Source: Acidovorax radicis (GTDB taxonomy: Bacteria; Pseudomonadota; Gammaproteobacteria; Burkholderiales; Burkholderiaceae_C). From it: a stretch of 64,000 nt of DNA. Positions 1 through 64,000 of the stretch are shown one piece after another. The stretch is taken from contig NZ_CP075184.1 of assembly GCF_020510705.1 (NCBI RefSeq), forward strand, positions 1,922,001-1,986,000. The letters run 5' to 3'. A program made the position numbers and the translations under genes. How positions within the stretch are numbered: the first letter of the stretch is position 1; each line of letters begins with the position of its first letter. The notes beneath the pieces were generated by a model. It was not told where the DNA came from. It did no database searches and was given only the letters and a program-made list of their open reading frames with translations.

Positions 1-367
1 CACCGGAGAATGCGAATTCCACCATGTTGGTACGCCCGATGATGGCGCCCCCTGCCGCACGTAAACGAGCCACGGCGGTGCTGTCAGCGCGTGCAGCGGG
101 AGCATTCTCGAGCACGGTCGAGCCTGCGGGAGTGGGTTGGCCTGCGATGTCAAACAGGTCCTTGACCGACACCGCCAGCCCCGCCAGTGGCTGGGCGGTC
201 ATACCGGGTTGCACCGATGTGGTGCGCGCGGTGTCAAACAGCGTGCGTACAAAACTGTGGGTGTTCGACGGCGCCTGCGCAATGCCGATGCAACGCTCCA
301 TTTCGGCCGCCGGGGTGGTCGCTTCAGTCCGCAGACGCTCGCGGGTGGCAATCAGGTCAGAAAACAT
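1..367 (-). CDS. Amidase signature family enzyme, N-terminal part (runs off the left edge)
   Basis: Only the first 122 codons are present; the gene continues beyond base 1. The minus-strand reading from the ATG at 365-367 begins MFSDLIATRERLRTEA. It then carries PLAGLAVSVKDLFDIAG near residues 63-79, which includes the catalytic lysine of the amidase signature Ser-Ser-Lys triad, and GGAIIGRTNMVEFAFSG at the edge. This matches the N-terminal third of GatA/AtzF-type amidohydrolases, which cleave amides in the cytoplasm. The substrate cannot be told and the serine-rich core is outside the window. It is divergent from rpsB. Confidence 0.8.
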   Translation of the reverse strand, partial: MFSDLIATRERLRTEATTPAAEMERCIGIAQAPSNTHSFVRTLFDTARTTSVQPGMTAQPLAGLAVSVKDLFDIAGQPTPAGSTVLENAPAARADSTAVARLRAAGGAIIGRTNMVEFAFSG

Positions 368-628
368 GGGTGTGCTAGAATCTTTGGGTTTTGCTGGGTG
401 CTGTAACGCAATGCGTGCAGGGCGCAAGTGTCATCCGAAGTGATGTGGCTTTTGAGCTGCGTGGCTATATCGCTATCGGGTTGAGGGCTCTGGCGCTGCA
501 TATGTGGTGTGGCAGCTGCAGCAAGACAAATCGCAAACCAGCCCTGTCAAGGTGTTGTGCCTTTCGTGAAAACCACGGCGGCGCAAGTATTGGGGCTGGA
601 TTTTAGACCCAACCTTTGGAGTATTTTT
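368..628 (+). promoter_or_regulatory. Upstream region and probable leader of rpsB
   Basis: This 261-bp gap separates the divergent amidase gene and rpsB and contains no convincing ORF. A TAGAAT hexamer at about 375-380 resembles a sigma-70 -10 element facing rpsB, but no good -35 is visible. If used it would give a leader of over 200 nt. Long autoregulated leaders bound by S2 are known upstream of rpsB in E. coli; that this is one is inference only. Confidence 0.3.
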
Positions 629-1381
629 ATGTCCGTTACCATGCGCGAAATGCTGGAAGCCGGTGTCCACTTCGGTCACCAAACCCGCTTCTGGAACCCC
701 AAGATGGCCCCCTACATCTTCGGCCATCGCAACAAGATTCACATCATCAACCTGGAAAAATCGCTGCCACTGTTCCAGGAAGCCCAAAAGTTCGCCAAGC
801 AACTGGCGGCCAACCGCGGCACCATCCTGATGGTCGGCACGAAGCGCCAAGCCCGCGAAATCCTGTCCACCGAAGCCCTGCGCGCAAACGTGCCCTTCGT
901 TGATCAGCGCTGGTTGGGTGGCATGCTGACCAACTTCAAGACCGTCAAGACCTCTATCAAGCGCCTGAAGGACATGAAGGCCCAGCAAGAAGCCGGTCTC
1001 GACAGCCTGAGCAAGAAGGAGCAACTCACGTTCTCCCGCGAAATCGCGAAGCTCGAAAAGGACATCGGCGGCATCCAGGACATGGCTGCATTGCCTGACG
1101 CCATCTTCATCATCGACGTGGGCTTCCACAAGATCGCCGTGGCCGAAGCCAAGAAGCTGGGCATTCCGTTGATCGGTGTGGTGGATACCAACCACTCGCC
1201 TGAAGGCATCGACTACGTGATCCCTGGTAACGACGACTCGGCCAAGGCTGTGACGCTGTACGCCCGTGGCATCGCTGACGCGATCATCGAAGGCCGTGCC
1301 AGCGCCGTCAATGAAGTGGTCAAGGCTGCGACGTCTGAAGGTACGGACGAATTCGTGGAAGTGCAAGAAGCCGCTGCCTGA
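629..1381 (+). CDS. rpsB: 30S ribosomal protein S2
   Basis: S2 joins the head-body junction of the 30S subunit late in assembly. The 250-residue product starts [18 protein letters not shown] and contains [23 protein letters not shown], the conserved N-terminal signature, as well as [19 protein letters not shown] and [21 protein letters not shown], which are S2 family blocks. The ATG at 629 is chosen over an upstream in-frame start at 509 because family homology begins here and GGAG lies 8-12 bases before it. It heads the translation-factor cluster rpsB-tsf-pyrH-frr. Confidence 0.98.
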
Positions 1382-1410
1382 TCGCCCGGCTGCGCGATTC
1401 GTCGCGAATA

Positions 1411-1443
1411 AAAGCGGGGCCCCTGGTGAGCCCCCTTTTTTTT
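1411..1443 (+). terminator. Intergenic terminator or attenuator between rpsB and tsf
   Basis: GGGGC at 1416-1420 pairs with GCCCC at 1430-1434 and is followed by an eight-T run at 1436-1443. The form is that of an intrinsic terminator. A partial terminator between rpsB and tsf is also known in E. coli, where it adjusts the S2 to EF-Ts ratio. Confidence 0.75.
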
Positions 1444-1487
1444 AGCCCAAATCTGAATCGATTGAACTGAATATTGAAGGAATAAAG

Positions 1488-2417
1488 ATGGCTGCAATTA
1501 CCGCAAGCATGGTCGCTGAACTGCGTGGCAAGACTGACGCGCCCATGATGGAATGCAAGAAGGCGCTGACCGAAGCCGATGGCGACATGGTCAAGGCCGA
1601 AGAGTTGCTGCGCGTCAAGCTGGGCACCAAGGCTGGCAAGGCTGCATCGCGCATCACCGCTGAAGGCGTGGTCGCCAGCTACATCAGCGGCACCACCGGT
1701 GCCCTGGTCGAAGTGAACAGCGAAACCGACTTCGTTTCCAAGAACGACAGCTTCATGGCGCTGGCCAAGGCTGCTGCCGAACTGGTCGCCAAGCACAACC
1801 CTGCCGACGTGGCTGCCCTGGGCGCGCTGCCCTACGAGCAAGACAGCTTCGGCCCCACGCTGGAAGATGTGCGCAAGGGCCTGATCGGCAAGATCGGCGA
1901 GAACATGTCGTTCCGCCGCTTCAAGCACTTCGGTGGGTCCAGCAAGCTGGCCTCGTACCTGCACGGCTCGCGCATCGGCGTGATCGTCGAGTTTGAAGGC
2001 GATGAAGTCGCTGCCAAGGACGTGGCCATGCACATCGCTGCCATGAAGCCTGTGGCCCTGACCAGCGCTGACGTGCCTGCCGACCTGATCGAAAAAGAGC
2101 GCTCGGTGGCTGCTGCCAAGGCGGCGGAAGACAAGTCCAAGGCCGAGGCCGAAGGCAAGCCCGTTCAATCCGACGAAATCGTTACCAAGCGCATCGAAGG
2201 CGGCGTGCAGAAGTACCTCAAGGAAGTCTCCTTGTTCAATCAGGTCTTTGTGAAGGCTGCGGACGGCAAGCAGACCGTCGAGCAGATGCTCAAGGCCACT
2301 GGCACGACCGTGAAGGGTTTCACGCTGTACGTCGTGGGTGAAGGCATCGAGAAGAAAGTGGACGACTTCGCCGCCGAAGTGGCTGCGCAAGTAGCTGCTG
2401 CCAAGGCTGCGGCCTGA
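1488..2417 (+). CDS. tsf: Elongation factor Ts
   Basis: EF-Ts is the cytoplasmic nucleotide exchange factor that regenerates EF-Tu-GTP. The 309-residue product begins [20 protein letters not shown] and continues [19 protein letters not shown], the N-terminal UBA-like domain and EF-Ts signature 1. [19 protein letters not shown] is the core-domain signature 2, with the TDFV residues that contact EF-Tu. Length fits the proteobacterial family, which carries a coiled-coil insert. GAAGGAATAAAG before the ATG is a good ribosome-binding site. It lies 106 bp after rpsB, beyond the terminator hairpin. Confidence 0.98.
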
Positions 2418-2467
2418 TCGTTTCCGTTATTCCCCAAGCCCCGTTCCTATCACCGGAGAAAGTCCCC

Positions 2468-3190
2468 ATGTCCCACGCTGCACCAGCTCACAAGCGCATC
2501 CTGCTCAAGCTGTCTGGTGAGGCGCTGATGGGGGATGACGCCTTCGGCATCAACCGTGCCACCATCGTTCGTATGGTGGAGGAAATTGCCGAAGTGACCC
2601 GCCTGGGTGTCCAGGTGGCGGTAGTGATTGGAGGGGGCAATATTTTCCGTGGCGTCGCGGGCGGCTCGGTCGGAATGGACCGTGCCACCGCCGACTACAT
2701 GGGTATGCTGGCCACCGTGATGAACGCGCTGGCGCTGGCCGATGCGATGGACAAACAGGGTCTGGTGGCTCGCGTGATGTCTGCCATTGCCATTGAGCAG
2801 GTTGTTGAGCCCTATGTGCGCCCGAAGGCGTTGCAGTACCTCGAAGAAGGTAAGGTCGTCGTTTTTGCGGCGGGTACGGGCAATCCATTTTTCACCACCG
2901 ACACCGCAGCTGCGCTGCGCGGCGCGGAAATTGGTGCTGAGTTGGTGCTCAAAGCCACCAAGGTGGATGGCGTCTATACTGCCGACCCCCAGAAGGATCC
3001 CACGGCCACGCGCTACACGAAGCTGAGCTTCGACGAGGCCATGTCCCGCAATTTGGGCATCATGGATGCGACCGCGTTCGCACTGTGCCGCGATCAGAAG
3101 CTGCCCGTGCGTGTTTTCTCCATCATCAAGCACGGCGCATTGAAGCGTGTGGTGATGGGTGAAGATGAAGGCACGCTGGTTTACGCTTGA
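2468..3190 (+). CDS. pyrH: Uridylate kinase (UMP kinase)
   Basis: PyrH phosphorylates UMP to UDP in the cytoplasm, the first committed step to UTP and CTP. The 240-residue product has [16 protein letters not shown] near the N-terminus, [11 protein letters not shown] around residues 55-65, and [16 protein letters not shown] near residue 180, all of the hexameric bacterial UMP kinase in the amino acid kinase fold. CACCGGAGAAAG just upstream is a strong ribosome-binding site. It follows tsf by 50 bp, a usual order in proteobacteria. Confidence 0.97.
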
Positions 3191-3245
3191 CGACGACGAT
3201 GGACGAGGTCTGCGCTGGGTGCAGGCCGGCCCCGAGGAGAAAAAC

Positions 3246-3806
3246 ATGACGATTCCCGACATCAAGAAAAATACGGAAACCAAGATGGACCAGTCCATCG
3301 CGGCTTTCAAGGGTAACTTGCAAAAGATCCGTACCGGTCGCGCCAACCCTGCGTTGCTGGACACGGTGCAGGTGGAGTACTACGGCTCCTTCGTGCCGCT
3401 GAGCCAGGTGGCCAATGTGGCACTGATTGATTCGCGCACCATCAGCGTTCAGCCCTGGGAAAAGGGCATGGGCGCCAAGATTGAAAAGGCCATTCGCGAA
3501 AGCGATCTGGGGCTCAATCCTGCGTCGATGGGCGACCTGATCCGGGTGCCTATGCCGGCCATGAGTGAAGAGCGCCGCAAGGAAATGACCAAGCTGGCGC
3601 GCAACGAGGGCGAGAGTGCCAAGATCGCCGTGCGCAACCTGCGTCGTGACGCGAATGAGTCCGTGAAGAAGCTCGTCAAGGACAAGCTGGTATCGGAAGA
3701 CGATCAAAAGCGTGCCGAGGCCGACGTTCAAAAATTCACTGACAAACACATCAGCGAGATCGATGCGCTGGTGGCTGCCAAAGAGCAGGAAATCATGGCG
3801 GTCTGA
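3246..3806 (+). CDS. frr: Ribosome recycling factor
   Basis: RRF, with EF-G, splits the post-termination ribosome. The 186-residue product has the usual length of the family. It contains [19 protein letters not shown] near residues 30-48, the family signature, and the long-helix motif [17 protein letters not shown]. An in-frame ATG at 3159 would overlap pyrH; the start at 3246 is chosen because GAGGAG precedes it and [17 protein letters not shown] matches RRF N-termini. Confidence 0.97.
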
Positions 3807-3838
3807 ACCCCGATTCACGACGGGTCTGATCGTTCAGC

Positions 3839-4570
3839 ATGTCTCTACCGCAGGTGGTGCCACACCACATCGCCATCGTGATGGATGGCAACGGCCGCTG
3901 GGCGACGCGCCGGTTTCTGCCGCGTCTGGCTGGCCATAAACAGGGTGTTGATTCACTGCGCCGCTGCGCACGCACCTGTGTGCAGCGTGGCGTGGCGGTG
4001 TTGACCGTGTTTGCGTTCTCCTCCGAAAACTGGAACCGTCCTGCCGATGAAGTCTCGGGTCTGATGGAGTTGCTGGCCATGGCGCTATCGCGCGAGGTGC
4101 CGCAGCTCAAGAAAGACGGGGTTCGTCTTTATTTTGTGGGCGAGCGTTCGGCCTTGTCTCAGAAGGTGCGGGACGGGCTGGCGCAAGCCGAAGCCGCCAC
4201 GGCCGACAACACCCGCCTCGTGCTCAACGTGTGTTTCAACTATGGTGGCCGCTGGGACATCGCCCAAGCTGCGGCGTCGCTGATGGCGCGGGGCGAGCCC
4301 ATCACCGAGGTGAGCCTGCATGGCGCCATGGGCATGGCGCATGTGCCGGACCCCGATCTGGTGATTCGCACCGGGGGTGAAATGCGTATCAGCAACTTCC
4401 TGCTGTGGCAGGCGGCATACTCCGAGCTGTTCTTCAGTGATCGGTTGTGGCCCGATTTCGACGAAGCCGCTCTGGACGAGGCGATTGCCGCGTTCAGTGG
4501 CCGCCAGCGTCGTTTTGGTAAAACATCCGAACAAATCCTGTCCGCGCATCCCGATCCGATGCCGGGCTGA
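3839..4570 (+). CDS. uppS: Undecaprenyl diphosphate synthase (cis-prenyltransferase)
   Basis: UppS extends farnesyl diphosphate with eight isopentenyl units to C55-PP, the lipid carrier for peptidoglycan and O-antigen. The 243-residue protein has HIAIVMDGNGRWATRR with the catalytic Asp at residue 16, AFSSENWNRPADEV, and IRTGGEMRISNFLLWQAAYSEL near residues 180-200, all cis-prenyltransferase signatures. The family usually reads GGExRxSNFLLWQ, as here. It follows frr by 32 bp and precedes cdsA by 10 bp, so it is probably cotranscribed. Confidence 0.97.
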   Translation: MSLPQVVPHHIAIVMDGNGRWATRRFLPRLAGHKQGVDSLRRCARTCVQRGVAVLTVFAFSSENWNRPADEVSGLMELLAMALSREVPQLKKDGVRLYFVGERSALSQKVRDGLAQAEAATADNTRLVLNVCFNYGGRWDIAQAAASLMARGEPITEVSLHGAMGMAHVPDPDLVIRTGGEMRISNFLLWQAAYSELFFSDRLWPDFDEAALDEAIAAFSGRQRRFGKTSEQILSAHPDPMPG

Positions 4571-4580
4571 AAAAGGCTTC

Positions 4581-5435
4581 ATGCTCAAACAGCGCGTCAT
4601 CACTGCCCTTGTCTTGCTGGCGATTTTGCTGCCGGCACTTTTTTATTCCTCACCCGTCCCGTTCACTGTTGTTGTGCTGGTGCTCATGGCCGCGGGCGCG
4701 TGGGAGTGGGGGCGTCTCAGTGGTTTGGGCCAGGCGGGAGCGGTGGCTGTTGGCGCCGGGTGTGTCGCCCTGTGTTGCGCCTCGTGGGCGTTGGGATGGG
4801 TCGACCGGTCATTGACCGCCCTGTGGGTTGTGGGCGGCGGGTTGTGGGTGCTGGCGGCGGCCTGGCTTCTCAGGGTCGGGGTGCCGGGCTGGCCGCGTAT
4901 CCCTGCGGCGCTGCGGCTGGTGGCCGGGGTGCTTGCGCTGTGGCTGGCGTGGCTGGCGGTGGTGCAGGCACGCAATGTAGGCATCAATTTCTTGTTGTCG
5001 GTGCTGGTGTTGGTGTGGGTGGCCGATATCTTTGCTTATTTTTCGGGGCGGGCATTTGGCCTGCGGTTCACCAAGGGAAAGCTGGCACCCGCTATCAGTC
5101 CCGGCAAAAGCTGGGAAGGGGTGTGGGGCGGCCTTGCCGGTGTTGTGGTGATGGCGTTTGTCTGGGTGGCTGCCGATGGACACTGGCAGGCCGTGGTGCC
5201 CAGTTTTTACACGCGCATGGCGCAGCAGGGGTGGTGGTTTTTGGTGCTCGCAGCGCTCTTCATGGTTGCCATGAGCGTGTCGGGTGATCTGGTGGAATCA
5301 CTCATCAAGCGCAGCGCGGGTGTCAAGGACAGCAGTGGCCTGCTGCCGGGGCACGGTGGTGTGCTCGACCGGGTGGATGCCCTGCTGCCCACGCTGCCCC
5401 TGGCGATGATGCTCACGAGCCTGACAACACCATGA
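4581..5435 (+). CDS. cdsA: Phosphatidate cytidylyltransferase (CDP-diglyceride synthase)
   Basis: CdsA makes CDP-diacylglycerol from phosphatidate and CTP in the inner membrane, the branch point to all phospholipids. The 284-residue protein is strongly hydrophobic with about eight membrane segments. The C-terminal block SGDLVESLIKRSAGVKDSS followed by PGHGGVLDRVDALLPTLP is the CDS signature with its metal-binding aspartates. The start at 4581 is used because an upstream in-frame ATG would lie inside uppS. Its stop overlaps the dxr start by 4 bp (ATGA). Confidence 0.96.
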   Translation: MLKQRVITALVLLAILLPALFYSSPVPFTVVVLVLMAAGAWEWGRLSGLGQAGAVAVGAGCVALCCASWALGWVDRSLTALWVVGGGLWVLAAAWLLRVGVPGWPRIPAALRLVAGVLALWLAWLAVVQARNVGINFLLSVLVLVWVADIFAYFSGRAFGLRFTKGKLAPAISPGKSWEGVWGGLAGVVVMAFVWVAADGHWQAVVPSFYTRMAQQGWWFLVLAALFMVAMSVSGDLVESLIKRSAGVKDSSGLLPGHGGVLDRVDALLPTLPLAMMLTSLTTP

Positions 5436-6613
5436 TGAAACAACGTCTCACTGTTCTGGGATCCACCGGGTCCATTGGCACCAGTACGCTGGATGTACTG
5501 GCGCGCCACCCTGACCGTTTTGAAGTTTTTGCGCTGAGTGCGGCCACGCAGGTGGATTTGATACTCGCCCAATGCGCCCGTTTTCAGCCGCGGTTTGCTG
5601 TGATGGCCAGTGCCCCCCATGCCGCGCTGCTGGCTGAAAAATTGAAGGCAAATGGCCTTCTAACGCAGGTGATACAAGCGCAAGATGCTCTTGAAATGAT
5701 AGCATCGAATCCGGACGTCGATGCCGTCATGGCGGCCATTGTGGGGGCTGCGGGCCTGGCGCCTTGTCTGGCGGCTGCACGCGCAGGCAAGCGATTGCTG
5801 CTGGCCAATAAAGAGGCCCTGGTGGTAGGAGGCGGCTTGTTCATGCAGGCCGTGCGGCAGGGCGGAGCGACCTTGTTGCCGATCGACAGCGAGCATTCCG
5901 CCATCTTCCAATGCCTGCCGGAAGACCCTGCGACTTGGTCTCAGCGTGTTGACAGCATCTTGCTGACGGCGTCGGGTGGCCCATTTCGTCAGCGCGACCC
6001 TGCCACTCTGGCCAAAATCACGCCCGACCAGGCCTGTGCGCACCCCAACTTTTCAATGGGCCGCAAGATCTCGGTGGATTCGGCCACGATGATGAACAAG
6101 GCGCTCGAGGTGATCGAGGCGCGCTGGTTGTTCGACCTGCACCCGGACCAGATCAAGGTGGTGATCCATCCGCAGCAAATCATCCATTCGATGGTGCAGT
6201 TCAAGGACGCTTCGATCCTGGCCCAGTTGGGCACGCCTGACATGCGCGTGCCGATTGCCTGTGGCCTGGCCTGGCCTGAACGTATTGTCAGTGGCGCCAG
6301 CACGCTGGATTTTTCAAAACTGAGTGCCTTGGCATTTGAAGATGCCGATGCCATCCGCTTTCCTGGCTTGCACCTTTCGTGGCAGGCGCTAAAGGCCGTG
6401 GAGGGCACAACCGCCGTGCTGAATGCCGCCAATGAGGTGGCGGTCGGAGCCTTTTTGTCTGGGCGACTGCGGTTTGACCACATCCATGCCGTCAACCTTG
6501 CAACTTTGGACGCGGTCTCACCCTCCAACCCTGATTCGCTGCAGGCGCTGATGGATCTGGACCACCGGGCCCGCGGTGCCGCCGAGCATGTGGCCCACCG
6601 TCTGGCTGCCTGA
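5432..6613 (+). CDS. dxr: 1-deoxy-D-xylulose 5-phosphate reductoisomerase
   Basis: Dxr converts DXP to 2-C-methylerythritol 4-phosphate with NADPH, the second step of the MEP isoprenoid pathway. The 393-residue product has the NADPH loop LGSTGSIGTSTLDVL near residues 8-22, LANKEALVVGG, the metal-binding block LPIDSEHSAIFQCL and the flexible-loop region TASGGPF. The next step to undecaprenyl-PP (uppS) is in the same operon. Two ATG codons abut at 5432; either may be used. A copy of the dispersed palindromic repeat (5650-5705) encodes residues around 74-91. Confidence 0.97.
   Translation: MMKQRLTVLGSTGSIGTSTLDVLARHPDRFEVFALSAATQVDLILAQCARFQPRFAVMASAPHAALLAEKLKANGLLTQVIQAQDALEMIASNPDVDAVMAAIVGAAGLAPCLAAARAGKRLLLANKEALVVGGGLFMQAVRQGGATLLPIDSEHSAIFQCLPEDPATWSQRVDSILLTASGGPFRQRDPATLAKITPDQACAHPNFSMGRKISVDSATMMNKALEVIEARWLFDLHPDQIKVVIHPQQIIHSMVQFKDASILAQLGTPDMRVPIACGLAWPERIVSGASTLDFSKLSALAFEDADAIRFPGLHLSWQALKAVEGTTAVLNAANEVAVGAFLSGRLRFDHIHAVNLATLDAVSPSNPDSLQALMDLDHRARGAAEHVAHRLAA
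5650..5705 (+). repeat. Dispersed palindromic element, copy 1 (inside dxr)
   Basis: A diverged copy with GGCCTTCTAACGC, then GATACAAGCGC and GATGCTCTTGAAATGATAG. It is in plus orientation and read in frame by dxr as LLTQVIQAQDALEMIA. It aligns codon for codon with the copies in lpxB, the SpoU gene, the DUF4149-like gene and the MATE gene. Confidence 0.6.
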
Positions 6614-6643
6614 GTGTTTGAGACATCACAGATTTTGCCGCCC

Positions 6644-8008
6644 ATGTTGTTGACCCTCGTTGCATTTGTTGTGGCTCTTGGCCTTCTGATCGCGGTGCAC
6701 GAGTACGGCCATTACCGCGTGGCAGTGGCTTGCGGCGTGAAGGTGTTGCGGTTTTCTGTGGGTTTTGGAATGCCCTTGCTGCGCTGGCAACCGAAGGGTT
6801 CGCCAACCGAATTTGTATTGGGGTCTTTCCCATTGGGCGGGTATGTGCGCATGCTGGATGAGCGCGAGGCGCCCGTGCCCGCTGAAGAGCGCCACCTGGC
6901 ATTCAATACCCAGCCCTTGCTTTCACGCGCGGCGATTGTTGCCGCCGGGCCCATTGCCAACCTGTTGCTCGCCGTTGTCCTTTATTCCATCGTGAACTGG
7001 AATGGTGTCCAGGAACCGCGTGCTGTCTTAGCCAGTCCTGTGGCGGGCTCTGTGGCCCAGGGTGCCGGGTTGCGGGGCGGAGAGGTTGTCGATCAGGCAG
7101 CCCTAGGCTCCGATGAGCTGGAGCCTGTCCGGTCATTTGAAGATTTGCGCTGGCTGTTGACGCGTGGTGCTTTGGAAGGTGTAACGGTCCGGCTGGATGT
7201 GCGCTCTTCTAACGGCGCGGGGCACCGGGAGGTCTTGCTCGACATGGCCGAAATCAACAGCCGCGAGGCCGATGCCCAGCTTTTCCGCAAGATCGGCATT
7301 CTGGGCCCCTGGACACGCCCCGTGTTGGGCGAGGTGATGCCTCAGAGTGCTGCCGAGCGTGCAGGGTTGCGGCAGGGCGATGTGGTTCTTCAGGTAGGTG
7401 CCACTGAGGTGGTGGATGGTCAACAGCTGCGCGAACTGATCCGGCAGTCAGTGCGCGGGACCGAGCCATTGGTGCAGCCATGGCGCATTGAGCGCGCGGG
7501 GCAGTCCATGACCCTGGACGTGCGGCCCGACGCGGTCGTGGAACCGGCCGCCACGGTGGGGCGCATTGGTGCATACGTTGGGGCGGCCCCCGAGTTTGTG
7601 ACGGTCGATTACGGGCTGTGGGAAGGTGCGTGGGGCGGCGTCGTCAAGACGTGGGATGTTTCGGTTCTCACGCTGCGCATGATGGGCCGCATGGTGATCG
7701 GCGAAGCCTCCCTCAAGAATCTGAGTGGACCGTTGACGATTGCAGACTATGCGGGTCGGTCGGCCAGCATGGGTCTCACTCAGTATCTGGTATTTCTTGC
7801 GCTGATCAGCGTAAGTCTGGGGGTTCTCAACCTGCTTCCGCTCCCCGTTTTGGACGGGGGGCACCTGATGTATTATCTTTGGGAGGGTGTCACGGGCAGG
7901 GGAGTGTCGGACGCATGGATGGAGCGTCTGCAGCGCGGAGGTGTTGCAGTCTTGCTTCTCATGATGTCAATTGCCCTGTTCAACGATATCACCCGGCTCT
8001 TTGGCTAA
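6644..8008 (+). CDS. rseP: RIP metalloprotease RseP (site-2 protease)
   Basis: RseP is an inner-membrane zinc protease that cuts anti-sigma-E factor RseA and remnant signal peptides inside the membrane. The 454-residue protein has HEYGH (residues 19-23) in the first membrane helix, FSVGFGMPLLRW, two PDZ domains in the middle, and NLLPLPVLDGGHL near the C-terminus supplying the third zinc ligand. A GTG at 6614 directly after the dxr stop would add ten residues; the ATG at 6644 fits family N-termini better. It is followed by bamA, matching the usual envelope cluster. Confidence 0.95.
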   Translation: MLLTLVAFVVALGLLIAVHEYGHYRVAVACGVKVLRFSVGFGMPLLRWQPKGSPTEFVLGSFPLGGYVRMLDEREAPVPAEERHLAFNTQPLLSRAAIVAAGPIANLLLAVVLYSIVNWNGVQEPRAVLASPVAGSVAQGAGLRGGEVVDQAALGSDELEPVRSFEDLRWLLTRGALEGVTVRLDVRSSNGAGHREVLLDMAEINSREADAQLFRKIGILGPWTRPVLGEVMPQSAAERAGLRQGDVVLQVGATEVVDGQQLRELIRQSVRGTEPLVQPWRIERAGQSMTLDVRPDAVVEPAATVGRIGAYVGAAPEFVTVDYGLWEGAWGGVVKTWDVSVLTLRMMGRMVIGEASLKNLSGPLTIADYAGRSASMGLTQYLVFLALISVSLGVLNLLPLPVLDGGHLMYYLWEGVTGRGVSDAWMERLQRGGVAVLLLMMSIALFNDITRLFG

Positions 8009-8050
8009 CCTTATGCCGCTTGCCATGCAACAGCGGTTTCCGCTTCACTC

Positions 8051-10348
8051 ATGAAAAAACACATCAATCGCCTGGGCGTGCGTACCGCATCGGCCGTTGC
8101 AGCCATGATTTTTGCCGCCAATGCGGCATGGGCTCTGGAGCCTTTCAAGGTGCAAGACATCCGCGTCGAAGGTCTGCAGCGTGTGGAGGCTGGAACCGTG
8201 TTTGCATCCATGCCCCTGCGCGTGGGTGACGACTACAACGATGAAAAGGGTGCGGCAGCCATCCGTGCCTTGTTTGGCCTCGGGCTATTCAAGGATGTCC
8301 GCCTGGAGGCCACGGGCAATGTCTTGGTCGTGGTGGTGGAAGAGCGTCCCACCATTGCCGATGTCGACTTTGCCGGAACCAAAGAGTTTGACAAGGATGT
8401 CCTGAAAAAAGCCATGCGCGATGTGGGCCTCACAGAGGGACGTCCGTTTGACAAGGCCCTTGCGGACCGTGCGGAGCAGGAACTCAAGCGCCAATACATC
8501 AACAAGAGCCTATATGGCGCCGATGTGGTGACGACGGTGACGCCTATCGAGCGCAATCGTGTGAATGTGACCTTTACCGTGGTGGAGGGAGAGCCTGCCC
8601 GCATCAAGGAAGTGCGCTTGGTTGGCAACAAAGCTTTCAGCGAATCGACACTCAAGGGCCTGTTCGATCAAGACACTGGCGGCTGGCTCAGCTGGTACAC
8701 CAAGTCTGACCGGTATTCCCGGGCCAAGCTCAATGCTGATCTGGAAACACTCCGCTCGTACTACCTCCAGCGCGGGTACCTGGAGTTCCGTGTCGACTCC
8801 ACCCAGGTGGCGATATCTCCTGACAAGCAAGACATTTCGATCACGATCAACGTGACCGAAGGCGAGCGTTATGTGGTCTCAGGGGTCAAACTCGAAGGCA
8901 ACTATCTGGACCGCGAAGACGAATTCAAGTCGCTGGTGACCATTCGTCCCGGGGAGCCCTACAACGCCGATCAGGTCACGGAAACCACCAAGGCCTTTTC
9001 CGATTATTTTTCACGTTTTGGTTTTGCCTTCGCCCGGGTGGAGGCTGTGCCCGAAATCGATCGCGAAAACAACCGCGTCAATTTTGTGTTGCAGGCCGAA
9101 CCTGCACGCCGCGCGTATGTTCGACGCATCAATGTCAGTGGCAACAATCGCACGCGCGATGAGGTGATCCGGCGCGAATTCCGCCAATACGAAGCCTCGT
9201 GGTATGACGGGGACCGGATTCGCTTGTCCCGTGACCGCGTGGACCGTTTGGGCTTTTTCACCGAGGTCAACGTTGAGACACAAGAAGTGCCGGGGTCCCC
9301 TGACCAGGTGGATCTGGTGATCAACGTTGCCGAGAAACCCACCGGTTCGCTGCAAATGGGTGTGGGTTTCTCCAGCGCTGAAAAAGCTTCGATCTCTTTC
9401 GGCATCAAGCAAGAGAACATTTTTGGCTCGGGCAATTACCTCGGCATTGATGTCAACACCAGCAAATACCGCCGCACCTTGGTGTTCAGCACCACCAACC
9501 CGTATTTCACTCCCGACGGCATCTCGCGCACTTTTGACGCCTATTACCGTACGGACAAACCATATGAAGACCAGGGTGGCAATTACCAACTGGTGACCAA
9601 GGGTACGTCGGTGCGATTCGGTGTGCCTTTCAGTGAGACGGACACGGTTTTTTTTGGCGGCGGGCTTGAGCAAACCACGATCAAAGCCGGCACGAACATA
9701 CCAGCCACCTATCTCTTCTATGCCGATAAGTTTGGCTACAGCAGCACCTCCATTCCCTTGACGGTGGGTTGGTCGCGCGATGATCGGGACAGCGCCCTTG
9801 CCCCTAATTCGGGTCGTTACCAGCGGCTCAACTCAGAGTGGTCGGTGGCCGGAGATGCGCGATACGTGCGTGCCAATTACCAGTATCAGCAATATGTGCC
9901 GCTCAACAAGCGCTTCACCCTGGCCTTCAATGGGGAGGCGGGTCTTGGTAAAGGCATGAACGGTCGTCCGTTCCCGGTGTTCAAGAACTTTTACTCTGGT
10001 GGCTTGGGCTCGGTGCGAGGCTTTGACCAGGGGACGCTGGGCCCGCGTGATGTAACAGGTGCTTCATTGGGTGGCCCCAAGAAGGTCACGCTGAATGCAG
10101 AGTTGATTGCTCCATTTCCCGGTGCAGGCAACGACCGTACCCTTCGAATCTTTACCTTCGTCGACGTGGGGAACGTCTATGGGGAAAATGAGAAAGTCAC
10201 TTTTAGCGACATGCGCGCCTCAGTCGGTCTGGGTCTGAGCTGGATTTCTCCGCTCGGCCCGCTGCGTTTGGCGTTTGCCCAGCCGGTACGCAAGTTCGCC
10301 GGCGATAGAATCCAGAAACTGCAATTCCAGATTGGAACGTCTTTCTAA
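8051..10348 (+). CDS. bamA: Outer membrane protein assembly factor BamA
   Basis: BamA is the essential outer-membrane insertase of the BAM complex. The 765-residue protein starts with a signal peptide (MKKHINRLGVRTASAVAAM, cleavage after AWA). Five POTRA domains follow, roughly residues 30-430, each beginning like KVQDIRVEGLQRVEAG. The C-terminal 16-strand barrel contains the conserved VRGF of loop 6 in GGLGSVRGFDQGTLGP, and the protein ends in phenylalanine as the BAM signal requires. Its stop codon overlaps the next start (TAATG). Confidence 0.97.
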   Translation: MKKHINRLGVRTASAVAAMIFAANAAWALEPFKVQDIRVEGLQRVEAGTVFASMPLRVGDDYNDEKGAAAIRALFGLGLFKDVRLEATGNVLVVVVEERPTIADVDFAGTKEFDKDVLKKAMRDVGLTEGRPFDKALADRAEQELKRQYINKSLYGADVVTTVTPIERNRVNVTFTVVEGEPARIKEVRLVGNKAFSESTLKGLFDQDTGGWLSWYTKSDRYSRAKLNADLETLRSYYLQRGYLEFRVDSTQVAISPDKQDISITINVTEGERYVVSGVKLEGNYLDREDEFKSLVTIRPGEPYNADQVTETTKAFSDYFSRFGFAFARVEAVPEIDRENNRVNFVLQAEPARRAYVRRINVSGNNRTRDEVIRREFRQYEASWYDGDRIRLSRDRVDRLGFFTEVNVETQEVPGSPDQVDLVINVAEKPTGSLQMGVGFSSAEKASISFGIKQENIFGSGNYLGIDVNTSKYRRTLVFSTTNPYFTPDGISRTFDAYYRTDKPYEDQGGNYQLVTKGTSVRFGVPFSETDTVFFGGGLEQTTIKAGTNIPATYLFYADKFGYSSTSIPLTVGWSRDDRDSALAPNSGRYQRLNSEWSVAGDARYVRANYQYQQYVPLNKRFTLAFNGEAGLGKGMNGRPFPVFKNFYSGGLGSVRGFDQGTLGPRDVTGASLGGPKKVTLNAELIAPFPGAGNDRTLRIFTFVDVGNVYGENEKVTFSDMRASVGLGLSWISPLGPLRLAFAQPVRKFAGDRIQKLQFQIGTSF

Positions 10349-10869
10349 TGAAATCCTTTTCTCGCCATCTTTCTCTGGCCCTCTTGCTCGGCACTCTTGC
10401 TGTAGCTGCGCCAGCTCAAGCGCAAGAGTTCAAAGCCGGTTTTGTCAATACCGACCGCATCTTCCGCGAGGCAAACACAGCCAAGGCTGCGCAAGCCAAG
10501 CTTGAGCAGGAATTCTCGCGCCGTGAAAAAGAGCTGGTCGATATGGGCACCACCCTGAAGACCGCCACCGACAAGTTCGAACGGGAAGCGCCCACCATGG
10601 CTGAGAGCCAGCGCGCCGTCAAGCAGCGCCAGTTGGTCGATCAGGACCGTGACTTTCAGCGCAAGCGCCGTGAGTTCCAGGAAGACCTCAGCGCTCGCAA
10701 GAACGAAGAGCTGTCCCAGGTGCTGGAGCGTGCCAACAAAGTGGTCAAGCAAGTGGCCGAGGCTGAAAAATACGACGTGATCCTGCAAGAGGCAGTCTAT
10801 ATCAACCCCAAGCATGACATCACCGACAAGGTGCTCAAGGCCCTGAATGCTGCCCCTGGCACCAAGTAA
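10348..10869 (+). CDS. skp: OmpH/Skp family periplasmic chaperone
   Basis: Skp holds unfolded outer-membrane proteins in the periplasm for delivery to BamA. The 173-residue product has a signal peptide (cleavage likely after PAQA, about residue 26) and FKAGFVNTDRIFREA, the conserved OmpH core strand. A long charged coiled coil between about residues 45 and 140 corresponds to the tentacles. Its position between bamA and lpxD is the standard one, and it is translationally coupled to bamA by a 1-bp overlap. Confidence 0.95.
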   Translation: MKSFSRHLSLALLLGTLAVAAPAQAQEFKAGFVNTDRIFREANTAKAAQAKLEQEFSRREKELVDMGTTLKTATDKFEREAPTMAESQRAVKQRQLVDQDRDFQRKRREFQEDLSARKNEELSQVLERANKVVKQVAEAEKYDVILQEAVYINPKHDITDKVLKALNAAPGTK

Positions 10870-10890
10870 GTCCCTGCAGGCAGGTGACGC

Positions 10891-11871
10891 GTGACGGTGC
10901 TTCTCGGGCACATTGTTGATGCGCTCGGTGGTTCGCTGGAAGGGGGGGGGCAACACACCCCCATTTCACGCATCGCGCCACTCGATGTCGCAGGCCCAGG
11001 AGACCTCAGTTTTCTGAGCAATCCCCGCTACCAGCAGCAACTGGCCGCCTCCCGGGCGGCCTGTGTCATTGTGGCGCCTGCGATGCGCGACGCTGCGTTG
11101 GCGCGTGGCGCCTGCATCGTGGCGGACAACCCCTACGTTTATTTCGCTCGCGCCACCCAATGGTGGCGCGAACACACGGCACCCACCCGGCAAGGCGGCA
11201 TACACGCCAGTGCGGTGGTTGACCCGACGGCTGACGTTCACCCCACGGCCACGATTGGGCCCTTGTGTGTGGTGGAGCGTGGTGCCTATGTGGGCGCCGG
11301 AACCGTGCTCAAGTCCCGTGTGACGCTGGGTGAAGGCTGCCGTATCGGTGCGCGCTGCATCGTGCATCCTGGTGTGGTGATCGGCGCCGACGGGTTTGGT
11401 TTTGCCCCAGACCATGGCCAGTGGGTCAAGATCGAACAGCTGGGTGCGGTATGCATCGGAGACGACGTCGAAATTGGTGCCAACACCTGCATTGACCGCG
11501 GTGCTTTGCTGGATACCGTCATTGAGGATGGCGTCAAACTCGACAACCTGATTCAGATTGGTCACAACGTCCGGATTGGCAAACATTCAGCCATGGCCGG
11601 GTGTGTGGGGGTGGCGGGAAGCGCCACCATCGGTGCGCACTGCACCGTCGGTGGCGGTGCCATCGTGCTGGGCCACCTCGAATTGGCAGACAACGTGCAC
11701 ATTTCTGCAGCCACGGTGGTGACCCGGTCGCTGACCCGGCCGGGGCAATACACCGGTGTGTTTCCCATCGACGACAATGCGCGCTGGGAAAAAAACGCTG
11801 CGACACTCAAACAACTGCACAGTCTGCGAGAGCGCATCAAGGCGCTGGAGCAGGCTCTTAAAGCAGCCTGA
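10891..11871 (+). CDS. lpxD: UDP-3-O-(3-hydroxyacyl)glucosamine N-acyltransferase
   Basis: LpxD adds the N-linked hydroxyacyl chain in the third step of lipid A synthesis. The 326-residue protein has an N-terminal uridine-binding domain ([18 protein letters not shown]) and then left-handed beta-helix hexapeptide repeats. The segment [20 protein letters not shown] contains the catalytic histidine. A GTG start at 10891 is used: family homology begins directly and no ATG is available nearby. It lies 21 bp after skp. Confidence 0.95.
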
Positions 11872-11887
11872 ACGGAAGAACAACTCG

Positions 11888-12328
11888 ATGATGGATATCC
11901 ACGCAATTCTCAAGCAACTGCCACACCGCTACCCATTTTTGCTGGTGGACAAGGTGATCGAGCTTGAGAGCAACACCCGCATCAAGGCCATCAAGAACGT
12001 CACGTTCAATGAGCCCTATTTTATGGGCCACTTTCCGGGGCGTCCCGTCATGCCTGGCGTGCTGATCCTGGAGGCACTGGCCCAGGCGGCGGGTTTGCTG
12101 GCGTTCGATGCCATGGGCAAGGTGCCCGATGAAAACAATATCTACTATTTTGTCGGGATCGATGGTGCGCGGTTCAAGCGCCCTGTGGAGCCGGGTGATC
12201 AGCTGATCCTGTCCATCACGATCGACCGCGTGCGCCGCGGCATCTGGAAGTTCAAGGGCATTGCCAGTGTGGGCGACGAAGTGGCGTGTGAAGCCGAACT
12301 CATGTGCACCATGCGCAGCGTGGGCTGA
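11888..12328 (+). CDS. fabZ: 3-hydroxyacyl-[acyl-carrier-protein] dehydratase FabZ
   Basis: FabZ dehydrates beta-hydroxyacyl-ACP in fatty acid elongation and competes with LpxA for hydroxymyristoyl-ACP. The 146-residue hot-dog fold protein has [13 protein letters not shown] with the catalytic His and [22 protein letters not shown] with the catalytic Glu on the central helix. GGAAG eight bases before the ATG pair at 11888/11891 supports the start. It sits between lpxD and lpxA as in E. coli. Confidence 0.97.
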
Positions 12329-12348
12329 ACGGATCTGACGGAGCCCTG

Positions 12349-13143
12349 TTGGACGTGAGCACTATTCATCCCACTGCCATTGTTGCGGATGGCGCCAGTC
12401 TGGACCCTACGGTCACCGTGGGGCCTTATGCCGTCATCGGCGAGCATGTGGTGATCGGCCCAGGCACCACCGTGGGCGCGCATTGCGTCATCGAGGGGCG
12501 TACCACGATTGGGGCAGACAACCGCATTTTTCAGTTTGCCTCGCTCGGTGCGGCACCCCAGGATAAAAAATACGCCGGTGAACCCACGCGACTGGTCATT
12601 GGCAACCGCAATACCATCCGTGAGTTTTGTACGTTCAACCTGGGCACGACCCAGGACCTCGGGGTGACCACTATCGGGGATGACAACTGGATCATGGCGT
12701 ATGCCCACATCGCACACGATTGTGTGGTGGGCAACCAGACCATTTTGGCCAACAACGCCACCCTCGCAGGCCATGTGCATGTGGCCGATCAGGCCATCAT
12801 TGGTGGATTGACCGGCATCCACCAATTCGTCAAGGTGGGTGCCCATGTCATGGCGGGTTTTGCCAGCCACATCTCGCAGGATGTTCCTCCGTACATGATG
12901 GTGGATGGCAACCCGCTGGCCGTGCGGGGGCTGAATCTCGAAGGTCTGCGCCGCCGTGGTTTTTCGTCCGCGCGCGTGGCCGCCATCAAGCAGATGCACC
13001 GCCTGCTGTACCGCCAGGGCCTCACGCTGGATGCGGCGCGTGCGGCCATAGCGGAGTTGCCCTTCATTCATCCAGAGGCTGCAGCCGACATCGCGCTGAT
13101 GCTTGCCTTCCTGGATGGCTCCACGCGTGGCGTGGCGCGTTGA
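12349..13143 (+). CDS. lpxA: Acyl-ACP--UDP-N-acetylglucosamine O-acyltransferase
   Basis: LpxA performs the first acylation of UDP-GlcNAc in lipid A synthesis. The product is a left-handed beta-helix trimer subunit. It contains [20 protein letters not shown] and the catalytic-His block [19 protein letters not shown]. The start is uncertain: no ATG is near; TTG at 12349 has GGAG five bases upstream, and GTG at 12355 would remove two residues. An ATG at 12304 lies inside fabZ and is disfavoured. The C-terminal helical domain is complete. Length (264 residues) fits the family. Confidence 0.94.
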
Positions 13144-13164
13144 TGCGCCAGTGATGGGGCGGAG

Positions 13165-14331
13165 ATGATGAATGCTGTTCCCCGTGTTGCCATGGTGGCG
13201 GGCGAGACATCGGGTGATTTGCTGGCCGGTTTGCTCATTGACGGCATGTTGGCCCATTGGCCGGGTTTGCAGTCCAGTGGCATCGGTGGCCCGCAAATGG
13301 AGCGCCGGGGGTTCGCAGCATGGTGGCCGAGCGAGAAGCTGGCCGTGCATGGCTACAGCATGGAGGTGCTGCGCAGGTTGCGTGAGCTGCTCTCGATTCG
13401 CAAACAATTGCGCACCCGCTTGCTGCGCGACCGCCCGGACGTTTTTATTGGGGTAGACGCCCCTGACTTCAATTTGGGCCTGGAAGCGGATTTGCGGGCT
13501 GCAGGCATCAAGACCGTGCATTTTGTGTGTCCGTCCATCTGGGCCTGGCGTGCCGACCGCGTCGAGAAGATCCGGCGCAGCGCCGATCACGTGTTGTGCA
13601 TCTTTCCTTTTGAGCCCGAGCTTCTCGCGCAGCATGGCATTGCGGCCACGTATGTGGGGCACCCGCTGGCCGGGGTGATTCCCATGGTGCCCGATCGTGC
13701 TGCCGCCCGTGCGCAGTTGGGTCTGCAGGATTCGGATGAGGTGCTGGCGATCCTGCCAGGCAGCCGGTCCTCTGAAATCCAGTACATTACCCAACCATTT
13801 TTTGAGGCTGCAGCGCTTATCCGACAAGCGCGACCAGCTATTAAATTGGTAGTGCCTGCAGTGCCGGCCTTGCGGGCTCGGATTGAACAAACCGCCCACG
13901 CCTGTGGTTTGGCAGGTGCTGTGCAGATTGTTGAAGGGCAGTCGCATGCGGTGCTTGCCGCCTGCGATACCACGCTCATCGCCAGTGGCACGGCCACGCT
14001 GGAGGCGGCACTTTTCAAGTGCCCCATGGTGATTGGCTATCGGATGCAATCGCTGAGCTGGTGGCTCATGCGCCGCAAGCAGTTGCAGCCTTGGGTGGGT
14101 TTGCCCAACATCCTCTGTGGAGAGTTTGTGGTGCCCGAACTGATACAGGATGCCGCGACCCCTCAGGCGCTATGTGCAGCGACGCTCGATTGGCTGGATG
14201 CACGGCGGAGCAACGCCCCGAAAATGACCGCGCTGGTGCAGCGCTTTACCGCGCTGCACCACAGCTTGCAGCGCAATACCCCTCAACTGGCTGCCGATGC
14301 GATCCAGAAAATCCTTGCCACTGGTGCCTGA
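13165..14331 (+). CDS. lpxB: Lipid-A-disaccharide synthase
   Basis: LpxB is the peripheral inner-membrane GT19 enzyme joining UDP-diacyl-GlcN and lipid X into the lipid A disaccharide. The 388-residue protein has [17 protein letters not shown] at the N-terminus, [17 protein letters not shown] near residue 120, FPFEPELL and the nucleotide-binding block [10 protein letters not shown] near residue 195. The ATG pair at 13165/13168 follows GGGGCGGAG closely; the second may be the true start. Residues about 212-229 are encoded by a copy of the dispersed palindromic repeat (13798-13852). Confidence 0.96.
13798..13852 (+). repeat. Dispersed palindromic element, copy 2 (inside lpxB)
   Basis: A well-preserved copy reading CAGCGCTTATCCGACAAGCG, then CCAGCTATTAAATTGGTAG. 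It is in plus orientation and read by lpxB in frame as [15 protein letters not shown]. It shares its reading register with the four other coding-strand copies. Confidence 0.8.
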
Positions 14332-14926
14332 GCAATCTTGCCTGCCCTGGCATCCGCCAGGGCTCGTCGCAGGTGTGGACGAAGCGGGCCGCGGGCCACT
14401 GGCCGGGCCCGTGGTGGCGGCTGCCGTCATTCTGGACGATATTCACCCTATCGCGGGCCTTGCAGATTCCAAGAAACTCTCTCCCGCCCGGCGCGAGCGG
14501 CTCTACGACGAAATCCGTGCCAGGGCGCTGTGCTGCTCCATTGCCGAGGCCAGCGTGGAGGAGATCGATCGGCTCAACATCCTGCAGGCTACGATGCTGG
14601 CGATGCGTCGTGCGGTCATGGGGCTGCGGCTCAAGCCCGCGATGGTGCTGGTCGATGGAAACCGACTGCCGCTGCTGGATGTTCAGGCCGAAGCCATCGT
14701 CAAAGGCGATGCGCTGGTACCCGCCATCTCGGCGGCATCCATCCTGGCCAAGGTGCACCGGGATCGCTGGTGTGTTCAGGTGCATGAGGAGTTTCCGCAG
14801 TACGGTTTTGCAGGGCACAAGGGCTATGGCACGGCCGTGCACATGCAAGCCCTGCGCGAGCATGGCGCTTGTATTCACCATCGGCGTTCCTTTGCACCGG
14901 TGGCCCAAAACCTGCTCGTCCGCTGA
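14297..14926 (+). CDS. rnhB: Ribonuclease HII
   Basis: RNase HII nicks DNA at misincorporated ribonucleotides and removes RNA from RNA-DNA hybrids. The 209-residue product has [20 protein letters not shown] with the DE acidic pair, [29 protein letters not shown] with the catalytic Asp, and [14 protein letters not shown]. The ATG at 14297 overlaps the 3' end of lpxB by 35 bp; a GTG at 14324 is an alternative start. rnhB directly after lpxB is the common order. Confidence 0.95.
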
Positions 14927-14948
14927 GTGGGCCTTCACGAAACGACCG

Positions 14949-15722
14949 ATGACTTCAGCGCCCGTTATTGCCATTCATTCCCGCGACAACCCGTTTGTCA
15001 AAGACCTGCGCCGGCTGGCGCAAGACTCGACCGCCTACCGCAAGCAAGGCCGCGTATGGCTGGAGGGAGATCACCTGTGCCGTGCGGCGCTGGCGCGTGG
15101 TCTGCGGGCATCGGTGGCGGTGTTTTCAGAGTCTTTTTGGCCGCTAGCGCAGGTGGAATATGCGCAAGCTGCTATCAAAACAGTAGTTCTCGCTGATGCA
15201 TTGTTTGCGGATATCAGCGGCCTGGAGTCCCCCGCGCGCATGGGCTTTGTCATGGACCTTCCCGCACCTGCTGCCCTCCGGCCAGACGCGCCAACGGTGG
15301 TGCTCGACCGTGTGCAGGATGCCGGCAACGTGGGCTCCATCCTGCGCAGCGCTTCGGCATTCGGATTCCGGCAGGTGGTGGCCATCAAGGGGAGTGCGGC
15401 GCTGTGGTCGCCCAAGGTTTTGCGGGCCGGAATGGGCGCGCATTTTGCGCTGGAGCTGATCGAGGGCATGGAGCACAGTGATCTGGATGGGCTTGGGCTG
15501 CCCATGCTTGTCACCAGTTCGCACGAGGGGGATTATTTGCATCGCGCTGCGCTGCCATGGCCTTGTGCCTGGGTTTTGGGGCACGAAGGGCAGGGCGTGT
15601 CGCCCGTCCTGGAGGCGCGGGCCAGCTTGCGCATCCGCATTGCGCAGCCAGGCGGCGAAGAGTCACTGAACGTGGCAGCGGCGGCCGCAATCTGCCTGCA
15701 TGCGAGCGGGGCCGGGCGCTAG
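14949..15722 (+). CDS. TrmH/SpoU family RNA 2'-O-ribose methyltransferase
   Basis: This SPOUT-fold enzyme methylates ribose 2'-OH groups of rRNA or tRNA using SAM; the exact target site cannot be assigned. The 257-residue protein has an N-terminal substrate-binding domain (VKDLRRLAQDSTAYRKQGRVWLEGDH). The catalytic domain holds motif 1 DRVQDAGNVGSILRSASAFG, motif 2 LGHEGQGVSP and motif 3 IAQPGGEESLNVAAAAAI, all intact. The start at 14949 is chosen because the frame upstream belongs to antisense-like sequence in rnhB. A dispersed palindromic repeat (15133-15186) is read through around residues 62-79. Confidence 0.92.
   Translation: MTSAPVIAIHSRDNPFVKDLRRLAQDSTAYRKQGRVWLEGDHLCRAALARGLRASVAVFSESFWPLAQVEYAQAAIKTVVLADALFADISGLESPARMGFVMDLPAPAALRPDAPTVVLDRVQDAGNVGSILRSASAFGFRQVVAIKGSAALWSPKVLRAGMGAHFALELIEGMEHSDLDGLGLPMLVTSSHEGDYLHRAALPWPCAWVLGHEGQGVSPVLEARASLRIRIAQPGGEESLNVAAAAAICLHASGAGR
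15133..15186 (+). repeat. Dispersed palindromic element, copy 3 (inside the SpoU gene)
   Basis: The copy reads GGCCGCTAGCGC, then ATGCGCAAGCTGCTATC and AAAACAGTAG. It is plus orientation and translated in frame as PLAQVEYAQAAIKTVV, in the same register as copies 1, 2, 4 and 6. Confidence 0.75.
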
Positions 15723-16041
15723 GGCGGGGGCGGGTCCGTGAGGGGGATGGGTGGGAAGGGCCGTGCATGGGGCCGTGCAAGGGGCGCTGCGCTTCAGAAC
15801 GTAAACCGCACACTTCCTCTTCCATCTCAGGGTTTCGGCTTGAAAATCACTTGCTTTCGCTGCAGGGGTATGCGATGCATGCCGCATAGGGCCGAGGTGG
15901 GGATGGGTATAATCGGGGGCTTTTCTCGCAACAGCGTCGCCCGACCGCACCCAAAGCAACAATCTATCTGAGAGCAGCCACTGGCACTCGCTTGCGAGTG
16001 GACTGCAGGCGCCGGGCGACCGTAACCATCCGGAGAACCCA
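15723..16041 (+). promoter_or_regulatory. carA upstream region: -10 box and leader hairpin
   Basis: This 319-bp gap has no convincing gene. A perfect TATAAT lies at 15908-15913, without a recognisable -35. The implied leader of about 120 nt contains a perfect hairpin, CACTCGC (15985-15991) with GCGAGTG (15994-16000) around a TT loop. It has no T-run, so it is not an obvious terminator. GGAGA at about 16032 is the ribosome-binding site of carA. carAB is pyrimidine- and arginine-regulated in other bacteria; the mechanism here is not visible. Confidence 0.5.
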
Positions 16042-17205
16042 GTGCTTTTGTCTCTACAGGGAACATTCCCGCCCGCCATCCTGGCGCTCGCAGACGGCAC
16101 GGTCTTTATCGGCAATTCGATTGGTGCCACCGGCACCACGGTCGGCGAAGTGGTGTTCAACACCGCTATCACTGGCTACCAGGAAATCCTCACCGACCCC
16201 AGCTATTGCCAGCAGATCGTCACGTTGACGTATCCGCACATCGGCAACTATGGCGTCAATGCGGAAGACATCGAAGCCGGCAAAGTCCATGCTGCAGGCC
16301 TGATCATCAAAGACCTGCCCCTTGTGGCCAGCAACTTCCGCATGACGGAAACGCTCTCGCGGTATCTGATTCGCGAGAAAACCGTGGCCATCGCCAATAT
16401 TGACACCCGCAAGCTGACTCGCCTGCTGCGCACCAAGGGTGCCCAGAATGGTGCCATTGTGGGCCTGGCCGAAGGGCAGGCGGTCACGCAGACGCTCATC
16501 GATGAGGCCATCGCCAAGGCCAAGGCGGCGCCCAACATGGCCGGCCTTGATCTGGCCAAAGTGGTGAGCACGGCATCGCGCTACGAGTGGACGCAGACCG
16601 AGTGGAAATTGGGCTCGGGGTATGGCACCCAGCAGGCGCCGCGTTTTCACGTGGTGGCTTATGACTTCGGCGTGAAGTTGAACATCCTTCGCATGCTTGC
16701 AGAACGCGGTTGCAAGCTTACGGTGGTGCCCGCCCAGACTCCTGCATCGGAAGTGCTTGCCATGAAGCCCGACGGCGTGTTCCTGTCCAACGGTCCGGGC
16801 GACCCGGAACCTTGCGACTACGCCGTCACGGCGGTGCAACAGATCATTGAAGCCGGTGTGCCGACCTTCGGTATTTGTCTGGGCCATCAGATCATGGCTC
16901 TGGCATCCGGCGCCAAGACCTTCAAGATGGACAACAGCCACCACGGCGCCAACCATCCGGTCAAGGACCTGGACAACGGCCGTGTCAGCATCACCAGCCA
17001 GAACCACGGTTTCGCCGTAGAGATGGCATCGCTGCCCGCCACGCTGCGCCCCACGCATATCAGCCTGTTTGACGGCACGCTGCAAGGGCTGGAACGCACC
17101 GACAAGCCTGCGTTCTGCTTCCAGGGGCACCCTGAAGCATCGCCCGGACCACACGACATCGCCTACCTGTTTGACCGCTTCACCGCGCTGATGGAGAAGA
17201 AGTAA
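16042..17205 (+). CDS. carA: Carbamoyl-phosphate synthase small subunit (glutaminase)
   Basis: CarA hydrolyses glutamine and channels ammonia to CarB for carbamoyl phosphate, the shared precursor of pyrimidines and arginine. The 387-residue protein has the CPSase small-chain N-domain ([27 protein letters not shown]). The class I amidotransferase domain shows [23 protein letters not shown] with the nucleophile Cys279, and [15 protein letters not shown] with the His-Glu pair. It starts with GTG at 16042, supported by CCGGAGAA upstream. Its stop overlaps carB (TAATG). Confidence 0.97.
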
Positions 17206-20200
17206 TGCCAAAGCGCACCGACCTCAAATCGATCCTCATCATCGGCGCCGGCCCGATCATCATCGGCCAGGCCTGCGAGTTCGACTATTCCGGCGTGCAG
17301 GCCTGCAAGGCCCTGCGCGAAGAGGGCTACAAGGTCATCCTGATCAACAGCAACCCTGCCACGATCATGACCGACCCGGCCACGGCCGACGTTACCTACA
17401 TCGAGCCCATCACCTGGCAGACGGTCGAGAAGATCATCGCCAAGGAGCGCCCCGACGCGATCCTGCCCACCATGGGTGGCCAGACCGCGCTCAATTGCGC
17501 GCTGGACCTCTGGCACAACGGCGTGCTGGACAAGTACAAGGTTGAGCTCATCGGCGCCACACCAGAGGCCATCGACAAGGCAGAAGACCGCCTGAAGTTC
17601 AAGGACGCCATGACCAAGATCGGTCTGGGTTCCGCGCGCTCAGGGATCGCCCACAGCATGGACGAAGCCTGGGCTGTGCAAAAGAGCGTGGGCTTCCCTA
17701 CGGTGATCCGCCCCAGCTTCACGCTGGGCGGCACGGGTGGCGGTATCGCTTACAACCCTGAAGAGTTCGAAACCATCTGCAAGCGCGGCCTGGAAGCCTC
17801 ACCCACCAACGAGCTGCTGATCGAAGAGTCGCTGCTCGGCTGGAAAGAGTACGAGATGGAAGTGGTCCGCGACAAGGCGGACAACTGCATCATCATCTGC
17901 TCCATCGAGAACCTGGACCCGATGGGCGTGCACACCGGTGACTCGATCACCGTGGCCCCCGCGCAGACGCTGACCGACAAGGAATACCAGATCATGCGCA
18001 ACGCCTCGCTGGCGGTGCTGCGCGAGATCGGTGTGGACACGGGCGGCTCCAACGTACAGTTTTCGATCAATCCCCAGGACGGCCGCATGGTCGTGATCGA
18101 GATGAATCCGCGTGTGTCGCGCTCCTCGGCGCTGGCCTCCAAGGCCACGGGTTTCCCCATCGCCAAGGTCGCCGCCAAGCTGGCCGTGGGCTACACGCTC
18201 GACGAGCTGCGCAACGAGATCACGGGCGGCGTCACGCCCGCCTCGTTTGAGCCGTCCATCGACTACGTGGTCACCAAGATCCCGCGCTTTGCGTTCGAAA
18301 AATTCCCCACGGCCGATAGCCGCCTGACCACGCAGATGAAGTCGGTGGGTGAGGTCATGGCCATGGGTCGCACCTTTCAGGAGTCCTTCCAGAAAGCCCT
18401 GCGCGGCCTGGAAGTGGGCGTGGATGGTATGAACGAAAAGACCCAGGACCGCGAAGTGCTCGAAAAGGAACTGGGCGAGCCCGGCCCCGAGCGCATCTGG
18501 TACGTGGGTGATGCCTTCGCCATGGGCCTGTCGGTCGACGAAGTCTTCGACCTCACCAAGATCGACAAGTGGTTCCTGGTGCAGATCGAGCAGATCGTGA
18601 AGATCGAGCTCGACATCGACAAGCTGGTGGCCGAAAAGGGCGAGGGTGCCCTCGCGGCGCTCGACGCGGGCACGCTGCTCACGCTCAAGCAAAAAGGTTT
18701 CTCCGACCGCCGTCTGGCCAAGCTGCTCAAGACCTCCGAAAAGGCGGTGCGCGACGCACGCCGCGCGCTGAACGTGCGCCCGGTGTACAAGCGCGTGGAC
18801 ACCTGCGCTGCCGAGTTCGCCACCAACACGGCCTATCTGTACTCCACGTACGAGGCTGCCACGCACGGCGGCGTCGCGGAATGCGAGTCGGAGCCCACCA
18901 GCAACAAGAAGATCATGGTGCTGGGCGGTGGCCCTAACCGCATCGGGCAGGGCATCGAGTTTGACTACTGCTGTGTGCATGCGGCCCTCGCCATGCGCGA
19001 GGACGGCTACGAGACCATCATGGTCAACTGCAACCCCGAGACGGTTTCCACCGACTACGACACCTCCGACCGCCTGTACTTCGAACCCGTCACGCTCGAA
19101 GACGTGCTGGAGATCGTAGACAAGGAAAAACCGGTCGGCGTGATCGTGCAGTACGGCGGCCAGACACCCCTGAAGCTCGCCCTGGGCCTCGAGGCCGAAG
19201 GCGTGCCCATCATCGGCACCAGCCCCGACATGATCGATGCGGCCGAAGACCGCGAGCGCTTCCAGAAGCTGCTGGGTGAGTTGGGCCTGCGCCAGCCACC
19301 CAACGCCACGGCCCGCACTGAGCCCGAGGCCCTGGAAAAGGCCGCCGCTCTGGGCTACCCCCTGGTGGTGCGCCCCAGCTACGTGCTGGGCGGCCGTGCA
19401 ATGGAAATCGTGCACGAGCAGCGCGACCTGGAGCGCTACATGCGCGAAGCCGTCAAGGTGAGCAACGATTCGCCCGTGCTGCTGGACCGTTTCCTCTCCA
19501 ATGCGATCGAGTGCGACGTGGACTGCGTGCGTGATTCTTCAGGCGTCACTTTCATTGGTGGCGTGATGGAGCACATCGAGCAGGCTGGCGTGCACAGCGG
19601 CGACTCGGCCTGCTCATTGCCCCCGTACTACCTATCGCAGCCCACCATTGACGAGATCAAACGCCAGACCGCAGCCATGGCCAATGGCTTGAGCGTGGTC
19701 GGCCTGATGAATGTGCAGTTCGCCATCCAGGAAGTCGACGGCAAGGACGTGATCTACGTACTTGAAGTAAACCCACGCGCCTCGCGCACGGTGCCGTTCG
19801 TGAGCAAGGCCACCGGCATCCAGCTGGCCAAGGTGGCAGCGCGCTGCATGGCTGGCCAGACCCTGGCCTCGCAAGGCATCACCAAGGAGGTGACGCCCCC
19901 GTACTTCAGCGTGAAGGAAGCCGTATTCCCGTTCGTCAAGTTCCCGGGCGTGGACACGATTCTTGGTCCTGAGATGAAATCCACCGGCGAAGTGATGGGC
20001 GTGGGCAAGACTTTCGGCGAAGCGTTCGTGAAGAGCCAATTGGGCGCGGGCACCAAGCTGCCTACATCCGGCCGTGTGTTCCTCACCGTGAAAAACAGCG
20101 ACAAGCCCCGCGCGGTGGATATCGCTCGTCAGCTGGTGGCGTTGGGTTTTGACCTGGTGGCGACCAAGGGCACGGCGGCTGCTATTGCCGATGCGGGTGT

Positions 20201-20471
20201 GCCAGTTGCGGTGGTGAACAAGGTGACCGAAGGCCGTCCGCACATCGTCGACATGATCAAGAACAACGAGATCGTGATGGTGATCAATACGGTGGAAGAG
20301 CGCCGCAATGCGATTGCCGATTCGCGGGCGATTCGCACATCGTCATTGCTTGCCCGTGTCACCACTTTCACCACCATTTTTGGTGCGGAAGCGGCTGTTG
20401 AAGGCATGAAGTACATCGATAAACTGGATGTGTATTCGGTGCAGGAACTTCACGCCCAACTGGTGGCCTGA
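17205..20471 (+). CDS. carB: Carbamoyl-phosphate synthase large subunit
   Basis: CarB makes carbamoyl phosphate from bicarbonate, ammonia and two ATP. The 1088-residue protein shows the internal duplication of two ATP-grasp halves. The first half begins [21 protein letters not shown] and the second [20 protein letters not shown]. Each half carries [17 protein letters not shown] or [17 protein letters not shown] nucleotide loops and an [18 protein letters not shown] or [18 protein letters not shown] signature. The C-terminal MGS-like allosteric domain follows about residue 940. It is translationally coupled to carA. Confidence 0.98.
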
Positions 20472-20509
20472 GCGCCGGTAAAACCGGCATAATCAGCTCC
20501 TGAACAGAC

Positions 20510-20545
20510 ACCGCCGCGCGGCAACGTGCGGCGGTTTCCTTTTAT
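20510..20545 (+). terminator. Rho-independent terminator after carB
   Basis: ACCGCCGC (20510-20517) pairs with GCGGCGGT (20528-20535) and is followed by TTCCTTTTAT. It ends the carAB transcript ahead of greA. Confidence 0.8.
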
Positions 20546-20646
20546 AGACTGGCCACGCACGCAGCCCCAGCCGGCGTGTGATGTGGCAAACGACCGGTGG
20601 AAGTGCTTTGCACTTTCACCGTTTTGACTTGTGGAGACTCAACAAC

Positions 20647-21123
20647 ATGGCCACCATTCCGATTACCAAGCGCGGCGCCGAAAAGCTCAAGGAAGAGCTT
20701 CATCGACTCAAGACCGTGGAGCGTCCCTCCGTGATCACTGCCATTGCCGAGGCGCGGGCGCAGGGTGACCTGAGCGAGAACGCCGATTACGAGGCAGCCA
20801 AAGATCGCCAGGGCTTTATTGAAGGCCGTATTCAGGAGATCGAGGGCAAATTGTCGGTGGCGCAGGTCATCGACCCCAGTGGCGTGGATGGTGGCGGTAA
20901 GGTCGTTTTTGGCGCGACGGTCGAACTCGAAGACGAAGAGTCCGGCGATGTGGTTCGGTACCAAATCGTGGGCGAAGACGAAGCTGATCTGAAACAGGGG
21001 CTGATCAATATCTCCAGCCCCATCGCGCGTGCGCTGATTGGCAAAGAAGAGGGTGACACCGCCGAGGTGCAGGCGCCCGGTGGCATCCGTCGATACGACG
21101 TGGTAGCCGTCAGCTACCAGTAA
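20647..21123 (+). CDS. greA: Transcription elongation factor GreA
   Basis: GreA rescues backtracked RNA polymerase by stimulating cleavage of the nascent transcript. The 158-residue protein has [22 protein letters not shown], the first arm of the coiled coil, and [20 protein letters not shown] with the acidic tip residues D and E that enter the polymerase secondary channel. The C-terminal FKBP-like domain ends [11 protein letters not shown]. The start at 20647 fits family length; an upstream in-frame ATG at 20578 lies just after the carB terminator region and is not favoured. Confidence 0.97.
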
Positions 21124-21137
21124 ACACCCCACAAGGC

Positions 21138-21587
21138 ATGCGTGCTCGTTTTCCTGCCCTGGTTGCTGCCTTGTGGTGGGGGAGCCTGACCACCATAGGC
21201 TTTCTTGCTGTCCCCATGCTTTTTGCCAACCTGCCGTCGCCAGCCATGGCTGGTGCGATGGCCGCAAAACTGTTTGCGGCGCAGACTTGGGTTGCCGTAG
21301 TGTGTTGTGTTGTACTGCTACTGGTTTCAAGGCCAAAAGGCGCTGTAGTGCAATACCAATGGGCGCAAGCAGCTATGCTTTTTATAGTGGGTGGCATGCT
21401 GCTGGCATTGTTGAATCAGTTTGGCGTGGCCCCCCGCATCGTGGCCCGCCAGGACCTGCGTTTATGGCACGGCGTGGGCACGGCCATGTATGCATTGCAG
21501 TGGTGCTGCGCGCTGTGGGTGTTGTGGCACACCTTGGCACAGGGCTCCGCCAATGTGCCGCTGCAGGAGCTTTCACGGAGTGACTAA
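21138..21587 (+). CDS. DUF4149-like small integral membrane protein
   Basis: A 149-residue protein of unknown function with about four membrane segments: VAALWWGSLTTIGFLAVPML, AAQTWVAVVCCVVLLLV, AAMLFIVGGMLLALLNQFG and ALQWCCALWVLWHTLA. The arrangement and the GSLTTIGFLAVPMLFANL start resemble the DUF4149 family found next to greA or yhbY in Burkholderiales. It follows greA by 14 bp and is likely cotranscribed. A dispersed palindromic repeat (21331-21388) encodes the loop and start of the third membrane helix. Confidence 0.75.
   Translation: MRARFPALVAALWWGSLTTIGFLAVPMLFANLPSPAMAGAMAAKLFAAQTWVAVVCCVVLLLVSRPKGAVVQYQWAQAAMLFIVGGMLLALLNQFGVAPRIVARQDLRLWHGVGTAMYALQWCCALWVLWHTLAQGSANVPLQELSRSD
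21331..21388 (+). repeat. Dispersed palindromic element, copy 4 (inside the DUF4149-like gene)
   Basis: The copy reads CCAAAAGGCGCTGTAG, then GGGCGCAAGCAGCTATG and TTTTTATAG. It is plus orientation and translated in frame as GAVVQYQWAQAAMLFIV, aligned by codon with copies 1, 2, 3 and 6. Confidence 0.7.
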
Positions 21588-21713
21588 CCCTGAGCCTGTA
21601 TGCACCCGGCGTGGCCGCCTTGCATAGGGTGGGTAGGTTGGGGCTGACCATGCCAGTGCCCCTATCGCCCCTATCCAGAGGCTCATCAACCTAGGCTTGG
21701 GTTTGGGTGCGCG

Positions 21714-22478
21714 TTATTCGTGCCAATGTTCCGCCACCCATTGAGCGGGACGGATATAGCGAAAACGTCGGTTGCGCCGGCCGGCCAGTGCGTCGGGTGG
21801 GTTGCATTCCCCGTGGAAAATCACGATCCGTGCACCCGCCGGCACAAAGGGCGCTCGCCAATAATTGGTGGGCCAGGAAGGAATGCCGTGGTACTTGAAA
21901 CTGGGGCACCATGGCGCAGGCCAGTACGCCAGCTTGCCTTGTTGGTGCAGAAAGTCAGAGAGGTAGGCCTGTTCGTTGCGAAAGCGGCTGCGAATCTCGT
22001 CAAAGTGATTGCGAAAGTAGTCCAGCACATCGGGATGTGCACCGAGTTCGAAGCGATACACCGATGAATTGCCCGTGATGCGCCAAGGTCGTTTGTAGTC
22101 GTGGATGATCAGGAAGTCGCCCGGCTGTGTGAAAAAGTCATCCAGCGGGCCGGTAACCACCACATCCACATCAAGAAACAGGGCCGTGCCACGCAGGCCA
22201 TACAGATCCGCGCTGAAAGTGGCCAGTTTGGTCCAGCCTCTTTCCGGAATATTCGCAGGCAGGTCCAGTGCCGGGATTGGAAAGCACTGCACCTCACTGC
22301 GGATGCCCGAGCGGTCATCGGTCAGGCAGACAAAGTTGAAGTCGCCACTCAAATGGCGACGCACCATCGCGTAGAGACGATTGACATACTCGGGGCCGTA
22401 TTTCGAGCCCCATTTCATGCAGAGGATGTGCCGGGTGCTCGCCACAGCAGGAGAAGATTTTTCTGCCGTGGAGCCCAT
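21714..22478 (-). CDS. Putative glycosyltransferase with DxD motif
   Basis: A 254-residue soluble protein. HILCMKWGSKYGPEYVNRLYAM at the N-terminus and TALFLDVDVVVTGPLDDFF near residue 100, with a DxD-like metal and nucleotide-sugar site, are typical of GT-A fold transferases that process surface polysaccharide. The C-terminal stretch IVIFHGECNPPDAL with a His-containing loop also fits. Substrate unknown. Its start overlaps the stop of the yhbY gene (ATGA), so the two are translationally coupled, although no functional link is known. Confidence 0.75.
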   Translation of the reverse strand: MGSTAEKSSPAVASTRHILCMKWGSKYGPEYVNRLYAMVRRHLSGDFNFVCLTDDRSGIRSEVQCFPIPALDLPANIPERGWTKLATFSADLYGLRGTALFLDVDVVVTGPLDDFFTQPGDFLIIHDYKRPWRITGNSSVYRFELGAHPDVLDYFRNHFDEIRSRFRNEQAYLSDFLHQQGKLAYWPAPWCPSFKYHGIPSWPTNYWRAPFVPAGARIVIFHGECNPPDALAGRRNRRFRYIRPAQWVAEHWHE

Positions 22479-22951
22479 CAGTCTGCCTGGCGCTTCTTGA
22501 TGGATTTTTGTTTGGGTTTGGCGCGCTTGATCTGCCCGCCTGACGTGAGGCGCTGGTTGCCGAGCACGCGCAGTTGCTTGATTTCAGGGCGCTGGCCGCC
22601 ACGTTTGCTGTACTTGAGCACCTTGACATCGCGAGGGCCTGGCATGCGGTCTTCGTCGATAGTGCGCTCTTTGAGGGGTTGAGGGCGCCACAGCACCAGC
22701 AGCTTGCCAATGTGTTGGATGGGGGCTGCGTTGAGCTCTGCCGTGATTTGCTGGTACATCAGCTCGCGCGCAGCACGGTCGTCATTGAAGACGCGTACTT
22801 TGATCAGCCCGTGGGCGTTCAGCGCGGCGTCAATTTCCTTTTGGACGGCAGGAGTGAGACCGTCGCCACCGATCAGAACCACAGGGTCCAGGTGATGGGC
22901 ATTGGCGCGTTGTTCCCGGCGCTCTGCGGGAGTCAGTTGAATTTGGGGCAT
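22478..22951 (-). CDS. yhbY: YhbY family RNA-binding protein (CRM domain)
   Basis: YhbY binds pre-50S ribosomal particles and takes part in 50S assembly. The 157-residue protein starts [20 protein letters not shown], followed by [32 protein letters not shown], the CRS1/YhbY fold with its GGDG loop in place of the usual GxxG. E. coli YhbY is about 97 residues; the extra C-terminal tail here is basic ([20 protein letters not shown]). An in-frame start further upstream is rejected because it would run into the divergent rlmE gene. Confidence 0.9.
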
Positions 22952-22984
22952 GGGCCGTATTATCGAGGCAGGAAGAAAAAAGTA

Positions 22985-23647
22985 ATGAAAGTCAAAACGC
23001 AAAGCAAGAAGGTCAATAAAGCGTGGTTGAACGACCACGTCAATGACACCTACGTCAAATTAGCCCACAAGGAGGGTTATCGCGCCCGTGCAGCTTACAA
23101 ACTCAAGGAGATTGACGAGCAACTGGGGTTGATCAAGCCGGGCTATACCGTAGTGGATCTTGGGTCCACACCGGGAGCATGGAGCCAGTATCTGCGGCGA
23201 CGCATGTCACCGACTGGGGCGGCTGCAGGACAGCTCAATGGAACCATCATCGCATTGGATGTTCTGCCCATGGAACCCATCGAAGGTGTGATGTATTTGA
23301 ACGGCGATTTTAGAGAGGCCGATGTGCTGGATCGTCTGAAGCAGGCCCTTGCTGGGCGTGTGGTGGATGTGGTGGTGTCCGACATGGCGCCCAATTTGTC
23401 GGGCATCGAGTCTGCGGATACGGCTCGTATTGCGCATCTTGTGGAATTGGCGGTGGATTTTGCGGCCACGCACCTTAAACCGGACGGGGCACTGGTCGTC
23501 AAGTTGTTTCATGGCAGTGGCTACAGTGATTTGGTGACGCTTTTCAAGCAGACATTCAAGATCGTCAAGCCCATCAAGCCCAAGGCTTCTCGTGACAAGT
23601 CGTCGGAAACGTTTCTAGTGGGCATGGGGCTAAAAAAGACTGCTTGA
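22985..23647 (+). CDS. rlmE: 23S rRNA (uridine-2'-O-)-methyltransferase RlmE (FtsJ/RrmJ)
   Basis: RlmE methylates U2552 of 23S rRNA in the 50S A-loop and is a heat-shock protein in E. coli. The 220-residue protein has [12 protein letters not shown] with the catalytic Lys, [17 protein letters not shown] (SAM motif I), [15 protein letters not shown] with the catalytic Asp, and [10 protein letters not shown] with the second Lys. Only 33 bp separate it from the divergent yhbY. It precedes ftsH as in E. coli, but with 175 bp between them and a separate promoter candidate. Confidence 0.95.
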
Positions 23648-23740
23648 TCCAGCGCAATTCGAGGGCCAAATCTGTGATTTGTTGCCCTGAAGTCCGTGCT
23701 GATTCAAGGGGCGTATGGGGGAATAAGCGTGGCCCCGTGG

Positions 23741-23769
23741 CTTGAAAGACCTAAAATAGAGCGCATATG
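23741..23769 (+). promoter_or_regulatory. Candidate sigma-32 (heat-shock) promoter for ftsH
   Basis: CTTGAAA at 23741-23747 matches the sigma-32 -35 consensus exactly. Thirteen bases later GCGCATAT (23761-23768) matches CCCCATNT at five of the seven defined positions. The site lies 54 bp before the ftsH start. ftsH is under sigma-32 in E. coli, so the position makes sense. Confidence 0.5.
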
Positions 23770-23822
23770 GGTGCCATGACGGCAGTGTGTCCGTTTTCTG
23801 TTTTCCGCAACTGGAGCTCCGC

Positions 23823-25745
23823 TTGAACAATCAGTGGTTTTCAAAAATTGCCGTTTGGCTTGTCATCGCCATGGTGTTGTTCACTGTGTTCAAACAGTTC
23901 GACACCCGTAGCGGTGCCAGCGCTGGGCATGTCGGATATTCCGAATTTCTTGATGAAGTGCGCAACAACCGCATCAAAAGCGCCACGATTCCAGAGGGAC
24001 TGAGTGGCGGTGAAATTGTTGCCACCACCACGGATGATCGCAAGATCCGCACGAACGCGTCGGTGCTGGATCGCGGTCTTGTGGGTGACCTTCTCAATCA
24101 CAATGTGAAGTTTGACGTCAAACCCCGTGAAGAAGGTTCTCTGCTCATGACCTTGCTGGTCAGCTGGGGCCCCATGCTTTTGCTGATCGGGGTGTGGGTT
24201 TATTTCATGCGCCAGATGCAAGGCGGTGGCAAAGGTGGTGCCTTCAGCTTTGGCAAGAGCAAGGCTCGCATGCTCGATGAGAACACCAACCAGGTCACTT
24301 TTGCCGACGTTGCCGGCTGCGACGAAGCCAAGGAAGAAGTCAAGGAAGTGGTGGATTTTTTGAAAGATCCACAGAAATTCCAAAAGCTGGGTGGCCGTAT
24401 CCCCCGTGGCCTGCTGCTGGTGGGCCCTCCAGGTACCGGCAAGACCCTGCTGGCCAAATCCATTGCGGGCGAAGCCAAGGTGCCGTTTTTCAGCATCTCG
24501 GGTTCTGACTTTGTAGAAATGTTTGTTGGCGTGGGCGCGGCACGTGTGCGCGACATGTTCGAGAACGCCAAGAAGAATGCACCTTGCATCATCTTCATTG
24601 ACGAAATCGACGCTGTGGGCCGTCAGCGTGGTGCAGGCCTGGGCGGTGGCAATGACGAACGCGAACAAACCTTGAACCAGATGCTGGTCGAGATGGACGG
24701 CTTCGAAACCAACCTGGGTGTGATCGTGGTGGCAGCTACCAACCGCCCGGACATTCTGGATGCGGCTTTGCTGCGCCCTGGTCGTTTCGACCGCCAGGTG
24801 TACGTAACGCTGCCCGACATCCGCGGCCGTGAGCAGATTCTCAACGTCCACATGCGCAAGATTCCGGTCGGTCAGGATGTGGCTCCGGCCATCATCGCAC
24901 GCGGCACGCCTGGTATGTCGGGTGCTGACCTGGCCAATCTCTGCAATGAAGCCGCACTGATGGCTGCGCGCCGTAACGCCCGCATGGTCGATATGCAGGA
25001 CTTCGAAAAAGCCAAAGACAAGATCCTCATGGGCCCAGAGCGCAAAAGCATGGTCATGCCCGAAGAAGAACGCCGCAACACGGCATACCACGAGTCTGGC
25101 CATGCGCTGATTGGCAAGCTTCTGCCCAAGTGTGACCCTGTTCACAAGGTCACCATCATTCCCCGTGGCCGAGCTCTCGGTGTGACGATGAGCCTGCCTG
25201 CGCAAGATCGATACAGCTACGATCGCGAGTACATGCTCAACCAGATCAGCATGCTGTTTGGCGGCCGCATTGCGGAAGAAGTGTTCATGAATCAGATGAC
25301 CACAGGCGCTAGCAATGACTTTGAACGAGCCACACACATAGCGCGTGACATGGTTACCCGCTATGGCATGACTGCGGCGCTGGGTCCCATGGTGTATGCG
25401 GAAAACGAGGGTGAGGTTTTCCTGGGCCGTTCTGTCACCAAAACGACGAACATGAGCGAACAGACGATGGAGAAGGTCGATGGAGAGGTGCGGCGCATCA
25501 TCGATGAGCAATATGACCTCGCCCGCCGTTTGATCGAAGAAAACAGCGACAAAATGCATGCGATGGCCAAGGCCTTGCTCGAATGGGAGACCATTGATTC
25601 CGAGCAGCTTGACGACATCATGGCTGGCAAGGCGCCGCGCCCTCCGAAGGACTGGGTTCCTCGCACGCCGCCCTCGTCGGGTGGCGACAATTCCAGCGGT
25701 GGTACCCCCGCTGTGGCCACGGATGTGGCCCCCACGGTGGCTTGA
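23823..25745 (+). CDS. ftsH: ATP-dependent zinc metalloprotease FtsH
   Basis: FtsH is the membrane AAA+ protease that degrades LpxC, sigma-32 and misassembled membrane proteins. The 640-residue product has two membrane helices (residues about 6-25 and 105-125). The AAA module has Walker [14 protein letters not shown], Walker [18 protein letters not shown] and the second region of homology [20 protein letters not shown]. The zinc site is [11 protein letters not shown]. It starts with TTG at 23823, preceded by CTGGAG; the reading [12 protein letters not shown] fits homologues and the in-frame upstream codons do not. Confidence 0.97.
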
Positions 25746-25827
25746 GGGTAAACAGGTCGATTGATGCACATGCTTCATCGGCCATTACGCAACCTCCGCA
25801 CCACCTAGCCATCACCCAGCCGTTACA

Positions 25828-25850
25828 ACGGGGCCTTGTGCCCCGTTTTT
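25828..25850 (+). terminator. Rho-independent terminator after ftsH
   Basis: ACGGGGC (25828-25834) pairs with GCCCCGT (25840-25846) over a five-base loop, and the T-run continues to 25850. It separates ftsH from folP. Confidence 0.88.
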
Positions 25851-25925
25851 CACGCCTGCCAATTTCATTTCTTTTTTATCGATGGTGCTGCCAGTGGTCC
25901 CCCATCTCTTCATCTCGACAGCTTC

Positions 25926-26756
25926 ATGATCTGGCAAACGTCCCGCTTCTCGATCGACCTGGGGTCGCCCCGCGTTATGGGCATTGTGAACGTCACGCCA
26001 GATTCTTTTTCTGACGGCGGGCGTCATGGTTCGCTGGCTGGGGCCTTGAGGCACTGCGAGCAGCTCCTCAAAGAGGGGGCTCATATCCTGGATGTCGGAG
26101 GCGAGTCCACGCGGCCTGGCAGCCCTCCGGTGCCGCTTGATGAGGAGCTAGCCCGCGTAGTCCCACTGGTGCGCGATGCCGTTTCACTGGGCGTCCCTAT
26201 TTCGGTGGACACTTACAAACCCGAAGTCATGCAAGCGGTATTGGATCTGGGCGCCGATATCGTCAATGACATCTGGGCATTGCGGCAACCAGGGGCCGCC
26301 GCAGTGGTAGCAGGGCACCCGCGTTGTGGCGTGTGCCTGATGCACATGCATGGTGAGCCGCTGACCATGCAGACAGCTCTCATGAATGGCGATATAGGGC
26401 CGCAGGTGCTCTCATTTTTAGAGCATTCAGCGCTTTCTATACAAGCGCTAGGGGTCGAAAAGAATCGTATTGTTCTTGACCCCGGAGTTGGCTTTGGAAA
26501 AACGGTACCGCAGAATTTTTCATTGCTCGCAAATCAATCGATGCTGTTGGCTGGGGGCTACCCACTGCTGGTGGGGTGGTCGCGCAAGTCATCATTGGGT
26601 GCCGTGACAGGCCTCGACGTGGAGCACCGCATGGTGCCCAGTGTGGCCGCCGCCATGTTGGCCGTAGAACGGGGCGCGTCAGTGGTTCGAGTGCACGACG
26701 TCCGCGAAACGGTGGCTGCATTGGCAGTGTGGAGCGCCGCGCAAGCCGGTAGCTGA
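25926..26756 (+). CDS. folP: Dihydropteroate synthase
   Basis: FolP condenses p-aminobenzoate with dihydropterin pyrophosphate in folate synthesis and is the sulfonamide target. The 276-residue TIM-barrel protein has VMGIVNVTPDSFSDGGRH, LDVGGESTRPGSPPV, ADIVNDIWALR and IVLDPGVGFGKTVPQNFSLL, the usual pterin and pABA blocks. The ATG at 25926 is used; an earlier in-frame ATG at 25836 falls inside the ftsH terminator. A dispersed palindromic repeat in reverse orientation (26408-26457) encodes the helix before LDPGVGFGK. Confidence 0.96.
   Translation: MIWQTSRFSIDLGSPRVMGIVNVTPDSFSDGGRHGSLAGALRHCEQLLKEGAHILDVGGESTRPGSPPVPLDEELARVVPLVRDAVSLGVPISVDTYKPEVMQAVLDLGADIVNDIWALRQPGAAAVVAGHPRCGVCLMHMHGEPLTMQTALMNGDIGPQVLSFLEHSALSIQALGVEKNRIVLDPGVGFGKTVPQNFSLLANQSMLLAGGYPLLVGWSRKSSLGAVTGLDVEHRMVPSVAAAMLAVERGASVVRVHDVRETVAALAVWSAAQAGS
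26408..26457 (-). repeat. Dispersed palindromic element, copy 5 (inside folP, reverse orientation)
   Basis: On the plus strand it reads TTTTTAGAGCATTCAGCGCT, then ATACAAGCGCTAGGGG, which is the element in reverse relative to copies 1-4. folP reads it in frame as LEHSALSIQALG. The addA copy, also reversed relative to its gene, is read in the same register. Confidence 0.75.
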
Positions 26757-26858
26757 CACATCAAGATCTGCCGGTGGGTGAACCCCATGAAGTGGTTTGA
26801 TCGTCAGCCAGTCACAATCCACCATCAAAAAAATGTCCATTCGAGGAGATCTCATCAC

Positions 26859-28193
26859 ATGACACGGCAATACTTTGGAACGGACGGTATCCGTGGCACG
26901 GTGGGGCAACCACCGATCACACCAGATTTCGTATTGCGGCTGGCCCATGCAGTGGGTCGTGTGCTCCGTCAGACTGAAGAGCGCCCCACGGTGCTGATTG
27001 GCAAGGACACGCGTATTTCTGGCTACATGCTCGAAAGTGCACTGGAGTCCGGTTTCAACTCTGCGGGGGTGGACGTAGTGCTTCTGGGGCCTTTGCCCAC
27101 GCCTGGTGTCGCGTATCTGACCCGCGCCCAGCGCGCGAGCCTGGGTGTTGTGATCAGTGCGAGCCACAACCCTTACCCTGACAACGGGATCAAGTTTTTC
27201 AGCGCGCAGGGCACGAAACTTTCGGATGCGTGGGAGCAGGCGGTGGAAGCCGAGTTGCGTGAGGCGCCTGTGTGGGCGGACTCTGCCAGCCTGGGCAAGG
27301 CGCGGCGGCTTGAGGATGCGGCTGGACGATACATTGAGTTTTGCAAAAGCACCTTTCCTCATGACCTGACCCTCAAAGGGCTGAAGATTGTGGTGGATGC
27401 AGCCCACGGTGCCGCGTATCAGGTGGCGCCCAAAGTTTTTCATGAGCTGGGTGCCGAGGTGCTGTCGATTGGCTGCGCCCCGGATGGACTCAACATCAAC
27501 CATGAAGTGGGTGCGACGCACCCCGATGCCCTTGTGCGCACTGTGCGTGCCAATCACGCGGACTACGGCATTGCCCTCGATGGCGATGCCGACCGCTTGC
27601 AGATTGTGGATGCCACGGGGCGGCTGTACAACGGTGACGAGCTTTTGTACCTCATGGCGTCAGACCGGATGAGTCGGGATGAACATGTGCCGGGTGTTGT
27701 TGGCACACTGATGACGAACATGGCGGTGGAAGTGGCGTTGCAGGCGCGTGGTGTGAAATTTGTACGCGCCAAGGTTGGTGATCGCTATGTGCTTGAAGAG
27801 CTGGAACGTCACCACTGGGTGCTCGGTGGTGAGGGCTCGGGGCATTTGCTGGCACTCGACCGCCACACGACGGGGGATGGGCTGGTGAGCGCCCTTCAGG
27901 TGTTGCAAGCCTGCGTGCGCAGCGACAGCACGCTGTCTCAGTTGCTGGCCGATATCACCTTGTATCCACAGGTGCTGCTCAATGTTCGATTGGCGCCGGG
28001 CCAGGACTGGAAGTCGAACACACTGCTTGCGCAGACGACACAGGCCGTCGAACAACAGTTGGGGGCTTCTGGGCGGGTGCTGATTCGGGCCAGCGGTACC
28101 GAGCCTTTGCTGCGTGTGATGGTGGAAGCGCGCGATGCACAACTGGCCAGTTCGTGTGCCCAACGGCTGGCTGACGCGGCGCGCGCCGGATGA
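26859..28193 (+). CDS. glmM: Phosphoglucosamine mutase
   Basis: GlmM converts glucosamine 6-phosphate to glucosamine 1-phosphate for UDP-GlcNAc, feeding peptidoglycan and lipid A. The 444-residue protein begins [34 protein letters not shown] carries the phosphoserine at residue 102, [13 protein letters not shown] is the metal loop, [20 protein letters not shown] is the sugar loop, and [15 protein letters not shown] is the phosphate-binding domain. GAGGAG about ten bases before 26859 supports this start over the ATG at 26778. folP-glmM adjacency is conserved in proteobacteria. Confidence 0.97.
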
Positions 28194-28347
28194 TTTCTTG
28201 ATTCCGAGGGCTGGCTACACAGGGCTCTGAGCATGGATGCCTTGGGCTGCGCGCTCATATCGGCGCCAGTGGCTCGGCGCCGGCTGGGCGCCCGGCTCTC
28301 GGTCAGTCACCGTGCTGCCAGTTCGCCTGCCTGCTGAGGCATTGCGG

Positions 28348-30573
28348 TCAACCGAGGTGCTGGCGCAAGAATGTTTCAAACTCGGTCGCTGGCAACGGCT
28401 TGCTGAAGTGATAGCCCTGCGCTTCATCACACCCCTGCTCGCGCAGGAACGCGAGTTGGGATGGTGTTTCCACGCCCTCCGCGGTGGTGCGAATGCCCAG
28501 CGTCTGCGCCATGCGAATGATGGCGCTCACGATGGCGCGGTCATTGCTGTCCTTGCCCAAATCACGCACGAACGATTGGTCAATCTTGAGCTTGAAGATC
28601 TGAAACCGCTTGAGCTGACTCAGCGAGGAATAGCCGGTACCAAAGTCGTCTATCGCCATGCGAACACCCCGCGCGTGCAGTTGGTCCATGGTGGCCACGG
28701 CCGTATGTGGGTCGTCAACGGCAACACCCTCAGTCAGTTCAAGTTCCAGCGAAACGGGCGGTAGATCAAGCGCTGCCAGTATTTGGCTGACCAGCTCCGG
28801 CAATCGGGGCTGGCGAAACTGAATGGCCGAGAGGTTCACCGCCATGGTGAGCCCTTTGAATTCCCCATCTCGCCAGGCCTTCAGTTGTGTCAGTGCCGTG
28901 CGCAGAACCCATTCTCCAATCTGCAGAATCTGCCCGCTGTCTTCGGCAATGGGAATGAATTCCGCCGGAGAGATGGCTCCCAACTGCGGGTGCTGCCATC
29001 GCAGCAGCACTTCAGCACTTTGCACCGTGTTGGTGGCAAGGTGCACCTGGGGTTGGTAGAGCAGGTGGAACTGATTGCGCTCCAGCGCGCGACGCAGTGC
29101 ATTCTCCAGTTGCAACGCACGCACCGATTCGGCTTGCATTTGGGGCGTGAAAAACCGAAAGGTGTTGCGGCCATCAAGTTTTGCGCGGTACATCGCGACG
29201 TCGGCAGACTGGGTCAGCGTTTCAAAGTCCGTGCCATCCTGTGGAAACAGTGCCACCCCCATGGATGGCGCCATGGTCAGCTCATGGTGATCGATCTGAT
29301 AGTGCTGGCGTGACGCCTCCTGCAGCTTGCCTGCCACCCGTGCAGCGCCATGTGCATTTGCTCCTGGCAAAAGCAAAATGAATTCGTCGCCGCCCAGTCG
29401 TGAGACGGTGTCCTTGTCGCGCACAACGGCGCGCAGTCGCCGCGCAATCTCTACGAGCAGTGCGTCACCGACGCTGTGGCCCAGCGAGTCATTCACATGT
29501 TTGAAATGATCCAGGTCCAGGAAAATCACTGCCAAAGGCGTGTTGTTTGTCTGGGCCAGTCGTATGGCCTCGTTCGCACGTTCCGCCAGCAGCGTGCGAT
29601 TGGGCAGGCCGGTGAGAGCGTCGTAATGGGCCAGCCAATAAATGCGCTCCTGATCTGCTCGGCGATCATGGATCTCTCGGTGCAGGTTGGCCACCGTTTC
29701 ACGCAATTCCTGGGTGCGGTCGTGCACCCGTTGCTCCAGCTCCTCATGGACGCGCGAGAGCGCAGCCTGCGCCTGCTTGCGGTCGGTGATGTTCAGCGTG
29801 ATCCATACCGAGCCCTGCGAGGGGTCCGTCGGGTTGATGGATTTGCTACGCACATCACAAATGACGGCGCTGCCATCCTTGTGGCGCAGTTCGACTTCAC
29901 CCTCGTAGGCATGGCCCATCGTCAGCGGTGGGTAGCAACGACGACCTGCTTCCTCCCAGGCTGCATCGCTGGCATACCAGCGGCGCGACGAGCAGCCCGT
30001 CAGTTCGCCGGGCACATAACCGAGCATTTGCTCAAAGTGGCTATTGCAGCGTGTTAACTGGCGGTCACGCAAAAAAGCGATGCCGACCATCGCGCAGTCA
30101 AACAGCAACTGCTTTTCATGCTCTGCAACGCTGAGCGCCGCGTGAGCACGCTTTTGCTCGTCAATGTCATCCACGGTCCAGATCGATCCTTCGGCGGTGT
30201 CGCGCGGATTGATAAGCCGCCCGGTCAGGTGGCCCCAGAACAGTGCGCCATCACGGCGGCACAAGAGGCGCTCAGTGCGAAAAGACTGTCCCTGGCGCAG
30301 CACTGGATACGCTATTCGGCCCAGCTCCCGAAATGCGCTGCGGCTGGGGTAGAAGGTCTCCGTATTGGTTCCGATCAATTGATCGGCATCGGGGTAGCCA
30401 AAGATTTCTGCGTATCGCTGGTTGCAGCGCACGACGCTGCGCTGCCGCAGAAAAACAATCCCCACGCCTGCGCTCTCTAGCAGGGTTTGCTGTTCACGCA
30501 GGGCGCGTTGAAGTGCGGATTCGGGTGAGGATCGCGGACGTTCCAAATCCGGAGCGCTAGACAGCGGGTACAT
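28348..30573 (-). CDS. PAS-PAS-GGDEF-EAL cyclic-di-GMP protein
   Basis: A 741-residue sensor that can in principle both make and break cyclic-di-GMP. Two PAS domains come first (LLESAGVGIVFLRQRSVVRCNQ near residue 35 and LLFDCAMVGIAFLRDRQLTRCN near residue 155), then a short coiled coil. The GGDEF domain follows (DALTGLPNRTLL through SRLGGDEFILLLPG), with an I-site RDKD five residues before GGDEF. The EAL domain has EVLLRWQHP, NLSAIQFRQP, DDFGTGYSSLSQLKRF, KIDQSFVRDL and AEGVETPSQL, so both catalytic sites look intact. No membrane helix. ATG at 30573 is preferred to an in-frame start 168 bases upstream. Confidence 0.92.
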   Translation of the reverse strand: MYPLSSAPDLERPRSSPESALQRALREQQTLLESAGVGIVFLRQRSVVRCNQRYAEIFGYPDADQLIGTNTETFYPSRSAFRELGRIAYPVLRQGQSFRTERLLCRRDGALFWGHLTGRLINPRDTAEGSIWTVDDIDEQKRAHAALSVAEHEKQLLFDCAMVGIAFLRDRQLTRCNSHFEQMLGYVPGELTGCSSRRWYASDAAWEEAGRRCYPPLTMGHAYEGEVELRHKDGSAVICDVRSKSINPTDPSQGSVWITLNITDRKQAQAALSRVHEELEQRVHDRTQELRETVANLHREIHDRRADQERIYWLAHYDALTGLPNRTLLAERANEAIRLAQTNNTPLAVIFLDLDHFKHVNDSLGHSVGDALLVEIARRLRAVVRDKDTVSRLGGDEFILLLPGANAHGAARVAGKLQEASRQHYQIDHHELTMAPSMGVALFPQDGTDFETLTQSADVAMYRAKLDGRNTFRFFTPQMQAESVRALQLENALRRALERNQFHLLYQPQVHLATNTVQSAEVLLRWQHPQLGAISPAEFIPIAEDSGQILQIGEWVLRTALTQLKAWRDGEFKGLTMAVNLSAIQFRQPRLPELVSQILAALDLPPVSLELELTEGVAVDDPHTAVATMDQLHARGVRMAIDDFGTGYSSLSQLKRFQIFKLKIDQSFVRDLGKDSNDRAIVSAIIRMAQTLGIRTTAEGVETPSQLAFLREQGCDEAQGYHFSKPLPATEFETFLRQHLG

Positions 30574-30956
30574 AGAGACCAGTGCGGCGTAATGGCCAGA
30601 CGGCCTCGGTGAGTTGTACCAAAGTGTAGCAGTGCGAAGAGGCTGACCAGCGTTGCGGCACGGGCGTCCACACCGTGGCCCCCTGCGGCCCACGCCGGTT
30701 TGCAGCGGCTGCCGGGCATGCGGGAAGGCGGACCCGCGCATCTCGCGTGTTCAGATTGGCCGTAGCGGCCTCTGTGGGCATTCGGTAGGCATCCTATCGA
30801 TCGGACGCTTGCTGGGCACGCGTGGCGTCATCTATTCGACATGTTTTCGACACGACGGCGTCATGCGCCGATTCAACACTCCTGTCAGCGAAATGAATTA
30901 CGTCCAGTGACTGGCACTCCAGCCGAACCCGACCTCACACCAGGAGAAGTTGCACC
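30574..30956 (+). promoter_or_regulatory. Divergent control region with a four-unit PhoB box
   Basis: This 383-bp gap has no supported gene. At 30824-30867 four 11-bp units stand head to tail: GGCGTCATCTA, TTCGACATGTT, TTCGACACGAC and GGCGTCATGCG, with the G(T/A)CA(T/C) core recurring exactly every 11 bases. That period and core define PhoB boxes (consensus CTGTCAT repeated every 11 bp). The array ends 89 bp before the acyltransferase start. AGGAGAAG just before 30957 is its ribosome-binding site. Confidence 0.72.
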
Positions 30957-31805
30957 ATGAATGAGCCGCGTAACTTGGCATTGCCATCCTCTGGCGATCA
31001 CCATTCCGAAGGCATCCTGGTACGCGCAGGCGTCGCTCAAGGTGCCGTCCAAGGCCCCGAGAGCATGGAGCAAGGACGAGGCGTGATTGAGGTCACCTGG
31101 GCTCGGCATCTGGACGAAGTGCGTGAAGCGCAGCGATTGAGGTTTGCGGTTTTTGTGAACGAGATGGGCGCTCGATTGACGACTCCCATACCCGGCCACG
31201 ATGCCGATCTTTTTGACGATTATTGTGAGCACCTGCTGGTGCGTGACGCGGAGAGCCGGCAAGTCATTGGTACTTACCGTGTGTTAACGCCGGCACAGGC
31301 CAAGCGGGTGGGCGGCACCTATAGCGACACCGAGTTTGATCTGACGCGACTGCGTTCCTTGCGTCCGCGCATGGTTGAGCTCGGGCGCAGTTGTGTGCAT
31401 CCGGATCATCGCCACGGTGGTGTGATCATGGCTTTGTGGAGTGCCCTGGGGGGCTTCATGGTGCGCAATCAGCTTGACACCATGATTGGCTGCGCCAGCA
31501 TCCCCATGCTGTGCAACGGCATTGTCAGTGGAGACACCGCTGCCAGCATCTGGCAACAGGTGCGCAAGACACACCTTGCGCCTATTGAATACCACGTGCT
31601 TCCACGGCTGCCATTACCGGTGGAGCAACTCGATGGTTCCATGACCGTGGAGCCTCCGGCTTTGATCAAGGGCTACTTGCGTCTGGGCGCTCGGGTGCTG
31701 GGCGCACCGGCGTGGGACCCGGATTTCAACACGGCAGATTTGCCCATGCTCATGCGGCTTGCAGACTTGCATCCTCGGTATCGCAAGCATTTCCTGGGGG
31801 CCTGA
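30957..31805 (+). CDS. OlsB-like N-acyltransferase (GNAT fold)
   Basis: A 282-residue protein resembling OlsB, which joins a 3-hydroxy fatty acid from ACP to ornithine and gives lyso-ornithine lipid, a phosphorus-free membrane lipid precursor. Visible blocks are VREAQRLRFAVFVNEMGA near residue 52, ADLFDDYCEHLLVRD, GTYRVLTPAQAKRVGG, ELGRSCVHPDHRHGGVIMAL and TMIGCASIPM, which recur in hemolysin-type acyltransferases and OlsB. The O-acyltransferase OlsA needed to finish ornithine lipid is not in the window. It is first of three overlapping genes downstream of a PhoB box. A different amine acceptor is possible. Confidence 0.72.
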   Translation: MNEPRNLALPSSGDHHSEGILVRAGVAQGAVQGPESMEQGRGVIEVTWARHLDEVREAQRLRFAVFVNEMGARLTTPIPGHDADLFDDYCEHLLVRDAESRQVIGTYRVLTPAQAKRVGGTYSDTEFDLTRLRSLRPRMVELGRSCVHPDHRHGGVIMALWSALGGFMVRNQLDTMIGCASIPMLCNGIVSGDTAASIWQQVRKTHLAPIEYHVLPRLPLPVEQLDGSMTVEPPALIKGYLRLGARVLGAPAWDPDFNTADLPMLMRLADLHPRYRKHFLGA

Positions 31806-32680
31806 TGCGCACCGCCTTCGATGCGTTTAGCCCCTGGATGTCCGAGGCGATGCGCGCCGAGGGTTCCGGGGACGCTGTGGCGCAAGCGCAGGCTGTGGCC
31901 CTGCCGCGCTACCGCGCGGTTTTTGTTTCGGATCTGCACCTGGGCACCCCGGGGTGCCAGGCCGCCGCCTTGCTGGATTTTCTCAAGCACCATCCCAGCG
32001 AGCATCTGTACCTGGTGGGCGACATCGTCGATGGCTGGCAACTGCGCCGCAAGTGGTTTTGGCCGCAGGCACACAACGATGTGGTGCAAAAACTGTTGCG
32101 CAGTGCGCGCAAGGGCTGCCGTGTGGTGTTTGTGCCGGGCAACCACGACGAGTTTGCCCGCGCCTTCATCGGGCATTCCTTTGGCGGCATCGAGGTGGTG
32201 GCGGATGCGGTGCATACCACGGCCGATGGCCGCAGCCTCTGGGTCACGCATGGGGACCATTTTGATGGTGTCATTCAATGCGCCAAATGGCTCGCGTACC
32301 TGGGCGACAACCTGTATGAGTTCACGCTCAGGCTCAACCGCCACCTCAATACCCTGCGCGCCCGGATGGGCATGCCGTACTGGTCTCTATCTGCCTACCT
32401 CAAGGGTAAGGTGAAGAAAGCGCTGAACTATGTCACCGATTTCGAGGTAGCCGTGGCCGCCGAGGCGCGCCGCCGTGGCCACGACGGGGTGGTCTGCGGC
32501 CATATCCACCGTGCCGAAATGCGGCTGATCGACGGCATCCTGTATTGCAACGACGGCGACTGGGTGGAGAGCCACGCCGCGCTGGTAGAGCACCTGGATG
32601 GCCGCCTGGAGCTGATCCGCTGGCCCTTCATGGCCCCCACGCACGCCACCCTCCCCACAGCGGACGTCACCACCGTATGA
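31805..32680 (+). CDS. PlcP/LpxH-like metallophosphoesterase
   Basis: A 291-residue calcineurin-type phosphoesterase with all metal motifs: FVSDLHLGTPGCQ near residue 40, LVGDIVDGWQLRRKWFW, VPGNHDEFARAF, VTHGDHFDGV and VCGHIHRAEMR. Annotation pipelines would name it UDP-2,3-diacylglucosamine diphosphatase. Classical LpxH has GNRD where this has GNHD, and no lipid A gene is adjacent. Its position between an OlsB-like gene and a lipid-type glycosyltransferase instead suggests the PlcP subgroup, which removes phospholipid head groups to release diacylglycerol in phosphate starvation. Its start overlaps the upstream stop by 1 bp and its stop overlaps the next start by 4 bp. Confidence 0.75.
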   Translation: MRTAFDAFSPWMSEAMRAEGSGDAVAQAQAVALPRYRAVFVSDLHLGTPGCQAAALLDFLKHHPSEHLYLVGDIVDGWQLRRKWFWPQAHNDVVQKLLRSARKGCRVVFVPGNHDEFARAFIGHSFGGIEVVADAVHTTADGRSLWVTHGDHFDGVIQCAKWLAYLGDNLYEFTLRLNRHLNTLRARMGMPYWSLSAYLKGKVKKALNYVTDFEVAVAAEARRRGHDGVVCGHIHRAEMRLIDGILYCNDGDWVESHAALVEHLDGRLELIRWPFMAPTHATLPTADVTTV

Positions 32681-33768
32681 AAATTGCTTTGCTCACAGAC
32701 GCCTGGCTGCCCCAGGTGAATGGTGTGGTCACCACCTTGCGGGAGCTGGTTCAGCAACTGGAGGCGGCCGGGCACGAGGTGCAGGTGCTGCACCCGGGGC
32801 AGTTTGTAACCCGTCCGTGCCCGGGCTATACCGGCATTGACCTGGCCGTGCGCCCGGGCAAGGGGGTTGCAAAGATGCTCGATGCCTTGCAGCCCGATGC
32901 CATTCATCTCGCGACCGAGGGGCCTATCGGCTGGGCGGGGCGCCGGTATTGCCTGCGCCATGGGTTGGCGTTCACGACCGCGTTTCATACCCGCTTTCCG
33001 GAAATCCTCCATGCCGCTTTGCGGATTCCGCTGGGCTGGGGCTATGCGCTGTTCCGGCATTTTCATCGGCCGTCGTCGGGCGTCCTGGTGCCTACGCAGG
33101 GCGTGTTGCAGATGCTGGAGCGGCGGGGCTTTCGCCATCTGCGCCCGTGGACGCATGGCGTTGATACCCAGGCTTTCTCGTTCCACGGTGAGGTGGCGAA
33201 AAGCACCCATATCGGTGCCTTGGCCCATCCGGTGGCCTTGTATGTCGGGCGTGTCTCTTATGAAAAGAACATAGAGGCCTTTTTGCAGCTGGATATGCCC
33301 GGCACCAAGGTGGTTTGTGGCGTGGGGCCGCTGGGGGCGCGGCTTCAATCCAAGTACCCGCAGGTGCGTTGGCTCGGAATTCTGGACCGCGCCGCCCTGG
33401 CTAAGGTGTATGCGGCGGCCGACGTCTTCGTGTTCCCCAGCCGCTCAGAAACCTTCGGCCTCGTGATGCTAGAGGCCATGGCATGCGGGACGCCGGTGGC
33501 GGCATTCCCGGTTGACGGCCCCACCGAGGTATTGGGCGCCCATGAGGGGCAAGCAGCCAGGGGAGGGGTGTTGCATGACAATTTGCTCACGGCCTGCCAG
33601 CAGGCTTTGGCCGTTCCCCGGCACGAAGCGCGAGCCCGTGCATTGGACTTCACCTGGGCTCAGGCGGCGCAGGTGTTTCAGCAGCACCTGGTTCCGGCCC
33701 GCTCCGAGGGGCATGGCGGTTGGCGTATTGGTCATAAAAATGTCACATCACTGTCATTGGATAGTTGA
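32677..33768 (+). CDS. GT4 family glycosyltransferase (Agt-like, possible glycolipid synthase)
   Basis: A 363-residue GT-B enzyme. The N-terminal half begins MKIALLTDAWLPQVNGVVTT. The C-terminal half has VALYVGRVSYEKNIEAFLQL and the donor-binding block FVFPSRSETFGLVMLEAMACG with the conserved E-x7-E spacing. It resembles mannosyl- or diacylglycerol-glycosyltransferases of family 4. Pairing with a PlcP-like gene is known in bacteria that replace phospholipids with glycolipids when phosphate is short; here the acceptor would be diacylglycerol (inference). The 3' end overlaps a PhoB-box-like array serving ppk1. Confidence 0.75.
   Translation: MKIALLTDAWLPQVNGVVTTLRELVQQLEAAGHEVQVLHPGQFVTRPCPGYTGIDLAVRPGKGVAKMLDALQPDAIHLATEGPIGWAGRRYCLRHGLAFTTAFHTRFPEILHAALRIPLGWGYALFRHFHRPSSGVLVPTQGVLQMLERRGFRHLRPWTHGVDTQAFSFHGEVAKSTHIGALAHPVALYVGRVSYEKNIEAFLQLDMPGTKVVCGVGPLGARLQSKYPQVRWLGILDRAALAKVYAAADVFVFPSRSETFGLVMLEAMACGTPVAAFPVDGPTEVLGAHEGQAARGGVLHDNLLTACQQALAVPRHEARARALDFTWAQAAQVFQQHLVPARSEGHGGWRIGHKNVTSLSLDS
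33728..33760 (+). promoter_or_regulatory. Three-unit PhoB box upstream of ppk1
   Basis: Three contiguous 11-bp units, TTGGTCATAAA, AATGTCACATC and ACTGTCATTGG, lie in the last codons of the preceding gene. The third contains the full CTGTCAT consensus. They end 47 bp before the ppk1 start, so ppk1 probably has its own phosphate-regulated promoter. Confidence 0.75.
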
Positions 33769-33807
33769 ATACTCGGGAGACCCTGAATTTGCTGCGTTTG
33801 CGCACCC

Positions 33808-35979
33808 ATGTTGCCTTTGTCTTCCACTGATTCGCCGCTACTGCCGCAGCCACACGCCGCCGACCAAAACCCTGCCCCGACTGCACGCAGTGGCGGGGCT
33901 CAGGCCGTCGCGGTGTCGGGCGCGTCGCACCAGATGTTTCTGGACCGCGACCACAGCATCCTGGCCTTCAACGAGCGGGTGTTTGATTGGGCGGTGCGCA
34001 CGGATGTGCCTTTGCTGGAGCGTTTGCGCTATCTGTGCATCGTGTCGTCCAATCTGGACGAATTCTTTGAAGTGCGCGCGGAGCCGCACATCACCGCCGC
34101 CAAGAATGGCGAAACCAAAGGGCTTTACACCACGGCCTCCTTCGATGCCTTGTCGCTCAAGGCGCATCGCCTGGTGGAGCGGCAATATGCGCTGTACAAC
34201 GATGCCTTGGTGCCGGCATTTGCCGAGCACGGTATCCGCATCCTGGGCCACGGCGACCGAACGCCTGAGCAAAAGCGCTGGGTACACGCGTATTTCTCCC
34301 GCGAGGTTCGCCCGCTGTTGATCCCAGTGGGGTTGGACCCCGCGCATCCCTTCCCGCAGGTGGCCAACAAGTCGCTGAATTTCATCGTGCGTCTCAAAGG
34401 CCGTGATGCCTTTGGCCGCGAGAACGAAATTGCCATCGTGAAAGTGCCGCGCGCTTTGCCCCGCCTGATCCGCATACCCGCCAAGGTGGCACACACAGGG
34501 GCCGTGTTCGTCAGTCTGTCGAGCATTGTTCGGGCCCATCTGGACGAGCTCTTCCCGGGCCGGGAGGTGACGGAGTTCTCTCAGTTCCGGGCCACGCGCC
34601 ATTCGGATCTGGCGCTGGACGAAGAAGACGTGCGCAGTCTGCGCACTGCGTTGCGCCAGGGCTTGCAGCATCGCCACTACGGTCAGGCCGTGCGGCTGGA
34701 GGTTTCGGCGGGCTGCTCGCAATTCCTGTCGGACTTCTTGCTGAAACAATTTGAACTGCCTGCGGCGGCTCTGTACCGGGTGCAGGGCCCTGTGAACCTG
34801 GTGCGCCTGACGCAATTAGTGGATCTGGTGGGTGATCCGCGCCTGCTGTTCCCCCCATGGCGCTCTGCGTGGCCCCGCCAGTTGCAGCCCAGCCTCCCGA
34901 TCATGGAGCAACTGCGCCAGCGGGACGTGCTGATTCACCAGCCGTTTGAGAGTTTCAGCGGCGTGCTGGCGTTTCTGCGCGAGGCGGTCAATGACCCGCA
35001 GGTGCTGGTCATCAAGCAGACCATTTACCGCACGGAGTCCGACTCCGAACTCATGGATCTCCTGTCCGAAGCCGTGCGTCGCGGTAAGGAAGTCATGGCG
35101 GTCGTGGAGCTCAAGGCGCGCTTCGATGAGGAGGCCAACATCAACTGGGCCGAGGCGCTGGAGTCGATTGGCGCGCAGGTGGTCTATGGCGTGGTGGGGC
35201 TCAAGACACACGCCAAGATGCTGCTGGTCACGCGCAGGGAAGGACGGCGGCTGCGGCGTTACGGGCACTTGTCCACGGGCAACTACAACGCGCGCACGGC
35301 GCGGCTGTACACCGACCTGAGCTATCTCACGGCCGACGAGGACACGATGGCGGAGATGGATGGCGTGTTCAACCATCTGGCCAGCCAGAACCGGCCGCCG
35401 CGGTTGCGCAAGCTGATGCTGGCGCCTTTCCATCTGCACCAGCGCATGCAGGAGAAGATTGAGCAGGTCGGGCTGGCCGCAAGCCGGGGCGAGGACGCCC
35501 GCATCGTCGCCAAGATGAACGCCCTGACCGATGAAGCCTTGATGCGTGCGCTGATCCTGGCGGGCCAGCGGGGTGCCCGCATTGATCTCATCGTGCGCGG
35601 CGCCTGCATGCTGGCCGCCCAGGTGCCCGGGGTCACGGACAACATCCGTGTGCGCTCGGTGATCGGCCGCTTCCTGGAGCACACACGCGTGTTCTATTTC
35701 CGCGCGGGCGAGGAAGAGGATTTGTATCTCTCCAGTGCCGACTGGATGAACCGGAACATGATGCGCCGCGTGGAACTGGCCTGGCCCGTCACGGCCCCCG
35801 CGTTGCGCCAGCAGATCGTGGATGAATGCCTGGTGGCTTATCTGCACGATGATCGCGATGCTTGGACGCTGAATGCCGAGGGTGGGTACGACCGCGCCCC
35901 CCACCCCACGGATGGGCGGGGTGCACAGGACGCGCTGATGGTTCGCTATGGGCCTGCTCTGGAGCTGGGAGGGTCATGA
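33808..35979 (+). CDS. ppk1: Polyphosphate kinase 1
   Basis: PPK1 reversibly moves the gamma phosphate of ATP to polyphosphate. The 723-residue protein has the N-domain block FLDRDHSILAFNERVFDWA near residue 45, SSNLDEFFEVR, the catalytic domain ESFSGVLAFLREAVNDPQ and VIKQTIYRTESDSELM. YGVVGLKTHAKMLLVTRREG carries the His that is autophosphorylated, and YGHLSTGNYNARTARLYTDL follows. An ATG pair fused to its stop starts sixA. It is likely PhoB-controlled from the box at 33728. Confidence 0.96.
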   Translation: MLPLSSTDSPLLPQPHAADQNPAPTARSGGAQAVAVSGASHQMFLDRDHSILAFNERVFDWAVRTDVPLLERLRYLCIVSSNLDEFFEVRAEPHITAAKNGETKGLYTTASFDALSLKAHRLVERQYALYNDALVPAFAEHGIRILGHGDRTPEQKRWVHAYFSREVRPLLIPVGLDPAHPFPQVANKSLNFIVRLKGRDAFGRENEIAIVKVPRALPRLIRIPAKVAHTGAVFVSLSSIVRAHLDELFPGREVTEFSQFRATRHSDLALDEEDVRSLRTALRQGLQHRHYGQAVRLEVSAGCSQFLSDFLLKQFELPAAALYRVQGPVNLVRLTQLVDLVGDPRLLFPPWRSAWPRQLQPSLPIMEQLRQRDVLIHQPFESFSGVLAFLREAVNDPQVLVIKQTIYRTESDSELMDLLSEAVRRGKEVMAVVELKARFDEEANINWAEALESIGAQVVYGVVGLKTHAKMLLVTRREGRRLRRYGHLSTGNYNARTARLYTDLSYLTADEDTMAEMDGVFNHLASQNRPPRLRKLMLAPFHLHQRMQEKIEQVGLAASRGEDARIVAKMNALTDEALMRALILAGQRGARIDLIVRGACMLAAQVPGVTDNIRVRSVIGRFLEHTRVFYFRAGEEEDLYLSSADWMNRNMMRRVELAWPVTAPALRQQIVDECLVAYLHDDRDAWTLNAEGGYDRAPHPTDGRGAQDALMVRYGPALELGGS

Positions 35980-36440
35980 TGGATCTCATCCTGTGGCGCC
36001 ACGCAGAAGCGGAGGAGGCGGGCGAGGGCTGCGATGACCTGGCCAGGGCGCTGACAGACCGTGGCCAAAAACAGGCGGCCCGCATGGCGGCCTGGTTGGA
36101 TCGCCAGTTGCCACAAGGGCTGCGTGTGCTGGCCAGTCCGTCGCGGCGGACTGAGCAGACCGCCAGAGCGCTGGGGCGCAGGTTCAAGATGCGGGCCGAG
36201 CTTTTGCCCGGGGGCACGCCGCAGGATCTGCTGGAATTGGCGCAGTGGCCCCATGGCAAGGGGACGGTGCTGGTGGTGGGGCATCAGCCGGTTCTGGGGC
36301 AGACCATTGCCCAGTTACTGGGGCTGCGGGCCGCTGACTGCGCGGTGCGCAAGGGGGCTGTGTGGTGGTTGCGCCAGCGGCACCGTCTGGACGAGAGTCA
36401 GACGGTGCTGATTACGGTACAGTCCCCCGATCTTTTATAG
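35976..36440 (+). CDS. sixA: Phosphohistidine phosphatase SixA
   Basis: SixA is a small histidine phosphatase; in E. coli it dephosphorylates histidine phosphotransfer domains such as those of ArcB or PtsN. The 154-residue protein has LILWRHAEAEE, the RHG-type nucleophile loop with Arg8 and His9, then LASPSRRTEQTARALG and LVVGHQPVLGQTIA with the second conserved His. Two ATGs (35976 and 35979) are fused to the ppk1 stop, so it is cotranscribed and coupled with polyphosphate kinase. Confidence 0.9.
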   Translation: MMDLILWRHAEAEEAGEGCDDLARALTDRGQKQAARMAAWLDRQLPQGLRVLASPSRRTEQTARALGRRFKMRAELLPGGTPQDLLELAQWPHGKGTVLVVGHQPVLGQTIAQLLGLRAADCAVRKGAVWWLRQRHRLDESQTVLITVQSPDLL

Positions 36441-36487
36441 ACGGGCCCCGTCCACCGCGCATCAAAGGTGGCGCAGCGGCCTGCAAA

Positions 36488-36988
36488 TCACTTGCGGGCG
36501 GGCTTGGGGCTTTTGGGCTGGGTGACTTTGGCTGCCGTGGGAGCTTCAGCCTTGGGGCGCCCCGTTTTGATGGATGGCACGGCCTGCACGGCACTGCGCA
36601 GAGTGTTGTCGGACATCGCCGCCAGCACTTTGAGTCCAGCGCGCAGCAGTTCACTTTTCTTGATGGGCTGGGCCAATGTGGCACAGCGCTGCTTCAGCGT
36701 TTCGATGACGGCGTATTCATCCTTGGGGATGGTGAAGCTGTCGCGCACCAGCTTGGGCTTCTTGGCCTTGCTGTCTTTGGCTGCTTCGGGTGCTGCTGCC
36801 TTTGCGGGACTGAGTACAGACGGCTTCTTGGCGGCAGGCGCTGGCTTGGTGGGAGTCTTTTTCGCGGATTCGGCTGGGGCCTTTGCGATCGCCTTCGTCA
36901 CGGTGGTTGCTGGCTTGACGGCCTTGGCCGGTGTTGCCGGGGCTTCGGCTGGCGATGGGGCGTGGAGCGCGGTGCTGGAAGTGGTCAT
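36488..36988 (-). CDS. Lysine/alanine/proline-rich protein with ribbon-helix-helix-like segment
   Basis: A 166-residue basic protein I cannot name. Residues 1-80 are low-complexity Ala-Pro-Lys (KAIAKAPAESAKKTPTKPAP) like histone-H1-type bacterial proteins. Residues about 85-130 (VRDSFTIPKDEYAVIETLKQ, then IKKSELLRAGLKVLAAM) have the beta strand, helix, KSELLRAGL helix pattern of ribbon-helix-helix DNA-binding domains. The C-terminal tail is again basic. The ATG at 36988 is used because the frame upstream opens only with TTG. A perfect 23-bp palindrome lies 17 bp before it. It sits between ppk1-sixA and ppx, so a role at polyphosphate granules or on DNA is possible. Confidence 0.7.
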   Translation of the reverse strand: MTTSSTALHAPSPAEAPATPAKAVKPATTVTKAIAKAPAESAKKTPTKPAPAAKKPSVLSPAKAAAPEAAKDSKAKKPKLVRDSFTIPKDEYAVIETLKQRCATLAQPIKKSELLRAGLKVLAAMSDNTLRSAVQAVPSIKTGRPKAEAPTAAKVTQPKSPKPARK

Positions 36989-37004
36989 GGTAATTATCAA
37001 ATGA

Positions 37005-37027
37005 ACGGTATAAACAGTTTATACCGT
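37005..37027 (-). promoter_or_regulatory. Perfect 23-bp palindrome, probable operator
   Basis: ACGGTATAAAC (37005-37015) and GTTTATACCGT (37017-37027) are exact inverted copies around one central base. There is no GC-rich stem with T-run, so it is not a terminator. It lies between ppx and the ribbon-helix-helix-like gene, 17 bp from the latter's start, as expected for an operator for autoregulation. Confidence 0.6.
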
Positions 37028-37040
37028 TCTTTGGTTGTGC

Positions 37041-38519
37041 TCAAGGCAGCTCAACGACCAGTTCCCACGGAGTCTTCTGCCAGGCCAGCATTTCTTCGCA
37101 CAACAGGTGCGCCGATTGCGGGTACGCAGTGGCCCAGCCAGCGCGCGCTGTGAGGTAAAAGTGCTGGCCGTCTTGGTGAAGGGCAAGGCCCGCGGAGTCC
37201 GGTTCGCGGCGGGCGTGGCACAGCGCCACGGCCAGACGCAGCCCAAGCAGTTGCAGTGCAAAAACAGGGTCGCTCAGGTCTGCGTCGAGTTTGCGAACCT
37301 TGCCACGCTGGCCTTGCACCAGCAGGCCCAGGCGGTGCAATTCCGGGATGGCAAAGCCAGCTGCATCGGTGTTGTCGAGGATGTAGGCCCCGTGCCGTTG
37401 ATAGTCGCTGTGTGAGATCTGGCAGCCGATCTCATGCAAACGAGCCGCCCAGTTGAGCTTGCGGGATGCGCGCTCACTGCCAGTTGGGGCTGCCTGATCA
37501 AACAGCATACACGCGGTGCGTGCCACCCGTTCGGCCTGTTCCATGTCCACGCCAAATCGCTGCGTGAGTCCATCCACGGTGGTGTTTCGCAGATCGGTGC
37601 CAGGTTGTTCGCGGTCCAGCAAGTCGTAAAGAGCGCCTTGGCGCAGAGCGCCTTGCGCAACGTGCATCTCTCTGATGTCCAGCAGATCAAACACGGCACG
37701 CAGCACGCAGAGACCTCCGCCGATCACGGCGCGTCGCTCGTCCTTCAATCCGTCCATGCGCAAGCGTTCGGCAGTCTGGGCCCGTAAAAGGCGATCACGA
37801 AGCCAGTTCAGGCCTTCGCGGGTAATGATGCCCGTAGGCCCCCCCGCTGCGGCGAGTACATCTCCCACCGCGCCTGCCGTGCCCGAAGATCCATACGCCA
37901 CGTCCCAGGCGTCCGGCCTGAAGGTCCCGACGGCTTCATCCAGCACCGCTTTGGCGGCAATTTCCGCTCCACGGAGGGCGTCAACGGTGAATTCACCGTT
38001 GGCGAAATACCGCTGCGACCAGGCGACGCTGCCGACCCGGAACGACGCTACCGTCTGATGCGTGTACTGCTGGCCCACGATGAGCTCTGTGGAGCGGCCT
38101 CCGATGTCAACCACCAGCCGGCGCTCGTCCGATTGAGGTAACAACCGCGCCACTCCCTGATAGATCAGCCGGGCCTCCTCAAGGCCAGAGATCACGTCGA
38201 TGGGGTACCCAAGCACCTCGCTGCCACGCGACAGAAATTCTTCCCTGTTGCGCGCTTCTCGTAATGTTTGTGTCGCAACGGCGCGTACGTGCGCGCGGGG
38301 GAAGTCTGCCAGCCGTTCTCCAAATCGAGCAAGGCAAGCCCAGCCGCGTTCCATGGCTTGTTGTGTCAAATTGCGATCTTCATCAAGTCCGTTGCCCTGG
38401 CGGACGGTCTCCTTGAGGTATTCCACCCGCTGAATATGTCCAAACTCATAACGCCCGATCTCCAGGCGAAAACTGTTGGAGCCGAGATCGACTGCTGCGA
38501 GGCGTGTTCCGTTCTGCAT
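37041..38519 (-). CDS. ppx: Exopolyphosphatase / guanosine pentaphosphatase (Ppx/GppA)
   Basis: Ppx releases phosphate from the ends of polyphosphate chains and can hydrolyse pppGpp. The 492-residue protein has the ASKHA-fold motifs LAAVDLGSNSFRLEIGR at the N-terminus, LVVDIGGRSTELIVG near residue 140 and YGSSGTAGAVGDVL, then a C-terminal HD-like domain containing RLHEIGCQISHSDYQRHGAY. It is divergent from pstS across a 281-bp region with PhoB-type units in both directions, and it counterbalances ppk1 in the same locus. Confidence 0.95.
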   Translation of the reverse strand: MQNGTRLAAVDLGSNSFRLEIGRYEFGHIQRVEYLKETVRQGNGLDEDRNLTQQAMERGWACLARFGERLADFPRAHVRAVATQTLREARNREEFLSRGSEVLGYPIDVISGLEEARLIYQGVARLLPQSDERRLVVDIGGRSTELIVGQQYTHQTVASFRVGSVAWSQRYFANGEFTVDALRGAEIAAKAVLDEAVGTFRPDAWDVAYGSSGTAGAVGDVLAAAGGPTGIITREGLNWLRDRLLRAQTAERLRMDGLKDERRAVIGGGLCVLRAVFDLLDIREMHVAQGALRQGALYDLLDREQPGTDLRNTTVDGLTQRFGVDMEQAERVARTACMLFDQAAPTGSERASRKLNWAARLHEIGCQISHSDYQRHGAYILDNTDAAGFAIPELHRLGLLVQGQRGKVRKLDADLSDPVFALQLLGLRLAVALCHARREPDSAGLALHQDGQHFYLTARAGWATAYPQSAHLLCEEMLAWQKTPWELVVELP

Positions 38520-38800
38520 ATTTTTCTGGTGGAGGCTTGAGGCATCGTACCGCGCCTGTCGAGGGGCGGATCGGTACTAAACGGTTGAGGACGCGGGGGA
38601 AGGGCGTGGGAGGCAAAAATGCCCCCAGTTTTTAACCTTGGGACTATGTCATCGTTTGATGACGCAATGATGACGCTGCCCGTTGTGGGTGAGTGCGATA
38701 TGTGGCAATGGTTTGAATGTCGTTATTTTTGTCACCAAATTGTCATTTTTCGGATCTAGAGTTCGTTGTGTTCCTGTTAACCCTAGCCGAAAGGTCCTTA
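38520..38800. promoter_or_regulatory. ppx-pstS divergent region with back-to-back PhoB boxes
   Basis: Toward pstS, TTTGTCACCAA (38728-38738) and ATTGTCATTTT (38739-38749) are adjacent 11-bp units, with a degenerate AATGTCGTTAT starting at 38716. Toward ppx, the minus strand carries GCGTCATCATT and GCGTCATCAAA in tandem (38655-38676), again 11 bp apart. Each pair is in the orientation of the gene it would drive. The rest of the gap shows nothing recognisable. Confidence 0.75.
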
Positions 38801-39823
38801 ATGAAACGCGTATTTCTCAAAACCGTCGCTGTAGCACTGGCCGCCATGGCCACTGGCAGCGCTTTTGCGGCTGACATCACTGGCGCGGGAGCCACGTTCC
38901 CATTCCCGATGTACGCCAAGTGGGCTGAAGCTTACAAAAAGGAAACGGGCACCGGGCTGAATTATCAGTCGATTGGTTCGTCGGGCGGCATTCGCCAAAT
39001 CCGCGCAAAAACAGTGGCGTTTGGCGCTTCTGATGCACCGGTGCCTGGCGCTGATCTGGAGCGTGACGGCATGGTGCAGTTCCCCGCCATCATCGGTGGG
39101 ACGGTGCCGGTGGTGAATCTGGAAGGGTTCAAGCCTGGCGAGTTGCGTGTGACGGGCCCGGTGCTGGCAGAGATGTATCTGGGCAAGATCACCAAATGGA
39201 ACGATGCCAAACTGGCGGCGCTGAACCCCGGCAAGACCTTGCCTGATCAAAACATCACGATCGTGCACCGTGCCGACGGATCGGGTACGACGTTCAACTG
39301 GACCGACTACCTGAGCTCGGTCAGCAAAGAGTGGGCTGACTCTGTAGGCAAGGGCGCTGCAGTCAAGTGGCCTGCACCGTCGTCTGTGGGTGGCAAAGGC
39401 AATGAAGGTGTGGCTGCCAACGTCACTCGTGTCAAGGGTGCCGTGGGGTATGTCGAGTACGCCTATGTCAAGAAGAATCACATGACTTTCTTGCAGCTTC
39501 AGAATGCAGATGGCAAGTACGTGAGTCCCGATGACAAGACGTTTGCCGCCGCCGCAGCCAGTGCAGACTGGTTCAGCGTGCCTGGCATGGGCATCTCCAT
39601 GGTCAACGCCAAGGGCGCAGACAGCTGGCCTGTGAGCACGGCATCTTTCATCCTCATGTACAAGGACCCTTCGGACAAGGCCCAGTCGGCTGAAGTTTTG
39701 AAGTTCTTCGAGTGGGCGTTCAAGAACGGCAAGGGCATGGCCTCCGAGCTGGACTATGTTCCGTTGCCCGATACCCTCACGGCCGAGATCCGGTCCAAGG
39801 TCTGGTCGCAGATCAAGAAGTAA
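38801..39823 (+). CDS. pstS: Phosphate ABC transporter, periplasmic binding protein
   Basis: PstS captures phosphate with high affinity in the periplasm. The 340-residue protein has a signal peptide cleaved after SAFA (about residue 23). The mature N-terminus ADITGAGATFPFPMYAKWAE and YQSIGSSGGIRQI form the phosphate pocket, followed by FGASDAPVPG, VHRADGSGTTFNWTDYL and AVGYVEYAYV. All conserved phosphate-ligand serines and the Arg-Asp pair seem present. It opens the pst-pho operon behind a PhoB box. Confidence 0.97.
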   Translation: MKRVFLKTVAVALAAMATGSAFAADITGAGATFPFPMYAKWAEAYKKETGTGLNYQSIGSSGGIRQIRAKTVAFGASDAPVPGADLERDGMVQFPAIIGGTVPVVNLEGFKPGELRVTGPVLAEMYLGKITKWNDAKLAALNPGKTLPDQNITIVHRADGSGTTFNWTDYLSSVSKEWADSVGKGAAVKWPAPSSVGGKGNEGVAANVTRVKGAVGYVEYAYVKKNHMTFLQLQNADGKYVSPDDKTFAAAAASADWFSVPGMGISMVNAKGADSWPVSTASFILMYKDPSDKAQSAEVLKFFEWAFKNGKGMASELDYVPLPDTLTAEIRSKVWSQIKK

Positions 39824-39831
39824 GCGAGCCT

Positions 39832-39891
39832 GCCCCACAATGGCGTCCAGTTGGTCGGGTAAACCGACTGATGGGCGCTGGTTTGTGGGGC
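39832..39891 (+). other. Stem-loop between pstS and pstC
   Basis: GCCCCACAA (39832-39840) pairs perfectly with TTGTGGGGC (39883-39891). A smaller hairpin, GTCGG (39854-39858) with CCGAC (39864-39868), sits inside the loop. No T-run follows. Such structures after binding-protein genes often stabilise the upstream mRNA or reduce read-through, which would make PstS more abundant than the permease. Confidence 0.6.
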
Positions 39892-39916
39892 TTCCACCAG
39901 CCAGACGGGAGTCAAT

Positions 39917-40924
39917 ATGAGCGTGGGAACCACTATGAGTTCGCAACCCCCGGTCGTCCGATCGACGGACGTCCCTACAAAAAGCATGGTGTCCATTGCC
40001 CGGCGGCAGCGCTTGCAGGATATCTTCTTCCACCGGTTGACCCAGGGCCTCTCGCTGCTGGTATTGGTGGCGCTCCTGGGCATCATCGTCTCGCTTTTTG
40101 TCTACGCATGGCCAGCGTTTCACAAGTTCGGTCTTCGGTTCATCTGGCGTGTCGAATGGGACATCGTCAATGAAGAGTTTGGTGCGGCGATTGCCATTGT
40201 CGGCACCCTCGCCAGCGCGGGCATTGCCCTGCTGATCGCAGTGCCTCTGGCTTTTGGTATTGCTTTGTTTCTCACCGAAACATGCCCGGTGTGGATGCGC
40301 CGCCCTCTGGGCACGGCCGTTGAGTTGCTGGCCGCGGTGCCTTCCATCATCTATGGCATGTTTGGGTTGTTTGTTTTTGCCCCGCTGTTTGCGGACTATT
40401 TTCAGATGCCGGTGCAAAAGCTGTTGGGCTCCATGCCGCTGGTTGGATTTTTGTTCGGCGGCAGTACCAATGGTTTTGGCATTTTGGCCGCCGGCATCGT
40501 GCTCGCATTCATGGTGCTGCCCTTCGTGGCTGCCGTGATGCGTGATGTGTTCGAGATCGTTCCACCCATCCTGCGCGAGTCTGCCTATGGCCTGGGCTGC
40601 ACCACCTGGGAGGTTGTGCGCCGGGTCGTGCTGCCTTACACCCAAAAGGGCGTGATTGGTGGTGTCATGCTGGGCCTGGGACGTGCGCTCGGCGAGACCA
40701 TGGCCGTCACCTTTGTGATCGGCAATGCCAACCGCATGCCCACTTCACTTTTTTCGCCGGGAACCTCGATTGCGTCCACGCTGGCCAACGAGTTTGGCGA
40801 AGCAGCCGATTTTCATCTTTCCACGTTGTTTGCGTTGGGCTTCCTGCTTTTCGTGATCACGTTTGTGGTGCTCTCAGCTGCAAAGATCATGATGCTGCGC
40901 GCTGAAAAGGCCAAGGGCCTTTGA
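39917..40924 (+). CDS. pstC: Phosphate ABC transporter permease PstC
   Basis: PstC is one of two inner-membrane permeases of the Pst complex. The 335-residue protein has a charged cytoplasmic N-terminus of about 50 residues and six membrane segments. The permease EAA loop appears as [25 protein letters not shown], the ABC contact. [25 protein letters not shown] is the usual periplasmic region of PstC. GGGAG precedes the ATG at 39917. It lies 93 bp after pstS, beyond the stem-loop. Confidence 0.96.
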
Positions 40925-40963
40925 TCCACGCTTTGACCACGAACTTCTTTTGAGACACGCTCC

Positions 40964-41818
40964 ATGGAATTCAACCAACAACTCTACAAAAAGCGCCAGC
41001 GCTCCAACACCATCGGTCTGACCCTCTCCTTGGGCGCGATGGTGCTGGGCCTGTTTGTGCTGCTCTGGATTCTGAGCATCCTGCTTTCGAAGGGGGTGGC
41101 CGCGCTGGACTGGAACATGTTTACCCAGTCCACCCCAGCGCCCGGCTCCGAGGGCGGTGGTTTGGCTAACGCCATTGTCGGCAGCCTGATGATGGTGGGT
41201 TTCACCGTGCTGGTTTCAACGCCGGTGGGTGTGCTCGCTGGTGTGTACCTTGCTGAATATGGCGACCAGAGCAAAACGGCAGAACTCACCCGTTTTGTGA
41301 CGGACATCATGCTGTCGGCGCCGTCTATCGTGCTGGGTTTGTTTGTGTATGCAATTGCCGTGGCGACGGTGGGCGGTTTTTCTGGCTGGGCAGGCAGCCT
41401 CGCCCTGTCATTGATCGCCGTGCCTGTGGTGGTGCGCACCACCGAGAACATGCTGCGACTCGTCCCCGGCAGCCTGCGCGAGGCCGCTTTTGCACTGGGC
41501 GCGCCACGCTGGAAGGTGTCCACCATGGTGACGTTGCGCGCTGCGCGCAGTGGTGTCATGACGGGCCTGCTTCTGGCGGTTGCCCGCATCAGTGGCGAGA
41601 CGGCTCCGCTGTTGTTCACCGCGCTCAACAACCAGTTCTTCAGTACCAACATGAATGCACCCATGGCTAACTTGCCTGTGGTGATCTTCCAGTTCGCGCT
41701 GAGTCCTTATGAGAACTGGGTGCGCCTCGCCTGGGGTGGTGCCTTGCTCATCACCTTGTCGGTGCTGATTCTCAATGTCGTCGCCCGTGTTTTTCTGCGT
41801 GAAAAGAACCGCGTCTGA
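40964..41818 (+). CDS. pstA: Phosphate ABC transporter permease PstA
   Basis: PstA pairs with PstC to form the phosphate channel. The 284-residue protein has six membrane helices. The EAA loop is EAAFALGAPRWKVSTMVTLRAARSG and AVARISGETAPLLFTALNN follows, both typical of PstA. The start at 40964 lies 39 bp after pstC. Confidence 0.96.
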   Translation: MEFNQQLYKKRQRSNTIGLTLSLGAMVLGLFVLLWILSILLSKGVAALDWNMFTQSTPAPGSEGGGLANAIVGSLMMVGFTVLVSTPVGVLAGVYLAEYGDQSKTAELTRFVTDIMLSAPSIVLGLFVYAIAVATVGGFSGWAGSLALSLIAVPVVVRTTENMLRLVPGSLREAAFALGAPRWKVSTMVTLRAARSGVMTGLLLAVARISGETAPLLFTALNNQFFSTNMNAPMANLPVVIFQFALSPYENWVRLAWGGALLITLSVLILNVVARVFLREKNRV

Positions 41819-41873
41819 CCACCGCTGACAACCTGTTGCAGACACCGTCAGCCCCTATTTCCAGGATTTGATA

Positions 41874-42656
41874 ATGAACGCCACCGCTACCGTCTCCTCC
41901 AGCAAAAATGCGCTGGAACTGCGCAACCTGAACTTCTTCTACGGCAAGTTTCAGGGCCTGCGCAACGTGAGTCTGAATATTGCCGAACACAAGGTCACTG
42001 CTTTCATCGGGCCCTCGGGCTGCGGTAAGTCGACCTTGTTGCGCACGCTCAACCGCATGTACAGCCTTTATCCCGGGCAACGCGCCGAGGGCGCCATCAA
42101 CTTCTATGGGCAAGACATCCTCGACCCCAAGCAGGACATCAATCTGTTGCGTGCCCGCATTGGTATGGTGTTCCAGAAACCCACGCCGTTTCCCATGTCG
42201 ATCTACGACAACATTGCCTTCGGCGTGAAACTTTATGAAACCCTGAGCAAAAGCGATATGGATGACCGGGTGGAATGGGCGCTGTCCAAGGCGGCGTTGT
42301 GGACCGAGGTGAAAGACAAGCTCAATCAGAGCGGTTTGTCTTTGTCCGGCGGGCAGCAGCAGCGCCTTTGCATTGCGCGCAGCGTGGCCGTGAAGCCTTC
42401 CGTGCTGCTGCTCGACGAGCCCACGTCGGCGCTCGATCCGTTGTCAACCGCCAAGATCGAAGAGCTGATCGACGAGCTCAAGCATGACTACACGATTGCC
42501 ATCGTGACGCACAACATGCAGCAGGCAGCCCGCTGCAGCGACTACACCGCCTACATGTATCTCGGTGAGATGATCGAGTTTGGTGCCACTGAGCAGATCT
42601 TCTTCAAGCCCGAGCGCAAAGAAACCGAAGACTACATTACCGGCCGTTTCGGCTAA
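41874..42656 (+). CDS. pstB: Phosphate ABC transporter ATP-binding protein PstB
   Basis: PstB powers phosphate import. The 260-residue ATPase has Walker [20 protein letters not shown], the Q-loop [19 protein letters not shown], signature [18 protein letters not shown], Walker [14 protein letters not shown] and the switch His in [15 protein letters not shown] at 41874 follows AGGA by seven bases; a TTG two codons upstream is in frame but weaker. Confidence 0.97.
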
Positions 42657-42667
42657 GGAGACAGCAG

Positions 42668-43369
42668 ATGCCCGATAAACATCTTTCGTCCCAGTTCGAC
42701 AGCGAACTCAACAGCGTTTCCGCCCGCGTCATGGAGATGGGTGGTCTGGTCGAGTCGCAGATTCGCCAGGCGGTATATGCGCTGTCGCAGTTCAGTCTGG
42801 AGGCCGTGGAAACCGTTGCGTCGATGGAAACACGCATCAATGCGATGGAAGTCGAGATCGACCAGGAGCTGTCTTCCATCATTGCGCGCAGGCAACCCAC
42901 CGCGCGTGACCTGCGCCTGCTGTTGGCGTTTTCAAAAACCACGGCCAATCTGGAGCGCATGGGTGATGAGGCGAACAAGATGGCACGCATGGTGCGCTCC
43001 ATCATCGAAAGTGGCGCACCCCGGTCCCTGCCGTCCAGCGACTTGCGCACAGCGGCCGAATTGGCTTCGGGCCTGCTGCGCAAAACGCTGGATGCGTTTG
43101 CCCGGCTGGACACCAAGGCTGCCGTGGCCATCCTCAAGGAGGATGATTTGATCGACAAGGAGTTTGATGGCTTCGTGCGCAAACTCATTACTTACATGAT
43201 GGAAGACCCGCGCACGATATCGCCCAGCCTGGACTTGCTGTTTCTGGCCAAGGCCATCGAGCGTATCGGTGACCACTCCAAGAACGTGGCCGAGCTGATC
43301 ATCTATCTTGTCAAGGGCAAAGACGTGCGCCACACGGCCATGGATGAGATCGAATCGGCTGTTTTGTGA
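42668..43369 (+). CDS. phoU: Phosphate signalling protein PhoU
   Basis: PhoU links the Pst transporter to PhoR and keeps the Pho response off in high phosphate. The 233-residue protein is all helical with two PhoU repeats. The first repeat includes MEVEIDQELSSIIARRQPTARDLRLLLAF and NLERMGDEANKMARM; the second includes DLLFLAKAIERIGDHSKNVAELIIYLVKG, each with the E-R-x-G-D metal-cluster residues. AAGGAGA before the ATG is strong. It lies 11 bp after pstB. Confidence 0.96.
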   Translation: MPDKHLSSQFDSELNSVSARVMEMGGLVESQIRQAVYALSQFSLEAVETVASMETRINAMEVEIDQELSSIIARRQPTARDLRLLLAFSKTTANLERMGDEANKMARMVRSIIESGAPRSLPSSDLRTAAELASGLLRKTLDAFARLDTKAAVAILKEDDLIDKEFDGFVRKLITYMMEDPRTISPSLDLLFLAKAIERIGDHSKNVAELIIYLVKGKDVRHTAMDEIESAVL

Positions 43370-43390
43370 CAAGAGGGTGTTGATAGACCT

Positions 43391-44098
43391 ATGAGAAAGC
43401 TCCCCCGTGTTCTGATCGTGGAGGACGAGCCCGCCATTGCCGAGCTGATTGCCGTCAACCTGCGCCACAACGGATTCCAGCCCTTCTGGGCGGAAGATGG
43501 CGATTCTGCCCAGCGCGAGCTGGATGCCGTGCTGCCCGATGTCATCCTGCTCGACTGGATGCTGCCAGGGCAGAGCGGCCTGTCGCTTGCCCGCAAGTGG
43601 CGCGCCGACAGCCGCACCAAGCCCATACCCATCCTGATGCTCACAGCGCGCGGGGATGAGCCCGACAAAGTGGCGGGGCTGGATGCAGGGGCTGATGACT
43701 ACATCACCAAGCCCTTTTCGACGCAGGAGCTTCTTGCCCGCATTCGCGCCGTGCTGCGCCGCCGCGCGCCCGAGCAGGTGAGCGACAGTGTGGCGATTGG
43801 TGAACTGGTGCTGGATGCGGCGACGTACCGCGTCACTTTCCAGGGGCAGTCACTCAAAGTGGGGCCTACCGAGTTCAAGCTGCTGCATTTCCTGATGAAA
43901 CATGCCGAACGTGTGCACAGCCGCTCGCAACTGCTCGACAAGGTGTGGGGCGACCATGTCTTTATTGAAGAGCGCACGGTGGACGTGCACGTCAAGCGTC
44001 TGCGCGAAGCCCTGGGTGGCGCATCCAATATGGTGGAAACCGTGCGCGGGGCAGGCTACCGGCTGACGGCGCAACCACAAACACAACTGCAGGCCTGA
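43391..44098 (+). CDS. phoB: Phosphate regulon response regulator PhoB
   Basis: PhoB binds the 11-bp repeat boxes and activates the phosphate regulon when phosphorylated. The 235-residue protein has a receiver domain with the acidic pair VEDEPAIAELI, the phospho-acceptor Asp in VILLDWMLPGQSG, the T and K switch residues in LMLTARGDE and DYITKPFSTQELLARI, and an OmpR-type winged helix ending RTVDVHVKRLREALG and RGAGYRLTA. It lies in the same operon as pstSCAB-phoU, a layout shared by many Burkholderiales. Confidence 0.96.
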   Translation: MRKLPRVLIVEDEPAIAELIAVNLRHNGFQPFWAEDGDSAQRELDAVLPDVILLDWMLPGQSGLSLARKWRADSRTKPIPILMLTARGDEPDKVAGLDAGADDYITKPFSTQELLARIRAVLRRRAPEQVSDSVAIGELVLDAATYRVTFQGQSLKVGPTEFKLLHFLMKHAERVHSRSQLLDKVWGDHVFIEERTVDVHVKRLREALGGASNMVETVRGAGYRLTAQPQTQLQA

Positions 44099-44187
44099 AG
44101 CGGATGGCGAAGATCCCGAAGCGACGGTTGTGGTCCATGGAGTCTTGCGCCCTGTTTCTGGTTTTCTGAGAAGGCTTTGCAATCCGC

Positions 44188-45531
44188 ATGTTGTGGCGTA
44201 TTTCATTTTTCCTGCTGTGGCAGTTGGCGGGGGCTGGCCTGGGGTGGTGGCAGGGAGGTGTTTGGGGTGCTGTGCTTGGCGCTGCCGTTGCCGTCTGGGT
44301 GTGGTTTGTCTGGGATCTGGTAAAGGGTGCACGCGTGTTGCGCTGGCTGCGCACCGGTGAGCTGGCAGACACCCCTGAAATGGGGGGCGTTTGGGGCGAG
44401 GCGGCCGATCGTGCGCGTCGGCTGCTGCGCAACCAGCAGGCCGAGGTGCGCAGCAGTGAAAGTCGCCTGCAGGAGATCTTGGCCGCGTTGCAGGCGTCTC
44501 CCAACGGCGTGGTGCTGCTCGACGCGCAGGGGCGTATTGAGTGGTGCAACCAGATTGCTGCGACCCAGTTTGGGTTTGATGCGGAGCGCGATGTGTTGCA
44601 GTCCATCGGAAATCTGCTGCGCAATCCCGAGTTCACCGCGTATTTTTCAGCCCGCGATTTTTCAACCGATGTGGTGCTCGAAGGGCGCCTGAGCACGCCA
44701 TCCCGTCCCGAACGCATATCGGTTCACTTGCATCCCTATGGCGACGGGCGTACTTTGCTGCTCTCGCGTGATGTGACGGCATTGGAGCAGGCTGACGCCA
44801 TGCGCCGTGATTTTGTGGCCAATGTCTCGCACGAGATCCGCACGCCCCTGACAGTGCTGACCGGTTTTGTCGAGACACTGCAGACCCTTGCCCTGAATGC
44901 CGACGAACGTGCGCGCTATCTGGGCATGATGGCGCAGCAGGCGGTGCGCATGCAGAGCGTAGTGCAGGGGCTGCTCACGTTGTCGCGCCTGGAGGGCAGC
45001 CCACTACCGGGTATGACCGAGTGGACTCCGGTGCAGTCGTTGCTCGAGCGTTGCGAAGAAGAAGGCCGTGCTTTGTCTGTGCTGCTTACGCAGGCCCAGC
45101 AGCGGCCCCATGTGATGCAGTTTCCCTCCTCCGAAATGTTGCGGTTGCAGGGCGATATTGCGGGGGCACCCTCCGAGCTTCAGAGCGCACTTTCCAACCT
45201 GATCAGCAATGCGGTGCGTTACACGCCAGCCGGTGGCTCCATCATTGTGGAATGGACGCGCCAAGGTGATGGCAGCGCCGTGTTTTCCGTGCGCGACAGC
45301 GGCCCGGGCATCGCGCCTGAACATATCCCCCGGCTCACAGAGCGCTTTTACCGGGTTGACCGCAGCCGCTCTCGCGAGACCGGAGGCACCGGTCTGGGGT
45401 TGGCCATCGTCAAACATGTGCTGCAGCGCCACGGCGCCACGCTCGGCATTACCAGCACGCTGGGAAAAGGCTCGGTGTTTTCGGTCACGTTTCCGGCAAG
45501 CCGCCTGCGAGCACCGGGTTTGCCGGCTTGA
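44188..45531 (+). CDS. phoR: Phosphate regulon sensor kinase PhoR
   Basis: PhoR phosphorylates or dephosphorylates PhoB according to the Pst-PhoU state. The 447-residue protein has an N-terminal hydrophobic hairpin (residues 5-50) without a real periplasmic domain, and a PAS domain starting LAALQASPNGVVLLDAQGRIEW. The DHp helix has FVANVSHEIRTPLTVLTGFV with the phosphorylated His. The ATPase domain follows, with SNLISNAVRYTPAGG (N box), RDSGPGIAPEHIPRLTERFYR and GGTGLGLAIVKHV. Its last 47 bp overlap the convergent MATE gene. Confidence 0.95.
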   Translation: MLWRISFFLLWQLAGAGLGWWQGGVWGAVLGAAVAVWVWFVWDLVKGARVLRWLRTGELADTPEMGGVWGEAADRARRLLRNQQAEVRSSESRLQEILAALQASPNGVVLLDAQGRIEWCNQIAATQFGFDAERDVLQSIGNLLRNPEFTAYFSARDFSTDVVLEGRLSTPSRPERISVHLHPYGDGRTLLLSRDVTALEQADAMRRDFVANVSHEIRTPLTVLTGFVETLQTLALNADERARYLGMMAQQAVRMQSVVQGLLTLSRLEGSPLPGMTEWTPVQSLLERCEEEGRALSVLLTQAQQRPHVMQFPSSEMLRLQGDIAGAPSELQSALSNLISNAVRYTPAGGSIIVEWTRQGDGSAVFSVRDSGPGIAPEHIPRLTERFYRVDRSRSRETGGTGLGLAIVKHVLQRHGATLGITSTLGKGSVFSVTFPASRLRAPGLPA

Positions 45532-46852
45532 TGGCACGCCACAGCATGGTGGCAAATAGCGCAGCGGTCACTGCCAGTGCGGTGGCGCTTGTTGCCCAAA
45601 AAGGTGTGGGTGAGGGGACGGCGGCCCAGGGCCCGTGGCCTTCGTAAGCGAGCACATAACCGCCGCCCAGGCCTGCGCCCCATAACAAGGTGCAATACAC
45701 AGCCAGCGGCGCGATCGTGATTCGGTAGCAGCGCAGCACAAACACGCACAGGGTCTGAATGGCGTCTGCACTGTGGTATGCAGCCACCCACACCAGCACC
45801 CCGCTGGCCATTGCCACCACACTGGCATTGCTGGTGTAGATGTAGCCGATGTGATTTTTTACTATCAATAGGATAGCTGCTAGCGCAATACCGATAAGCG
45901 CTGAGAGCTTAAAACCCATTAAAACTACGGCACGTGCGCGCAGGGCGTCGCCTGCACCCAGCCAATAGCTGACCCGCGCACTGGTGGCAATGGCCAGTGA
46001 CAGCGGAACCATGTAGAGCACCGCCGCCAAATTCGATGCAATCTGGTGCGCGGCAGAGGCCGTGGTTCCCTGGCGTGCGATGAACAATGCCATCAAGGTG
46101 AAGGATGTCACTTCCACCATGACTGCCAGCCCTGCCGGGATACCCTGCCTTGCAAAGTTGGCAAGCGTTGGCCAGTGCGGGGGCTCCATGCGTCGCCACA
46201 GACCCAATGGCGCATAGAGCGACTGCGTGCGCAGCAGCCAGATCGCCAAGGTCAGCATGCTGACGTTGACGACGAGCGTGGCCCACGCACACCCGACGAC
46301 ACCCAGGGCCGGCAAGCCCGTGCCGCCGAAGGTGAACCATATCGACAGCGGCAGCTTGATGCACAACGAGCCCACCTGCAGCCAGGTCACCAGCTGTGGG
46401 CGACCCAGCGCCTGGTTGAGTGTGCTGTAAACGCGAAACAACAATGCGGGGGGCAGGGCCATGGCCAGCACTGCGAGGTAGTTTTCCACCTCCGTGCGTA
46501 GGGCTGCGGGCACCTCGGTCCAGCGCAGCACGGGGCCCGGAAACAGCAAGATCGTCATGCCGATGACCGAGGCCGCCACGCACAGGTAAAGAGACTGTCG
46601 CAGCGAACGGCCCACGTCTTTGGTCTCACGGGCTCCGTGCAGCTCTGCCCACACGGGCATCAAGGCCTGGAGCACGCCGATCAGTGCAACGTACACACTG
46701 ACGAAAATCGCGGACCCCACAGACAACGCGGCCAGCGATGACTCGCCATAGCGACCCGCCACGATGGTGTCGATGACGCCAAAGGCCATGACAGCGAGTT
46801 GCCCGGCAAGCACCGTGGTGGCATGCCGTGTAATGGTCGACAGTTCTGACAT
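45485..46852 (-). CDS. MATE family efflux transporter
   Basis: A 455-residue inner-membrane antiporter of the NorM type, moving cationic drugs out against sodium or protons. It shows about twelve membrane helices in two similar halves, including AVMAFGVIDTIVAGRYGESSLAALSVGS and ATSARVSYWLGAGDALRARAV, which are family positions. The ATG at 46852 is used; the frame extends further upstream without homology. It is 8 bp downstream of the ArnT-like gene and overlaps phoR by 47 bp tail to tail. A dispersed palindromic repeat (45855-45914) encodes a membrane helix near residue 318. Confidence 0.9.
   Translation of the reverse strand: MSELSTITRHATTVLAGQLAVMAFGVIDTIVAGRYGESSLAALSVGSAIFVSVYVALIGVLQALMPVWAELHGARETKDVGRSLRQSLYLCVAASVIGMTILLFPGPVLRWTEVPAALRTEVENYLAVLAMALPPALLFRVYSTLNQALGRPQLVTWLQVGSLCIKLPLSIWFTFGGTGLPALGVVGCAWATLVVNVSMLTLAIWLLRTQSLYAPLGLWRRMEPPHWPTLANFARQGIPAGLAVMVEVTSFTLMALFIARQGTTASAAHQIASNLAAVLYMVPLSLAIATSARVSYWLGAGDALRARAVVLMGFKLSALIGIALAAILLIVKNHIGYIYTSNASVVAMASGVLVWVAAYHSADAIQTLCVFVLRCYRITIAPLAVYCTLLWGAGLGGGYVLAYEGHGPWAAVPSPTPFWATSATALAVTAALFATMLWRAIKPANPVLAGGLPET
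45855..45914 (-). repeat. Dispersed palindromic element, copy 6 (inside the MATE gene)
   Basis: On the coding (minus) strand it reads CTCTCAGCGCTTATC, then TTGCGCTAGCAGCTATCC and TATTGATAG. It is translated in frame as LSALIGIALAAILLIV, the same register as copies 1-4, here forming part of a membrane helix. Confidence 0.8.
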
Positions 46853-46860
46853 GCGGCAGA

Positions 46861-48597
46861 TCAGCCCGGGGGCTTTTCGGGGGGCCGGTCTGGTGATGCC
46901 GCAGGCGCATCTTTGCGCTTGAACAGCAGCAGAAAGTCTTCCTTGTCGGTGGGGCGGCCAATGGTGGCGGCGGCTTGCCAGAGCGCAGTGTTCACCTTGT
47001 GCTCTGACGGCGGCCACGACCCGATGTTCGCCACGAGCCATTGGCAGTTATCCTGCAGCCCTGCGCGTTCCAGCGTGAGCCCGCCGTGGTACTGCAGCGC
47101 TGCAACCTGAGCCCGGCTCAAGTCCACCGTTTGAATGCAGCCTGGCGCGGGCCCCAGTGCCTGTACAACGCTGCGCACCTGGGCTACGTAGCTGCGTGCA
47201 TAGTCGAGCAGGGGTAGCCATAAGGTCATCAAAAGCAGCCAGCCCAGCGTGGCACCTCCGGCTGGCAATACCAGGCTTTTCCAGATGGGGGCCCGGTTGC
47301 GTGACGCGCGCCACCAGACCAGGCTGCACCAGCCCACGGTGGCGGCCAGTGCTACCACCAGGGCCAGCACCGAGAATTGGGGCACAAAACCCGGCGCCAG
47401 CCTGGCCACGTTGGCGGCGGGCTTGGCGGGCACACCGGTTTGCATGGCAACCCAGATTACCCAGATCGCCAATGCAGACACGGTAAAGAAAAGCAGCGTG
47501 AACCAGTCGATCAGCGCTGCCACGCTTCTGCGCAGCGTGGGCAGCGCAAAAGCTGCCAAAGCGGCCATCGCTGGCAATCCCAGCAGCAGAGCTCGGTCTG
47601 CCGGTTGGGTGGTGATGGTTGCCCCAATGGAAACCGCCGAGAACCACAACGGCAGCAACAAATGCCGGTGGCCGTTGCGACTGAAGATCTGATGGCGCCA
47701 GCGCCACAGCGTCCACAGCGCCATGGGCCATGCCGGCCATCCAAACCACAGCAGCAGCTTCGCAAGGCTTTGCCATTCTTTCGCGTCGACATCGGTGCCC
47801 ACAATTCGCCAGCGCCACAAATCCAGCGCCCAGGCCATCCAGGCCGTGACCAGGATGGCCGCCGCCAGACCCAACGCCCAAGGCATCCCGCGGGCTTTGC
47901 TACCGCCCGGTGCCAAAAACACCAATACCAGGGTGCCTACTCCCAGCAGCGCCGCCAGTGCCGGTGCGCCCGCCAGGGTGAGCCCCACAAGGCCCAGCAC
48001 CAAGGCTATCGCGGGCGCAACGGTGCGGTAGGGCATGGCAGCGGCGGCGAAGAAAAGCAGGGCGGTGCAGTGAAGCTGAACGAGGTAGCTCGTCACCTCA
48101 TGCGACAGCTGCGCCAGACCCAGGCAGGCAATGAGCGCAAGCAGTGCGCCATCGGCAATGGCCCGCGCATAGTCAAGCGGCTGCGCCTCACCACCAAACG
48201 CAAACGCCACGGGTTGAGCGCCCGGGCTGCGGGCGAGGTAATACACGCTGTACCAGGTGGCGATCAGCGTGATGGCCAGCAACAGGGCGAACGGAATGCG
48301 TACCGCCATCTCCGCCGACAGCCAGGGTGGTGCCATCTGAATAGCCCACGCACCCAGCCAATACGGCAGCAGACCCTCGGTGTCCGGCGCCATGCCGCCG
48401 AGCAAAGGGCTCCGCCACGGCGTGTGGCCATGGGCCAGCTCCAGCATGTAGCCAAACGCGCTGACGTCCGCATTTTTCCAGGGGGCGCGGCCGATAAAAC
48501 CGGGTACCACGTAAGCAATACACAGCAGCACAAGCGCCCAGCGGGGAAACGCGCGGACGGCATCTTTGGTAACGATGGCGGGGGTGGGGGGTGTCAC
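46861..48597 (-). CDS. ArnT/PMT-like integral membrane glycosyltransferase
   Basis: A 578-residue polytopic protein with about eleven membrane helices, and a soluble C-terminal domain of roughly 130 residues. The first periplasmic loop RAPWKNADVSAFGYMLELAHG resembles the acidic loop of PMT/ArnT glycosyltransferases that use polyprenyl-phosphate sugars. Such enzymes modify lipid A, glycans or proteins on the outer face of the inner membrane; the sugar and acceptor are unknown. It starts with GTG at 48597 because no ATG is near. The MATE gene follows at 8 bp. Confidence 0.7.
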   Translation of the reverse strand: MTPPTPAIVTKDAVRAFPRWALVLLCIAYVVPGFIGRAPWKNADVSAFGYMLELAHGHTPWRSPLLGGMAPDTEGLLPYWLGAWAIQMAPPWLSAEMAVRIPFALLLAITLIATWYSVYYLARSPGAQPVAFAFGGEAQPLDYARAIADGALLALIACLGLAQLSHEVTSYLVQLHCTALLFFAAAAMPYRTVAPAIALVLGLVGLTLAGAPALAALLGVGTLVLVFLAPGGSKARGMPWALGLAAAILVTAWMAWALDLWRWRIVGTDVDAKEWQSLAKLLLWFGWPAWPMALWTLWRWRHQIFSRNGHRHLLLPLWFSAVSIGATITTQPADRALLLGLPAMAALAAFALPTLRRSVAALIDWFTLLFFTVSALAIWVIWVAMQTGVPAKPAANVARLAPGFVPQFSVLALVVALAATVGWCSLVWWRASRNRAPIWKSLVLPAGGATLGWLLLMTLWLPLLDYARSYVAQVRSVVQALGPAPGCIQTVDLSRAQVAALQYHGGLTLERAGLQDNCQWLVANIGSWPPSEHKVNTALWQAAATIGRPTDKEDFLLLFKRKDAPAASPDRPPEKPPG

Positions 48598-48650
48598 GCG
48601 TCAGGGGTGCCAAAAAAAGCGGAGCTACCGAGAATAAGGGCAAAAACAAT

Positions 48651-48685
48651 AAAAAAAGGCAGCACGGTTGCCCGGGCTGCCTTTT
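48651..48685 (-). terminator. Rho-independent terminator after rpmE2
   Basis: On the minus strand AAAAGGCAGC (48685-48676) pairs with GCTGCCTTTT (48663-48654) over a twelve-base loop, and a T-run continues to 48651. It follows the rpmE2 stop by about 20 bases. Confidence 0.85.
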
Positions 48686-48706
48686 GGGCGAAACGCTGAC
48701 GGCGAG

Positions 48707-48961
48707 TTACTTCGCTGTGGTCTTGCCGAAACGGTTGCGGAAGCGCTCCACGCGGCCACCCATGTTGTCCACCGACTTTTGCGTACCGGTGTAGAAGGGG
48801 TGCGATTCGGAGGAGGTGTCCAGCTTGAACAGCGGATATTCCTTGCCTTCGAAGGTTTCCATTTCCTTGGTGTTCACGCACGAACGGGTCACGAATTTGA
48901 ATCCGTTAGACAGGTCGGAGAACAACACTTCGCGGTAATTGGGGTGAATGCCTTCTTTCAT
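48707..48961 (-). CDS. rpmE2: 50S ribosomal protein L31 type B (zinc-independent)
   Basis: L31 bridges the 50S and 30S subunits. The 84-residue protein begins [20 protein letters not shown] and ends NRFGKTTAK. It has a single cysteine (SCVNTK) and lacks the CxxC pairs of zinc-binding L31, so it is the type B paralogue, normally favoured under zinc limitation. AAGGA on the minus strand before the ATG at 48961 is the ribosome-binding site; a TTG two codons upstream is not used. Confidence 0.95.
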
Positions 48962-49129
48962 GATCAATCCTTGTCAAGTGCGGGAGCCGTGCTGAACCCG
49001 ATGCAACCTTTGCGCCGTGGAACATCCAGCGTACTTTCCGCAGAAAAAGCCCTCCATTATTGCATAGACGACAATTTCTCCAACATCAAGTTTCCAACGG
49101 CTGCTTGAAATTGGCACGGCTTGAGCCAG

Positions 49130-49235
49130 AACCACCGCGCAAGGGCCGCCCCGCCGCGCTGGTGGTGTCCCCCTTCTCTCGAATTGCGTTGCAATTCGAG
49201 AGAAGGGGGAAGGCGCGCAAGCGCCTCAGGGGGAT
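49130..49235. repeat. Hairpin-type intergenic repeat after rho
   Basis: The 19-base arms at 49169-49187 (CCCCCTTCTC...) and 49191-49209 (...GAGAAGGGGG) are exact inverted copies around a three-base loop. GC-rich flanks surround them. It lies directly after the rho stop and may terminate rho. Its composition is like intergenic repeats I recall from Comamonadaceae genomes; a genome search would settle whether it is dispersed. Confidence 0.65.
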
Positions 49236-49236
49236 G

Positions 49237-50499
49237 TCACCCACCTCTTCGCATCATGTCGAAGAAGTCCACGTTGGTCTTGGTGGCCTTCATGTTCTTG
49301 ATCATGAGTTCCATGGACTCGATCTCGTCCATGTTGTACATGAACTGGCGCAGGATGCGGGTCTTTTGCAGGATCTCGGGGGCCAGCAGCAGCTCTTCGC
49401 GGCGCGTGCCGCTCTTGTTGAGTTCGATGGCAGGGAACACGCGCTTTTCGTACAGGCGGCGGTTCAGGTGGATTTCGCAGTTGCCGGTGCCCTTGAATTC
49501 TTCAAAGATCACTTCGTCCATGCGGCTGCCGGTGTCGACCAGCGCGGTGGCGATGATGGTGAGCGAGCCACCTTCTTCGACCTTGCGCGCGGCGCCAAAG
49601 AAGCGCTTGGGGCGCTGCAGCGCGGCGGCATCCACACCACCCGACAGCACCTTGCCGCTGGAGGGCACTACGTTGTTGTAGGCGCGGGCCAGGCGGGTGA
49701 TGGAGTCCAGCAGGATCACCACGTCTTTTTTGAGTTCGACCAGGCGCTTGGCGCGTTCGATCACCATCTCGGCCACGTGCACGTGGCGGGCGGCGGGCTC
49801 GTCGAAGGTGGAGGCGATGATCTCGCCCTTGACCGTGCGCTGCATTTCGGTCACTTCTTCAGGGCGCTCGTCCACCAGCAGCACCATCAGGTGCACGTCG
49901 GGGTTGTTGGCCGTGATGGCATGGGCGATGTGCTGCATCATCACTGTCTTGCCGCTTTTGGGCGGGGCGACGATCAATGCGCGCTGGCCACGGCCGATGG
50001 GCGCGATGATGTCGATGATGCGGCCGGTGATGTTCTCTTCGCTCTTGACGTCGCGCTCCAGGCGCATCTGCTCCTTGGGGAACAGGGGCGTCAGGTTTTC
50101 GAACATCACCTTGTGCTTGTTCTGCTCCGGCGGGCCGCCGTTGACGGAGTCAAGCTTGTTCAGTGCAAAGTACCGTTCCCCATCTTTGGGTGTGCGGACT
50201 TCCCCTTCAATCATGTCGCCTGTGTGCAGGTTGAAGCGACGCACTTGGCTCGGACTGATGTAGATGTCGTCCGTGCTGGCCGTAAAGCTCGTGTCGGGGC
50301 TGCGCAGGAAGCCGAATCCGTCGGGCAATATCTCCAGCACGCCATCCGCAATGATCTGTTCACCGGTCTTGGCGCGCTTTTTGATGATCGCAAACATCAA
50401 CTCCTGCTTGCGCATGCGGCCGGTGTTTTCGATTTCGAGTTCTTCGGCTTGCTTCAGGACTTCAGACACGTGCAGTGCCTTGAGTTCGTTTAAGTGCAT
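49237..50499 (-). CDS. rho: Transcription termination factor Rho
   Basis: Rho is the hexameric RNA helicase that ends transcription at C-rich sites. The 420-residue protein has the N-terminal helix bundle ([20 protein letters not shown]), the RNA-binding fold with [13 protein letters not shown], Walker [37 protein letters not shown] and the R-loop [16 protein letters not shown], all intact. Length is the compact proteobacterial form. It lies downstream of trxA on the same strand. Confidence 0.98.
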
Positions 50500-50770
50500 G
50501 GAATGACTCCTTGGCGGAGCTGGTATGAATCTTGGGGGAGGAGGGCTGGTGCCAGATGGGCTGCTGTTTGCAGGTCTGGCTCGCCGGGGATCTCGGTCCG
50601 GCTGCCAATGCGTGCAGGCCGGTGATCTGTAGGAATTATGACAGGAAAAATTGCAGGGGCTTTATGGGCGCTGAATTGAATCGGCCGACGGGTGTGGACC
50701 CGGTTGGCTGGCTTGTGCTGCCTGCCGCCCAAAACCCCTGCTGGCTGTGACGCCAGCGGGGGGAGGTGAA
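50500..50770 (-). promoter_or_regulatory. rho upstream region with trxA terminator
   Basis: This 271-bp gap lies between rho and trxA on the minus strand. Just after the trxA stop, CCCGCTGGC and GCCAGCAGGGG form a hairpin followed by TTTT (50763-50731), a terminator candidate. The rest is the presumed rho leader, which is long enough for the autoregulation known in E. coli, but I see no clear promoter hexamers. Confidence 0.5.
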
Positions 50771-51103
50771 TCAGGCCAGTTGCTGGTCAATGAAGGCAGT
50801 GAGCTGCGCCTTGCTCATGGCGCCGACCTTGGTGGCGGCCAGCTGGCCGTCCTTGAAGATCATCAGTGTGGGAATGCCGCGAATGCCGAACTTGGCGGGA
50901 ATCTCGCGGTTTTCGTCCACATTCATCTTGGCAATCTGCAGCTTGCCCTGGTAGGTGCCGGCCACTTCGTCGAGGATGGGGGCAATCATCTTGCAGGGGC
51001 CGCACCATTCGGCCCAGTAGTCCACCAGCACGGCGGTGCCGGGTTTGAGCACGTCGGCTTCAAAGCTGGCGTCAGAGACATGTTTGATGAGTTCGCTGGC
51101 CAT
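50771..51103 (-). CDS. trxA: Thioredoxin 1
   Basis: TrxA reduces protein disulfides in the cytoplasm and donates electrons to ribonucleotide reductase. The 110-residue protein has the active site [12 protein letters not shown] (Cys34 and Cys37) and the cis-proline loop [15 protein letters not shown]. Length equals E. coli TrxA. trxA upstream of rho is a conserved order. It is divergent from addB with a 58-bp gap. Confidence 0.98.
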
Positions 51104-51161
51104 GGCGGATTCCTTGATTTTGATCGGGTTGTGACCGGTGTACGTTTAAAGTCAGGGCATT

Positions 51162-53771
51162 GTGACAGAAACCAATCCCACGTTGACCGGTGTGGCCGGG
51201 CCTTGCGACGCTATGACTGTCATAGCGAGAAGTGATCGGTGCGCTGCGTTGTGGCAGCGTGTTTTGCAGGAGGTCGTGGCGCATATGCACCGCCTCAAGG
51301 CGCATCCGGCGCGCACGGTGGTGCTTGTGCCCTATGCACAGCTCATGCCCTGGGCGCAGCGCTACTGGGACATGCACCACACCGACGGCTTTGCCCCCCG
51401 CTTTGAAACCACGCGCAACTGGGCCCAGCAGCTTGCCGCCTTCGTGCCGCAGGGCGACGATCTGGCCGGTGACGTGGCACGCGACACGCTCACCGCACGC
51501 GCGCTGCTCGATCGCGTCGGGCTCTCTGCCCAGCGTGATGTGCTGGCCGTGCCGCTGCAAGAGGCGGCCACCCAGCTCCTGCCCGTTGTGGCTGCGATTG
51601 CGCCAGTGGACAGGGCCGCTTGGGGCCTTCAGGCGCGCAGCCTGCTGCCCGAAGCAGACGAGGGCTCCACGCTGCGTTTTGAAGCCGTCGTGGCCCGCAT
51701 TGCGCTTGAATGGGTGCTGGCCTCGCGCCATGCCACGGACGTGTTGTTCGAACCCGGCGTGCGCTCGTCGGTGGATGCACTGGTCGTGTTGCAGGGGTTT
51801 CAGGTCGAACCGCTGGCGCAGGCGTTGCAGGCCCATTGGGGCGACAGCGCCTTGGCCTGGGCACTGCCGCCCGCAACGCTGGATGGACAACCCCGCGGCC
51901 CGATTGCGCTGCACGTTGCACAGGATGCCGAGGACGAAGCGCAGCGCGCCGCCGCCTGTGTGCTGGCGCACATTGTGGCGGGTCGCACACCGGTGGCGCT
52001 GGCCGCCAACGACCGCGCGCTCACGCGCCGCATCGGCGCGCACCTGGCCAGTGCCGGGGTTGCGGTGCGCGATGAAAACGGCTGGACGCTGTCGACCACG
52101 CGTGCGGCAGCACAGTTGATGGGCGCGCTCAAGGCCTGCGCCTGGGACGCGTCTGCGGACACCCTGCTTGACTGGCTGAAACAGGCCCCCGCTGTGGATC
52201 AGGCGACCATCGACACGCTGGAAAAAACGCTGCGCCGGGCCCAGGTGGCGAGCTGGTCGGCCGCAGTCGCCCGTTCCTGGGCTGGGTCCGGGGCCGACAC
52301 ACCCGCCCTGGCGGCCTGTGTGGCGCTGGCGGAGGGGTGGCGCGAGGGCCTGCGTGCGGCACGCCCGCTGGTGCAGTGGCTGGAGGCCCTGCGTGGCTTG
52401 CTGACGGCCACCGGCCAGTGGGAGGCGCTGTCAGAGGATGCCGCAGGGGCCCGCGTGCTTGCCGTGCTGCGCTTGCAGGCAGGGCAGGGGGTGGAGCTGG
52501 ATGGGTGGGATAGCGCCGGGCGCCGCATGACCTTGGCCGAGTTCACCCGTTGGGCCAACGAGGTGCTGGAGGCGGCCCGTTTTGTGCCCACCCCGCAGGG
52601 CGATGCACCCGTGGTGGTGTTGCCCCTGCCGCAACTGCTGGCCCGGCCCTTTGCTGCGCTGGTGTTGCCCGGCTGCGATGAAAAACGCCTGCAACCCTCG
52701 CCCGAGCCGCTTGGCGACTGGACGCAGGCGCAACGCATGGCCTTGGGCTTGCCCACCCGCGACACGCTCGAAGCCGCGCAGCGCGCCGCATGGGCCCATG
52801 CACTGCAAACGCCTGCGGTGGACCTGCTCTGGCGCACGGGCGATGAGGGCGGCGAGCCCCTGATGGCCAGCCCGCTGGTGCTTGCGCTGCACCTTGCCAA
52901 CGCAGCCCACGAAGGTGTTGACGACCGCAGCCAGCGCCTAGTCACGGCCACGCCCACGCTGCGGCCCATGCCGCATGCCGAGGCGCTGCCGGTGCATCGC
53001 CTGTCGTCCACGGCGTATTCCGACCTGCGGCATTGCCCCTACCGATTTTTTGCCCTGCGCCAGCTCGGCCTGCAAGATGCCGACGAGCTGGCCGCCGAAA
53101 TGGACAAGCGCGACTTTGGCAATTGGCTGCACGCCGTGCTGCAGCATTTTCATGAAGCGCTGCTCGCCGACCCGGAGGACGACACCCTGGCCCGCGTGGC
53201 GCGCATGGACAGTGCCGCACAGGCCGTGACCCAGGAGCAAGGCGTGAACGAAGGGGACTTTTTGCCCTTTGCCGCGGGCTGGCCGCAGGTGCGCGACGGC
53301 TACCTGCGATGGCTGGCGCAACACGAAGCCACGGGCGCCCGTTTTCAGCGGGCCGAGTTGCAGACCACCCAGCCATTGGGCGCGCTGCAGCTGGTGGGCA
53401 CCATCGACCGCATCGATGCGGTCTCGACCACCGGCGAGCCCACTGCGCTGGTCATCGACTACAAAACCGAGAACGACACCGTCACGCGCAAGCGCATCGG
53501 CGCGGGCGCCGAAGACACGCAACTGGCCTTTTACGCCGCGCTGCTGAGCCACGACACGCTGCGTGCTGCCTACGTCAACGTGGGCGAGCGGGGCGAGACG
53601 CAGATGCACGAGCAGGACGACGTGGTGCACCTGCGCGACTTGCTGGTCGAAGGCATACAGCACGACTTTGACCGCATTGCCCAAGGCGCGCCGCTGCCCG
53701 CTTTGGGTGAGGGGGCGGTGTGCGACTACTGCACCGCCCGCGGCTTGTGCCGCAAGGATTTCTGGAAATGA
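51162..53771 (+). CDS. addB: AddB-type subunit of the double-strand-break repair nuclease
   Basis: AddB works with AddA to resect double-strand breaks for RecA loading. The 869-residue protein has a degenerate helicase-like body. A C-terminal PD-(D/E)xK nuclease shows GTIDRIDAVSTTGE and ALVIDYKTE. Four cysteines flank the nuclease, one in LRHCPYRFF and three in VCDYCTARGLC, the arrangement of the AddB iron-sulfur staple. Bacillus AddB is longer; the size fits the beta/alpha-proteobacterial form. It starts with GTG at 51162; an ATG at 51213 is an alternative. Its stop overlaps the addA start. Confidence 0.88.
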   Translation: MTETNPTLTGVAGPCDAMTVIARSDRCAALWQRVLQEVVAHMHRLKAHPARTVVLVPYAQLMPWAQRYWDMHHTDGFAPRFETTRNWAQQLAAFVPQGDDLAGDVARDTLTARALLDRVGLSAQRDVLAVPLQEAATQLLPVVAAIAPVDRAAWGLQARSLLPEADEGSTLRFEAVVARIALEWVLASRHATDVLFEPGVRSSVDALVVLQGFQVEPLAQALQAHWGDSALAWALPPATLDGQPRGPIALHVAQDAEDEAQRAAACVLAHIVAGRTPVALAANDRALTRRIGAHLASAGVAVRDENGWTLSTTRAAAQLMGALKACAWDASADTLLDWLKQAPAVDQATIDTLEKTLRRAQVASWSAAVARSWAGSGADTPALAACVALAEGWREGLRAARPLVQWLEALRGLLTATGQWEALSEDAAGARVLAVLRLQAGQGVELDGWDSAGRRMTLAEFTRWANEVLEAARFVPTPQGDAPVVVLPLPQLLARPFAALVLPGCDEKRLQPSPEPLGDWTQAQRMALGLPTRDTLEAAQRAAWAHALQTPAVDLLWRTGDEGGEPLMASPLVLALHLANAAHEGVDDRSQRLVTATPTLRPMPHAEALPVHRLSSTAYSDLRHCPYRFFALRQLGLQDADELAAEMDKRDFGNWLHAVLQHFHEALLADPEDDTLARVARMDSAAQAVTQEQGVNEGDFLPFAAGWPQVRDGYLRWLAQHEATGARFQRAELQTTQPLGALQLVGTIDRIDAVSTTGEPTALVIDYKTENDTVTRKRIGAGAEDTQLAFYAALLSHDTLRAAYVNVGERGETQMHEQDDVVHLRDLLVEGIQHDFDRIAQGAPLPALGEGAVCDYCTARGLCRKDFWK

Positions 53772-56700
53772 CTGAGGCCCCGCCGGTGACTGCACATTCC
53801 CCCATGACTGCGGCCTACGAACACAATGGCCAGCCCGTCTCGCGCGAGGCCTTTTATGCCATCGCCTGTGATCCTGCGCGCAGCGTGGCGGTGGAGGCCT
53901 GCGCGGGCGCTGGCAAGACCTGGATGCTGGTGTCGCGCATGCTGCGCGCCTTGCTTGACGGCGCTGCGCCGCACGAGATCCTGGCCATCACCTTCACCAA
54001 GAAGGCAGCGGGCGAAATGCGCCAGCGCCTGCAAGAGTGGCTGGAGCAATTTGCCCAGGCCCCGCTCGACACCTTGACCGCCGAGCTGGTTACCAGGGGA
54101 ATCAGCCCCCAACGCGCGCTGGATAAGCGCGAGGCGCTACAAAATCTATACCAACAGATGCTGGCCAGCGGCCGCCCGGCGCAGATCCGCACCTTCCACA
54201 GCTGGTTTGCAGCGCTGCTGGGCACGGCCCCGCTGGCGCTGCTGCAGGCCCAGGGCCTGCCCGCCCACTTTGAGTTGCTTGAAGACGATGCCGAGGCCGT
54301 GCGCGAGGTGTGGGGCCCGTTTTTGCACACCGTGTCTTCCAGCGCCGGGCTGCGGGCCGACTACGAAGCCGTGGTGGCCCAGCACGGGCGCTCGCAAACC
54401 CACAAGGCGCTGGCGGCGGCGCTCGCCAAGCGCGTGGAGTTCGACCTTGCCGACGAAGCCGGTGTGGTGGATGCATCCGTGCCCCCTTTCCAGGTGCAAT
54501 ACCCCGACCTGGCGGGGCTGGATGAACCGGCCGGGGCGCTGCAGGGTGACGCCAGCCACCAGCGCTGGCTCGCGCGGGCCAAGGCGCTGGGGGCCGAATC
54601 CAACAAGACCCCCCAAAAGGCCGCCGACGCCATCATCGATGCGCTGGCCTGCGGCGACCTGAACCAGCGCCTGGACCTGCTGCGCCGTGCGATGTTCGTG
54701 GCCAAGGAAGACCGGCTGTCCAAGAACCTCGAAAAGTTTGCCGCCGCGCAAGAGGCCGAGCCCGAGCTGCAGCGCCTGCTGACCGCCCGCCGCCAGCACG
54801 CGGCCTGGCAACACCAGCAGCGCATGGCCCGCCTGGCGCGTTGCCTGATTGCGGCGTTTGCCGCCGTCAAGCACCAGCACGGCTGGGTGGACATGAACGA
54901 TGTGGAGCGCACCGCGCTGGTCATGCTGGACGATCCCATTCTCTCGGGCTGGGTGCAGGAGCGCCTCGACGCCCGCATCCGCCACCTGCTGGTGGACGAG
55001 TTCCAGGACACCAATCCGCTGCAGTGGCAGGCGCTGCACGCCTGGCTGTCGGGCTATGCGGGCTCGGGCGGCGGCGCCAGTGGCCAGAAGCCGCCCAGCG
55101 TGTTCATCGTGGGCGACCCCAAGCAGAGCATCTACCGCTTTCGCCGTGCCGAGCCGCAGGTGTTCATCGCCGCGCAGGCCTTTGTGCGCGACGGCCTCGG
55201 GGGCGACCTGCTCAGCTGCGACCACACGCGCCGCAACGCCACGGGCGTGATCGCCGCCGTGAACCACGTGATGGGCACCGCCCAGGCTCAGCACGAGACC
55301 AGCGGCTTTCGCGACCACACCACCGAGTCCACAGACCCCGGCGTGTTGCTGCGCCTGCCGGCCATCCTGCCGCCCGATGCCGATGGTGGCGGCAGCACCG
55401 ACCCGCTTGCCTGGCGCGACAGCCTGACCGAGCCGCGCCACGAGCCCGAAGAAACCCAGCGCATGCGCGAATGCACGCAGGCCGCCGCTTGGGTGGCCGC
55501 GCAGATTGCGCAAGGCACGCCGCCCCATGAAGTGCTGGTGCTGGCGCGCAAGCGCGACCGGCTCGCCGCCATGCAAGAGGCGCTGCGTGCCCTGCACCTG
55601 CCCTGCGTGCAGCCCGAAAAGGCCGACCTGTTCGACGCCCCCGAGGTGCAGGACATCGTGGCGCTGCTCGACGCACTTGTGTCCACCGGGCATGACCTTT
55701 CGCTGGCGCGTGCGCTCAAGTCGCCGCTGTTTGGCCTGTCCGATGACGCGCTGGTGGCGTTGGCCGTGTTGCGCCGCCAGCCCGCACATGCAGGCTGCAG
55801 CTGGTTCGATCTGCTTCAAAAAAGTGAGCTGTTGCCGCTTGATACACAAGCGCTAGCGCCTGTTTTGACTCAATACAAAGCCTGGGTAGACACTTTGCCG
55901 CCCCACGATGCCCTGCACGCCATCTACCAGCATGGCGATGTGCTGGCGCGTTTTGCGGCGGCCGCGCCTGCAGCGCAGCGCACGGCGGTGCTGGCCAATC
56001 TGCGCGCGCTGCTGTCGGCCGCGCTGCAGCACGATGGAGGCCGCTATCTCACGCCCTATGCGTTTGTGCGCGCCATGAAAAAAGGTGGCGTGCGCGCGCC
56101 GGGCCGGGTCGATGCGCAGGCCATTCGCCTGCTCACCGTGCACGGCGCCAAGGGGCTGGAGGCCCGCTGCGTGCTGCTGCTCGACACCGACACCCGATCC
56201 CAAAAGGCCGAGACCATGGGCGTGCTGGTGGACTGGCCCGGCGAGCAGGCGGTGCCCACGGGTTTTGTGTTTTTGGCCAGCGAATCGAACCCGCCCCCCA
56301 GCGCCGAGGCCACCCTGGCCGCCGAGCAGCAGGCCCGCCAGCGCGAAGAGCTCAACATGCTCTACGTGGCCATGACGCGGGCCAAACATTGCCTGGCGCT
56401 GTCGGCGGTGCAGCCCTCCACGTCGGCCCCCGGCAGCTGGTGGAACCGACTGGCGCCCGTGGTCGGCGATGTGGTGTGGCCGCCGCCCGAAGGTGCACCC
56501 GACACAACCGGTTCAGGCGACACAACCGGGCAACAGCCCGCAGCACCAGGCCAGCCACACGACCAGTTCACCCTGGCCGAGCTGCCTGTTTTGCCAGCCC
56601 CTCTGCGGGGCTCTTTGCCCGCCACGTCACCCGGCTTGCAGCCAGCGCAGGCAAAGGCCGGGGCTCCGGTGGATGTGACGGTGGCCACCTCTACCGCTAC

Positions 56701-57379
56701 CTCCACCGCCGCATCCCGCCTGGGCGAAGCCATGCACCAATTGCTGGAGCAGGCCGGTGTGGCCGGTGCGGCGCTGGCCGATCTGCGCACGGCGGGCTGG
56801 CCCGCCGTGCGCGTGGCGCGGCTCGCGCAAGATTTCGACATCACACCTGGCGCCGCGCAGCAGGCCGCACACACCGCGCAGCGCATCCTGGCGGGCGAGG
56901 GCGCCTGGGCCTGGGCCCCCGCCGCCGTGGACACCGCCATCAACGAAGCACCGCTGCGCCACCAGGGGCAAAGCCTGCGCCTGGATCGCCTGGTGCATTG
57001 CCACCAGCCGCCCGAGCGCGCGGGCTGGTGGGTGCTGGACTACAAAAGCGCGGCCGAGCCCGAGCGCCAGGCCGTGCTGTTGGCGCAGCTGCAGCGTTAT
57101 CGCGACGCCGTGCAGCTGCAGGTGCCCGGCGAGCCGGTGCATGCCGCGCTGTTGACTGGCGACGGGCGCTTGGTGCGGGTGGCAGCGCGCGCAGCAGCGG
57201 TCGGGCATACTCTCGCCCCCGCTGGCGCTGAGGCTGCCGACACAGCGCCCGCACCGCCAGTGCAGGTGCCAGTACCGGTGCCTGTACCTGTGCCCCAGGC
57301 CCCACCCAGCGCAGCCCACAAAGCGCCACACATTCCCGACGCCAACGACGCCAACGATGTCCAAGGCTCCCTGTTCTGA
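53768..57379 (+). CDS. addA: AddA-type helicase-nuclease subunit (UvrD superfamily)
   Basis: The 1203-residue protein has all SF1A helicase motifs: Q-motif and Walker A EACAGAGKTWMLVSRML, ITFTKKAAGEMRQRL, LLVDEFQDTNPLQWQAL (motif II), GDPKQSIYRFRRAEP (III), LTVHGAKGLEARCVLLLDTD (V) and LNMLYVAMTRAKHCL (VI). A PD-(D/E)xK nuclease ends it (LRLDRLVH, WVLDYKSA, LQRYRDAV). The extreme C-terminus is a Pro-Val repeat tail ending QGSLF. Together with addB this replaces RecBCD. A dispersed palindromic repeat (55815-55868) is read through near residue 690. ATG at 53768 is coupled to addB. Confidence 0.92.
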   Translation: MTEAPPVTAHSPMTAAYEHNGQPVSREAFYAIACDPARSVAVEACAGAGKTWMLVSRMLRALLDGAAPHEILAITFTKKAAGEMRQRLQEWLEQFAQAPLDTLTAELVTRGISPQRALDKREALQNLYQQMLASGRPAQIRTFHSWFAALLGTAPLALLQAQGLPAHFELLEDDAEAVREVWGPFLHTVSSSAGLRADYEAVVAQHGRSQTHKALAAALAKRVEFDLADEAGVVDASVPPFQVQYPDLAGLDEPAGALQGDASHQRWLARAKALGAESNKTPQKAADAIIDALACGDLNQRLDLLRRAMFVAKEDRLSKNLEKFAAAQEAEPELQRLLTARRQHAAWQHQQRMARLARCLIAAFAAVKHQHGWVDMNDVERTALVMLDDPILSGWVQERLDARIRHLLVDEFQDTNPLQWQALHAWLSGYAGSGGGASGQKPPSVFIVGDPKQSIYRFRRAEPQVFIAAQAFVRDGLGGDLLSCDHTRRNATGVIAAVNHVMGTAQAQHETSGFRDHTTESTDPGVLLRLPAILPPDADGGGSTDPLAWRDSLTEPRHEPEETQRMRECTQAAAWVAAQIAQGTPPHEVLVLARKRDRLAAMQEALRALHLPCVQPEKADLFDAPEVQDIVALLDALVSTGHDLSLARALKSPLFGLSDDALVALAVLRRQPAHAGCSWFDLLQKSELLPLDTQALAPVLTQYKAWVDTLPPHDALHAIYQHGDVLARFAAAAPAAQRTAVLANLRALLSAALQHDGGRYLTPYAFVRAMKKGGVRAPGRVDAQAIRLLTVHGAKGLEARCVLLLDTDTRSQKAETMGVLVDWPGEQAVPTGFVFLASESNPPPSAEATLAAEQQARQREELNMLYVAMTRAKHCLALSAVQPSTSAPGSWWNRLAPVVGDVVWPPPEGAPDTTGSGDTTGQQPAAPGQPHDQFTLAELPVLPAPLRGSLPATSPGLQPAQAKAGAPVDVTVATSTATSTAASRLGEAMHQLLEQAGVAGAALADLRTAGWPAVRVARLAQDFDITPGAAQQAAHTAQRILAGEGAWAWAPAAVDTAINEAPLRHQGQSLRLDRLVHCHQPPERAGWWVLDYKSAAEPERQAVLLAQLQRYRDAVQLQVPGEPVHAALLTGDGRLVRVAARAAAVGHTLAPAGAEAADTAPAPPVQVPVPVPVPVPQAPPSAAHKAPHIPDANDANDVQGSLF
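55815..55868 (-). repeat. Dispersed palindromic element, copy 7 (inside addA, reverse orientation)
   Basis: On the plus strand it reads CAAAAAAGTGAGCTGTTGCC, then GCTTGATACACAAGCGCTAG and CGCCTGTTTTG. This is the reverse orientation relative to the gene, as in folP. It is translated as SELLPLDTQALAP, in the same register as the folP copy (EHSALSIQALG). Confidence 0.75.
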
Positions 57380-57406
57380 ACGTATCTGAATCAAAGGTTT
57401 TTACCC

Positions 57407-58840
57407 ATGCAAACACCCCACCCAGCGGCCCCCGATGCAGCCACCCCCTGGCGCTGCGACGCCGTCATCATCGGCGGCGGCCCGGCCGGGCTGATGGCCG
57501 CCGAGGTGCTGGCGCAGGCCGGTGTGGCGGTGCACTTGTTTGACGCCATGCCCTCGGTCGGGCGCAAGTTTTTGCTGGCGGGCAAGGGGGGGCTCAACCT
57601 CACGCACTCCGAGCCCCATGCGTCCTTTGCCACCCGGTTCGGCGAGCGGCAACCGCAGATCGAGCCGCTCATCCAGGCGTTTGGCGGGCCAGAGATCCGG
57701 GCCTGGGCGCAGGCGCTGGGGGTGGACACCTTCGTCGGCAGCTCGGGCCGCGTGTTTCCGTCCGACATGAAGGCCGCGCCGCTGCTGCGCGCCTGGCTGC
57801 AGCGCCTGCGGGGGCTGGGTGTGCAATTCCATATGCGCCACCGGTGGCTCGGTTGGCAAGAAGAGCCCCAACAGCCCCAACAGTCCCAAGAACCGCAAGC
57901 CGGGTCGCCAGCCCCGCAGGCGCAGCCGGTGCAAGGCGGTACCGAGCGCGCACTGCGTTTTTCTGCGCCGTCGGGTGAGGTGCTGGTGCACGCGCGCGTG
58001 CTGGTGCTGGCACTGGGTGGTGCCAGCTGGGCGCGCCTGGGGTCTGACGGCGCCTGGGTTCCCTTGCTGGCGGGGCGCGGGGTGGCCGTGGCGCCGCTGC
58101 GCCCGGCCAATTGCGGTTTTGATGTGCTGCGCGACCAGGCCCCCACTGGCGAAACCCGCCGGGCGTTTTTGCAAGAGCTGCTGGGCCGCGCACCCGAGCC
58201 CGCCATCGGCTGGACGCCCCATTTCGTGGAGCGTTTTGCAGGGCAGCCGTTCAAGACCGTCGCGCTGGATTTCACCGACAGCCAGGGCCGCAGCTTCAGC
58301 CGCCGGGGGGAGTTTGTGGTGACGGCCAGCGGGGTAGAGGGCAGCCTGATCTATGCCGCCTCGCACCTGCTGCGCGACGAGATTGAGGCCCACGGCCACG
58401 CCACGTTCCACCTCGACCTGCTGCCCGACCACAGCCCCGAACGGGTGCTGGTGGAGGTGCGCCACCCGCGCGGCGCACGCTCGCTGTCCAGCCACCTCAA
58501 AAGCCGCCTGGGGCTCGATGGCATCAAGGCTGGTGTGCTGTATGAACACCTGGGCAAAGACGGCATGAACGACCCCGTGGCGCTGGTGCACGCCATCAAG
58601 GCGCTGCCGCTCACCCTGGTCGCCGCGCGGCCGCTTGACGAAGCCATCAGCACCGCAGGCGGTGTGGTGTTTGAGTCGTTGGATCCGCACCTCATGGCCA
58701 CGGCCGCACCCGGCGTTTTCTGCGCTGGCGAAATGCTCGACTGGGAGGCACCCACGGGGGGCTACCTGCTCACCGCCAGCATGGCCAGCGGCCGGGCGGC
58801 GGGGGCGGGGGCTTTGGCTTGGCTGCAAAAGCAGGGGTGA
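57407..58840 (+). CDS. HI0933/TIGR03862-like NAD(P)/FAD-dependent flavoprotein
   Basis: A 477-residue flavoprotein of unknown substrate. The dinucleotide fold AVIIGGGPAGLMAAEVLAQAG is at residues 19-39 and GRKFLLAGKGGLNLTHSE follows, as in the HI0933 family of aminoacetone-oxidase-like proteins. The C-terminus FCAGEMLDWEAPTGGYLLTA is the second FAD-binding block. Residues about 150-172 are a Gln/Pro-rich linker (EEPQQPQQSQEPQ) encoded by a short CCCCAACAG tandem repeat. It follows addA by 27 bp and may be cotranscribed. Confidence 0.85.
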   Translation: MQTPHPAAPDAATPWRCDAVIIGGGPAGLMAAEVLAQAGVAVHLFDAMPSVGRKFLLAGKGGLNLTHSEPHASFATRFGERQPQIEPLIQAFGGPEIRAWAQALGVDTFVGSSGRVFPSDMKAAPLLRAWLQRLRGLGVQFHMRHRWLGWQEEPQQPQQSQEPQAGSPAPQAQPVQGGTERALRFSAPSGEVLVHARVLVLALGGASWARLGSDGAWVPLLAGRGVAVAPLRPANCGFDVLRDQAPTGETRRAFLQELLGRAPEPAIGWTPHFVERFAGQPFKTVALDFTDSQGRSFSRRGEFVVTASGVEGSLIYAASHLLRDEIEAHGHATFHLDLLPDHSPERVLVEVRHPRGARSLSSHLKSRLGLDGIKAGVLYEHLGKDGMNDPVALVHAIKALPLTLVAARPLDEAISTAGGVVFESLDPHLMATAAPGVFCAGEMLDWEAPTGGYLLTASMASGRAAGAGALAWLQKQG

Positions 58841-58968
58841 AGAGGTTGTCGTAGGCCCGCCCCTGCTTGCTTCGTGCCCATAGAGGCGGAGGTGGTGGGG
58901 GGTGCTTTCGGCCACAAGCGGCCATCCAAGGCCGACTGCCAACGCCATCAACACAGCATCTCCCACCA

Positions 58969-59292
58969 ATGAAACGAGTGCTCTTCATCTGTAGCCGAAA
59001 TAGGTTGCGCAGCCCAACAGCGGAGCATGTTTTCGCCTCCGTACCCGGCATCGAAACGGATTCCGCTGGCTTGGCGTCCGACGCGGATTGCCAGCTAAGC
59101 TCTGACCAGATTGAGTGGGCAGACGTTATCTGCGTCATGGAAAAACAGCATCGAACGCAACTGACTCAGAGATTCAAGCGATATTTGTCAGGTAAGAAGG
59201 TGGTTTGCCTAGACATTCAGGACAACTATCAATTCATGCAACCAGAGCTCGTCTTGCTTTTGGAAAAGCGTGTCCCGCCACACTTGCGGTAG
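58969..59292 (+). CDS. Small low-molecular-weight-type protein tyrosine phosphatase homologue
   Basis: A 107-residue protein. VLFICSRNRLRSPTAEHVF gives the P-loop C-x5-R-S (Cys9 to Arg15), and IEWADVICVMEKQHR and VVCLDIQDNYQFMQPELV follow. This matches the small COG4551-type tyrosine phosphatases, shorter than ordinary LMW-PTP at about 150 residues. The second LDIQD block may hold the general acid. Role unknown. GC content is visibly lower than in addA or the flavoprotein gene. Confidence 0.78.
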   Translation: MKRVLFICSRNRLRSPTAEHVFASVPGIETDSAGLASDADCQLSSDQIEWADVICVMEKQHRTQLTQRFKRYLSGKKVVCLDIQDNYQFMQPELVLLLEKRVPPHLR

Positions 59293-59329
59293 ATTCGCAC
59301 ATCGGCCACAACCGAACAATCAAGATCGA

Positions 59330-59746
59330 ATGGACCACTCGTCATTGCACCCGCTATCACAGGATGTGATTCAGAGATTCGATACCGAAGTGTCGTGGTA
59401 CATCGGCCACGTGCGATCTCTCGCTATGACGCCGAAAGAGTGTTGCGCCGATCAGGACAACTATCTGGTCGCAGGCGAGTTGTTCTACTTCCTGCTCCAG
59501 CCAACATCTCTGCTGACAGATCCTTCCATGCCGCTTTCAGCGGAGCAAAAATCCGCTATCGAAGTGCTACGGCAAAGTGTCCGATCGGTGCCTTTGGACG
59601 CTCGAAGCGGTGGACGAAATGCAGCGGCGTCACTCAAGGACATGCCGCACCCTTCGTGGGAGGCTCCTCGGCAAAGCGTTGCCAAGGTACTCACTGTTTT
59701 GGCGCCACTTCTGGAAGCTCGGGCAGCATGGGGCATGGCCCCTTAG
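59330..59746 (+). CDS. Hypothetical protein
   Basis: A 138-residue soluble protein I do not recognise. It begins MDHSSLHPLSQDVIQRFDTE and contains GHVRSLAMTPKECCADQDNYLVAGELFYFLLQ. No signal peptide or membrane helix is visible. It follows the small phosphatase by 37 bp, so they may share a transcript, and shares its lower GC content. It may have arrived with it. Confidence 0.5.
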   Translation: MDHSSLHPLSQDVIQRFDTEVSWYIGHVRSLAMTPKECCADQDNYLVAGELFYFLLQPTSLLTDPSMPLSAEQKSAIEVLRQSVRSVPLDARSGGRNAAASLKDMPHPSWEAPRQSVAKVLTVLAPLLEARAAWGMAP

Positions 59747-60020
59747 CTGTATCTAAAAGAAGTTTGCTTTCGCTAATTAACAGGGCTTGCTAGATGACCG
59801 CTTTGGAGACGAGCGAATGACCGAGTTGGGCCCCAAGCGACCAGTCGGCGCTTCAAACTCTGTGGGCCAAAAACACCCGCCTGCACGTCGACCATGCGAG
59901 GGGATGCCATTTTCTGGCCCCTCAAAAATGCCTGTTTCCGACCGGGCTCATTCGTCCGGAGTTTGCCTGTTCTGAGCCCGCCAAAAGGGGCGGCAGGCTG
60001 GTTCCATCGAGCGCCTTGGC

Positions 60021-60045
60021 TTCGACAGAACCTCAGCCCGAACGG
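60021..60045 (+). repeat. REP-like sequence, copy A
   Basis: It reads TTCGACAGAACCTCAGCCCG then AACGG. A second similar copy lies inverted at 62910-62932. Both sit outside genes. Confidence 0.5.
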
Positions 60046-60087
60046 ATGGATGAATGGCAGGGCATCTGCGAGCCATAAATATCAAGC

Positions 60088-60140
60088 CAAATCGGCCTCT
60101 AGCGCTTGACGTGTAAGCGGTGGCAGCTATCAATATGAAA
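60088..60140 (+). repeat. Dispersed palindromic element, copy 8 (intergenic)
   Basis: It reads GGCCTCTAGCGCTTGACG, then TGTAAGCGGTGGCAGCTATC. It is the only copy outside a gene and among the best preserved, close to the consensus GGCCTCTAGCGCTT-N7-AAGCGCTAGCAGCTAT. Confidence 0.8.
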
Positions 60141-60172
60141 GCGCTTTGTGCCACACAGCGTGCGTCCCCACG

Positions 60173-61066
60173 TTACCAAGGCACTTCAGCAAACCGCTGC
60201 ACCAAAAAGTCCAGCAGCGCGCGCACCGCTGGCGACAGGTGCCTGCGCGATGGGTACAGCGCATAGATCGTCATCACCGGCAAATCCCACCCTGGCAGCA
60301 CGGCCTGCAGTTCGCCGTTGCGCAGGTGCGGGTTGACGAGGTAAGTGGGCTGCAGCGCAATGCCGCCGCCCGTCAGCGCGGCGCGCATCAGCGTGGTGGC
60401 CTCGTTGGCGCTGAAATGGCCGCTCACGCCCACGCGTTCCACTTCATCGCCGCGCGTCAGCTGCCACACGCTTTTGCCAAAGTTGGCATAGCTCAGGCAC
60501 CGGTGCAGCGCCAGGTCGGCGGGCTGCTGCGGCACGCCATGCGCGGCCAGGTAGGCGGGCGATGCCACCAGGGCCGAGTCACACCGCGCCAGCGGCCGGC
60601 CGATGAGCAACGGGTCGGGCTCGGCGCTGATGCGGATGGCCAGGTCGATGCGCTTTTCCACCAGGTTCAGCGAGCCCTCGCTGGCGTCCAGATCAATCTT
60701 AAGCTGTGGGTGCTGCGCCAGAAAGTCGGCAATCGCCGCGCCCATCTGCGCAAACGCAAACGACACGCTGCAAGTGATGCGCAACTGGCCGCGCAGTTCG
60801 CCCTCGGCGGTGGTGGCGGTTTCTTCTTCGAGGTCTTGCGTCAGCGCCAGCATCTGCTGGCAGCGGCGCAGCGCCAGCTCGCCCGCGTCGGTCAGCGTCA
60901 CGCTGCGGGTGGTGCGCTGCAGCAGGCGGGCCTGCAGCCACTGCTCCATCTCGCCCACGTAGCGCGTGACCATGGCACGCGACATATCCAGCTTGTCGGC
61001 CGTGGCGCTGAAGCTGCCGCTGGTGGCGACTTCGGCAAATACATGCATGGCGGTCAGGCGGTCCAT
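60173..61066 (-). CDS. LysR family transcriptional regulator
   Basis: A 297-residue DNA-binding regulator. The N-terminal winged helix reads MDRLTAMHVFAEVATSGSFS with LDMSRAMVTRYVGEMEQWLQARLLQRT, in which the recognition helix has MSRAMVTRYV where most LysR proteins have S(Q)xAVS. The C-terminal type 2 periplasmic-binding-like effector domain covers residues 93-290. It is divergent from the exported metallo-beta-lactamase-fold gene at 61191, which is its likely target. Effector unknown. Confidence 0.9.
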   Translation of the reverse strand: MDRLTAMHVFAEVATSGSFSATADKLDMSRAMVTRYVGEMEQWLQARLLQRTTRSVTLTDAGELALRRCQQMLALTQDLEEETATTAEGELRGQLRITCSVSFAFAQMGAAIADFLAQHPQLKIDLDASEGSLNLVEKRIDLAIRISAEPDPLLIGRPLARCDSALVASPAYLAAHGVPQQPADLALHRCLSYANFGKSVWQLTRGDEVERVGVSGHFSANEATTLMRAALTGGGIALQPTYLVNPHLRNGELQAVLPGWDLPVMTIYALYPSRRHLSPAVRALLDFLVQRFAEVPW

Positions 61067-61190
61067 AGTGGGTTATTTGATCGATTGGTGAAACAAATAT
61101 GCGCGGATTATCTGGTTTATTGGTTCGATTGATGCAAATAAACTTCATTCCGTACCCAACACCGACCAATCAAATCTAGGAGAAACCACC
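61067..61190. promoter_or_regulatory. Divergent LysR control region
   Basis: This 124-bp AT-rich gap contains ATTTG (61075-61079) and CAAAT (61094-61098) as an imperfect inverted repeat, and several CGATTGGT-like words, including ACCAATCA in reverse. These are plausible binding sites for the divergent LysR protein. AGGAGA at about 61178 is the ribosome-binding site of the next gene. Confidence 0.4.
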
Positions 61191-62057
61191 ATGTTCCGCA
61201 CCACCCTCATCGCCGCCACCCTCGCCGTTGCCTTCACCGGCGCCCAGGCCGCCCAGCCCCTGCAAGTCAAGGTCTACAACGCCGACGGCAACAGCTTCAA
61301 CGTGAACTCCACGCTGGTGTATGGCGAGAAAGAGGCCATGGTCATCGACGCAGGCTTCACCCGTGCCGACGCGCTGCGCATTGCTGCCAACGTGCTCGAC
61401 ACGGGCAAAGAGCTGAAGACCATCTACGTGAGCCAGGCCGACCCCGACTACTACTTCGGCGTGGAGACACTCAAGGAGTTCTTCCCCCAGGCAGACGTGG
61501 TGACCACCCCTGCCGTGCTGGAGAAGATCAACGCCAAGCTCGCAGGCAAGCTCGCCTTCTGGGGCCCCAAGATGGGCGCCAACGCACCGCGCACGCCCGT
61601 GCTGCCCAAGGCCTTGAGCGGCAACACGCTGAGCGTGGACGGCCAGATGGTGGAGATCCGTGGCACCACGGGCCTGCTGGCACACCGCCCGTATGCGTGG
61701 ATTCCATCGATCAAGGCCGTGGTGGGCAACATTGGCGTGTTCGGCACCAACATGCATGTGTGGACGGCCGACACGCAAACCGTGGCCGAACGCAGCGCCT
61801 GGGTGGCCCAGCTCGACGAAATGGCCGCGCTGCAGCCCACGGTGGTGGTGCCCGGCCACATGCCCGCTGGTGGCACGCTGGCCGCCGCCAACATCAGTTA
61901 CACCAAAGGCTACCTGCAAGCCTTCGAGAAAAACGCCGCTGCCACCAAGACCAGCGCCGAACTCATCGACGCGATGAAAAAGGCCTACCCCGCAGCGCCC
62001 ATGGGCCTGTCGCTGGACATTGGCGCCAAGGTCAACAAGGGCGAGATGAAGTGGTAG
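61191..62057 (+). CDS. Exported metallo-beta-lactamase-fold protein with degenerate metal motif
   Basis: A 288-residue protein with a signal peptide (cleavage about residue 20, TGAQA). The fold is recognisable: NSTLVYGEKEAMVIDAGF, then the strand before the metal loop. The canonical HxHxDH reads QADPDY in TIYVSQADPDYYFGVETL; only the Asp is kept. VVVPGHMPAGG retains the later His, while GNIGVFGTNMHVW has Asn where Asp is usual. A zinc hydrolase activity is therefore doubtful. It is divergent from a LysR gene and probably periplasmic. Confidence 0.8.
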   Translation: MFRTTLIAATLAVAFTGAQAAQPLQVKVYNADGNSFNVNSTLVYGEKEAMVIDAGFTRADALRIAANVLDTGKELKTIYVSQADPDYYFGVETLKEFFPQADVVTTPAVLEKINAKLAGKLAFWGPKMGANAPRTPVLPKALSGNTLSVDGQMVEIRGTTGLLAHRPYAWIPSIKAVVGNIGVFGTNMHVWTADTQTVAERSAWVAQLDEMAALQPTVVVPGHMPAGGTLAAANISYTKGYLQAFEKNAAATKTSAELIDAMKKAYPAAPMGLSLDIGAKVNKGEMKW

Positions 62058-62068
62058 TAAAGGGAAGG

Positions 62069-62176
62069 GCGGCTTAAAAAGCCCTCCTGGCGTCGTTGCT
62101 CCGTCTTGCCGTACTACTCGTACTGTCTGCGACGGAGCGCCTAGCCAGGACCGCTGCGCTGGGCTTTGTAAGCCGC
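62069..62176. repeat. Large nested inverted repeat
   Basis: Four concentric pairs face each other: GCGGCTTA (62069) with TAAGCCGC (62169), AAAGCCC (62078) with GGGCTTT (62161), TCCTGGC (62085) with GCCAGGA (62144), and GCTCCGTC (62098) with GACGGAGC (62131). RNA from it would fold into one long broken hairpin. It lies between the exported protein gene and the DsbA-like gene and could be a terminator-like structure or a dispersed repeat. Confidence 0.7.
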
Positions 62177-62231
62177 TCGGCACGCTGCGACACAACATAA
62201 CCAAAGTACCCCATACCCAGGGACCTGAGCA

Positions 62232-62888
62232 ATGGACCGATCTGACTCTCACACCACCGTCGCTTACCTCTTCGACCCCCTGTGCGGCTGGTGCTACGCC
62301 GCCGCTTCCGCGCTGGCGCGCCTGCAGGCCACGCCCGGTGTGCATGTGCAACTGGCACCTACCGGCCTGTTTGCGGGCGCGGGTGCTCGCCCCATGGATG
62401 CGCAGTTCGCCGCCTATGCATGGTCCAACGACCAGCGCATCGAAAAGCTCACGGGCCAGCCGTTCACCCCGGCCTATCGTGACCGCATTCTGGGCGCCGC
62501 AGCAGGCCGGTTCGACTCAGGCCCCGCCACGCTGGCGCTGACCGCCGTGGCGCAGACGGCGCCCGAGCGCGAGCTGGACGTGTTGCACGCCCTGCAGTGC
62601 GCCCGGTACGTGGATGGCCGCGACACAGCCGATGCGCAGGTGCTGGCCGATGTGCTGACGGCCCTGGGTCTGGCTGATGCGGCGGCCATGGTGTTGGCGC
62701 CTGGCGCCGCACTGCACCGCGCCACGGCAGAGCGCGTTGCCAAAGCCCAGGCCACGATGCACGCCGTGGGCGCACGCGGTGTGCCGCAATTAGTGGCGAC
62801 GGGGCAGGGCGGCGCGCTGCGGTTGATTGGGGGCGACGCGCTGCTGGGGCCGCACGAGAGTTTGCTGGCGCAGGTTCTGGCGGGTTGA
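62232..62888 (+). CDS. DsbA family thioredoxin-fold protein
   Basis: A 218-residue protein with the thioredoxin motif in VAYLFDPLCGWCYAAASALARL (CGWC near residues 18-21) and a helical insert typical of DsbA/FrnE-like oxidoreductases. The cis-proline loop is ARGVPQLVATG. No signal peptide is visible, so it may act in the cytoplasm, unlike DsbA itself. Substrate unknown. ATG at 62232 follows the nested inverted repeat by 55 bp. Confidence 0.82.
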   Translation: MDRSDSHTTVAYLFDPLCGWCYAAASALARLQATPGVHVQLAPTGLFAGAGARPMDAQFAAYAWSNDQRIEKLTGQPFTPAYRDRILGAAAGRFDSGPATLALTAVAQTAPERELDVLHALQCARYVDGRDTADAQVLADVLTALGLADAAAMVLAPGAALHRATAERVAKAQATMHAVGARGVPQLVATGQGGALRLIGGDALLGPHESLLAQVLAG

Positions 62889-62909
62889 GGACGCTCGTCA
62901 CGCCCCCAA

Positions 62910-62932
62910 CCGTTGGGGCTGGGCCTGTCGAA
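62910..62932 (-). repeat. REP-like sequence, copy B
   Basis: On the minus strand it reads TTCGACAGGCCCAGCCCCAA then CGG, close to copy A at 60021 but in the opposite orientation. It lies just after the DsbA-like gene. Confidence 0.5.
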
Positions 62933-63018
62933 GCCAGGGCGCGGTGGCGGCAAGCCTTACAACGGGAGGCAAGCGGCACAGGGGCATGGGGGAGGGGCAC
63001 AGAGGCATTCGCCCCCGT

Positions 63019-63885
63019 CTACGCGCCCAGCGTACGCACCACCTGCTCATACATCGCATCCACCGCTGCTGAGCGCTGCGACACCTTGCTGCGCAGCACT
63101 GCCACGTGCATCGCATCGAGGGGCGGCAGGTCAAACTCCGCTGGCAGGTTTTGCAGAATCTGCAGATTGGGCGGCACGCTGCAGCGCGTGAGCACGGCCA
63201 CCGCCAGGCCGCTTTCCACAGCGGCCAGCTGGCCCGCCAGGCTGGAGCTGTGGTACACGATGCGGTAGGCACGCCGCCGCGCCGCCAGTGCCGACAGGGT
63301 GGCCTGCCGCGCCATGCTGGTTGATTCGTACACCGCAATCGGCAGTGGGTCGCGCCGCCAGGCTTCGTACTGCGCGGCACCCACCCACACCAGCGGCTCG
63401 TCAAACAGAAAGCGTCCGCGCTGCGGCTTGTCGCGCGAGACCAGGGCCAGGTCCAGCTCGCCGCGCACCACGCGCGGGATGAGCGAGGTCGATTGCTCGC
63501 AGGTCAGCTCAATCTCCACCCCCTGGTAGCGGTGTGAAAAGCTGCGCAGCACCGGCGTGAGGTAGGTCGATGCGTAGTCGTCGGGCACGCCCAGCCGCAC
63601 CCGGCCCGCCAGCTTGGGGCCAAACAGCGCGGCATGCGCCTCGGCCTGCAAATCGAGCACGCGGCGCGCGTACGACAGCAGCTGCGCGCCAGCGGGCGTC
63701 ACCTCCAGGTGGCGCGGGCCGCGCAGCAGCACGGGGCGATCCAGCGCGGCCTCCAGCTTCTTGATCTGCATGCTGACCGCCGACTGCGAGCGGTGCACAA
63801 GCGGTGCCGCGCCCGAGAGCGAGCCTGCATCCACCACGGCCACAAAGGCGCGCAGCCAGTCGATCTGAAAGTCCGGGTAGTTCAT
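63019..63885 (-). CDS. LysR family transcriptional regulator
   Basis: A 288-residue regulator. The winged helix has WLRAFVAVVDAGSLSGAAPL and HRSQSAVSMQIKKLEAALDRPVLLR, a textbook LysR recognition helix. The C-terminal ligand-binding domain covers residues about 90-285 (VRLGVPDDYASTYLTPVLRSF). Target and effector are unknown. The gap to the right edge (63886-64000) holds a TTCG-TTTAT-CGAA inverted repeat that may be its operator, and probably the start of a divergent gene beyond the window. Confidence 0.9.
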   Translation of the reverse strand: MNYPDFQIDWLRAFVAVVDAGSLSGAAPLVHRSQSAVSMQIKKLEAALDRPVLLRGPRHLEVTPAGAQLLSYARRVLDLQAEAHAALFGPKLAGRVRLGVPDDYASTYLTPVLRSFSHRYQGVEIELTCEQSTSLIPRVVRGELDLALVSRDKPQRGRFLFDEPLVWVGAAQYEAWRRDPLPIAVYESTSMARQATLSALAARRRAYRIVYHSSSLAGQLAAVESGLAVAVLTRCSVPPNLQILQNLPAEFDLPPLDAMHVAVLRSKVSQRSAAVDAMYEQVVRTLGA

Positions 63886-64000
63886 CGCGTTAGCTCGCTG
63901 GTGGGTGGCGGCAAAGAGGCCCGCTTTTAATATTTCGTTTATCGAATGGTAGCCGTTCGAACTATGCGCTTTACACCACGGCGGAAATCTTCGAGCATCA

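Follow-up and report, generated by a model that had tools for sequence, protein, structure and literature searches.

A dispersed two-part motif of about 65 bp in Acidovorax radicis and related Comamonadaceae, a putative uptake-sequence-like signal that arose in place

The chromosome of Acidovorax radicis carries a long motif, conserved over ~65 bp, at what we extrapolate to be ~650 sites, and this motif arose in place by point substitution. Judged on sequence comparisons, its best explanation is probably an uptake-sequence-like signal that has been spread by biased uptake and recombination. The window analyzed here is a stretch of 64,000 nucleotides (contig NZ_CP075184.1, positions 1,922,001 to 1,986,000), and the positions given below are counted from its first letter.

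The conserved span, measured at ~65 bp and not at the ~50 bp of the initial annotation, consists of AT-rich flanks, GCGC-N11-GCGC and then AGCTAT-AAATT-ATAG. All eight places listed in that annotation were found again with scores of 44.4 to 69.6 bits by a weight matrix built from 51 sample copies, all of them from outside the window, and the same matrix found no site above 5 bits in the reversed window. The repeat behind the consensus form quoted there is real, but the consensus is an average and the copies vary widely, with anything from 3 to more than 11 mismatches to a consensus of 43 bases (the copy listed at 21331 is beyond the 11-mismatch limit of the count made with this consensus). With a shorter consensus and up to 3 mismatches the window gave 9 strand matches at 5 places, for an expectation from shuffles of 0.08.

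On the plus strand, copies were located in dxr, coding for DXP reductoisomerase (5432-6613; copy at 5641..5705, 49.8 bits), in lpxB (13165-14331; 13791..13855, 45.6 bits), in a SpoU-family rRNA methylase gene ending at 15722 (15125..15189, 62.8 bits) and in a DUF4149 gene (21138-21587; 21326..21390, 44.4 bits), together with one intergenic copy outside the predicted genes (60080..60144, 69.6 bits). The three copies in opposite orientation, listed at 26408, 45855 and 55815, are on the minus strand at 26406..26470 in folP (25836-26756, gene on the other strand; 44.9 bits), at 45859..45923 in a MATE transporter gene (45485-47041, minus strand; 50.4 bits) and at 55811..55875 in addA (53720-57379, gene on the other strand; 51.2 bits). 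Seven of the eight are therefore inside open genes, as the initial annotation had it, but they do not interrupt them, the frames being intact. In the seven host genes the main site beat all 300 synonymous-codon shuffles, the best of which scored 22.6 (dxr), 24.5 (lpxB), 41.3 (SpoU methylase), 31.5 (DUF4149), 22.7 (folP), 10.8 (MATE) and 24.7 bits (addA), so that codon use does not produce the sites and an artefact of this kind is ruled out for these genes. A weak ninth copy, absent from the eight listed before, was seen on the plus strand near the addA start (54090..54154, 11 mismatches); its 26.6 bits are marginal against the 24.7 bits of the best addA codon shuffle, and it is found at the same place in genomes G085 and G185. 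The addA copy at 55811..55875 also has, judged by eye, a counterpart at the same place in these two genomes.

Throughout the genome we found 446 strict matches and none in the backward control, and a 464-kb genome sample contained 60 sites against none in the same sequence reversed. That the motif is mostly inside genes is true of the window but not of this sample, in which 86% of the bases are coding and, of the 53 sites with up to 11 mismatches, 15 lay in genes, 30 between genes and 8 at gene edges (the gene caller overlooks two of the window's host genes, which makes the genic count at least 17 of 53). Among the 17 best sites, with 0 to 4 mismatches, 15 were intergenic or at gene edges; good copies are mostly between genes and the gene-internal ones are degenerate.

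The lpxB site aligned without gaps in all 38 genus genomes examined. Six motif-poor genomes have there a similar peptide written in largely different codons, and in the motif-rich genomes the motif is spelled out by synonymous as well as amino-acid changes. Similarly, folP aligned without gaps in all 12 genomes compared, with synonymous and amino-acid respelling, and no extra block was seen when Dxr, LpxB, FolP and DUF4149 were aligned to their Pfam profiles. Flank comparisons among three genomes, 50 of them evaluable, revealed no empty site, and neither did the 12 sites compared between two close genomes. Host genes thus keep their length and a similar peptide is encoded by other codons in motif-poor relatives, which bears out the earlier suggestion of overwriting rather than insertion; the insertion model is contradicted, at the sites aligned, by the gapless alignments and the lack of empty sites. 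Common descent of the same nucleotides, which had been proposed as a refutation, applies in part: sites are inherited at the same position across several genera (the SpoU methylase site is one found so in several named genera), but motif-poor relatives do not have the letters.

Four genome groups had differing consensus spellings at a similar density (12.0-14.3 sites per 100 kb). A dialect-neutral pattern gave 39-501 matches in 41 of the 47 genus genomes and 0-12 in the other six. DNA shared between genomes was moderately richer in sites than unshared DNA, with 15.4 versus 7.4 per 100 kb (65 sites in 423 kb versus 13 in 177 kb; nominal p 0.013, with sites common to several genomes counted more than once). 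In plasmid, phage and viral collections the motif was scarce: only 3 of 72,556 entries in a plasmid collection had a match, none of 50,697 in a phage collection, and a viral collection had matches in 10 stretches.

We propose that the motif may be a double-stranded DNA recognition signal, ~65 bp long, of natural transformation. Competent cells would bind and import DNA carrying it, imported alleles with a better match would replace poorer ones through recombination, and this bias would drive each site, those in essential genes included, towards the consensus within the limits set by the protein. A receptor reading two GCGC half-sites plus AT-rich steps at intervals of about one helical turn would account for the length, and a change of receptor for the dialects. 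Uptake, receptor and drive are what we infer from the strict matches with none backward, the codon shuffles beaten, the respelling of lpxB and folP, the lack of empty sites, the clade dialects, the excess in shared DNA, the few plasmid, phage and viral matches and an information content of 57 bits (inflated, the sites having been picked by score) where 14 would be enough to locate the sites. Two further points in favor are that ComEC, an HHH_3 domain and a ComP-family pilin are present in this genome and that Acidovorax temperans has been published to transform with DNA of its own species only, with no signal named in the available part of the paper (PMC4212676). The same part of this 2014 study describes selective uptake in Verminephrobacter, natural competence in A. 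temperans, A. facilis and V. eiseniae, and no competence detected in A. defluvii and A. delafieldii (PMC4212676).

No gene that tracks the motif was found, however, nor any associated enzyme of the kind that the initial annotation proposed to look for: ComEC, HHH_3 and ComP-family genes are shared by motif-rich and motif-poor genomes, which counts against the uptake reading. Profile searches of the 47 genomes found no receptor for the motif. PF03772 and PF16732 were each present in 44 of 47 and PF12836 in all 47 (its best matches being in frames of ~800 residues), with no separation of motif-rich from motif-poor, and TIGR00426 reached its cut-off in none of the 47, its best matches again being mostly in ~800-residue frames. 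By eye, the ComP-family pilin of the genome itself, encoded next to pilY1, was closer to that of the motif-poor G157 than to that of the motif-rich G190. Also against this reading are the small size of the known uptake signals, ~10 bp, and the motif-rich genome G174, from which the folP site is missing.

Another origin to be weighed is a binding site of a chromosome-organizing, segregation or replication protein, in which selection keeps the sites and the dialects follow changes in the protein. A long near-symmetric motif with AT-rich steps, sites spread along the chromosome (19 of the 21 regions sampled) and the few motifs on plasmids and phages would all agree with it. The orientation bears on both readings, with 38 of 57 sites along the G-rich strand, a mild alignment that fits such a protein and that uptake does not predict, but it is far from strict. 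Moreover, each of the ~650 sites would need selection strong enough to alter residues of essential enzymes, the information content far exceeds the need for locating sites and six species of the same genus manage without the motif, so we consider this origin unlikely. A transcription terminator or REP-like hairpin, acting as a single-strand structure, would fit the inverted repeat of the core and the many intergenic copies. In the strict copies listed, arm complementarity was slightly above that of shuffles in G003 (z 2.4, reached by 14 of 1000 shuffles) and G142 (z 2.7, 9 of 1000), with z 0.7 in G004. Two of these three further genomes have a weak excess, which raises the odds of a hairpin and lowers those of the uptake reading. 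Nevertheless, four genome groups had no arm excess (total z 0.1, -0.6, -0.3 and 1.2, with single arm pairs up to 2.6), one dialect breaks the dyad beside the spacer, conservation is as strong outside the stem, in the AT flanks and in the AGCTAT-ATAG part, as within it, and gene-internal copies occur on either strand, all of which makes the hairpin quite improbable.

Replacement without change of length would also be expected from patch copying, a selfish and non-inserting element whose motif block is transferred by short gene-conversion tracts. We find it very doubtful, given that the sites keep their places by inheritance and differ by scattered substitutions, with intermediate matches and with the letters required by the protein kept, and that no abrupt gain of a block was seen in the comparisons made. 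In-frame insertion of a mobile palindrome, whether a MITE, an RPE or a similar element, would leave near-identical copies dispersed in and between genes, but host proteins and aligned sites unchanged in length and the lack of any empty site render it extremely improbable.

Whatever its function, a motif so long that evolved by substitution at ~650 places would be unusual. Read as an uptake-like signal, it would be far longer than the known ones, and a motif as long as 65 bp could then be produced at hundreds of sites by biased transformation, with essential proteins altered on the way. The motif would also serve as a marker of the partners in DNA exchange within a family that is abundant in the environment, and it is a direct candidate for the signal behind the own-species preference described in the available text of the 2014 study.

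Among known systems, Rickettsia palindromic elements are palindromic and located in protein genes, where in-frame insertion lengthens the proteins; the motif causes no change of length, its host genes being respelled in relatives, so the likeness to these elements drawn in the initial annotation fails. REP elements form hundreds of dispersed palindromic copies of which, as for the motif, the best are extragenic, but the motif does not clearly keep its stem pairing and is also found in genes. HIP1 of cyanobacteria, an over-represented palindrome in coding DNA, likewise evolves in place but has 8 bp, is far denser and belongs to another phylum. The USS of Pasteurellaceae have a GC-containing core, AT-rich flanks spaced by about a helical turn and both genic and intergenic copies, and differ from the motif by their 9-bp core on one side, their family and their sequence. 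Within the Comamonadaceae and relatives, the available text on the BRE repeat (PMC3110155) describes dispersed copies, some in coding sequence, that we set apart by description only, at ~90 bp, 69% G+C in the Bordetella copies, often tandem and at most 29 copies. VeiPR1 (PMC3975124), compared equally by description from the available text, is an abundant palindrome like the motif, in a transformable host of the same family; it makes up 2.3% of the Verminephrobacter eiseniae genome and is said to be unique to this species, in which the one record that we examined, a plasmid, did not contain the motif. Searches for the words of the motif, or for "DNA uptake sequence" with Comamonadaceae, found no paper, and no earlier description was seen in the titles and beginnings of abstracts of the openly available papers covered. 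The DUS of Neisseriaceae, from the available part of their description (PMC3630211), share with the motif hundreds to thousands of copies, genic and intergenic, clade dialects and evolution in place, but have ~10 bp and no dyad, whereas the motif has ~65 bp in two parts, is sparser (~13 per 100 kb) and has a putative uptake role. It is because of these ~65 bp, against the ~10-bp core of DUS and USS, that we name the motif uptake-sequence-like and do not assign it as a member. Signal-dependent specificity of DNA uptake is well established for two bacterial families, and we lean towards seeing the Comamonadaceae as a third lineage with such a system, in which the longest signal of this kind, two-part, ~65 bp long, with helix-phased AT-rich steps and several dialects, would have rewritten residues of essential enzymes and would mark own-kind DNA across several genera.

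The dispersed repeat is a real motif that evolves in place and has clade-specific spellings, here called dialects. A weight matrix built from 51 copies, all outside the window, recovered all eight copies listed in the initial annotation (44.4-69.6 bits) and one additional site in addA (26.6 bits), and the reversed window gave no score above 5 bits. A shorter consensus had 9 strand matches at 5 places of the window, against 0.08 in shuffles. In the whole A. radicis genome, a single contig of 4,995,154 bp in which the window occupies bases 1922001-1986000, GCTAGCGCTTN7AAGCGCTAGCAGCTAT with up to 3 mismatches gave 308 matches, 446 when the first two letters were dropped and 0 when the pattern was written backward, some places being scored on both strands owing to the near-palindromic core. 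The matrix found 60 sites in 464 kb of this genome (the window plus 20 evenly spaced 20-kb stretches) and 0 in the reversed sample, which extrapolates to ~650 sites per genome. Just two of the 21 sampled regions were without a matrix site, L038 (G000:C1:1850001-1870000) and L039 (2100001-2120000). The GC skew of L038 is unusual (0.13), as an acquired region might show.

The conserved stretch spans ~65 bp and reads, in order, AT step, GT, an A- or T-tract, GGCC, (T/G)CTAGCGC, a middle of 11 bases (usually TT-N7-AA), GCGCTAGCAGCTAT, an A/T-tract and ATAG. Judged by eye, AT-rich positions lie about 10, 20 and 30 bases from the centre on both sides, and the fact that tracts can be runs of A or T suggests reading by shape rather than by letters. 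The stem may play a role, given a weak excess of arm complementarity in two of three genomes (z 2.4 in G003, 2.7 in G142 and 0.7 in G004; 75 strict matches, among the matches listed). Against this, complementarity in four other genome groups (60, 24, 17 and 54 sites) was no higher than in shuffled columns (totals of z 0.1, -0.6, -0.3 and 1.2, single pairs up to 2.6), and one dialect has its dyad broken beside the spacer. Taken together, these results make double-stranded DNA the likely ligand. At two loci (L060, 4274-4318, and L056, 2925) the core is spelled otherwise, beside a retained AGCTAT or GCTAT-AAATT-ATAG-like end. The right-hand part of the motif may be older and shared, the GCGC part constituting the dialect.

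Insertion of the motif is ruled out at the aligned sites by unlengthened profile alignments, substitution-only homologues and the retention of sites between conserved flanks. Aligned to Pfam profiles, Dxr (129 residues vs 129 positions), LpxB (372 vs 373), FolP (240 vs 244) and DUF4149 (100 vs 99) contain no added block. For lpxB, 38 of the 47 genus genomes (our own and 37 others) were compared with a script that permitted only substitutions, and all 38 matched in this way. The motif-bearing genomes (32) showed 6-11 mismatches to the motif and the six motif-poor ones 14-21, the latter with peptides like AAALLRKARPNLRMVVPAVP encoded by largely different codons; overwriting of sequence, as proposed in the initial annotation, thus agrees with both the host genes and the motif-poor homologues. 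One motif-bearing version, GCT GCA GCG CTT ATC CGA CAA GCG CGA CCA GCT ATT AAA TTG, differs from four of the six poor genomes by the changes N→A, L→I, R→K and M→L. Mismatches in lpxB correlated with genome copy number at -0.81 (uncorrected for kinship). The nearly motif-free G150 and G157 had intermediate lpxB matches (14 and 15 mismatches), and in folP, where 12 of 12 genomes aligned by substitutions only, motif-poor G157 kept a partial site (11 mismatches) and motif-rich G174 was without it (19). In G150 and G157 the motif looks like one that has been lost and is decaying. Of 72 directed flank comparisons within a set of three genomes (about 88-90% identical; places being counted in more than one direction), 21 were lost for want of flanks and 1 to rearrangement; each of the 50 remaining spans held a site with 12 mismatches or fewer, 28 being equal in length, 16 differing by fewer than 20 bases and 6 by 52 to 378 bases, the last at loci with a site in both genomes. 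Two genomes at ~99% identity, G085 and G185, shared 12 of 12 sites without gaps in 118.5 kb (L181-L192). Across these sites plus flanks, 23 of 1116 positions differ (2.1%), compared with about 0.7-0.8% for the aligned blocks, so that the sites change faster than their surroundings.

Coding sequence makes up 86% of the sampled bases. At a limit of 11 mismatches the sample held 53 sites, of which 30 were intergenic, 15 genic and 8 located at the edges of genes; the genic count is a minimum since the gene caller overlooked two of the window's host genes. The 17 best sites were intergenic (11), at edges (4) or within ~80-codon frames (2). Good copies thus lie chiefly between genes and those within genes are degraded, the pattern that would arise if coding constraint worked against the motif. 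The main site in each of the 7 window host genes outscored all 300 shuffles that kept protein and codons. Shuffles of the SpoU gene averaged 21 bits, as if the protein itself had shifted toward the motif.

A low count of strict matches (consensus with up to 3 mismatches) need not mean that sites are scarce, since the spelling can differ. G166 and G176, which favour AGCGC-TAGTNNAWCAT-GCGC, have 13.5 sites per 100 kb; our genome has 12.9. A dialect-neutral pattern had 39 to 501 matches in 41 of 47 genus genomes and 0 to 12 in the other six (backward control, 0 to 3). In one genus, g16, strict matches numbered 434 in G015 and 12 in G146, reflecting either dialect or loss. The strict pattern occurred in 35 of 150 family genomes, ours included, with at least 10 matches in 21 of them, and in 0 of 226 genomes of the class sample outside the family (backward control, two single matches). 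It was also present in 6 of 24 genomes reached via named loci: Comamonas testosteroni NFYY023 (96), an unclassified Pseudomonadota MAG (49), Extensimonas (47), Acidovorax HMWF029 (38; with 89% Dxr identity, the nearest named relative in the set of dxr loci retrieved), a Polaromonas MAG (16) and a Rhodoferax MAG (15). Variovorax EL159 had 0 strict matches, and its dxr locus carries three matrix sites of 17-31 bits, two positioned as in relatives. Of 80 dxr loci scanned by matrix, 11 had sites (reversed control, 3 hits, in L094 and L124). Several genera carry the dxr, lpxB and SpoU sites at identical positions, and hence sites are old and have been respelled more than newly placed.

For the known uptake signals, DUS and USS, the drift of sites toward the signal is attributed to biased uptake coupled with recombination. 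A comparable process would explain why a single 65-bp sequence is approached at hundreds of sites, including some within essential genes, and we consider it fairly probable that the motif is such a signal. Evolution in place and dialects by clade are consistent with this, as is the density of sites in shared DNA (65 per 423 kb) vs unshared DNA (13 per 177 kb; nominal p 0.013), where DNA counts as unshared simply if it did not align in the stretches retrieved, and a shared site may enter the count as many as three times. Matches were few in mobile elements: searches that miss degenerate copies hit 3 of 72,556 plasmid records and 10 viral stretches, and none of 50,697 phage records. The motif holds 57 bits of information, a value inflated by score-based site choice, where 14 suffice to locate sites. 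Our genome encodes ComEC, a possible ComEA (an HHH_3 domain within a frame of 263 codons) and, adjoining PilY1, a minor pilin of the ComP family. However, the initial annotation had proposed a search for an enzyme tracking the repeat, and ComEC, HHH_3 and ComP-family genes are found in motif-poor genomes too. The orientation of 38 of 57 sites in the sample of our genome along the G-rich strand (19 against) and the weak arm excess in G003 and G142 also count against an uptake signal. According to PMC4212676, Acidovorax temperans is transformed by own-species DNA only, which favours an uptake signal; A. facilis and V. eiseniae are reported to be transformable too, and no transformation was detected in A. 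defluvii or A. delafieldii. The passages considered mention just short signals of other families.

No published description of the ~65-bp motif was found in the literature searched, largely titles and abstract beginnings. A palindromic repeat of Verminephrobacter eiseniae, VeiPR1, is said in a passage of PMC3975124 to occupy 2.3% of the genome, and the V. eiseniae plasmid pVEIS01 (L273) has no motif site. We term the motif, with its putative uptake function, uptake-sequence-like and not a member of DUS or USS, than which it is longer, lying outside their length range.
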